NCBI GenBank assembly: GCA_002189035.1
Contig: NEEC01000254.1
Coordinates: 1 to 53,024, forward strand
DNA from: Utricularia gibba
Taxonomy: Eukaryota > Streptophyta > Magnoliopsida > Lamiales > Lentibulariaceae
Reading direction: 5' to 3'
DNA length: 53,024 nucleotides
Below are positions 1-53,024 of this stretch, one piece after another. Under the pieces are notes generated by a model. It was not told the DNA's origin. It saw only the letters and a program-made list of their open reading frames with translations, and did not search any database. Position 1 is the stretch's first letter. Every line of letters begins with the position of its first letter. A program made the position numbers and the translations under genes.

Positions 1-3000
1 CCGAACGGTGTGCGAGGCCACCATGAGGCTGCGGGTAGGACACACCAGAGCTTGTTCAGAGATCGCATCGAAACCCATACTTCACGTCATCCAATAAAAC
101 GCAGATCTTTTGCAAGCGAAAATCACAATCGCGTCGATTCTCGTGTTCCGAGTCGCATCGTCGCGAACGTGGTGGCCAATTTGTGGCACATCTGAAGGCT
201 ATAAGGCGATAATTCGAGCTCTGATGCATCCTCGGACGAAGATGCTTTCAACACGGAAGCTGACCGGCACGGAAAGGGGTTCGAAACGGTATGCCGAGCG
301 CAGCGTGACTCATCACGGTTTTCAGGATATCACGAAATACCGAACGGTGTGCGAGGCCACCATGAGGCTGCGGGTAGGGACACACCCAGAGCTTGTTCAG
401 AGATCGCATCGAAAACCCATACTTCACGTCATCCAATAAAACGCAGATCTTTTGCAAGCCGAAATCACAATCGCGTCGATTCTCGTGTTCCGAAACTCAT
501 CGTCGCGAACGTGGTGGCCAATTTGTGGCACATCTGAAGGCTAATATAAGGCGATAATTCGAGCTCTGATGCATCCTCGGACGAAGATGCTTTCAACACG
601 GAAGCTGACCGGCACGGAAAGGGGTTCGAAACGGTATGCCGGGCGCAGCGTGACTCATCTTGATCTTCAAGATATCGACGAGATGCCGAACGGTGTGCGA
701 GGCCACCATGAGGCTGCGGGTAGGAACACACCTAGAGCTTGTTCAGAGATCGCTCGAAAACCCATACTTCACGTCACCCAATAAAACGCAGATGTTTTGC
801 AAGGCGAAAATCACAATCGCGTCGATTCTCGTGTTCCGAGTCGCATCGTCGCGAACGTGGTGGCCAATTTGTGGCACATCTGAAGGCTATATAAGGCGAT
901 AATTCGAGCTCTGATGCATCCTCGGACGAAGATGCTTTCAACACGGAAGCTGACCGGCACGGAAAGGGTTCGAAACGGTATGCCGGGCGCAGCGTGACTC
1001 ATCACGTTTTCAGGATATCGCCGAAATACCGAACGGTGTGCGAGGCCACCATGAGGCTGCGGGTAGGGACACACCCAGAGCTTGTTCAGAGATCGCTCGA
1101 AAACCCATACTTCACGTCATCCAATAAAACGCAGATCTTTTGCAAGCGAAAATCACAATCGCGTCGATTCTCGTGTTCCGAAACGCATCGTCGCGAACGT
1201 GGTGGCCAATTTGTGGCACATCTGAAGGCTAATATAAGGCGATAATTCGAGCTCTGATGCATCCTCGGACGAAGATGCTTTCAACACGGAAGCTGACCGG
1301 CACGGAAAGGGGTTCGAAACGGTATGCCGGGCGCAGCGTGACTCATCTTGATTTCAAGATATCGACGAGATGCCGAACGGTGTGCGAGGCCACCATGAGG
1401 CTGCGGGTAGGGACACACCCAGAGCTTGTTCAGAGATCGCCTCGAAAACCCATACTTCACGTCATCCAATAAAACGCAGATGTTTTGCAAGGCCGAAAAT
1501 CACAATCGCGTCGATTCTCGTGTTCCGAACGCATCGTCGCGAACGTGGTGGCCAATTTGTGGCACATCTGAAGGCTAATATAAGGCGATAATTCGAGCTC
1601 TGATGCATCCTCGGACGAAGATGCTTTCAACACGGAAGCTGACCGGCACGGAAGGGTTCGAAACGGTATGCCGGGCGCAGCGTGACTCATCTTGATCTTC
1701 AAGATATCGACGAGATGCCGAACGGTGTGCGAGGCCACCATGAGGCTGCGGGTAGGAACACACCTAGAGCTTGTTCAGAGATCGCTCGAAAACCCATACT
1801 TCACGTCACCCAATAAAACGCAGATGTTTTGCAAGGCGAAAATCACAATCGCGTCGATTCTCGTGTTCCGAGTCGCATCGTCGCGAACGTGGTGGCCAAT
1901 TTGTGGCACATCTGAAGGCTAATATAAGGCGATAATTCGAGCTCTGATGCATCCTCGGACGAAGATGCTTTCAACACGGAAGCTGACCGGCACGGAAAGG
2001 GGTTCGAAACGGTATGCCGAGCGCAGCGTGACTCATCACGGTTTTCAGGATATCGCCGAAATACCGAACGGTGTGCGAGGCCACCATGAGGCTGCGGGTA
2101 GGGACACACCCAGAGCTTGTTCAGAGATCGCTCGAAAACCCATACTTCACGTCATCCAATAAAACGCAGATCTTTTGCAAGCCGAAAATCACAATCGCGT
2201 CGATTCTCGTGTTCCGAAACTCATCGTCGCGAACGTGGTGGCCAATTTGTGGCACATCTGAAGGCTAATATAAGGCGATAATTCGAGCTCTGATGCATCC
2301 TCGGACGAAGATGCTTTCAACACGGAAGCTGACCGGCACGGAAAGGGTTCGAAACGGTATGCCGGCGCGCAGCGTGACTCATCGGATATCACGAGATACC
2401 GAACGGTGTGCGAGGCCACCATGAGGCTGCGGGTAGGAACACACCAGAGCTTGTTCAGAGATCGCTCGAAAACCCATACTTCACGTCACCCAATAAAACG
2501 CAGATGTTTTGCAAGCGAAAATCACAATCGCGTCGATTCTCGTGTTCCGAGTCATCGTCGCGAACGTGGTGGCCAATTTGTGGCACATCTGAAGGCTAAT
2601 ATAAGGCGATAATTCGAGCTCTGATGCATCCTCGGACGAAGATGCTTTCAACACGGAAGCTGACCGGCACGGAAAGGGGTTCGAAACGGTATGCCGGCGC
2701 AGCGTGACTCATCACGGTTTTCAGGATATCACGAAATACCGAACGGTGTGCGGCCACCATGAGGCTGCGGGTAGGGACACACCCAGAGCTTGTTCAGAGA
2801 TCGCATCGAAAACCCATACTTCACGTCATCCAATAAAACGCAGATCTTTTGCAAGCGAAAATCACAATCGCGTCGATTCTCGTGTTCCGAACTCATCGTC
2901 GCGAACGTGGTGGCCAATTTGTGGCACATCTGAAGGCTAATATAAGGCGATAATTCGAGCTCTGATGCATCCTCGGACGAAGATGCTTTCAACACGGAAG

Positions 3001-6000
3001 CTGACCGGCACGGAAAGGGGTTCGAAACGGTATGCCGAGCGCAGCGTGACTCATCACGGTTTTCAGGATATCGCCGAATACCGAACGGTGTGCGAGGCCA
3101 CCATGAGGCTGCGGGTAGGGACACCCAGAGCTTGTTCAGAGATCGCTCGAAAACCCATACTTCACGTCATCCAATAAAACGCAGATGTTTTGCAAGCCGA
3201 AAATCACAATCGCGTCGATTCTCGTGTTCCGAAACTCATCGTCGCGAACGTGGTGGCCAATTTGTGGCACATCTGAAGGCTAATATAAGGCGATAATTCG
3301 AGCTCTGATGCATCCTCGGACGAAGATGCTTTCAACACGGAAGCTGACCGGCACGGAAGGGGTTCGAAACGGTATGCCGGGCGCAGCGTGACTCATCTTG
3401 ATCTTCAAGATATCGACGAGATGCCGAACGGTGTGCGAGGCCACCATGAGGCTGCGGGTAGGACACCCAGAGCTTGTTCAGAGATCGCCTCGAAAACCCA
3501 TACTTCACGTCACCCAATAAAACGCAGATGTTTTGCAAGGCGAAAATCACAATCGCGTCGATTCTCGTGTTCCGAGTCGCATCGTCGCGAACGTGGTGGC
3601 CAATTTGTGGCACATCTGAAGGCTACTATAAGGCGATAATTCGAGCTCTGATGCATCCTCGGACGAAGATGCTTTCAACACGGAAGCTGACCGGCACGGA
3701 AAGGGGTTCGAAACGGTATGCCGGCGCAGCGTGACTCATCGTTTTCAGGATATCGCCGAAATACCGAACGGTGTGCGAGGCCACCATGAGGCTGCGGGTA
3801 GGGACACACCCAGAGCTTGTTCAGAGATCGCTCGAAAACCCATACTTCACGTCATCCAATAAAACGCAGATCTTTTGCAAGCGAAAATCACAATCGCGTC
3901 GATTCTCGTGTTCCGAAACTCATCGTCGCGAACGTGGTGGCCAATTTGTGGCACATCTGAAGGCTAATATAAGGCGATAATTCGAGCTCTGATGCATCCT
4001 CGGACGAAGATGCTTTCAACACGGAAGCTGACCGGCACGGAAAGGGGTTCGAAACGGGTATGCCGGCGCAGCGTGACTCATCACGGTTTTCAGGATATCG
4101 CCGAATGCCGAACGGTGTGCGAGGCCACCATGAGGCTGCGGTAGGACACACCAGAGCTTTGAGATCGCTCGAAAACCCATACTTCACGTCATCCAATAAA
4201 ACGCAGATCTTTTGCAAGCGAAAATCACAATCGCGTCGATTCTCGTGTTCCGAAACTCATCGTCGCGAACGTGGTGGCCAATTTGTGGCACATCTGAAGG
4301 CTAATATAAGGCGATAATTCGAGCTCTGATGCATCCTCGGACGAAGATGCTTTCAACACGGAAGCTGACCGGCACGGAAGGGGTTCGAAACGGTATGCCG
4401 GCGCAGCGTGACTCATCACTTCAGATATCCCGAATACCGAACGGTGTGCGAGGCCACCATGAGGCTGCGGGTAGGGACACACCCAGAGCTTGTTCAGAGA
4501 TCGCTCGAAAACCCATACTTCACGTCATCCAATAAAACGCAGATTTTGCAAGCGAAAATCACAATCGCGTCGATTCTCGTGTTCCGAACATCGTCGCGAA
4601 CGTGGTGGCCAATTTGTGGCACATCTGAAGGCTAATATAAGGCGATAATTCGAGCTCTGATGCATCCTCGGACGAAGATGCTTTCAACACGGAAGCTGAC
4701 CGGCACGGGAAGGGGTTCGAAACGGTATGCCGGCGCAGCGTGACTCATCACTTGATATTGACGAACGGTGTGCGAGGCCACCATGCGACACACCCAGAGC
4801 TTGTTCAGCCTCGAAAACCCATACTTCACGTCATCCAATAAAACGCAGATCTTTTGCAAAGCCGAAAATCACAATCGCGTCGATTCTCGTGTTCCGCATC
4901 GTCGCGAACGTGGTGGCCAATTTGTGGCACATCTGAAGGCTAATATAAGGCGATAATTCGAGCTCTGATGCATCCTCGGACGAAGATGCTTTCAACACGG
5001 AAGCTGACCGGCACGGAAAGGGGTTCGAAACGGTATGCCGGCGCAGCGGACTCATCACTTCATCGAGACCGAACGGTGTGCGAGGCCACCATGAGGCTGC
5101 GGGTAGGGACACACCAGAGCTTGTTCAGAGAGATCGCTCGAAAACCATACTTCACGTCATCCAATAAAACGCAGATGTTTTGCAAGCGAAATCAATCGCG
5201 TCGATTCTCGTGTTCCGAGTCATCGTCGCGAACGTGGTGGCCAATTTGTGGCACATCTGAAGGCTAATATAAGGCGATAATTCGAGCTCTGATGCATCCT
5301 CGGACGAAGATGCTTTCAACACGGAAGCTGACCGGCACGGAAAGGGGTTCGAAACGGTATGCCGAGCGCAGCGTGACTCATCACGGTTTTCAGGATATCG
5401 CCGAATACCGAACGGTGTGCGAGGCCACCATGAGGCTGCGGGTAGGGACACACCCAGAGCTTGTTCAGAGATCGCATCGAAAACCCATACTTCACGTCAT
5501 CCAATAAAACGCAGATCTTTTGCAAGCCGAAAATCACAATCGCGTCGATTCTCGTGTTCCGAAACTCATCGTCGCGAACGTGGTGGCCAATTTGTGGCAC
5601 ATCTGAAGGCTAATATAAGGCGATAATTCGAGCTCTGATGCATCCTCGGACGAAGATGCTTTCAACACGGAAGCTGACCGGCACGGAAGGGTTCGAAACG
5701 GTATGCCGGGCGCAGCGTGACTCATCTTGATCTTCAAGATATCGACGAGATGCCGAACGTGTGCGAGGCCACCATGAGGCTGCGGGTAGGACACACCAGA
5801 GCTTGTTCAGAGATCGCTCGAAAACCCATACTTCACGTCACCCAATAAAACGCAGATGTTTTGCAAGGCGAAAATCACAATCGCGTCGATTCTCGTGTTC
5901 CGAGTCGCATCGTCGCGAACGTGGTGGCCAATTTGTGGCACATCTGAAGGCTAATATAAGGCGATAATTCGAGCTCTGATGCATCCTCGGACGAAGATGC

Positions 6001-8715
6001 TTTCAACACGGAAGCTGACCGGCACGGAAAGGGGTTCGAAACGGTATGCCGGCGCAGCGTGACTCATCACGGTTTTCAGATATCGACGAAATACCGAACG
6101 GTGTGCGAGGCCACCATGAGGCTGCGGGTAGGACACACCCAGAGCTTGTTCAGAGATCCTCGAAAACCCATACTTCACGTCATCCAATAAAACGCAGATC
6201 TTTTGCAAGCCGAAAATCACAATCGCGTCGATTCTCGTGTTCCGAAACGCATCGTCGCGAACGTGGTGGCCAATTTGTGGCACATCTGAAGGCTAATATA
6301 AGGCGATAATTCGAGCTCTGATGCATCCTCGGACGAAGATGCTTTCAACACGGAAGCTGACCGGCACGGAAAGGGGTTCGAAACGGTATGCCGAGCGCAG
6401 CGTGACTCATCACGGTTTCAGGATATCGCCGAAATACCGAACGGTGTGCGAGGCCACCATGAGGCTGCGGGTAGGGACACACCCAGAGCTTGTTCAGAGA
6501 TCGCTCGAAAACCCATACTTCACGTCATCCAATAAAACGCAGATTTTGCAAGCCGAAAATCACAATCGCGTCGATTCTCGTGTTCCGAAACTCATCGTCG
6601 CGAACGTGGTGGCCAATTTGTGGCACATCTGAAGGCTAATATAAGGCGATAATTCGAGCTCTGATGCATCCTCGGACGAAGATGCTTTCAACACGGAAGC
6701 TGACCGGCACGGAAGGGGTTCGAAACGGTATGCCGGGCGCAGCGTGACTCATCTTGATCTTCAAGATATCGACGAGATGCCGAACGGTGTGCGAGGCCAC
6801 CATGAGGCTGCGGGTAGGAACACACCTAGAGCTTGTTCAGAGATCGCCTCGAAAACCCATACTTCACGTCACCCAATAAAACGCAGATGTTTTGCAAGGC
6901 GAAAATCACAATCGCGTCGATTCTCGTGTTCCGAGTCGCATCGTCGCGAACGTGGTGGCCAATTTGTGGCACATCTGAAGGCTATATAAGGCGATAATTC
7001 GAGCTCTGATGCATCCTCGGACGAAGATGCTTTCAACGGAAGCTGACCGGCACGGAAAGGGTTCGAAACGGTATGCCGGCGCAGCGTGACTCATCACGGT
7101 TTTCAGGATATCGCCGAAATACCGAACGGTGTGCGAGGCCACCATGAGGCTGCGGGTAGGGACACCCAGAGCTTGTTCAGAGATCGCTCGAAAACCCATA
7201 CTTCACGTCATCCAATAAAACGCAGATCTTTTGCAAGCCGAAAATCACAATCGCGTCGATTCTCGTGTTCCGAACTCATCGTCGCGAACGTGGTGGCCAA
7301 TTTGTGGCACATCTGAAGGCTAATATAAGGCGATAATTCGAGCTCTGATGCATCCTCGGACGAAGATGCTTTCAACACGGAAGCTGACCGGCACGGAAAG
7401 GGGTTCGAAACGGTATGCCGGCGCAGCGTGACTCATCATGATCTTCAAGATATCGACGAGATGCCGAACGGTGTGCGAGGCCACCATGAGGCTGCGGGTA
7501 GGGAACACACCCAGAGCTTGTTCAGAGATCGCCTCGAAAACCCATACTTCACGTCACCCAATAAAACGCAGATGTTTTGCAAGCGAAAATCACAATCGCG
7601 TCGATTCTCGTGTTCCGAGTCGCATCGTCGCGAACGTGGTGGCCAATTTGTGGCACATCTGAAGGCTAATATAAGGCGATAATTCGAGCTCTGATGCATC
7701 CTCGGACGAAGATGCTTTCAACACGGAAGCTGACCGGCACGGAAAGGGGTTCGAAACGGTATGCCGGCGCAGCGTGACTCATCACGGTTTTCAGGATATC
7801 CGAAATACCGAACGGTGTGCGAGGCCACCATGAGGCTGCGGGTAGGACACACCCAGAGCTTGTTCAGAGATCGCATCGAAAACCCATACTTCACGTCATC
7901 CAATAAAACGCAGATCTTTTGCAAGCCGAAAATCACAATCGCGTCGATTCTCGTGTTCCGAAACTCATCGTCGCGAACGTGGTGGCCAATTTGTGCACAT
8001 CTGAAGGCTAATATAAGGCGATAATTCGAGCTCTGATGCATCCTCGGACGAAGATGCTTTCAACACGGAAGCTGACCGGCACGGAAAGGGGTTCGAAACG
8101 GTATGCCGGAGCGCAGCGTGACTCATCACGGTTTTCAGGATATCACGAAATACCGAACGGTGTGCGAGGCCACCATGAGGCTGCGGGTAGGACACACCCT
8201 TGTTCAGAGATCGCTCGAAAACCCATACTTCACGTCATCCAATAAAACGCAGATCTTTTGCAAGCCGAAAATCACAATCGCGTCGATTCTCGTGTTCCGA
8301 ACTCATCGTCGCGAACGTGGTGGCCAATTTGTGGCACATCTGAAGGCTAATATAAGGCGATAATTCGAGCTCTGATGCATCCTCGGACGAAGATGCTTTC
8401 AACACGGAAGCTGACCGGCACGGAAAGGGGTTCGAAACGGTATGCCGGCGCAGCGTGACTCATCACGTTTTCAGGATATCGACGAATACCGAACGGTGTG
8501 CGAGGCCACCATGAGGCTGCGGGTAGGACACACCCAGAGCTTGTTCAGAGATCGCTCGAAAACCCATACTTCACGTCATCCAATAAAACGCAGATGTTTT
8601 GCAAGCCGAAAATCACAATCGCGTCGATTCTCGTGTTCCGAACGCATCGTCGCGAACGTGGTGGCCAATTTGTGGCACATCTGAAGGCTAATATAAGGCG
8701 ATAATTCGAGCTCTG
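1..8715 (+). repeat. Left zone: mixed A and B monomers
   Basis: Anchor starts are 224, 569, 914, 1257, 1603, 1947, 2293, 2624, 2965, 3308, 3651, 3992, 4329, 4660, 4968, 5292, 5638, 5979, 6321, 6664, 7009, 7348, 7694, 8036 and 8375. Bases 1-223 are the tail of a unit cut by the window edge. Clear A units include 224, 1947, 2624, 2965, 5292, 6321, 7009 and 7694. Clear B units include 569, 1603, 3308, 5638, 6664 and 7348. Partial A-B alternation is visible (224-1256, 5292-8035) but is interrupted by mixed units. Many units miss one base at a diagnostic site, for example gatcgctcg near 749 and caagcgaaaa near 1143. No gene is seen here. Confidence 0.93.
4329..5291 (+). repeat. Short, degraded monomers
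   Basis: Units at 4329, 4660 and 4968 are 331, 308 and 324 bases long. Losses fall mainly in the 90-117 region and the 150-190 region. In the 4660 unit the segment from gactcat to the gaacggtgtg block is compressed, and the ggctgcgggtaggga block is missing after the ccaccatg block. In the 4968 unit the 91-117 segment is reduced to a few bases. The invariant right half is intact. These may be real deletions or poor consensus. Confidence 0.8.
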
Positions 8716-11700
8716 ATGCATCCTCGGACGAAGATGCTTTCAACACGGAAGCTGACCGGCACGGAAAGGGGTTCGAAACGGTATGCCGAGCGCAGCGTGA
8801 CTCATCACGGTTTTCAGGATATCCCGAAATACCGAACGGTGTGCGAGGCCACCATGAGGCTGCGGGTAGGGACACACCCAGAGCTTGTTCAGAGATCGCA
8901 TCGAAAACCCATACTTCACGTCATCCAATAAAACGCAGATCTTTTGCAAGCCGAAAATCACAATCGCGTCGATTCTCGTGTTCCGAAACTCATCGTCGCG
9001 AACGTGGTGGCCAATTTGTGGCACATCTGAAGGCTAATATAAGGCGATAATTCGAGCTCTGATGCATCCTCGGACGAAGATGCTTTCAACACGGAAGCTG
9101 ACCGGCACGGAAAGGGGTTCGAAACGGTATGCCGGGCGCAGCGTGACTCATCTTGATCTTCAAGATATCGACGAGATGCCGAACGGTGTGCGAGGCCACC
9201 ATGAGGCTGCGGGTAGGAACACACCTAGAGCTTGTTCAGAGATCGCCTCGAAAACCCATACTTCACGTCACCCAATAAAACGCAGATGTTTTGCAAGGCG
9301 AAAATCACAATCGCGTCGATTCTCGTGTTCCGAGTCGCATCGTCGCGAACGTGGTGGCCAATTTGTGGCACATCTGAAGGCTAATATAAGGCGATAATTC
9401 GAGCTCTGATGCATCCTCGGACGAAGATGCTTTCAACACGGAAGCTGACCGGCACGGAAAGGGGTTCGAAACGGTATGCCGAGCGCAGCGTGACTCACAT
9501 TTTCAGGATATCGCCGAAATACCGAACGGTGTGCGAGGCCACCATGAGGCTGCGGGTAGGACACACCCAGAGCTTGTTCAGAGATCGCATCGAAAACCCA
9601 TACTTCACGTCATCCAATAAAACGCAGATCTTTTGCAAGCCGAAAATCACAATCGCGTCGATTCTCGTGTTCCGAAACTCATCGTCGCGAACGTGGTGGC
9701 CAATTTGTGGCACATCTGAAGGCTAATATAAGGCGATAATTCGAGCTCTGATGCATCCTCGGACGAAGATGCTTTCAACACGGAAGCTGACCGGCACGGA
9801 AAGGGGTTCGAAACGGTATGCCGGGCGCAGCGTGACTCATCATGATCTTCAAGATATCGACGAGATGCCGAACGGTGTGCGAGGCCACCATGAGGCTGCG
9901 GGTAGGGACACACCCAGAGCTTGTTCAGAGATCGCCTCGAAAACCCATACTTCACGTCACCCAATAAAACGCAGATGTTTTGCAAGGCGAAAATCACAAT
10001 CGCGTCGATTCTCGTGTTCCGAGTCGCATCGTCGCGAACGTGGTGGCCAATTTGTGGCACATCTGAAGGCTATATAAGGCGATAATTCGAGCTCTGATGC
10101 ATCCTCGGACGAAGATGCTTTCAACACGGAAGCTGACCGGCACGGAAAGGGGTTCGAAACGGTATGCCGAGCGCAGCGTGACTCATCACTTTTCAGGATA
10201 TCGCCGAATACCGAACGGTGTGCGAGGCCACCATGAGGCTGCGGGTAGGGACACACCCAGAGCTTGTTCAGAGATCGCATCGAAAACCCATACTTCACGT
10301 CATCCAATAAAACGCAGATCTTTTGCAAGCCGAAAATCACAATCGCGTCGATTCTCGTGTTCCGAACTCATCGTCGCGAACGTGGTGGCCAATTTGTGGC
10401 ACATCTGAAGGCTAATATAAGGCGATAATTCGAGCTCTGATGCATCCTCGGACGAAGATGCTTTCAACACGGAAGCTGACCGGCACGGAAAGGGGTTCGA
10501 AACGGTATGCCGGGCGCAGCGTGACTCATCATGATCTTCAAGATATCGACGAGATGCCGAACGGTGTGCGAGGCCACCATGAGGCTGCGGGTAGGGACAC
10601 ACCCAGAGCTTGTTCAGAGATCGCCTCGAAAACCCATACTTCACGTCACCCAATAAAACGCAGATGTTTTGCAAGGCGAAAATCACAATCGCGTCGATTC
10701 TCGTGTTCCGAGTCGCATCGTCGCGAACGTGGTGGCCAATTTGTGGCACATCTGAAGGCTAATATAAGGCGATAATTCGAGCTCTGATGCATCCTCGGAC
10801 GAAGATGCTTTCAACACGGAAGCTGACCGGCACGGAAAGGGGTTCGAAACGGTATGCCGAGCGCAGCGTGACTCATCACGGTTTTCAGATATCGCCGAAA
10901 CCGAACGGTGTGCGAGGCCACCATGAGGCTGCGGGTAGGGACACACCCAGAGCTTGTTCAGAGATCGCTCGAAAACCCATACTTCACGTCATCCAATAAA
11001 ACGCAGATCTTTTGCAAGCCGAAAATCACAATCGCGTCGATTCTCGTGTTCCGAAACTCATCGTCGCGAACGTGGTGGCCAATTTGTGGCACATCTGAAG
11101 GCTAATATAAGGCGATAATTCGAGCTCTGATGCATCCTCGGACGATGCTTTCAACACGGAAGCTGACCGGCACGGAAGGGGTTCGAAACGGTATGCCGGC
11201 GCAGCGTGACTCATCATGATTTCAAGATATCGACGAGATGCCGAACGGTGTGCGAGGCCACCATGAGGCTGCGGGTAGGACACACCAGAGCTTGTTCAGA
11301 GATCGCCTCGAAAACCCATACTTCACGTCACCCAATAAAACGCAGATGTTTTGCAAGGCGAAAATCACAATCGCGTCGATTCTCGTGTTCCGAGTCGCAT
11401 CGTCGCGAACGTGGTGGCCAATTTGTGGCACATCTGAAGCTAATATAAGGCGATAATTCGAGCTCTGATGCATCCTCGGACGAAGATGCTTTCAACACGG
11501 AAGCTGACCGGCACGGAAAGGGGTTCGAAACGGTATGCCGAGCGCAGCGTGACTCATCACGGTTTTCAGGATATCGCCGAAATACCGAACGGTGTGCGAG
11601 GCCACCATGAGGCTGCGGGTAGGGACACACCCAGAGCTTGTTCAGAGATCGCATCGAAAACCCATACTTCACGTCATCCAATAAAACGATCTTTTGCAAG

Positions 11701-12846
11701 CCGAAAATCACAATCGCGTCGATTCTCGTGTTCCGAAACTCATCGTCGCGAACGTGGTGGCCAATTTGTGGCACATCTGAAGGCTAATATAAGGCGATAA
11801 TTCGAGCTCTGATGCATCCTCGGACGAAGATGCTTTCAACACGGAAGCTGACCGGCACGGAAAGGGGTTCGAAACGGTATGCCGGGCGCAGCGTGACTCA
11901 TCTTGATCTTCAAGATATCGACGAGATGCCGAACGGTGTGCGAGGCCACCATGAGGCTGCGGGTAGGAACACACCTAGAGCTTGTTCAGAGATCGCCTCG
12001 AAAACCCATACTTCACGTCACCCAATAAAACGCAGATGTTTTGCAAGGCGAAAATCACAATCGCGTCGATTCTCGTGTTCCGAGTCGCATCGTCGCGAAC
12101 GTGGTGGCCAATTTGTGGCACATCTGAAGGCTAATATAAGGCGATAATTCGAGCTGATGCATCCTCGGACGAAGATGCTTTCAACACGGAAGCTGACCGG
12201 CACGGAAAGGGGTTCGAAACGGTATGCCGGGCGCAGCGTGACTCATCACGGTTTTCAGGATATCGCCGAAATACCGAACGGTGTGCGAGGCCACCATGAG
12301 GCTGCGGGTAGGGACACACCCAGAGCTTGTTCAGAGATCCCTCGAAAACCCATACTTCACGTCATCCAATAAAACGCAGATCTTTTGCAAGCCGAAAATC
12401 ACAATCGCGTCGATTCTCGTGTTCCGAAACTCATCGTCGCGAACGTGGTGGCCAATTTGTGGCACATCTGAAGGCTAATAAGGCGATAATTCGAGCTCTG
12501 ATGCATCCTCGGACGAAGATGCTTTCAACACGGAAGCTGACCGGCACGGAAAGGGGTTCGAAACGGTATGCCGGCGCAGCGTGACTCATCATGATCTTCA
12601 GATATCGACGAGATGCCGAACGGTGTGCGAGGCCACCATGAGGCTGCGGGTAGGGACACACCCCAGAGCTTGTTCAGAGATCGCCTCGAAAACCCATACT
12701 TCACGTCACCCAATAAAACGCAGATGTTTTGCAAGGCGAAAATCACAATCGCGTCGATTCTCGTGTTCCGAGTCGCATCGTCGCGAACGTGGTGGCCAAT
12801 TTGTGGCACATCTGAAGGCTAATATAAGGCGATAATTCGAGCTCTG
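8716..12846 (+). repeat. Dimeric A-B higher-order repeat block, six dimers
   Basis: Twelve consecutive units alternate strictly by their 91-117 segment and largely by their other diagnostic sites: A at 8716, 9409, 10097, 10787, 11468 and 12157; B at 9062, 9751, 10440, 11130, 11812 and 12501. Dimer lengths are 693, 688, 690, 681, 689 and 690 bases. The B units at 9751 and 10440 share a private combination (catcatgatcttc at the start of the block, with A states at 157 and 165), so those two dimers look like a recent duplication of each other. The 9062 and 11812 units are the plain B form. This is the cleanest part of the window. Confidence 0.9.
9062..9408 (+). repeat. Reference subfamily B monomer (347 bp)
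   Basis: This is a complete B unit. It differs from A at 18 positions: 74G, cttgatcttcaag at 91-103, 110A, 114G, 117G, 157A, 165T, 186C, 210C, 227G, 237G and gtcg at 273-276. The segment at 91-103 is a short inverted repeat (CTTGA and TCAAG around TCT) that A lacks. The B copy at 11812 is identical to this one along its length except for a two-base loss (ct) in the terminal gagctctg. B has the same full length as A, so the two subfamilies differ by substitutions, not by indels. Confidence 0.95.
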
Positions 12847-13492
12847 ATGCATCCTCGGACGAAGATGCTTTCAACACGGAAGCTGACCGGCACGGAAAGG
12901 GGTTCGAAACGGTATGCCGAGCGCAGCGTGACTCATCACGGTTTCAGGATATCGCCGAAATACCGAACGGTGTGCGAGGCCACCATGAGGCTGCGGGTAG
13001 GGACACACCCAGAGCTTGTTCAGAGATCGCTCGAAAACCCATACTTCACGTCATCCAATAAAACGCAGATCTTTTGCAAGCCGAAAATCACAATCGCGTC
13101 GATTCTCGTGTTCCGAAACTCATCGTCGCGACGTGGTGGCCAATTTGTGGCACATCTGAAGGCTAATATAAGGCGATAATTCGAGCTCTGATGCATCCTC
13201 GGACGAAGATGCTTTCAACACGGAAGCTGACCGGCACGGAAAGGGGTTCGAAACGGTATGCGGCGCAGCGTGACTCATCACGGTTTTCAGGATATCGCCG
13301 AAATACCGAACGGTGTGCGAGGCCACCATGAGGCTGCGGGTAGGGACACACCCAGAGCTTGTTCAGAGATCGCATCGAAAACCCATACTTCACGTCACCC
13401 AATAAAACGATGTTTTTTGCAAGGCGAAAATCACAATCGCGTCGATTCTCGTGTTCCGAGTCGCATCGTCCGCGAACGTGGTGGCCAATTTG

Positions 13493-13634
13493 TGGCACAT
13501 CTGAAGGCTAATATAAGGCGATAATTCGAGCTCTGATGCATCCTCGGACGAAGATGCTTTCAACACGGAAGCTGACCGGCACGGAAAGGGGTTCGAAACG
13601 GTATGCCGAGCGCAGCGTGACTCATCACGGTTTT
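13493..13634 (+). promoter_or_regulatory. Possible RNA polymerase III A-box/B-box pair (weak)
   Basis: TGGCACATCTG at 13493-13503 fits the loose A-box pattern TRGYNNANNNG. GTTCGAAAC at 13591-13599 fits the B-box pattern GWTCRANNC. A run of four t follows at 13631-13634 and could terminate transcription. The pair recurs in nearly every monomer because both words lie in invariant parts. The t run is specific to subfamily A. The box spacing, 98 bases start to start, is longer than in most tRNA genes, and both patterns are loose enough to arise by chance in 347 bases. No tRNA fold is visible. Confidence 0.15.
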
Positions 13635-13882
13635 CAGGATATCGCCGAAATACCGAACGGTGTGCGAGGCCACCATGAGGCTGCGGGTAGGGACACACCC
13701 AGAGCTTGTTCAGAGATCGCATCGAAAACCCATACTTCACGTCATCCAATAAAACGCAGATCTTTTGCAAGCCGAAAATCACAATCGCGTCGATTCTCGT
13801 GTTCCGAAACTCATCGTCGCGAACGTGGTGGCCAATTTGTGGCACATCTGAAGGCTAATATAAGGCGATAATTCGAGCTCTG
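13536..13882 (+). repeat. Reference subfamily A monomer (347 bp)
   Basis: This is a complete A unit counted from the anchor. Its diagnostic states are 74A, the acggtt block at 92-97, 102G, 110C, 114A, 117A, 157G, 165C, 186A, 210T, 227C, 237C and aac-t at 273-276. An exactly matching copy lies at 32347-32693, 18,811 bases away. Sites found once per unit include ATGCAT (unit positions 1-6), GATATC (103-108) and GAGCTC (340-345), so an NsiI, EcoRV or SacI digest should give a ladder of about 347 bp. Positions 3-22 form an imperfect dyad. AATAAA lies at 13748-13753. Confidence 0.95.
13538..13557. other. Representative 20-bp imperfect dyad at monomer positions 3-22
   Basis: In the canonical unit, positions 3-22 read nearly the same on both strands. 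Sixteen of twenty bases are symmetric, with GCATC and GATGC as perfect outer arms and TCG and CGA as inner arms. The element recurs once per monomer and is well conserved in the left part of the array. The C-type changes at position 20 (gaagaagc, gaagagc) weaken one arm. It could extrude as a small cruciform or bind a dimeric protein; neither is shown by the sequence alone. Confidence 0.5.
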
Positions 13883-16640
13883 ATGCATCCTCGGACGAAG
13901 ATGCTTTCAACACGGAAGCTGACCGGCACGGAAACGGGTTCGAAACGATGCGGCGCAGCGTGACTCATCTTGATCTTCAAGATATCGACGAGATGCCGAA
14001 CGGTGTGCGAGGCCACCATGAGGCTGCGGGTAGGAACACCTAGAGCTTGTTCAGAGATCGCCTCGAAAACCCATACTTCACGTCACCCAATAAAACGCAG
14101 ATGTTTTGCAAGGCGAAAATCACAATCGCGTCGATTCTCGTGTTCCGAGTCGCATCGTCGCGAACGTGGTGGCCAATTTGTGGCACATCTGAAGGCTAAT
14201 ATAAGGCGATAATTCGAGCTCTGATGCATCCTCGGACGAAGATGCTTCAACACGGAAGCTGACCGGCACGGAAAGGGGTTCGAAACGGTATGCCGGGCGC
14301 AGCGTGACTCATCATTTCAAGATATCGACGAGATGCCGAACGGTGTGCGAGGCCACCATGAGGCTGCGGGTAGGACACACCCAGAGCTTGTTCAGAGATC
14401 GCCTCGAAAACCCATACTTCACGTCACCCAATAAAACGCAGATGTTTTGCAAGGCGAAAATCACAATCGCGTCGATTCTCGTGTTCCGAGTCGCATCGTC
14501 GCGAACGTGGTGGCCAATTTGTGGCACATCTGAAGGCTAATATAAGGCGATAATTCGAGCTCTGATGCATCCTCGGACGAAGATGCTTTCAACACGGAAG
14601 CTGACCGGCACGGAAAGGGGTTCGAAACGGTATGCCGGCGCAGCGTGACTCATCTTGCTTCAGATATCCGAATACCGAACGGTGTGCGAGGCCACATGAG
14701 GCTGCGGTAGGGACACACCCAGAGCTTGTTCAGAGATCGCTCGAAAACCCATACTTCACGTCATCCAATAAAACGCAGATCTTTTGCAAGCCGAAAATCA
14801 CAATCGCGTCGATTCTCGTGTTCCGAACTCATCGTCGCGAACGTGGTGGCCAATTTGTGGCACATCTGAAGGCTATATAAGGCGATAATTCGAGCTCTGA
14901 TGCATCCTCGGACGAAGATGCTTTCAACACGGAAGCTGACCGGCACGGAAAGGGGTTCGAAACGGTATGCCCGCAGCGTGACTCATCTTTTCAGATATCG
15001 CCGAAATACCGAACGGTGTGCGAGGCCACCATGAGGCTGCGGGTAGGAACACCAGAGCTTGTTCAGAGATCGCATCGAAAACCCATACTTCACGTCACCA
15101 ATAAAACGCAGATCTTTTGCAAGCCGAAAATCACAATCGCGTCGATTCTCGTGTTCCGATCATCGTCGCGAACGTGGTGGCCAATTTGTGGCACATCTGA
15201 AGGCTAATATAAGGCGATAATTCGAGCTCTGATGCATCCTCGGACGAAGATGCTTTCAACACGGAAGCTGACCGGCACGGAAAGGGGTTCGAAACGGTAT
15301 GCCGGCGCAGCGTGACTCATCATTTCAGATATCGAGAATACGAACGGTGTGCGAGGCCACATGAGGCTGCGGGTAGGAACACACCTAGAGCTTGTTCAGA
15401 GATCGCCTCGAAAACCCATACTTCACGTCACCAATAAAACGCAGATGTTTTGCAAGCGAAAATCACAATCGCGTCGATTCTCGTGTTCCGAGTCGCATCG
15501 TCGCGAACGTGGTGGCCAATTTGTGGCACATCTGAAGGCTAATATAAGGCGATAATTCGAGCTCTGATGCATCCTCGGACGAAGATGCTTTCAACACGGA
15601 AGCTGACCGGCACGGAAAGGGGTTCGAAACGGTATGCCGAGCGCAGCGTGACTCATCACGGTTTCAGGATATCCCGAAATACCGAACGGTGTGCGAGGCC
15701 ACCATGAGGCTGCGGGTAGGGACACACCCAGAGCTTGTTCAGAGATCGCATCGAAAACCCATACTTCACGTCATCCAATAAAACGCAGATCTTTTGCAAG
15801 CCGAAAATCACATCGCGTCGATTCTCGTGTTCCGACGCATCGTCGCGAACGTGGTGGCCAATTTGTGGCACATCTGAAGGCTAATATAAGGCGATAATTC
15901 GAGCTCTGATGCATCCTCGGACGAGATGCTTTCAACACGGAAGCTGACCGGCACGGAACGGGTTCGAAACGGTATGCCGGGCGCAGCGTGACTCATCTTG
16001 ATCTTCAAGATATCGACGAGATGCCGAACGGTGTGCGAGGCCACCATGAGGCTGCGGGTAGGAACACACCAGAGCTTGTTCAGAGATCGCCTCGAAAACC
16101 CATACTTCACGTCACCCAATAAAACACAGATGTTTTGCAAGGCGAAAATCACAATCGCGTCGATTCTCGTGTTCCGAGTCGCATCGTCGCGAACGTGGTG
16201 GCCAATTTGTGGCACATCTGAAGGCTAATATAAGGCGATAATTCGAGCTCTGATGCATCCTCGGACGAAGATGCTTTCAACACGGAAGCTGACCGGCACG
16301 GAAAGGGGTTCGAAACGGTATGCCGTGGTTTCAAGATATCGAGAGATCCGAACGGTGTGCGAGGCCACCATGAGGCTGCGGGTAGGGACACACCTAGAGC
16401 TTGTTCAGAGATCGCCTCGAAAACCCATACTTCACGTCAGCAGATCTTTTGCAAGCGAAAATCGCGTCGATTCTCGTGTTCCGAAACCATCGTCGCGAAC
16501 GTGGTGGCCAATTTGTGGCACATCTGAAGGCTAATATAAGGCGATAATTCGAGCTCTGATGCATCCTCGGACGAAGATGCTTTCAACACGGAAGCTGACC
16601 GGCACGGAAAGGGGTTCGAAACGGTATGCCGGCGCAGCGT

Positions 16641-16740
16641 GACTGCAAGATATCGACTCATCACAATCGCGTTTCAGGATCGTGTGGCCGAAATCACCGT
16701 CGAAACGTGTGGCCAATTTGTGGCACATCTGAAGGCTAAT
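16641..16740 (+). repeat. Compressed junction with two interleaved monomer phases
   Basis: A unit that should span about 345 bases is only 205 bases from anchor 16559 to anchor 16764. Between gact and ggccaattt, short words from the 80-120 region (catcac, tttcaggat, ccgaaa) alternate with words from the 230-260 region (gcaag, aatcgcg, tcacc). That is interleaving of two different phases of the same monomer rather than one simple deletion. A similar interleaving is visible at about 16845-16975. Confidence 0.7.
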
Positions 16741-18232
16741 ATAAGGCGATAATTCGAGCTCTGATGCATCCTCGGACGAAGATGCTTTCAACACGGAAGC
16801 TGACCGGCACGGAAAGGGGTTCGAAACGGTATGCCGAGCGCAGCTGTTCAGAGATCGCTTTTCAGAGATAACCCATACTTCACGTCATCCAATAAAACGC
16901 AGATACCGAACGGTCCGAAAATCACAATCGCGTCGATTCTCGTGCGGAAACGGCACACGTCCAGACGCTGTTCAGAGATCGCATCGAAAACCCATACTTC
17001 ACGTCATCCAATAAAACGCAGATCTTTTGCAAGCCGAAAATCACAATCGCGTCGATTCTCGTGTTCCGAAACTCATCGTCGCGAACGTGGTGGCCAATTT
17101 GTGGCACATCTGAAGGCTACGATAATTCGAGCTCTGATGCATCCTCGGACGAAGATGCTTTCAACACGGAAGCTGACCGGCACGGAAAGGGTTCGAAACG
17201 GTATGCCGGGCGCAGCGTGACTCATCTTGATCTTCAAGATATCGACGAGATGCCGAACGGTGTGCGAGGCCACCATGAGGCTGCGGGTAGGAACACACCT
17301 AGAGCTTGTCATCCAATAAAACGCAGATCAAGCGAAAATCACAATCGCGTCGAAAAACCCAATACATCTCACGATAATTCGAGCTCCATCCTCGGACGAA
17401 GATGCTTTCAACACGGAAGCTGACCGGCACGGAAAGGGGTTCGAAACGGTATGCCGGCGCAGCGTGACTCATCACGGTTTTCAGGATATCGAAATACCGA
17501 ACGGTGTGCGAGGCCACCATGAGGCTGCGGGTAGGGACACACCCAGAGCTTGTTCAGAGATCGCCTCGATACTTCTCGTGTTCAAGCGAGTCGCAGTCGC
17601 ATCGTCGCGAACGTGGTGGCCAATTTGTGGCACATCTGAAGGCTAATATAAGGCGATAATTCGAGCTCTGATGCATCCTCGGACGAAGATGCTTTCAACA
17701 CGGAAGCTGACCGGCACGGAAAGGGGTTCGAAACGGTATGCCGGGCGCAGCGTGACTCATCATTTCAAGGATATCGACGAATACCGAACGGTGTGCGAGG
17801 CCACCATGAGGCTGCGGGTAGGACACACCCAGAGCTTGTTCAGAGATCGCTCGAAAACCATACTTCACGTCACCAATAAAACGCAGATGTTTTGCAAGGC
17901 GAAAATCACAATCGCGTCGATTCTCGTGTTCCGAGTCGCATCGTCGCGAACGTGGTGGCCAATTTGTGGCACATCTGAAGGCTAATATAAGGCGATAATT
18001 CGAGCTCTGATGCATCCTCGGACGAAGATGCTTTCAACACGGAAGCTGACCGGCACGGAAAGGGGTTCGAAACGGTATGCCGGCGCAGCGTGACTCATGG
18101 TTTTCAGGATATCCGAAATACCGAACGGTGTGCGAGGCCACCATGAGGCTGCGGGTAGGGACACACCCAGAGCTTGTTCAGAGATCGCCTCGAAAACCCA
18201 TACTTCACGTCATCCAATAAAACAGAGATTTT

Positions 18233-18361
18233 GCAAGCCGAAAAGCTCGACAATGCGGACGTCGATTCTCCGGTGTATCCGAAACTCCATGTGCGTCGCG
18301 AGACGCTGGTCGGCCATTTCGCGTCGATGTGCATCTCGTCGCGAAGTGCATAATAATAGGG
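18233..18361 (+). repeat. Insertion-rich divergent half-monomer
   Basis: From gcaagccgaaaa to gggcgataattcgag this segment still follows the order of monomer positions 233-335 but carries many scattered extra bases, and it is some tens of bases longer than the canonical interval. Recognisable words in order are cgtcgattctc, tccgaaact, gtcgcga, ggcca and gcgataattcgag. Flanking sequence on both sides is normal. It is the most divergent homologous segment in the window and resembles an uncorrected long-read stretch. Confidence 0.7.
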
Positions 18362-21300
18362 CGATAATTCGAGCTCTGATGCATCCTCGGACGAAGATGC
18401 TTTCAACACGGAAGCTGACCGGCACGGAAAGGGGTTCGAAACGGTATGCCGGGCGCGCGTGACTCATCACGGTTTTCAGATATCGAAATACCGAACGGTG
18501 TGCGAGGCCACCATGAGGCTGCGGGTAGGGACACACCCAGAGCTTGTTCAGAGATCGCGAGAATGCCGAACGGTGTGCGAGGCCAATGAGGCGGGTAGGA
18601 ACACACCAGAGCTTGTTCACGCTCGAAAACCCATCTTCACGTCACCCAATCGCAGATGTTTTGCAAGGCGAAAATCACAATCGCGTCGATTCTCGTGTTC
18701 CGATCGCATCGTCGCGAACGTGGTGGCCAAGTGGCACATCTGAAGGCTAATATAAGGCGATAATTCGAGCTCTGATGCATCTCGGACGAAGATGCGGAAG
18801 CTGACCGGCACGGAAAGGGGTTCGAAACGGTATGCCGGCGCAGCGTGACTTTTTCAGGATATCGCGAAATACCGAACAGGCCACCATGAGGCGCGGTAGG
18901 GACACACCCAGAGCGAAGATCGCATCGAAAACCCATACTTCACGTGCAGATGTTTTGCAAGCAAAATCACAATTCGTGGCACATCTGAAGGCTAATATAA
19001 GGCGATAATTCGAGCTCTGATGCATCCTCGGACGAAGATGCTTTCAACACGGAAGCTGACCGGCACGGAAAGGGGTTCGAAACGGTATGCCGGCGCAGCG
19101 TGACTCATCACGGTTTTTCAGGATATCACGAATCCGAACGGTGTGCGAGGCCACCATGAGGCTGCGGGTAGGGACACACCCAGAGCTTGTTCAGAGATCG
19201 CCGAAAACCCATACTTCACGTCATCCAATAAAACGCAGATCTTTTGCAAGCGAAAATCACAATCGCGTCGATTCTCGTGTTCCGAAACTCATCGTCGCGA
19301 ACGTGGTGGCTTTGGGCACATAAGGCTAATATAAGGCATAATTCGACTCTGATGCATCCTCGCTGCTTTCAACACGGAAGCTGACCGGCACGGAAAGGGT
19401 TCGAGGTATGCCGGGCGCATGACGCCGACGAGATGCCGAACGGTGTGCGAGGCCACCATGAGGCTGCGGGTAGGAACACACCTAGAGCTTGTTCACGTCA
19501 CCCAATAAAACGCAGATGTTTTGCAAGGCGAAAATCACAATCGCGTCGATTCTCGTGTTCCGAGTCGCATCGTCGCGAACGTGGTGGCCAATTTGTGGCA
19601 CATCTGAAGGCTAATACAATAAAACTCATCGTCGCGATGGTGGCCAATTTGTGGCACATCTGAAGCTAATATAAGGCGATAATTCGAGCTCTGCATCCTC
19701 GGACGAAGATGCTTTCAACACGGAAGCTGACCGGCACGGAAAGGGGTTCGAAACGGTATGCCGGGCGCAGCGTGACTCATCATCTTCAAGGACGAGATGC
19801 CGAACGGTTTCAGGAACACACCTAGAGCTTGTTCAGAGATCCGAAATACTTCACGTCACCCAATAAAACACAGATGTGTGCGAGGCCACCATGAGGCTGC
19901 GGGTAGGCGATAATTCGAGCTCTGATGCCCACGAAGCTTTCAACACGGAAGCTGACCGGCACGGAAAGGGGTCGAAACGGTATGCCGGCGCAGCGTGACT
20001 CATCACGGTTTTCAGGATATCGAATCGAACGGTGTGCGAACATGAGGCTGCGGGTATTGTTCAGAGATCGCTCGAAAACCCATACTTCACGTCATCCAAT
20101 AAAACGCAGATTTTTGCAAGCCGAAAATCACAATCGCGTCGATTCTCGTGTTCCGAGTCGCATCGTCGCGAACGTGGTGGCCAATTTGTGGCACATCTGA
20201 AGGCTAATATAAGGCGATAATTCGAGCTCTGATGCATCCTCGGACGAAGATGCTTTCAACACGGAAGCTGACCGGCACGGAAAGGGGTTCGAAACGGTAT
20301 GCCGGGTGTGCGCAGCGTGACTCATCACGGTTTTCAGGATATCGCGTCGATTCTCGAATCGTCGCGAACCCAATTTGACATCTGAAGGCTAATATAAGTA
20401 ATTCGAGCGATGCATCCTCGCGAAGATGCTTTCAACCGGAAGCTGACCGGCACGGAAGGGGTTCGAAACGGTATGTGACTCATCACGGGGACAAATACCG
20501 AACGGTGTGCGAGGCCAGAGCTGCGGGTAGGGACACACCAGAGCTTGTTCAGAGATCGCATCGAAAACCCATACTTCACGATCCAATAAAACGCAGATCT
20601 TTTGCAAGCGAAAATCACAATCGCGTCGACTCGTGTTCAAACTCATCGTCGCGAACGTAATTTGTGGCACATCGCAGATAATTCGAGCTCTGATGCATCT
20701 CGGACGAAGATGCGCTGAACGGAATTCACATGCCGGCGCAGCGTGACGGATATCGCGAAATCCGATGTCGAGGCCACCATCGCGGGTGGACACACCCAGA
20801 GCTTGTTCAGAGATCGCATCGAAAACCCATACTTCACGTCATCGCAGATGTTTTGCAAGCCGAAAATCGTCGGTGGCCAAACGTGGTGGCCAATGTGGCA
20901 CATCTGAAGGCTAATATAAGGCGATAATTCGAGCTCTGATGCATCCTCGGACGAAGATGCTTTCAACACGGAAGCTGACCGGCACGGAAAGGGGTTCGAA
21001 ACGGTATGCCGGCGCAGCGTGACTCATCTTTTCAGGATATCGCGAAATACCGAACGGTGTGCGAGGCCACATGAGGCTGCGGGTAGGGACACACCAGAGC
21101 TTGTTCAGAGATCGCTCGAAAACCCATACTTCACGTCATCCAATAAAACGCAGATCTTTTGCAAGCCGAAAATCACAATCGCGTCGATTCTCGTGTTCCG
21201 AGTCGCATCGTCGCGAACGTGGTGGCATTTGACATCTGGCTAATATAAGGCGATAATTCGAGCTCTGATGCATCTCGGACGAAGATGCTTTCAACACGGA

Positions 21301-21689
21301 AGCTGACCGGCACGGAAAGGGGTTCGAAACGGTATGCCGGCGCAGCGTGACTCATCACGAGATATCGCCGAATACGAACGGTGTGCGAGGCCACCATGAG
21401 GCAGGGACACACCAGAGCTTGTTCAGAGATCGCATCGAAAACCCATACTTCACGTCATCCAATAAAACGCAGATCTTTTGCAAGCGAAAATCACAATCGC
21501 GTCGATTCTCGTGTTCCGAAACTCATCGTCGCGAACGTGGTGGCCAGGATATCGAAATACCGATTTGTGGCCCACATCTGAAGGCTAATATAAGGCGATA
21601 ATTCGAGCTCTGATGCATCCTCGGACGAAGATGCTTTCAACACGGAAGCTGACCGGCACGGAAAGGGGTTCGAAACGGTATGCCGGGCG

Positions 21690-22140
21690 CAGCGTGACTC
21701 ATCGGTAGGAACACACCAGAGCTGCCGGGCGCAGCGTAATATAAGGCGACTTTCAACACGGAAGCTGACCGGCACGGAAAGGGGTTCATCTTGTCATCCA
21801 ATAAAACGCAGATCTTTTGCAAGCGAAAATCACAATCGCGTCGATTCTCGTGTTCCGAGTCGCATCGTCGCGATGTGGCGAACGGTGGACGAAGATGCTT
21901 TCAACACGGAAGCTGCGAGGCCACCATGCGTCGATTCTCGTGTTCCGGCGTCGCGAACGTGGTGGCCAATGCGGGTAGGCACGGAAAGGGTTCGAAACGG
22001 TATGCACCTACACACCTAGAGCTTGTTCAGAGATCGCCTCGAAAACCCATACTTCACGAGCGCGTCGATTCTCGTGTTCCGAGTCGCATTGTTGACCGGC
22101 AGGTTTTCAGAGGGACACACCCAGAGCTTGTTCAGAGATC
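21690..22140 (+). repeat. Block-shuffled satellite segment
   Basis: At least ten short blocks from different monomer positions are joined out of order, all forward. After cgcagcgtgactcatc the sequence jumps to the 151-170 block, returns to gccgggcgcagcgt, jumps to aatataaggcga, then to ctttcaacacgg, then to the 206-285 block, and so on, until normal order resumes near 22120. No block is inverted and no block is foreign. Confidence 0.75.
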
Positions 22141-24653
22141 GCCTCGAAAACCCATACTTCACGTCACCCAATAAAACGCAGATGTTTTGCAAGGCGAAAA
22201 TCACAATCGCGTCGATTCTCGTGTTCCGAGTCGCATCGTCGCGAACGTGGTGGCCAATTTGTGGCACATCTGAAGGCTAATATAAGGCGATAATTCGAGC
22301 TCTGATGCATCCTCGGACGAAGATTTCAACACGGAAGCTGACCGGCACGGAAAGGGTTCGAAACGGTTCAACATCGACGGGTGTGCGAGGCCAACACACC
22401 TAGAGCTTGTTCAGAGATCGCCTCGAAAACCCATACTTCACGCTGCATCGTCGCGACCGGCTAATATAAGGCGATAATTCGAGCTCTGACGGAAGGATAT
22501 CGGAGGCCACCATGAGGCTGCGGGTAGGGACACACCCAGAGCTTGTTCAGAGATCGCCTCGAAAACCCATACTTCACGTCATCCAATAAAACGCAGATCT
22601 TTTGCAAGCGAAAATCACAATCGAAAATTTGTGGCACATCTGAAGGCTAATATAAGGCGGTCTGATGCCGGCGCAGCGTGACTCTTCACGTCATCGAACG
22701 TTTTCAGATCCTCGGACGAAGAGCTCTGACCGGCACGGAAAGGGGTTCGAAACGGTATGCCGGGCGCAATGCCACCGAACGGTGTGCGAGAAGATGCTTT
22801 CAACACGGAAGCTGACCGCCGGAAAGGGGTTCGAAACCATGAGGCTGAGGCTGCGGGTAGGGACACACCCAGAGCTTTCAGAGATCGCATCGAAAACCCA
22901 TACTTCACGTCATCCAATAAAACGCAGATCTTTTGCAAGCCGAAAATCACAATCGCGTCGATTCTCGTGTTCCGAGTCGCATCGTCGCGAACGTGGTGGC
23001 CAATTTGTGGCACATCTGAAGGCTAATATAAGGCGATAATTCGAGCTCTGATGCATCCTCGGACGAAGATGCTTTCAACACGGAAGCTGACCGGCACGGA
23101 AAGGGGTTCGAAACGGTATGCCGGGCGCAGCGTGACTCATCATTTTCAAGATATCGACGAATACCGAACGGTGTGCGAGGCCACCATGAGGCTGCGGGTA
23201 GGACACACCTAGAGCTTGTTCAGAGATCGCCTCGAAAACCCATACTTCACGTCACCCAATAAAACGCAGATGTTTTGCAAGGCGAAAATCACAATCGCGT
23301 CGATTCTCGTGTTCCGAGTCGCATCGTCGCGAACGTGGTGGCCAATTTGTGGCACATCTGAAGGCTAATATAAGGCGATAATTCGAGCTCTGATGCATCC
23401 TCGGACGAAGATGCTTTCAACACGGAAGCTGACCGGCACGGAAAGGGGTTCGAAACGGTATGCCGGCGCAGCGTGACTCATCACGGTTTTCAGATATCCC
23501 GAATACCGAACGGTGTGCGAGGCCACCATGAGGCTGCGGGTAGGGACACACCAGAGCTTGTTCAGAGATCGCTCGAAAACCCATACTTCACGTCATCCAA
23601 TAAAACGCAGATGTTTTGCAAGCCGAAAATCACAATCGCGTCGATTCTCGTGTTCCGAACTCGCATCGTCGCGAACGTGGTGGCCAATTTGTGGCACATC
23701 TGAAGGCTAATATAAGGCGATAATTCGAGCTCTGATGCATCCTCGGACGAAGATGCTTTCAACACGGAAGCTGACCGGCACGGAAAGGGGTTCGAAACGG
23801 TATGCCGGGCGCAGCGTGACTCATCACGGTTTTCAGGATATCCGAAATACCGAACGGTGTGCGAGGCCACCATGAGGCTGCGGGTAGGGACACACCCAGA
23901 GCTTGTTCAGAGATCGCTCGAAAACCCATACTTCACGTCATCCAATAAAACGCAGATGTTTTGCAAGCCGAAAATCACAATCGCGTCGATTCTCGTGTTC
24001 CGAACGCATCGTCGCGAACGTGGTGGCCAATTTGTGGCACATCTGAAGGCTAATATAAGGCGATAATTCGAGCTCTGATGCATCCTCGGACGAAGATGCT
24101 TTCAACACGGAAGCTGACCGGCACGGAAAGGGGTTCGAAACGGTATGCCGGGCGCAGCGTGACTCATCACGGTTTTCAGATATGGCCGAAATACCGAACG
24201 GTGTGCGAGGCCACCATGAGGCTGCGGGTAGGGACACACCCCAGAGCTTGTTCAGAGATCGCCTCGAAAACCCATACTTCACGTCATCCAATAAAACGCA
24301 GATGTTTTGCAAGCGAAAATCACAATCGCGTCGATTCTCGTGTTCCGAACGCATCGTCGCGAACGTGTGGCCAATTTGTGGCACATCTGAAGGCTAATAT
24401 AAGGCGATAATTCGAGCTCTGATGCATCCTCGACGAAGATGCTTTCAACACGGAAGCTGACCGGCACGGAAAGGGTTCGAAACGGTATGCCGGGCGCAGC
24501 GTGACTCATCACGGTTTTCAGGATATGCCGAATACCGAACGGTGTGCGAGGCCACCATGAGGCTGCGGGTAGGGACACACCCAGAGCTTGTTCAGAGATC
24601 GCCATCGAAAACCCATACTTCACGTCATCCAATAAAACGCAGATCTTTTGCAA

Positions 24654-24767
24654 GCCGGTGTGCGAGGCCACATGAGGCTGCGGGTAGGGACACACCCAGA
24701 GCTTGTTCAGAGATCGCTCGAAAACCCATACTTCACGTCATCCAATAAAACGCAGATTTTTGCAAGC
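24654..24767 (+). repeat. Partial tandem duplication inside one monomer
   Basis: In the unit starting at 24422, position about 237 (gcaagcc) is joined directly back to position about 124 (ggtgtgcgagg), and the sequence then runs forward again to gcaagcg. The interval from about 124 to 237 is therefore present twice, lengthening the unit to 453 bases. The junction is at gcc/ggtg, with only a base or two of possible microhomology. The first copy reads gatctttt and the second gattttt, so the copies are not identical. Confidence 0.8.
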
Positions 24768-27700
24768 GAAAATCACAATCGCGTCGATTCTCGTGTTCCG
24801 AGTCATCGTCGCGAACGTGGTGGCCAATTTGTGGCACATCTGAAGGCTAATATAAGGCGATAATTCGAGCTCTGATGCATCCTCGGACGAAGATGCTTTC
24901 AACACGGAAGCTGACCGGCACGGAAAGGGGTTCGAAACGGTATGCCGGCGCAGCGTGACTCATCACGGTTTCAGGATATCGAATACCGAACGGTGTGCGA
25001 GGCCACCATGAGGCTGCGGGTAGGGACACACCCAGAGCTTGTTCAGAGATCGCATCGAAAACCATACTTCACGTCATCCAATAAAACGCAGATCTTTTGC
25101 AAGCCGAAAATCACAATCGCGTCGATTCTCGTGTTCCGAAACTCATCGTCGCGAACGTGGTGGCCAATTTGTGGCACATCTGAAGGCTAATATAAGGCGA
25201 TAATTCGAGCTCTGATGCATCCGGACGAAGATGCTTTCAACACGGAAGCTGACCGGCACGGAAAGGGGTTCGAAACGGTATGCCGGCGCAGCGTGACTCA
25301 TATTTTCAGGATATCACCGAAATACCGAACGGTGTGCGAGGCCACCATGAGGCTGCGGGTAGGGACACACCAGAGCTTGTTCAGAGATCGCATCGAAAAC
25401 CCATACTTCACGTCATCCAATAAAACGCAGATGTTTTGCAAGCGAAAATCACAATCGCGTCGATTCTCGTGTTCCGAAACTCATCGTCGCGAACGTGGTG
25501 GCCAATTTGTGGCACATCTGAAGGCTAATATAAGGCGATAATTCGAGCTCTGATGCATCCTCGGACGAAGATGCTTTCAACACGGAAGCTGACCGGCACG
25601 GAAAGGGCTTCGAAACGGTATGCCGGGCGCAGCGTGACTCATCAGATTTCAGATATCGACGAGATGCCGAACGGTGTGCGAGGCCACCATGAGGCTGCGG
25701 GTAGGAACACACCTAGAGCTTGTTCAGAGATCGCCTCGAAAACCCATACTTCACGTCACCCAATAAAACGCAGATGTTTTGCAAGGCGAAAATCACAATC
25801 GCGTCGATTCTCGTGTTCCGAGTCGCATCGTCGCGAACGTGGTGGCCAATTTGTGGCACATCTGAAGGCTAATATAAGGCGATAATTCGAGCTCTGATGC
25901 ATCCTCGGACGAAGATGCTTTCAACACGGAAGCTGACCGGCACGGAAAGGGGTTCGAAACGGTATGCCGGCGCAGCGTGACTCATCTTGATTTCAGATAT
26001 CGACGAATACCGAACGGTGTGCGAGGCCATGAGGCTGCGGGTAGGAACACACCAGAGCTTGTTCAGAGATCGCCTCGAAAACCCATACTTCACATCCAAT
26101 AAAACGCAGATGTTTTGCAAGGCGAAAATCACAATCGCGTCGATTCGTGTTCCGAGTCGCATCGTCGCGAACGTGGTGGCCAATTTGTGGCACATCTGAA
26201 GGCTAATATAAGGCGATAATTCGAGCTCTGATGCATCTCGGACGAAGATGCTTTCAACACGGAAGCTGACCGGCACGGAAAGGGGTTCGAAACGGTATGC
26301 CGAGCGCAGCGTGACTCATCACGGTTTTCAGGATATCGCGAAATACCGAACGGTGTGCGAGGCCACCATGAGGCTGCGGGTAGGGACACACCAGAGCTTG
26401 TTCAGAGATCGCATCGAAAACCCATACTTCACGTCATCCAATAAAACGCAGATCTTTTGCAAGCCGAAAATCACAATCGCGTCGATTCTCGTGTTCCGAA
26501 ACTCATCGTCGCGAACGTGGTGGCCAATTTGTGGCACATCTGAAGGCTAATATAAGGCGATAATTCGAGCTCTGATGCATCCTCGGACGAAGATGCTTTC
26601 AACACGGAAGCTGACCGGCACGGAAAGGGGTTCGAAACGGTATGCCGGCGCAGCGTGACTCATCACGGTTTTCAGGATATCACCGAAATACCGAACGGTG
26701 TGCGAGGCCACCATGAGGCTGCGGGTAGGGACACACACCAGAGCTTGTTCAGAGATCGCATCGAAAACCCATACTTCACGTCATCCAATAAAACGCAGAT
26801 TTTGCAAGCGAAAATCACAATCGCGTCGATTCTCGTGTTCCGAGTCGCATCGTCGCGAACGTGGTGGCCAATTTGTGGCACATCTGAAGGCTAATAAGGC
26901 GATAATTCGAGCTCTGATGCATCCTCGGACGAAGATGCTTTCAACACGGAAGCTGACCGGCACGGAAAGGGGTTCGAAACGGTATGCCGGCGCAGCGTGA
27001 CTCATCATTTTCAGGATATCGAAATGCCGAACGGTGTGCGAGGCCACCATGAGGCTGCGGGTAGGGAAACACCAGAGCTTGTTCAGAGATCGCATCGAAA
27101 ACCCATACTTCACGTCATCCAATAAAACGCAGATCTTTTGCAAGCCGAAAATCACAATCGCGTCGATTCTCGTGTTCCGAACTCATCGTCGCGAACGTGG
27201 TGGCCAATTTGTGGCACATCTGAAGGCTAATATAAGGCGATAATTCGAGCTCTGATGCATCTCGGACGAAGATGCTTTCAACACGGAAGCTGACCGGCAC
27301 GGAAAGGGGTTCGAAACGGTATGCCGGGCGCAGCGTGACTCATCACGGTTTTCAGGATATCCGAAATACCGAACGGTGTGCGAGGCCACCATGAGGCTGC
27401 GGGTAGGAACACACCAGAGCTTGTTCAGAGATCGCCTCGAAAACCCATACTTCACGTCATCCAATAAAACGCAGATGTTTTGCAAGCGAAAATCACAATC
27501 GCGTCGATTCTCGTGTTCCGAGTCGCATCGTCGCGAACGTGGTGGCCAATTTGTGGCACATCTGAAGGCTAATATAAGGCGATAATTCGAGCTCTGATGC
27601 ATCCTCGGACGAAGATGCTTTCAACACGGAAGCTGACCGGCACGGAAGGGGTTCGAAACGGTATGCCGGCGCAGCGTGACTCATCACGGTTTTCAGATAT

Positions 27701-30700
27701 CGCGAAATACCGAACGGTGTGCGAGGCCACCATGAGGCTGCGGGTAGGGACACACCCAGAGCTTGTTCAGAGATCGCCTCGAAAACCCATACTTCACGTC
27801 ATCCAATAAAACGCAGATTTTTGCAAGCGAAAATCACAATCGCGTCGATTCTCGTGTTCCGAGTCGCATCGTCGCGAACGTGGTGGCCAATTGGCACATC
27901 TGAAGGCTAATATAAGGCGATAATTCGAGCTCTGATGCATCCTCGGACGAAGATGCTTTCAACACGGAAGCTGACCGGCACGGAAAGGGGTTCGAAACGG
28001 TATGCGGCGCAGCGTGACTCATCACGATTTTCAGGATATCGACGAATACCGAACGGTGTGCGAGGCCACCATGAGGCTGCGGGTAGGGACACACCAGAGC
28101 TTGTTCAGAGATCGCATCGAAAACCCATACTTCACGTCATCCAATAAAACGCAGATGTTTTGCAAGCCGAAAATCACAATCGCGTCGATTCTCGTGTTCC
28201 GATCATCGTCGCGAACGTGGTGGCCAATTTGTGGCACATCTGAAGGCTAATATAAGGCGATAATTCGAGCTCTGATGCATCCTCGGACGAAGATGCTTTC
28301 AACACGGAAGCTGACCGGCACGGAAAGGGGTTCGAAACGGTATGCCGGCGCAGCGTGACTCATCACGGTTTTCAGGATATCGCGAAATACCGAACGGTGT
28401 GCGAGGCCACCATGAGGCTGCGGTAGGGACACACCCAGAGCTTGTTCAGAGATCGCCTCGAAAACCCATACTTCACGTCATCCAATAAAACGCAGATCTT
28501 TTGCAAGCCGAAAATCACAATCGCGTCGATTCTCGTGTTCCGATCATCGTCGCGAACGTGGTGGCCAATTTGTGGCACATCTGAAGGCTAATAAGGCGAT
28601 AATTCGAGCTCTGATGCATCCTCGGACGAAGATGCTTTCAACACGGAAGCTGACCGGCACGGAAAGGGGTTCGAAACGGTATGCCGGGCGCAGCGTGACT
28701 CATCTTGATTTCAGATATCGAAGATACCGAACGGTGTGCGAGGCCACCATGAGGCTGCGGGTAGGACACACCTAGAGCTTGTTCAGAGATCGCCTCGAAA
28801 ACCCATACTTCACGTCACCCAATAAAACAGATGTTTTGCAAGGCGAAAATCACAATCGCGTCGATTCTCGTGTTCCGAGTCGCATCGTCGCGAACGTGGT
28901 GGCCAATTTGTGGCATCTGAAGGCTAATATAAGGCGATAATTCGAGCTCTGATGCATCCTCGGACGAAGATGCTTTCAACACGGAAGCTGACCGGCACGG
29001 AAAGGGGTTCGAAACGGTATGCCGGCGCAGCGTGACTCATCACGGTTTTCAGGATATCGCCGAATACCGAACGGTGTGCGAGGCCACCATGAGGCTGCGG
29101 TAGGACACACCTAGAGCTTGTTCAGAGATCGCCTCGAAAACCCATACTTCACGTCACCCAATAAAACGCAGATGTTTGCAAGCGAAAATCACAATCGCGT
29201 CGATTCTCGTGTTCCGAGTCGCATCGTCGCGAACGTGGTGGCCAATTTGTGGCACATCTGAAGGCTAATATAAGGCGATAATTCGAGCTCTGATGCATCC
29301 TCGGACGAAGATGCTTTCAACACGGAAGCTGACCGGCACGGAAAGGGGTTCGAAACGGTATGCCGGCGCAGCGTGACTCATCACGGTTTTCAGGATATCG
29401 CGAAATACCGAACGGTGTGCGAGGCCACCATGAGGCTGCGGGTAGGGACACACCCAGAGCTTGTTCAGAGATCGCATCGAAAACCCATACTTCACGTCAT
29501 CCAATAAAACGCAGATCTTTTGCAAGCCGAAAATCAAATCGCGTCGATTCTCGTGTTCCGAAACTCATCGTCGCGAACGTGGTGGCCAATTTGTGGCACA
29601 TCTGAAGGCTAATATAAGGCGATAATTCGAGCTCTGATGCATCCTCGGACGAAGATGCTTCAACACGGAAGCTGACCGGCACGGAAAGGGGTTCGAAACG
29701 GTATGCCGGGCGCAGCGTGACTCATCACGGTTTCAGGATATCGCGAAATACCGAACGGTGTGCGAGGCCACCATGAGGCTGCGGGTAGGGACACACCAGA
29801 GCTTGTTCAGAGATCGCATCGAAAACCCATACTTCACGTCATCCAATAAAACGAGATTTTTGCAAGCCGAAAATCACAATCGCGTCGATTCTCGTGTTCC
29901 GAACTCATCGTCGCGAACGTGGTGGCCAATTTGTGGCACATCTGAAGGCTAATATAAGGCGATAATTCGAGCTCTGATGCATCCTCGGACGAAGATGCTT
30001 TCAACACGGAAGCTGACCGGCACGGAAAGGGGTTCGAAACGGTATGCCGGCGCAGCGTGACTCATCACGGTTTTCAGGATATCCGAAATACCGAACGGTG
30101 TGCGAGGCCACCATGAGGCTGCGGGTAGGGACACACCAGAGCTTGTTCAGAGATCGCATCGAAAACCCATACTTCACGTCATCCAATAAAACGCAGATCT
30201 TTTGCAAGCCGAAAATCACAATCGCGTCGATTCTCGTGTTCCGAGTCATCGTCGCGAACGTGGTGGCCAATTTGTGGCACATCTGAAGGCTAATATAAGG
30301 CGATAATTCGAGCTCTGATGCATCCTCGGACGAAGATGCTTTCAACACGGAAGCTGACCGGCACGGAAAGGGTTCGAAACGGTATGCCGGCGCAGCGTGA
30401 CTCATCTTGATTTCAGATATCGACGAGATGCCGAACGGTGTGCGAGGCCACCATGAGGCTGCGGGTAGGAACACACCTAGCTTGTTCAGAGATCGCCTCG
30501 AAAACCCATACTTCACGTCACCCAATAAAACGCAGATGTTTTGCAAGGCGAAAATCACAATCGCGTCGATTCTCGTGTTCCGAGTCGCATCGTCGCGAAC
30601 GTGGTGGCAATTTGGCACATCTGAAGGCTAATATAGGCGATAATTCGAGCTCTGATGCATCCTCGGACGAAGATGCTTTCAACACGGAAGCTGACCGGCA

Positions 30701-32346
30701 CGGAAAGGGTTCGAAACGGTATGCCGGCGCAGCGTGACTCATCACGATTTCAGATATCGCGAAATACCGAACGGTGTGCGAGGCCACCATGAGGCTGCGG
30801 GTAGGACACACCCAGAGCTTGTTCAGAGATCGCCTCGAAAACCATACTTCACGTCACCAATAAAACGCAGATGTTTTGCAAGCGAAAATCACAATCGCGT
30901 CGATTCTCGTGTTCCGAGTCGCATCGTCGCGAACGTGGTGGCCAATTTGTGGCACATCTGAAGGCTAAGATAAGGCGATAATTCGAGCTCTGATGCATCC
31001 TCGGACGAAGATGCTTTCAACACGGAAGCTGACCGGCACGGAAAGGGGTTCGAAACGGTATGCGGGCGCAGCGTGACTCATCACGGTTTTCAGGATATGC
31101 GAAATACCGAACGGTGTGCGAGGCCACCATGAGGCTGCGGGTAGGGACACACCAGAGCTTGTTCAGAGATCGCCTCGAAAACCCATACTTCACGTCATCC
31201 AATAAAACGCAGATGTTTTGCAAGGCGAAAATCACAATCGCGTCGATTCTCGTGTTCCGAGTCGCATCGTCGCGAACGTGGTGGCCAATTTGTGGCACAT
31301 CTGAAGGCTAATATAAGGCGATAATTCGAGCTCTGATGCATCCTCGGACGAAATGCTTTCAACACGGAAGCTGACCGGCACGGAAAGGGTTCGAAACGGT
31401 ATGCCGCGCAGCGTGACTCATCACGATTTCAGGATATCGACGAGATACCGAACGGTGTGCGAGGCCACCATGAGGCTGCGGGTAGGGACACACCAGAGCT
31501 TGTTCAGAGATCGCCTCGAAACCCATACTTCACGTCATCCAATAAAACGCAGATGTTTTGCAAGCCGAAAATCACAATCGCGTCGATTCTCGTGTTCCGA
31601 GTCGCATCGTCGCGAACGTGGTGGCCAATTTGTGGCACATCTGAAGGCTAATATAAGGCGATAATTCGAGCTCTGATGCATCCTCGGACGAAGATGCTTT
31701 CAACACGGAAGCTGACCGGCACGGAAAGGGGTTCGAAACGGTATGCCGGCGCAGCGTGACTCATCATTTTCAGGAGATACCGAACGGTGTGCGAGGCCAC
31801 CATGAGGCTGCGGGTAGGACACACCAGAGCTTGTTCAGAGATCGCTCGAAAACCCATACTTCACGTCATCCAATAAAACGCAGATCTTTGCAAGCCGAAA
31901 ATCACAATCGCGTCGATTCTCGTGTTCCGAAACTCATCGTCGCGAACGTGGTGGCCAATTTGTGGCACATCTGAAGGCTAATATAAGGCGATAATTCGAG
32001 CTCTGATGCATCCTCGGACGAAGATGCTTTCAACACGGAAGCTGACCGGCACGGAAAGGGGTTCGAAACGGTATGCCGGCGCAGCGTGACTCATCACGGT
32101 TTCAGGATATCCGAATACCGAACGGTGTGCGAGGCCACCATGAGGCTGCGGGTAGGAACACACCCAGAGCTTGTTCAGAGATCGCATCGAAAACCCATAC
32201 TTCACGTCATCCAATAAAACGCAGATCTTTTGCAAGCGAAAATCACAATCGCGTCGATTCTCGTGTTCCGAGTCGCATCGTCGCGAACGTGGTGGCCAAT
32301 TTGTGGCACATCTGAAGGCTAATATAAGGCGATAATTCGAGCTCTG

Positions 32347-32693
32347 ATGCATCCTCGGACGAAGATGCTTTCAACACGGAAGCTGACCGGCACGGAAAGG
32401 GGTTCGAAACGGTATGCCGAGCGCAGCGTGACTCATCACGGTTTTCAGGATATCGCCGAAATACCGAACGGTGTGCGAGGCCACCATGAGGCTGCGGGTA
32501 GGGACACACCCAGAGCTTGTTCAGAGATCGCATCGAAAACCCATACTTCACGTCATCCAATAAAACGCAGATCTTTTGCAAGCCGAAAATCACAATCGCG
32601 TCGATTCTCGTGTTCCGAAACTCATCGTCGCGAACGTGGTGGCCAATTTGTGGCACATCTGAAGGCTAATATAAGGCGATAATTCGAGCTCTG
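32347..32693 (+). repeat. Second exact copy of the subfamily A monomer
   Basis: Compared by eye over the full 347 bases, this unit matches the A unit at 13536-13882 with no difference. Its neighbours at 32006 and 32694 are mixed units that do not match the neighbours of 13536, so the identity is limited to about one unit rather than a long duplicated block. Confidence 0.85.
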
Positions 32694-33031
32694 ATGCATC
32701 CTCGGACGAAGATGCTTTCAACACGGAAGCTGACCGGCACGGAAAGGGGTTCGAAACGGTATGCCGGCGCAGCGTGACTCATCATTTTCAAGATATCGAC
32801 GAAATGCCGAACGGTGTGCGAGGCCACCATGAGGCTGCGGGTAGGACACACCAGAGCTTGTTCAGAGATCGCCTCGAAAACCCATACTTCACGTCACCCA
32901 ATAAAACACAGATTTTTGCAAGCGAAAATCACAATCGCGTCGATTCTCGTGTTCCGAGTCGCATCGTCGCGAACGTGGTGGCCAATTTGTGGCACATCTG
33001 AAGGCTATATAAGGCGATAATTCGAGCTCTG

Positions 33032-36000
33032 ATGCATCCTCGACGAAGATGCTTTCAACACGGAAGCTGAACGGAAAGGGGTTCGAAACGGTATGCCGGC
33101 GCAGCGTGACTCATCACGGTTTCAGGATATCGAAATACCGAACGGTGTGCGAGGCCACCATGAGGCTGCAGGTAGGGACACACCCAGAGCTTGTTCAGAG
33201 ATCGCCTCGAAAACCCATACTTCACGTCATCCAATAAAACGCAGATTTTGCAAGGCGAAAATCACAATCGCGTCGATTCTCGTGTTCCGAGTCGCATCGT
33301 CGCGAACGTGGTGGCCAATTTGTGGCACATCTGAAGGCTAATATAAGGCGATAATTCGAGCTCTGATGCATCCTCGGACGAAGATGCTTTCAACACGGAA
33401 GCTGACCGGCACGGAAAGGGGTTCGAAACGGTATGCCGGCGCAGCGTGACTCATCACGGTTTTCAGGATATATACCGAACGGTGTGCGAGGCCACCATGA
33501 GGCTGCGGGTAGGACACACCCAGAGCTTGTTCAGAGATCGCTCGAAAACCCATACTTCACGTCACCCAATAAAACGCAGATGTTTTGCAAGCGAAAATCA
33601 CAATCGCGTCGATTCTCGTGTTCGATCGTCGCGAACGTGGTGGCCAATTTGTGGCACATCTGAAGGCTAATATAAGGCGATAATTCGAGTGATGCATCCT
33701 CGGACGAAGAGCTTTCAACACGGAAGCTGACCGGCACGGAAAGGGGTTCGAAACGGTATGCCGGGCGCAGCGTGACTCATCACGGTTTTCAGGATATCCC
33801 GAAATACCGAACGGTGTGCGAGGCCACCATGAGGCTGCGGTAGGGACACACCCAGAGCTTGTTCAGAGATCGCTCGAAAACCCATACTTCACGTCACCAA
33901 TAAAACGCAGATTTTTGCAAGCGAAAATCACAATCGCGTCGATTCTCGTGTTCGAGTCGCATCGTCGCGAACGTGGTGGCCAATTTGTGGCACATCTGAA
34001 GGCTAATAAGGCGATAATTCGAGCTTGATGCATCCTCGGACGAAGATGCTTTCAACACGGAAGCTGACCGGCACGGAAAGGGGTTCGAAACGGTATGCCG
34101 GCGCAGCGTGACTCATCACGGTTTCAGGATATCGAAATACCGAACGGTGTGCGAGGCCACCATGAGGCTGCGGGTAGGGACACACCCAGAGCTTGTTCAG
34201 AGATCGCTCGAAAACCCATACTTCACGTCATCCAATAAAACGCAGATTTTTGCAAGCCGAAAATCACAATCGCGTCGATTCTCGTGTTCCGAGTCGCATC
34301 GTCGCGAACGTGGTGGCCAATTTGTGGCACATCTGAAGGCTAATATAAGGCGATAATTCGAGCTCTGATGCATCCTCGGACGAAGAGCTTTCAACACGGA
34401 AGCTGACCGGCACGGAAAGGGGTTCGAAACGGTATGCCGGCGCAGCGTGACTCATCACGGTTTTCAGGATATATACCGAACGGTGTGCGAGGCCACCATG
34501 AGGCTGCGGGTAGGGACACACCCAGAGCTTGTTCAGAGATCGCTCGAAAACCCATACTTCACGTCATCCAATAAAACGCAGATGTTTTGCAAGCGAAAAT
34601 CACAATCGCGTCGAGTGTTCCGAGTCGCATCGTCGCGAACGTGGTGGCCAATTTGTGGCACATCTGAAGGCTAATATAAGGCGATAATTCGAGCTCTGAT
34701 GCATCCTCGGACGAAGATGCTTTCAACACGGAAGCTGACCGGCACGGAAAGGGTTCGAAACGGTATGCCGGCGCAGCGTGACTCATCACGGTTTTCAGGA
34801 TATCGAAATACCGAACGGTGTGCGAGGCCACCATGAGGCTGCGGTAGGGACACACCCAGAGCTTGTTCAGAGATCGCTCGAAAACCCATACTTCACGTCA
34901 TCCATAAAACGCAGATTTTGCAAGCGAAAATCACAATCGCGTCGATTCTCGTGTTCCGAAACTCATCGTCGCGAACGTGGTGGCCAATTTTGGCACATCT
35001 GAAGGCTAATATAAGGCGATAATTCGAGCTCTGATGCATCCTCGGACGAAGATGCTTTCAACACGGAAGCTGACCGGCACGGAAAGGGTTCGAAACGGTA
35101 TGCCGGGCGCAGCGTGACTCATCCTTCAAGATATCGACGAATGCCGAACGGTGTGCGAGGCCACCATGAGGCTGCGGGTAGGACACACCTAGAGCTTGTT
35201 CAGAGATCGCCTCGAAAACCCATACTTCACGTCACCCAATAAAACGCAGATTTGCAAGGCGAAAATCACAATCGCGTCGATTCTCGTGTTCCGAGTCGCA
35301 TCGTCGCGAACGTGGTGGCCAATTTGGCACATCTGAAGGCTAATATAAGGCGATAATTCGAGCTCTGATGCATCCTCGGACGAAGATGCTTTCAACACGG
35401 AAGCTGACCGGCACGGAAAGGGGTTCGAAACGGTATGGGCGCAGCGTGACTCATCACGGTTTTCAGGATATCGAAATACCGAACGGTGTGCGAGGCCACC
35501 ATGAGGCTGCGGGTAGGGACACACCCAGAGCTTGTTCAGAGATCGCTCGAAAACCCATACTTCACGTCATCCAATAAAACGCTTTTGCAAGGCGAAAATC
35601 ACAATCGCGTCGATTCTCGTGTTCCGAGTCGCATCGTCGCGAACGTGGTGGCCAATTTGTGGCACATCTGAAGGCTAATATAAGGCGATAATTCGAGCTC
35701 TGATGCATCCTCGGACGAAGATGCTTTCAACACGGAAGCTGACCGGCACGGAAGGGGTTCGAAACGGTATGCCGGCGCAGCGTGACTCATCACGTTTTCA
35801 GGATATCCGAATACCGAACGGTGTGCGAGGCCACCATGAGGCTGCGGGTAGGGACACACCCAGAGCTTGTTCAGAGATCGCCTCGAAAACCCATACTTCA
35901 CGTCATCCAATAAAACGCAGATTTTGCAAGGCGAAAATCACAATCGCGTCGATTTCGTGTTCCGAGTCGCATCGTCGCGAACGTGGTGGCCAATTTGTGG

Positions 36001-39000
36001 CACATCTGAAGGCTAATATAAGGCGATAATTCGAGCTCTGATGCATCCTCGGACGAAGATGCTTTCAACACGGAAGCTGACCGGCACGGAAAGGGGTTCG
36101 AAACGGTATGCCGGCGCAGCGTGACTCATCACTTTTCAGGATATCCCGAAATACCGAACGGTGTGCGAGGCCACCATGAGGCTGCGGGTAGGGACACACC
36201 CAGAGCTTGTTCAGAGATCGCTCGAAAACCCATACTTCACGTCATCCAATAAAACGCAGATTTTTGCAAGCCGAAAATCACAATCGCGTCGATTCTCGTG
36301 TTCCGAGTCGCATCGTCGCGAACGTGGTGGCCAATTTGTGGCACATCTGAAGGCTAATATAAGGCGATAATTCGAGCTCTGATGCATCCTCGGACGAAGA
36401 TGCTTTCAACACGGAAGCTGACCGGCACGGAAAGGGGTTCGAAACGGTATGCCGGGCGCAGCGTGACTCATCATTTCAGGATATATACCGAACGGTGTGC
36501 GAGGCCACCATGAGGCTGCGGGTAGGAACACACCAGAGCTTGTTCAGAGATCGCCTCGAAAACCCATACTTCACGTCACCCAATAAAACGCAGATGTTTT
36601 GCAAGGCGAAAATCACAATCGCGTCGATTCTCGTGTTCCGAGTCGCATCGTCGCGAACGTGGTGGCCAATTTGTGGCACATCTGAAGGCTAATATAAGGC
36701 GATAATTCGAGCTCTGATGCATCCTCGGACGAAGATGCTTTCAACACGGAAGCTGACCGGCACGGAAAGGGTTCGAAACGGTATGCCGGCGCAGCGTGAC
36801 TCATCACGGTTTTCAGGATATCGAAACCGAACGGTGTGCGAGGCCACCATGAGGCTGCGGGTAGGGACACACCCAGAGCTTGTTCAGAGATCGCCTCGAA
36901 AACCCATACTTCACGTCATCCAATAAAACGCAGATGTTTTGCAAGGCGAAAATCACAATCGCGTCGATTCTCGTGTTCCGAGTCGCATCGTCGCGAACGT
37001 GGTGGCCAATTTGTGGCACATCTGAAGGCTAATATAAGGCGATAATTCGAGCTCTGATGCATCCTCGGACGAAATGCTTTCAACACGGAAGCTGACCGGC
37101 ACGGAAAGGGGTTCGAAACGGTATGCCGGCGCAGCGTGACTCATCACGGTTTTCAGGATATCCGAATACCGAACGGTGTGCGAGGCCACCATGAGGCTGC
37201 GGGTAGGGACACACCCAGAGCTTGTTCAGAGATCGCCTCGAAAACCCATACTTCACGTCATCCAATAAAACGCATCTTTTGCAAGCGAAAATCACAATCG
37301 CGTCGAACGCGTCGCGAACGTGGTGGCCAATTTGTGGCACATCTGAAGGCTAATATAAGGCGATAATTCGAGCTCTGATGCATCCTCGGACGAAGATGCT
37401 TTCAACACGGAAGCTGACCGGCACGGAAAGGGGTTCGAAACGGTATGCCGGGCGCAGCGTGACTCATCACGGTTTTCAGGATATCCCGAAATACGAACTG
37501 TGCGAGGCCACCATGAGGCGGGTAGGACACACCCAGAGCTTGTTCAGAGATCGCTCGAAAACCCATACTTCACGTCATCCAAAAACGCAGATGTTTTGCA
37601 AGCCGAAAATCACAATCGCGTCGATTCTGTTCCGAAACGCATCGTCGCGAACGTGGTGGCCAATTTGTGGCACATCTGAAGGCTAATATAAGGCGATAAT
37701 TCGAGCTCTGATGCATCCTCGGACGAAGAGCTTTCAACACGGAAGCTGACCGGCACGGAAAGGGGTTCGAAACGGGGCCGCGCAGCGTGACTCATCACGG
37801 TTTTCAGGATATCCGAAATACCGAACGGTGTGCGAGGCCACCATGAGGCTGCGGGTAGGGACACACCCAGAGCTTGTTCAGAGATCGCCTCGAAAACCCA
37901 TACTTCACGTCATCCAATAAAACGCAGATTTTTGCAAGCCGAAAATCACAATCGCGTCGATTCTCGTGTTCCGATCGTCGCGAACGTGGGGCCAATTTGT
38001 GGCACATCTGAAGGCTAATATAAGGCGATAATTCGAGCTTGATGCATCCTCGGACGAAGAGCTTTCAACACGGAACACGGAATCGAAACGGTATGCCGGG
38101 CGCAGCGGATTTCAGGATATCGAAACCGAACGGTGTGCGAGGCCACCATGAGGTAGGGACACACCAGAGCTTGTTCAGAGATCGCCTCGAAAACCCATAC
38201 TTCACATCCCAATAAAACGCAGATTTTGCAAGGCGAAAATCACAATCGCGTCGATTCTCGTGTTCCGAGTCGCATCGTCGCGAACGTGGTGGCCAATTTG
38301 TGGCACATCTGAAGGCTAATATAAGGCGATAATTCGAGCTCTGATGCATCCTCGGACGAAGATGCTTTCAACACGGAAGCTGACCGGCACGGAAAGGGTT
38401 CGAAACGGGTGGGCGCAGCGTGACTCATCATCAGGATATATGCCGAACGGTGTGCGAGGCCACCATGAGGCTGCGGGTAGGACACACCTAGAGCTTGTTC
38501 AGAGATCGCCTCGAAAACCCATACTTCACGTCATCCAATAAAACGCAGATTTTTGCAAGGCGAAAATCACAATCGCGTCGATTCTCGTGTTCCGAGTCGC
38601 ATCGTCGCGAACGTGGTGGCCAATTTGTGGCACATGAAGGCTAATATAAGGCGATAATTCGAGCTCTGATGCATCCTCGGACGAAATGCTTTCAACACGG
38701 AAGCTGACCGGCACGGAAAGGGGTTCGAAACGGTATGCCGGCGCAGCGTGACTCATCACTTTCAGGATATCCGAATACCGAACGGTGTGCGAGGCCACCA
38801 TGAGGCTGCGGGTAGGGACACACCCAGAGCTTGTTCAGAGATCGCTCGAAAACCCATACTTCACGTCATCCAATAAAACGCAGATCTTTTGCAAGCGAAA
38901 ATCACAATCGCGTCGATTCTCGTGTTCCGAAACTCATCGTCGCGAACGTGGTGGCCAATTTGTGGCACATCTGAAGGCTAATATAAGGCGATAATTCGAG

Positions 39001-41364
39001 CTCTGATGCATCCTCGGACGAAGATGCTTTCAACACGGAAGCTGACCGGCACGGAAAGGGGTTCGAAACGGTATGCCGGGCGCAGCGTGACTCATCACGG
39101 TTTTCAGGATATGGCCGAAATACCGAACGGTGTGCGAGGCCACCATGAGGCTGCGGGTACACACACCCAGAGCTTGTTCAGAGATCGCCTCGAAAACCCA
39201 TACTTCACGTCATCCAATAAAACGCAGATGTTTTGCAAGCGAAAATCACAATCGCGTCGATTCTCGTGTTCCGAGTCGCATCGTCGCGAACGTGGTGGCC
39301 AATTTGTGGCACATCTGAAGGCTAATATAAGGCGATAATTCGAGCTCTGATGCATCCTCGGACGAAGATGCTTTCAACACGGAAGCTGACCGGCACGGAA
39401 AGGGGTTCGAAACGGTATGCCGGCGCAGCGTGACTCATCACGGTTTTCAGGATATCGCCGAAATACCGAACGGTGTGCGAGGCCACCATGAGGCTGCGGG
39501 TAGGGACACACCCAGAGCTTGTTCAGAGATCGCTCGAAAACCCATACTTCACGTCATCCAATAAAACGCAGATTTTTGCAAGCCGAAAATCACAATCGCG
39601 TCGATCGTGTTCCGCATCGTCGCGAACGTGGTGGCCAATTTGTGGCACATCTGAAGGCTAATATAAGGCGATAATTCGAGCTCTGATGCATCCTCGGACG
39701 AAGGCTTTCAACACGGAAGCTGACCGGCACGGAAGGGTTCGAAACGGTATGCCGGCGCAGCGTGACTCATCATTTCAGATATGATGCCGAACGGTGTGCG
39801 AGGCCACCATGAGGCTGCGGGTAGGAACACACCAGAGCTTGTTCAGAGATCGCCTCGAAAACCCATACTTCACGTCACCAATAAAACGCAGATTTTGCAA
39901 GCGAAAATCACAATCGCGTCGATTCTCGTGTTCCGAGTCGCATCGTCGCGAACGTGGTGGCCAATTTGTGGCACATCTGAAGGCTAATATAAGGCGATAA
40001 TTCGAGCTCTGATGCATCCTCGGACGAAGATGCTTTCAACACGGAAGCTGACCGGCACGGAAAGGGTTCGAAACGGTATGCCGGGCGCAGCGTGACTCAT
40101 CATTTCAAGATATCGACGAAATGCCGAACGGTGTGCGAGGCCACCATGAGGCTGCGGGTAGGAACACACCTAGAGCTTGTTCAGAGATCGCCTCGAAAAC
40201 CCATACTTCACATCACCCAATAAAACACAGATGTTTTGCAAGGCGAAAATCACAATCGCGTCGATTCTCGTGTTCCGAGTCGCATCGTCGCGAACGTGGT
40301 GGCCAATTTGTGGCACATCTGAAGGCTAATATAAGGCGATAATTCGAGCTCTGATGCATCCTCGGACGAAGAGCTTTCAACACGGAAGCTGACCGGCACG
40401 GAAAGGGGTTCGAAACGGTATGCCGGCGCAGCGTGACTCATCACGGTTTTCAGGATATCGAATACCGAACGGTGTGCGAGGCCACCATGAGGCTGCGGGT
40501 AGGGACACACCCAGAGCTTGTTCAGAGATCGCTCGAAAACCCATACTTCACGTCATCCAATAAAACGCAGATGTTTTGCAAGCGAAAATCACAATCGCGT
40601 CGATTCTCGTGTTCCGAGTCGCATCGTCGCGAACGTGGTGGCCAATTTGTGGCACATCTGAAGGCTAATATAAGGCGATAATTCGAGCTCTGATGCATCC
40701 TCGGACGAAGATGCTTTCAACACGGAAGCTGACCGGCACGGAAAGGGGTTCGAAACGGTATGCCGGGCGCAGCGTGACTCATCACGGTTTTCAGGATATA
40801 TACCGAACGGTGTGCGAGGCCACCATGAGGCTGCGGGTAGGGACACACCCAGAGCTTGTTCAGAGATCGCCTCGAAAACCCATACTTCACGTCATCCAAT
40901 AAAACGCAGATCTTTTGCAAGCGAAAATCACAATCGCGTCGATTCTCGTGTTCCGATCGTCGCGAACGTGGTGGCCAATTTGTGGCACATCTGAAGGCTA
41001 ATATAAGGCGATAATTCGAGCTCTGATGCATCCTCGGACGAAGATGCTTTCAACACGGAAGCTGACCGGCACGGAAGGGGTTCGAAACGGTATGCCGGCG
41101 CAGCGTGACTCATCACGGTTTTCAGGATATCCCGAAATACCGAACGGTGTGCGAGGCCACCATGAGGCTGCGGGTAGGACACACCAGAGCTTGTTCAGAG
41201 ATCGCCTCGAAAACCCATACTTCACGTCATCCAAAAAACGCAGATTTTTGCAAGCCGAAAATCACAATCGCGTCGATTCTCGTGTTCCGAACGCATCGTC
41301 GCGAACGTGGTGGCCAATTTGTGGCACATCTGAAGGCTAATATAAGGCGATAATTCGAGCTCTG
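33032..41364 (+). repeat. Zone of slightly shortened hybrid monomers
   Basis: Anchor starts are 33032, 33366, 33692, 34028, 34368, 34699, 35034, 35368, 35703, 36041, 36382, 36717, 37057, 37378, 37711, 38042, 38344, 38669, 39006, 39350, 39686, 40012, 40354, 40693 and 41026. Typical spacing falls to 325-345 bases. Recurrent losses are in 103-117 (for example gatatataccg near 34469), at 227 (gattttt or gattttg), at position 20 (gaagagc) and at 345 (gagcttgatg near 34021 and 38036). The 37378-38343 stretch is the most reduced, with the 38042 unit only 302 bases long. No gene is seen. Confidence 0.9.
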
Positions 41365-44300
41365 ATGCATCCTCGGACGAAATGCTTTCAACACGGAAGC
41401 TGACCGGCACGGAAAGGGTTCGAAACGGTATGCCGGGCGCAGCGTGACTCATCGATTTCAGATATATGCCGAACGGTGTGCGAGGCCACCATGAGGCTGC
41501 GGGTAGGACACACCAGAGCTTGTTCAGAGATCGCCTCGAAAACCCATACTTCACGTCACCCAATAAAACGCAGATGTTTGCAAGGCGAAAATCACAATCG
41601 CGTCGATTCTCGTGTTCCGAGTCGCATCGTCGCGAACGTGGTGGCCAATTTGTGGCACATCTGAAGGCTAAGATAAGGCGATAATTCGAGCTCTGATGCA
41701 TCCTCGGACGAAGAGCTTTCAACACGGAAGCTGACCGGCACGGAAAGGGGTTCGAAACGGTATGCCGGGCGCAGCGTGACTCATCACGTTTTCAGGATAT
41801 GGCCGAAATACCGAACGGTGTGCGAGGCCACCATGAGGCTGCGGGTAGGGACACACCCAGAGCTTGTTCAGAGATCGCCTCGAAAACCCATACTTCACGT
41901 CATCCAATAAAACGCAGATGTTTTGCAAGCGAAAATCACAATCGCGTCGATTCTCGTGTTCCGAGTCGCATCGTCGCGAACGTGGTGGCCAATTTGTGGC
42001 ACATCTGAAGGCTAATATAAGGCGATAATTCGAGCTCTGATGCATCCTCGGACGAAGGCTTTCAACACGGAAGCTGACCGGCACGGAAAGGGGTTCGAAA
42101 CGGTATGCCGGCGCAGCGTGACTCATCACGGTTTTCAGGATATCGAAATACCGAACGGTGTGCGAGGCCACCATGAGGCTGCGGTAGGGACACACCAGAG
42201 CTTGTTCAGAGATCGCTCGAAAACCCATACTTCACGTCATCCAATAAAACGCAGATCTTTTGCAAGCCGAAAATCACAATCGCGTCGATTCTCGTGTTCC
42301 GCATCGTCGCGAACGTGGTGGCCAATTTGTGGCACATCTGAAGGCTAATATAAGGCGATAATTCGAGCTCTGATGCATCCTCGGACGAAGAGCTTTCAAC
42401 ACGGAAGCTGACCGGCACGGAAGGTTCGAAACGGTATGCCGGGCGCAGCGTGACTCATCTTGATCTTCAAGATATCGACGAGATGCCGAACGGTGTGCGA
42501 GGCCACCATGAGGCTGCGGGTAGGACACACCAGAGCTTGTTCAGAGATCGCCTCGAAAACCCATACTTCACGTCACCCAATAAAACGCAGATGTTTTGCA
42601 AGGCGAAAATCACAATCGCGTCGATTCTCGTGTTCCGAGTCGCATCGTCGCGAACGTGGTGGCCAATTTGTGGCACATCTGAAGGCTAAGATAAGGCGAT
42701 AATTCGAGCTCTGATGCATCCTCGGACGAAGAGCTTTCAACACGGAAGCTGACCGGCACGGAAAGGGGTTCGAAACGGTATGCCGGCGCAGCGTGACTCA
42801 TCACTTTTCAGGATATGGCCGAAATACCGAACGGTGTGCGAGGCCACCATGAGGCTGCGGGTAGGACACACCCAGAGCTTGTTCAGAGATCGCCTCGAAA
42901 ACCCATACTTCACGTCATCCAATAAAACGCAGATGTTTTGCAAGGCGAAAATCAATCGCGTCGATTCTCGTGTTCCGAGTCGCATCGTCGCGAACGTGGT
43001 GGCCAATTTGTGGCACATCTAAAGGCTAAGATAAGCGATAATTCGAGCTTTGATGCATCCTCGGACGAAGAAGCTTTCAACACGGAAGCTGACCGGCACG
43101 GAAAGGGTTCGAAACGGGCGCAGCGTGACTCATCACGGTTTTCAGGATATCGAAATACCGAACGGTGTGCGAGGCCACCATGAGGCTGCGGGTAGGACAC
43201 ACCAGAGCTTGTTCAGAGATCGCCTCGAAAACCCATACTTCACGTCATCCAATAAAACGCAGATTTTTGCAAGCGAAAATCACAATCGCGTCGATTCTCG
43301 TGTTCCGAGTCGCATCGTCGCGAACGTGGTGGCCAATTTTGGCACATCTGAAGGCTAATATAAGGCGATAATTCGAGCTCTGATGCATCCTCGGACGAAG
43401 ATGCTTTCAACACGGAAGCTGACCGGCACGGAAAGGGGTTCGAAACGGTATGCCGGCGCAGCGTGACTCATCACGGTTTTCAGGATATACCGAACGGTGT
43501 GCGAGGCCACCATGAGGCTGCGGGTAGGGACACACCCAGAGCTTGTTCAGAGATCGCCTCGAAAACCCATACTTCACGTCATCCAATAAAACGCAGATGT
43601 TTTGCAAGGCGAAAATCACAATCGCGTCGATTCTCGTGTTCCGAGTCGCATCGTCGCGAACGTGGTGGCCAATTTGTGGCACATCTGAAGGCTAATATAA
43701 GGCGATAATTCGAGCTCTGATGCATCCTCGGACGAAGATGCTTTCAACACGGAAGCTGACCGGCACGGAAGGGGTTCGAAACGGTATGCCGGCGCAGCGT
43801 GACTCATCACGGTTTTCAGGATATCCCGAATACCGAACGGTGTGCGAGGCCACCATGAGGCTGCGGGTAGGACACACCCAGAGCTTGTTCAGAGATCGCT
43901 CGAAAACCCATACTTCACGTCATCCAATAAAACGCAGATGTTTTGCAAGCGAAAATCACAATCGCGTCGATTCTCGTGTTCCGAGTCGCATCGTCGCGAA
44001 CGTGGTGGCCAATTTGTGGCACATCTGAAGGCTAATATAAGGCGATAATTCGAGCTCTGATGCATCCTTGCTTTCAACACGGAAGCTGACCGGCACGGAA
44101 AGGGGTTCGAAACGGTATGCCGGGCGCAGCGTGACTCATCTTTCAAGATATCGAAATGCCGAACGGTGTGCGAGGCCACCATGAGGCTGCGGGTAGGAAC
44201 ACACCAGAGCTTGTTCAGAGATCGCCTCGAAAACCCATACTTCACGTCACCCAATAAAACGCAGATGTTTTGCAAGGAAAATCACAATCGCGTCGATTCT

Positions 44301-47300
44301 CGTGTTCCGAGTCGCATCGTCGCGAACGTGGTGGCCAATTTTGTGGCACATCTGAAGGCTAATATAAGGCGATAATTCGAGCTTGATGCATCCTCGGACG
44401 AAGATGCTTTCAACACGGAAGCTGACCGGCACGGAAAGGGGTTCGAAACGGTATGCCGCGCAGCGTGACTCATCACGGTTTTCAGGATATGGCCGAAATA
44501 CCGAACGGTGTGCGAGGCCACCATGAGGCTGCGGGTAGGGACACACCCAGAGCTTGTTCAGAGATCGCATCGAAAACCCATACTTCACGTCATCCAATAA
44601 AACGCAGATCTTTTGCAAGCGAAAATCACAATCGCGTCGATTCTCGTGTTCCGAGTCGCATCGTCGCGAACGTGGTGGCCAATTTGTGGCACATCTGAAG
44701 GCTAATATAAGGCGATAATTCGAGCTCTGATGCATCCTCGGACGAAGATGCTTTCAACACGGAAGCTGACCGGCACGGAAAGGGGTTCGAAACGGTATGC
44801 CGGGCGCAGCGTGACTCATCTTGATCTTCAAGATATCGACGAATGCCGAACGGTGTGCGAGGCCACCATGAGGCTGCGGGTAGGACACACCAGAGCTTGT
44901 TCAGAGATCGCCTCGAAAACCCATACTTCACGTCACCCAATAAAACACAGATGTTTTGCAAGGCGAAAATCACAATCGCGTCGATTCTCGTGTTCCGAGT
45001 CGCATCGTCGCGAACGTGGTGGCCAATTTGTGGCACATCTGAAGGCTAAGATAAGGCGATAATTCGAGCTCTGATGCATCCTCGGACGAAGAGCTTTCAA
45101 CACGGAAGCTGACCGGCACGGAAAGGGGTTCGAAACGGTATGCCGGGCGCAGCGTGACTCATCACGGTTTTCAGGATATGGCCGAAATACCGAACGGTGT
45201 GCGAGGCCACCATGAGGCTGCGGGTAGGGACACACCAGAGCTTGTTCAGAGATCGCCTCGAAAACCCATACTTCACGTCATCCAATAAAACGCAGATGTT
45301 TTGCAAGGCGAAAATCACAATCGCGTCGATTCTCGTGTTCCGAGTCGCATCGTCGCGAACGTGGTGGCCAATTTGTGGCACATCTGAAGGCTAAATAAGG
45401 CGATAATTCGAGCTCTGATGCATCCTCGGACGAAGAAGCTTTCAACACGGAAGCTGACCGGCACGGAAAGGGGTTCGAAACGGTATGCCGGGCGCAGCGT
45501 GACTCATCACGGTTTTCAGGATATGGCCGAAATACCGAACGGTGTGCGAGGCCATGAGGCTGCGGGTAGGACACACAGAGCTTGTTCAGAGATCGCTCGA
45601 AAACCCATACTTCACGTCATCCAATAAAACGCAGATTTTTGCAAGCGAAAATCACAATCGCGTCGATTCTCGTGTTCCGAGTCGCATCGTCGCGAACGTG
45701 GTGGCCAATTTGTGGCACATCTGAAGGCTAATATAAGGCGATAATTCGAGCTCTGATGCATCCTCGGACGAAGATGCTTTCAACACGGAAGCTGACCGGC
45801 ACGGAAAGGGGTTCGAAACGGTATGCCGGGCGCAGCGTGACTCATCCTTCAAGATATCGCCGAATGCCGAACGGTGTGCGAGGCCACCATGAGGCTGCGG
45901 GTAGGAACACACCAGAGCTTGTTCAGATCGCCTCGAAAACCCATACTTCACATCACCAATAAAACACATGTTTTGCAAGGCGAAAATCACAATCGCGTCG
46001 ATTCTCGTGTTCCGAGTCGCATCGTCGCGAACGTGGTGGCCAATTTGTGGCACATCTGAAGGCTAAGATAAGGCGATAATTCGAGCTTTGATGCATCCTC
46101 GGACGAAGAGCTTTCAACACGGAAGCTGACCGGCACGGAAAGGGGTTCGAAACGGTATGCCGGGCGCAGCGTGACTCATCACGGTTTTCAGGATATGGCC
46201 GAAATACCGAACGGTGTGCGAGGCCACCATGAGGCTGCGGGTAGGGACACACCCAGAGCTTGTTCAGAGATCGCCTCGAAAACCCATACTTCACGTCATC
46301 CAATAAAACGCAGATGTTTTGCAAGGCGAAAATCACAATCGCGTCGATTCTCGTGTTCCGAGTCGCATCGTCGCGAACGTGGTGGCCAATTTGTGGCACA
46401 TCTGAAGGCTAAGATAAGGCGATAATTCGAGCTCTGATGCATCCTCGGACGAAGAAGCTTTCAACACGGAAGCTGACCGGCACGGAAAGGGGTTCGAAAC
46501 GGTATGCCGGGCGCAGCGTGACTCATCACGGTTTTCAGGATATGGCCGAAATACCGAACGGTGTGCGAGGCCACCATGAGGCTGCGGGTAGGACACACCT
46601 AGAGCTTGTTCAGAGATCGCCTCGAAAACCCATACTTCACGTCATCCAATAAAACGCAGATCTTTTGCAAGCGAAAATCACAATCGCGTCGATTCTCGTG
46701 TTCCGAGTCGCATCGTCGCGAACGTGTGGCCAATTTGTGGCACATCTGAAGGCTAATATAAGGCGATAATTCGAGCTCTGATGCATCCTCGGACGAAGAT
46801 GCTTTCAACACGGAAGCTGACCGGCACGGAAAGGGGTTCGAAACGGTATGCCGGGCGCAGCGTGACTCATCTGATTTCAAGATATCCGAGATGCCGAACG
46901 GTGTGCGAGGCCACCATGAGGCTGCGGGTAGGACACACCCAGAGCTTGTTCAGAGATCGCCTCGAAACCCATACTTCACGTCATCCAATAAAACGCAGAT
47001 GTTTTGCAAGCGAAAATCACAATCGCGTCGATTCTCGTGTTCCGAGTCGCATCGTCGCGAACGTGGTGGCCAATTTGTGGCACATCTGAAGGCTAATATA
47101 AGGCGATAATTCGAGCTCTGATGCATCCTCGGACGAAGATGCTTTCAACACGGAAGCTGACCGGCACGGAAAGGGGTTCGAAACGGTATGCCGGCGCAGC
47201 GTGACTCATCACGGTTTTCAGGATATCCCGAAATACCGAACGGTGTGCGAGGCCACCATGAGGCTGCGGGTAGGGACACACCCAGAGCTTGTTCAGAGAT

Positions 47301-50300
47301 CGCTCGAAAACCCATACTTCACGTCATCCAATAAAACGCAGATTTTTGCAAGCGAAAATCACAATCGCGTCGATTCTCGTGTTCCGATCGTCGCGAACGT
47401 GGTGGCCAATTTGTGGCACATCTGAAGGCTAATATAAGGCGATAATTCGAGCTCTGATGCATCCTCGGACGAAGATGCTTTCAACACGGAAGCTGACGGA
47501 CGGGGGTTCGAAACGGTATGCCGGGCGCAGCTGACTCATCATTTCAGATATGAAATACCGAACGGTGTGCGAGGCCACCATGAGGCTGCGGGTAGGACAC
47601 ACCAGAGCTTGTTCAGAGATCGCCTCGAAAACCCATACTTCACGTCACCCAATAAAACGCAGATGTTTTGCAAGGCGAAAATCACAATCGCGTCGATTCT
47701 CGTGTTCCGAGTCGCATCGTCGCGAACGTGGTGGCCAATTTGTGGCACATCTGAAGGCTAAATAAGGCGATAATTCGAGCTTGATGCATCCTCGGACGAA
47801 GATGCTTTCAACACGGAAGCTGACCGGCACGGAAAGGGTTCGAAACGGTATGCCGGGCGCAGCGTGACTCATCACGGTTTTCAGGATATCGCCGAATACC
47901 GAACGGTGTGCGAGGCCACCATGAGGCTGCGGTAGGGACACACCCAGAGCTTGTTCAGAGATCGCCTCGAAAACCCATACTTCACGTCATCCAATAAAAC
48001 GCAGATGTTTTGCAAGGCGAAAATCACAATCGCGTCGATTCTCGTGTTCCGAGTCGCATCGTCGCGAACGTGGTGGCCAATTTGTGGCACATCTGAAGGC
48101 TAAGATAAGGCGATAATTCGAGCTCTGATGCATCCTCGGACGAAGAAGCTTTCAACACGGAAGCTGACCGGCACGGAAAGGGGTTCGAAACGGTATGCCG
48201 CGCAGCGTGACTCATCACGGTTTTCAGGATATGGCCGAAATACCGAACGGTGTGCGAGGCCACCATGAGGCTGCGGGTAGGACACACCCAGAGCTTGTTC
48301 AGAGATCGCCTCGAAAACCCATACTTCACGTCATCCAATAAAACGCAGATCTTTTGCAAGCCGAAAATCACAATCGCGTCGATTCTCGTGTTCCGAAACG
48401 CATCGTCGCGAACGTGGTGGCCAATTTGTGGCACATCTGAAGGCTAATATAAGGCGATAATTCGAGCTCTGATGCATCCTCGGACGAAGATGCTTTCAAC
48501 ACGGAAGCTGACCGGCACGGAAAGGGGTTCGAAACGGTATGCCGGGGCGCAGCGTGACTCATCTTGATTTCAGATATCGACGAGATACCGAACGGTGTGC
48601 GAGGCCACCATGAGGCTGCGGGTAGGACACACCAGAGCTTGTTCAGAGATCGCCTCGAAAACCCATACTTCACGTCACCCAATAAAACGCAGATGTTTTG
48701 CAAGGCGAAAATCACAATCGCGTCGATTCTCGTGTTCCGAGTCGCATCGTCGCGAACGTGGTGGCCAATTTGTGGCACATCTGAAGGCTAATATAAGGCG
48801 ATAATTCGAGCTCTGATGCATCCTCGGACGAAGAGCTTTCAACACGGAAGCTGACCGGCACGGAAAGGGGTTCGAAACGGTATGCCGAGCGCAGCGTGAC
48901 TCATCACGGTTTTCAGGATATGGCCGAAATACCGAACGGTGTGCGAGGCCACCATGAGGCTGCGGGTAGGGACACACCCAGAGCTTGTTCAGAGATCGCC
49001 TCGAAAACCCATACTTCACGTCATCCAATAAAACGCAGATGTTTTGCAAGGCGAAAATCACAATCGCGTCGATTCTCGTGTTCCGAGTCGCATCGTCGCG
49101 AACGTGGTGGCCAATTTGTGGCACATCTGAAGGCTAATATAAGGCGATAATTCGAGCTCTGATGCATCCTCGGACGAAGATGCTTTCAACACGGAAGCTG
49201 ACCGGCACGGAAAGGGGTTCGAAACGGTATGCCGGCGCAGCGTGACTCATCACGGTTTTCAGGATATCACGAATACCGAACGGTGTGCGAGGCCACCATG
49301 AGGCTGCGGGTAGGGACACACCCAGAGCTTGTTCAGAGATCGCTCGAAAACCCATACTTCACGTCATCCAATAAAACGCAGATGTTTTGCAAGCGAAAAT
49401 CACAATCGCGTCGATTCTCGTGTTCCGAAACGCATCGTCGCGAACGTGGTGGCCAATTTGTGGCACATCTGAAGGCTAATATAAGGCGATAATTCGAGCT
49501 CTGATGCATCCTCGGACGAAGAGCTTTCAACACGGAAGCTGACCGGCACGGAAAGGGGTTCGAAACGGTATGCCGGGCGCAGCGTGACTCATCACGGTTT
49601 TCAGATATCGCCGAAAATACCGAACGGTGTGCGAGGCCACCATGAGGCTGCGGGTAGGACACACCCAGAGCTTGTTCAGAGATCGCCTCGAAAACCCATA
49701 CTTCACGTCATCCAATAAAACGCAGATCTTTTGCAAGCGAAAATCACAATCGCGTCGATTCTCGTGTTCCGCATCGTCGCGAACGTGGTGGCCAATTTGT
49801 GGCACATCTGAAGGCTAAGATAAGGCGATAATTCGAGCTCTGATGCATCCTCGGACGAAGAAGCTTTCAACACGGAAGCTGACCGGCACGGAAGGGTTCG
49901 AAACGGTATGCCGGGCGCAGCGTGACTCATCATTTCAAGATATCGACGAATGCCGAACGGTGTGCGAGGCCACCATGAGGCTGCGGGTAGGACACACCAG
50001 AGCTTGTTCAGAGATCGCCTCGAAAACCCATACTTCACGTCATCCAATAAAACGCAGATGTTTTGCAAGGCGAAAATCACAATCGCGTCGATTCTCGTGT
50101 TCCGAGTCGCATCGTCGCGAACGTGGTGGCCAATTTGTGGCACATCTGAAGGCTAATATAAGGCGATAATTCGAGCTCTGATGCATCCTCGGACGAAGAT
50201 GCTTTCAACACGGAAGCTGACCGGCACGGAAAGGGGTTCGAAACGGTATGCCGGGCGCAGCGTGACTCATCTTGATTTCAAGATATCGACGAATGCCGAA

Positions 50301-50524
50301 CGGTGTGCGAGGCCACCATGAGGCTGCGGGTAGGGACACACCAGAGCTTGTTCAGAGATCGCCTCGAAAACCCATACTTCACGTCACCCAATAAAACGCA
50401 GATGTTTTGCAAGGCGAAAATCACAATCGCGTCGATTCTCGTGTTCCGAGTCGCATCGTCGCGAACGTGGTGGCCAATTTGTGGCACATCTGAAGGCTAA
50501 GATAAGGCGATAATTCGAGCTCTG
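41365..50524 (+). repeat. C-haplotype-rich zone
   Basis: Anchor starts are 41365, 41696, 42040, 42373, 42714, 43053, 43383, 43720, 44060, 44386, 44730, 45074, 45418, 45756, 46091, 46437, 46781, 47121, 47457, 47784, 48128, 48472, 48816, 49162, 49504, 49843 and 50181. Three linked changes define C: taagataagg at 321-330 of one unit, then gaagaagc or gaagagc at 16-23 and gatatggcc at 103-111 of the next. Units with gatatggcc start at 41696, 42714, 44386, 45074, 45418, 46091, 46437, 48128 and 48816. Borders with taagata are near 41669, 42687, 43026, 45047, 46063, 46410, 48100, 49814 and 50500. The 108G change destroys the per-unit GATATC site. Confidence 0.88.
44730..46780 (+). repeat. Two copies of a B-C-C trimer
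   Basis: Units 44730 (B), 45074 (C), 45418 (C) are followed by 45756 (B), 46091 (C), 46437 (C). The trimers are 1026 and 1025 bases. Matching positions share private states: both B units read aaaacaca instead of aaaacgca and end with taagataagg; both first C units read gaagagc, gatgtt and aaggcg; both second C units read gaagaagc and caagcg. The next unit, 46781, starts like a third trimer with a B-type segment, but 47121 is A and the order is lost. Confidence 0.75.
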
Positions 50525-53024
50525 ATGCATCCTCGGACGAAGATGCTTTCAACACGGAAGCTGACCGGCACGGAAAGGGTTCGAAACGGTATGCCGGCGC
50601 AGCGTGACTCATCACGGTTTTCAGGATATCCCGAATACCGAACGGTGTGCGAGGCCACCATGAGGCTGCGGTAGGGACACACCAGAGCTTGTTCAGAGAT
50701 CGCTCGAAAACCCATACTTCACGTCATCCAATAAAACGCAGATGTTTTGCAAGCCGAAAATCACAATCGCGTCGATTCTCGTGTTCCGAGTCGCATCGTC
50801 GCGAACGTGGTGGCCAATTTGTGGCACATCTGAAGGCTAATATAAGGCGATAATTCGAGCTCTGATGCATCCTCGGACGAAGATGCTTTCAACACGGAAG
50901 CTGACCGGCACGGAAAGGGGTTCGAAACGGTATGCCGGGCGCAGCGTGACTCATCACGATTTCAAGATATCGCCGAAATGCCGAACGGTGTGCGAGGCCA
51001 CCATGAGGCTGCGGGTAGGACACACCCAGAGCTTGTTCAGAGATCGCCTCGAAAACCCATACTTCACGTCACCCAATAAAACGCAGATGTTTTGCAAGGC
51101 GAAAATCACAATCGCGTCGATTCTCGTGTTCCGAGTCGCATCGTCGCGAACGTGGTGGCCAATTTGTGGCACATCTGAAGGCTATATAAGGCGATAATTC
51201 GAGCTCTGATGCATCCTCGGACGAAGATGCTTTCAACACGGAAGCTGACCGGCACGGAAAGGGGTTCGAAACGGTATGCCGGCGCAGCGTGACTCATCAC
51301 GGTTTTCAGGATATCGAACGGTGTGCGAGGCCACCATGAGGCTGCGGGTAGGGACACACCAGAGCTTGTTCAGAGATCGCCTCGAAAACCCATACTTCAC
51401 GTCATCCAATAAAACGCAGATGTTTTGCAAGGCGAAAATCACAATCGCGTCGATTCTCGTGTTCCGAGTCGCATCGTCGCGAACGTGGTGGCCAATTTGT
51501 GGCACATCTGAAGGCTAATATAAGGCGATAATTCGAGCTCTGATGCATCCTCGGACGAAGATGCTTTCAACACGGAAGCTGACCGGCACGGAAAGGGGTT
51601 CGAAACGGTATGCCGGCGCAGCGTGACTCATCACGGTTTTCAGGATATCGCCGAATACCGAACGGTGTGCGAGGCCACCATGAGGCTGCGGGTAGGGGAC
51701 ACACCAGAGCTTGTTCAGAGATCGCTCGAAAACCCATACTTCACGTCATCCAATAAAACGCAGATCTTTTGCAAGCCGAAAATCACAATCGCGTCGATTC
51801 TCGTGTTCCGAGTCGCATCGTCGCGAACGTGGTGGCCAATTTGTGGCACATCTGAAGGCTAATATAAGGCGATAATTCGAGCTCTGATGCATCCTCGGAC
51901 GAAGATGCTTTCAACACGGAAGCTGACCGGCACGGAAAGGGGTTCGAAACGGTATGCCGGGCGCAGCGTGACTCATCACGGTTTCAGATATCCGAAATAC
52001 CGAACGGTGTGCGAGGCCACCATGAGGCTGCGGGTAGGAACACACCTAGAGCTTGTTCAGAGATCGCCTCGAAAACCCATACTTCACGTCATCCAATAAA
52101 ACGCAGATGTTTTGCAAGGCGAAAATCACAATCGCGTCGATTCTCGTGTTCCGAGTCGCATCGTCGCGAACGTGGTGGCCAATTTGTGGCACATCTGAAG
52201 GCTAATATAAGGCGATAATTCGAGCTCTGATGCATCCTCGGACGAAGATGCTTTCAACACGGAAGCTGACCGGCACGGAAAGGGGTTCGAAACGGTATGC
52301 CGGCGCAGCGTGACTCATCACGGTTTTCAAGATATCGACGAAATACCGAACGGTGTGCGAGGCCACCATGAGGCTGCGGGTAGGGGACACACCCAGAGCT
52401 TGTTCAGAGATCGCCTCGAAAACCCATACTTCACGTCATCCAATAAAACGCAGATCTTTTGCAAGCGAAAATCACAATCGCGTCGATTCTCGTGTTCCGA
52501 AACTCATCGTCGCGAACGTGGTGGCCAATTTGTGGCACATCTGAAGGCTAATATAAGGCGATAATTCGAGCTCTGATGCATCCTCGGACGAAGATGCTTT
52601 CAACACGGAAGCTGACCGGCACGGAAAGGGTTCGAAACGGTATGCCGGCGCAGCGTGACTCATCACGGTTTTCAGATATCCCGAATACCGAACGGTGTGC
52701 GAGGCCACCATGAGGCTGCGGGTAGGGACACACCCAGAGCTTGTTCAGAGATCGCTCGAAAACCCATACTTCACGTCATCCAATAAAACGCAGATCTTTT
52801 GCAAGGCGAAAATCACAATCGCGTCGATTCTCGTGTTCCGAAACGCATCGTCGCGAACGTGGTGGCCAATTTGTGGCACATCTGAAGGCTAATATAAGGC
52901 GATAATTCGAGCTCTGATGCATCCTCGGACGAAGATGCTTTCAACACGGAAGCTGACCGGCACGGAAAGGGGTTCGAAACGGTATGCCGGGCGCAGCGTG
53001 ACTCATCACGGTTTTCAGGATATC
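50525..53024 (+). repeat. Right zone: regular A and hybrid monomers to the window edge
   Basis: Anchor starts are 50525, 50865, 51209, 51543, 51887, 52230, 52576 and 52917, spacing 334-346. C-type states disappear. Left halves are mostly A-like. Right halves are B-like in 50865, 51209 and 51887, and A-like in 52230. The final unit is cut at monomer position 108, inside GATATC, so the array continues beyond the window. Confidence 0.9.

Follow-up and report, generated by a model that had tools for sequence, protein, structure and literature searches.

Introduction

Higher-order satellite arrays of plant and animal centromeric or heterochromatic regions are built of head-to-tail units which fall into subfamilies. 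The ~344-bp satellite of Utricularia gibba studied here resembles them in both respects; in addition, the first segment of the analysed contig, C49, is dimeric and the units at an array edge are more diverged. The family was not matched to any named satellite.

The closest described counterparts of the base losses reported below concern genome assembly. The U. gibba PacBio assembly was produced with HGAP at 88-fold coverage, with an N50 of 3.4 Mb and 581 contigs stated in the excerpted text (PMC5793159), and we infer that HGAP was also the software behind the consensus of C49. In an excerpt of the Canu paper (PMC5411767), read correction is described as relying on falcon_sense and on the O(ND) alignment of Myers. 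According to an excerpt of the HiCanu paper, haplotypes as well as similar copies of a repeat are mixed by the permissive consensus of Canu, and reads may be assigned to the wrong copy during polishing (PMC7545148). Blending of similar repeat copies would be common to that description and to the present array; in contrast, no per-site deletion signature is given in the excerpt. Indel errors near allelic variants are reported for a collapsed assembly of Trypanosoma brucei (PMC8445201, excerpt), and a remark on merged haplotypes exists for Candida krusei (PMC5592916, excerpt). Judging by these excerpts, the mosaic consensus of both species is similar to ours in that reads of non-identical copies would be merged and indels are located near variant sites. 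However, T. brucei and C. krusei represent two alleles in genes, whereas C49 contains many satellite copies and the variant base itself is lost. The excerpts and listings of the literature searched contained related statements, but none described the loss of bases at those sites of a satellite which are specific to a paralogue.

Results

Organization of the satellite array

The window, i.e. the whole 53,024-bp stretch of DNA analysed, is the complete contig C49 of the 100.09-Mb, 516-contig genome. The units were delimited by a cyclic profile alignment of 347 columns, which superseded an earlier anchor-based cut with 98 usable units. A unit was considered near-full with at least 300 of the 347 columns (148 of 159 units). 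The unit positions used in a first-pass annotation of the window are converted to 0-based profile columns by adding 229, modulo 347. Columns with a minor base of at least 10% were defined as diagnostic, resulting in 18 columns in the whole unit and 10 in the unit body (columns 0-317); the 18-column set originates from this rule and not from the 18 A/B and 4 C positions listed by the first-pass annotation. Deletions of 1-2 bases were counted as short, and the counts based on 131 units comprise both regular segments. The features of the contig and three example units are as follows:

1..53024, + strand: tandem array of the ~344-bp satellite, head-to-tail; 159 units, 148 of them near-full, in the 347-column cyclic profile
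1..16347, + strand: first regular segment of 48 units, chiefly arranged as A/B dimers; diagnostic columns (n = 18) gapped at a rate of 0.167
16348..24985, + strand: irregular segment in which units are truncated or rearranged and long insertions occur; excluded from the 131-unit counts
24986..53024, + strand: second regular segment of 83 units, with C and B types predominating; diagnostic columns (n = 18) gapped at a rate of 0.232
5753..6093, + strand: example unit in which the diagnostic bases of columns 39, 47 and 68 are all absent
4762..5068, + strand: example unit without bases at columns 155, 156 and 158; reads CCGCATCG
45190..45534, + strand: example unit without a base at column 206; reads CTAAATAAGG

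The dimeric order of the first segment was reflected in a lag-2 base match of 0.661 vs 0.527 after permutation. By exact word matches, the same satellite was detected, among the matches listed, on C32, C53, C82, C102, C122, C143, C244 and C370-C372, where it fills or ends the contigs. One conserved 22-base word of the satellite occurs 1,817 times in the genome. As to other tandem repeats, the genome contains plant-type TTTAGGG arrays (560 overlapping matches of the five-fold repeat) and no TTAGGG arrays; on contig C3, TTTAGGG is found near the start and again at 5.347 Mb. A ribosomal protein L3 exon of the genome scored 278-291 bits against seven PDB sequences, which represent plant ribosomes (of tobacco, tomato, wheat and others), and no more than 204 bits against those ranked next.

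Base loss at the diagnostic columns

It had been claimed in the first-pass annotation that at nearly all sites distinguishing the subfamilies a third state occurs in which the base is absent. Every example site was confirmed by exact-string counts or by the alignment. The counts of the two alleles and of the missing base in the window were 17/53/64 at unit position 74, 71/22/35 at position 157, 81/21/44 at position 165, 31/73/44 at position 186, 50/65/13 at position 227 and 50/52/47 at position 237. The missing state was scarcer at positions 20 (123/5/12), 324 (123/9/2) and 345 (144/2/4). For positions 273-276, corresponding to columns 155-158, gaps were determined in 14, 25, 16 and 14 of the 148 units, and the sequences near 5787, 4893 and 45391 were as described.

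The short deletions in columns 0-317 of the 148 units amounted to 0.193 per column per unit at the 10 diagnostic columns (286 deletions) and 0.0037 at the 281 invariant columns (153 deletions). The unequal rates are the outcome of the per-monomer comparison of diagnostic and other positions proposed in the first-pass annotation, and its statement that blocks common to the subfamilies rarely lose bases holds as well: seven neutral words lacking one base occurred 0, 0, 0, 5, 1, 0 and 0 times, compared with 143-155 intact copies. In the 131 regular units, 351 of the 602 short deletions were located in the 18 diagnostic columns out of 347 (Mann-Whitney p = 1e-14). The remaining 251 were found in homopolymers, in the neighbours of diagnostic columns and in columns variable elsewhere, for example column 282 within a GGGG run (20 deletions) and column 338 (28). 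At columns 92, 155, 158, 321 and 346, which belong to the diagnostic set of 18, the base was absent from only 5-10% of the units.

Dependence on local polymorphism

The deletion rate of a column followed its polymorphism on the given array. Sixteen columns are polymorphic in C49 and invariant in the sampled part of C82 (30 of 57 kb); their rate was 0.128 in C49 and 0.034 in C82. Conversely, for the 4 columns variable in C82 and fixed in C49 the rates were 0.157 in C82 and 0.017 in C49. Since the rates were about four-fold lower where the column was fixed, and the reverse swap behaved likewise, the deletions track the local polymorphism and not the column's own sequence, as would be expected if the excess depended on which copies were merged.

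Columns fixed locally and variable on other arrays exceeded the columns fixed everywhere in four of the five arrays (p = 0.012, 0.00017, 0.00016 and 0.048); in the fifth, the start of C32 (C32a), p was 0.15. In C49 the corresponding rates were 0.0221 and 0.0038. A few columns dominated the locally fixed losses of each array: in C82, 32 of the 48 losses fell on columns 47 (17 of 83) and 303 (15 of 83), which are fixed among the bases and count against the mixed-copy reading. Losses at locally fixed columns suggest that reads from other arrays were drawn in.

The excess was weaker, though still present, in two polymorphism-rich regions. In the first part of C32, sampled at 1-10 kb and 20-30 kb, 28 polymorphic columns had a rate of 0.033 vs the comparison rate of 0.0041, and the rate in the later part of C32 was 0.136. 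The C244 array starts at ~3,290,635 and adjoins non-satellite sequence. In the first 20 near-full units of this edge (piece L016), 71 polymorphic columns had a rate of 0.014 and the fixed columns 0.005, compared with 0.116 and 0.136 in two deeper C244 pieces. An intermediate value of 0.075 was determined for piece L019, and most of the other pieces were in the range of 0.116-0.17. With 6-59 substitutions relative to the majority sequence of the window, the C244 edge units are far more diverged, which makes them easier to distinguish and at the same time lowers the likelihood of exchange. In a second tandem locus, the 5S rDNA on four contigs, 41 of the 86 units had less than 5% N, and a minor base of appreciable frequency was present in one column only (C 20, T 14, missing 7), situated within a C run.

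Hybrid and neighbouring units

Units combining A with B/C states contained more deletions than pure ones. In the first segment, the rates were 0.226 for hybrid and 0.094 for pure units (p = 0.002; 18 hybrid and 29 pure, 47 of 48 units), and in the second segment 0.228 and 0.154 (p = 0.005; 37 hybrid and 43 pure, 80 of 83 units). The blending of copies predicts this difference; a heteroduplex process also predicts it. A hybrid appearance as such would be shown by real recombinant units, too.

Adjacent units of the first segment were opposite in type, with a lag-1 base match of 0.305 vs 0.517 expected. Nevertheless, they shared 43 deletions vs 30.0 expected (sd 4.3; within-type z 3.1). Deletions common to neighbours of opposite type fit local blending rather than an inherited deletion subfamily. 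Apart from lag 1, no excess of shared deletions with the unit order was detected in this segment. In the second segment, units 3, 5 and 8 positions apart shared more deletions than after permutation within types (z 3.2, 3.8 and 2.3, respectively), meaning either that a higher-order phase sets which copies blend or that some of the deletions are real.

Simulation of the consensus

A toy consensus similar to falcon_sense was used, in which reads were aligned to a noisy seed with indels only and links were scored as votes minus half of the coverage. The program was self-written; its scoring approximates that of falcon_sense and does not use the code of HGAP. Myers' O(ND) alignment is not known to include a mismatch operation.

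At a depth of 30, no bases were lost in 160 trials without mixing. With 50% A/B mixing at the same depth, diagnostic columns lost their base at a rate of 0.181 and the other columns at 0.0033; the observed counterparts are 0.149 (short deletions) or 0.208 (all gaps) and 0.0038. The diagnostic loss dropped to 0.036 when mismatches were allowed, in line with the proposal of the first-pass annotation that a base can be dropped if a mismatch is scored as an insertion plus a deletion. The mixing of three types resulted in 0.07-0.09, which is under the observed rate, and a gap-normalising step changed none of the numbers.

The rank agreement over the 18 sites depended on the side at which gaps were placed: rho was 0.49-0.56 (p 0.015-0.043) for one side and 0.08-0.47 (p 0.05-0.76) for the opposite side, with the p values of the 12 comparisons uncorrected. 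The better-fitting side gave high losses at columns 47 and 68, where C follows CC, and a low loss at column 92, where T/C precedes CC, matching the observation. It missed column 339 of the second segment, with 0.47 seen vs 0.07 simulated under A/B mixing. The toy consensus with A/B mixing thus reproduces the overall rates, while its site-by-site fit is moderate and depends on the gap orientation.

Discussion

The missing diagnostic bases are very probably an artefact of long-read assembly, arising from a consensus of blended copies. The mixed-copy origin put forward in the first-pass annotation is supported by the dependence on local polymorphism, the hybrid units, the weaker excess where the copies are separable and the simulated rates. 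In the proposed course of events, near-identical 344-bp units of several subfamilies would have been assembled from noisy long reads. The copies would be indistinguishable to the assembler, and therefore the reads of different units, partly those of other arrays, would be piled up together. An aligner restricted to indels would record a difference between copies as one deleted and one inserted base; if the votes were split, the deletion could pass and the insertion fail, and the base would be dropped. This refines the mechanism originally suggested in that the loss would be expected mainly where the allele is identical to an adjacent base: the votes for the deletion and the insertion would then fall at different places and the deletion alone would pass.

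Several of the most affected sites are situated within short runs or extend them, as would be expected if the usual deletion errors of long reads in homopolymers coincided with the variable sites. The homopolymer columns of the 5S array do lose bases, from 0.0017 at a run length of 1 to 0.057 at a run length of 6. When run lengths were matched, however, the diagnostic and invariant columns of the satellite differed considerably: 0.070 vs 0.0032 for run 1, 0.304 vs 0.0040 for run 2 and 0.324 vs 0.0071 for run 3, with 0.0030 in invariant runs of 4 and more. Moreover, column 109 (GAT[C/G]TTT), which has no matching neighbour base, was missing in 17.6% of the 131 units. It is thus highly improbable that such errors explain the pattern; as the main cause they are contradicted by the matched comparison, and they remain a minor contributor. 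Somewhat less improbable, though still quite unlikely, is that the gaps are real deletion variants spread by unequal exchange, i.e. further subfamilies without those bases. The deletions shared at lags 3, 5 and 8 beyond the unit type would agree with this, as would the deleted state of column 68, which is widespread in the assembly with 171 exact matches vs 83 for the A state. However, independent deletions at most of the polymorphic columns and almost nowhere else would be needed, the rate of the same column shifts between arrays with the local polymorphism, and the lag-1 neighbours of the first segment share deletions despite their opposite types.

The processing of heteroduplexes during unit exchange might also remove mismatched bases and leave single-base gaps at paralogue-specific sites; it predicts deletions at polymorphic sites as well as their higher number in hybrid units. 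Yet little excess was found in highly polymorphic regions, and an artefact model without any biology yields the rates. We know of no repair route that would normally end in the loss of both bases. We consider this explanation extremely unlikely, and there is hardly any chance that arrays would erase their own diagnostic positions by mismatch-triggered loss on the pairing of diverged units.

With the blending of copies in the consensus as the preferred explanation, single-base losses confined to copy-variable columns offer a flag for blended repeats which is independent of reads, the contig being sufficient for its computation. The pattern then concerns the assembly and not the organism: judged from the assembled sequence only, most of the deletions are probably absent from the plant's own DNA, and they should not be taken as mutations or as biology pending accurate reads. 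For the satellite family of U. gibba, the deletions at the diagnostic sites would mislead the dating, classifying or phasing of its units from the assembly.

Coding and 5S rDNA loci of the assembly

Ribosomal protein L3 was found on three contigs: C375, C98 and C321. No internal stop was present in 13 of the 15 exon matches to this gene; the remaining two, which lie on C98 and C321 respectively, each carried an internal stop.

Four 5S-rDNA contigs were fetched, among them C222, C224 and C229, the sizes of which are exactly 25,000, 35,000 and 10,000 bp, respectively. Such round sizes look like the product of cutting at fixed steps and not like natural contig ends. In the 5S arrays sampled as L011-L015, column 94 of the unit, within the 5S rRNA gene, is a C/T site adjoining a C run. 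The 41 units scored at this column carried C in 20 cases and T in 14, and the base was absent in 7.

Segments of the window

The stretch at 16348-24985 of the window is irregular: it contains truncated units as well as insertions tens of bases long, whereas the segments that flank it on both sides are regular. At 24986-53024, units at lags of 3, 5 and 8 satellite units have deletion states in common beyond the expectation from unit type (subfamily A, B or C).

Satellite array on contig C244

The following pieces of C244 (3,405,668 bp) were sampled.

Sampled pieces of contig C244
L020, C244:1-2000, CCCTAAA telomere repeats at the contig start
L016, C244:3,288,001-3,298,000, satellite from ~3,290,635
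L017, C244:3,330,001-3,340,000, satellite
L018, C244:3,396,001-3,405,668, satellite

Toward the array edge, the divergence of units rises steadily (L016, C244:3,290,635-3,298,000), from 6-8 substitutions per unit inside to 59 in the outermost near-full unit. Divergence rising toward the edge is likewise seen at classic satellite array borders.

The contig begins with telomere repeats and, as sampled in L016-L018, consists of the satellite between ~3,290,635 and the contig end. PMC8333044 describes the putative centromeric regions of U. gibba as being without satellite repeats. In a U. gibba genome, a long satellite array at the break of a chromosome-arm contig would sit uneasily with that description.
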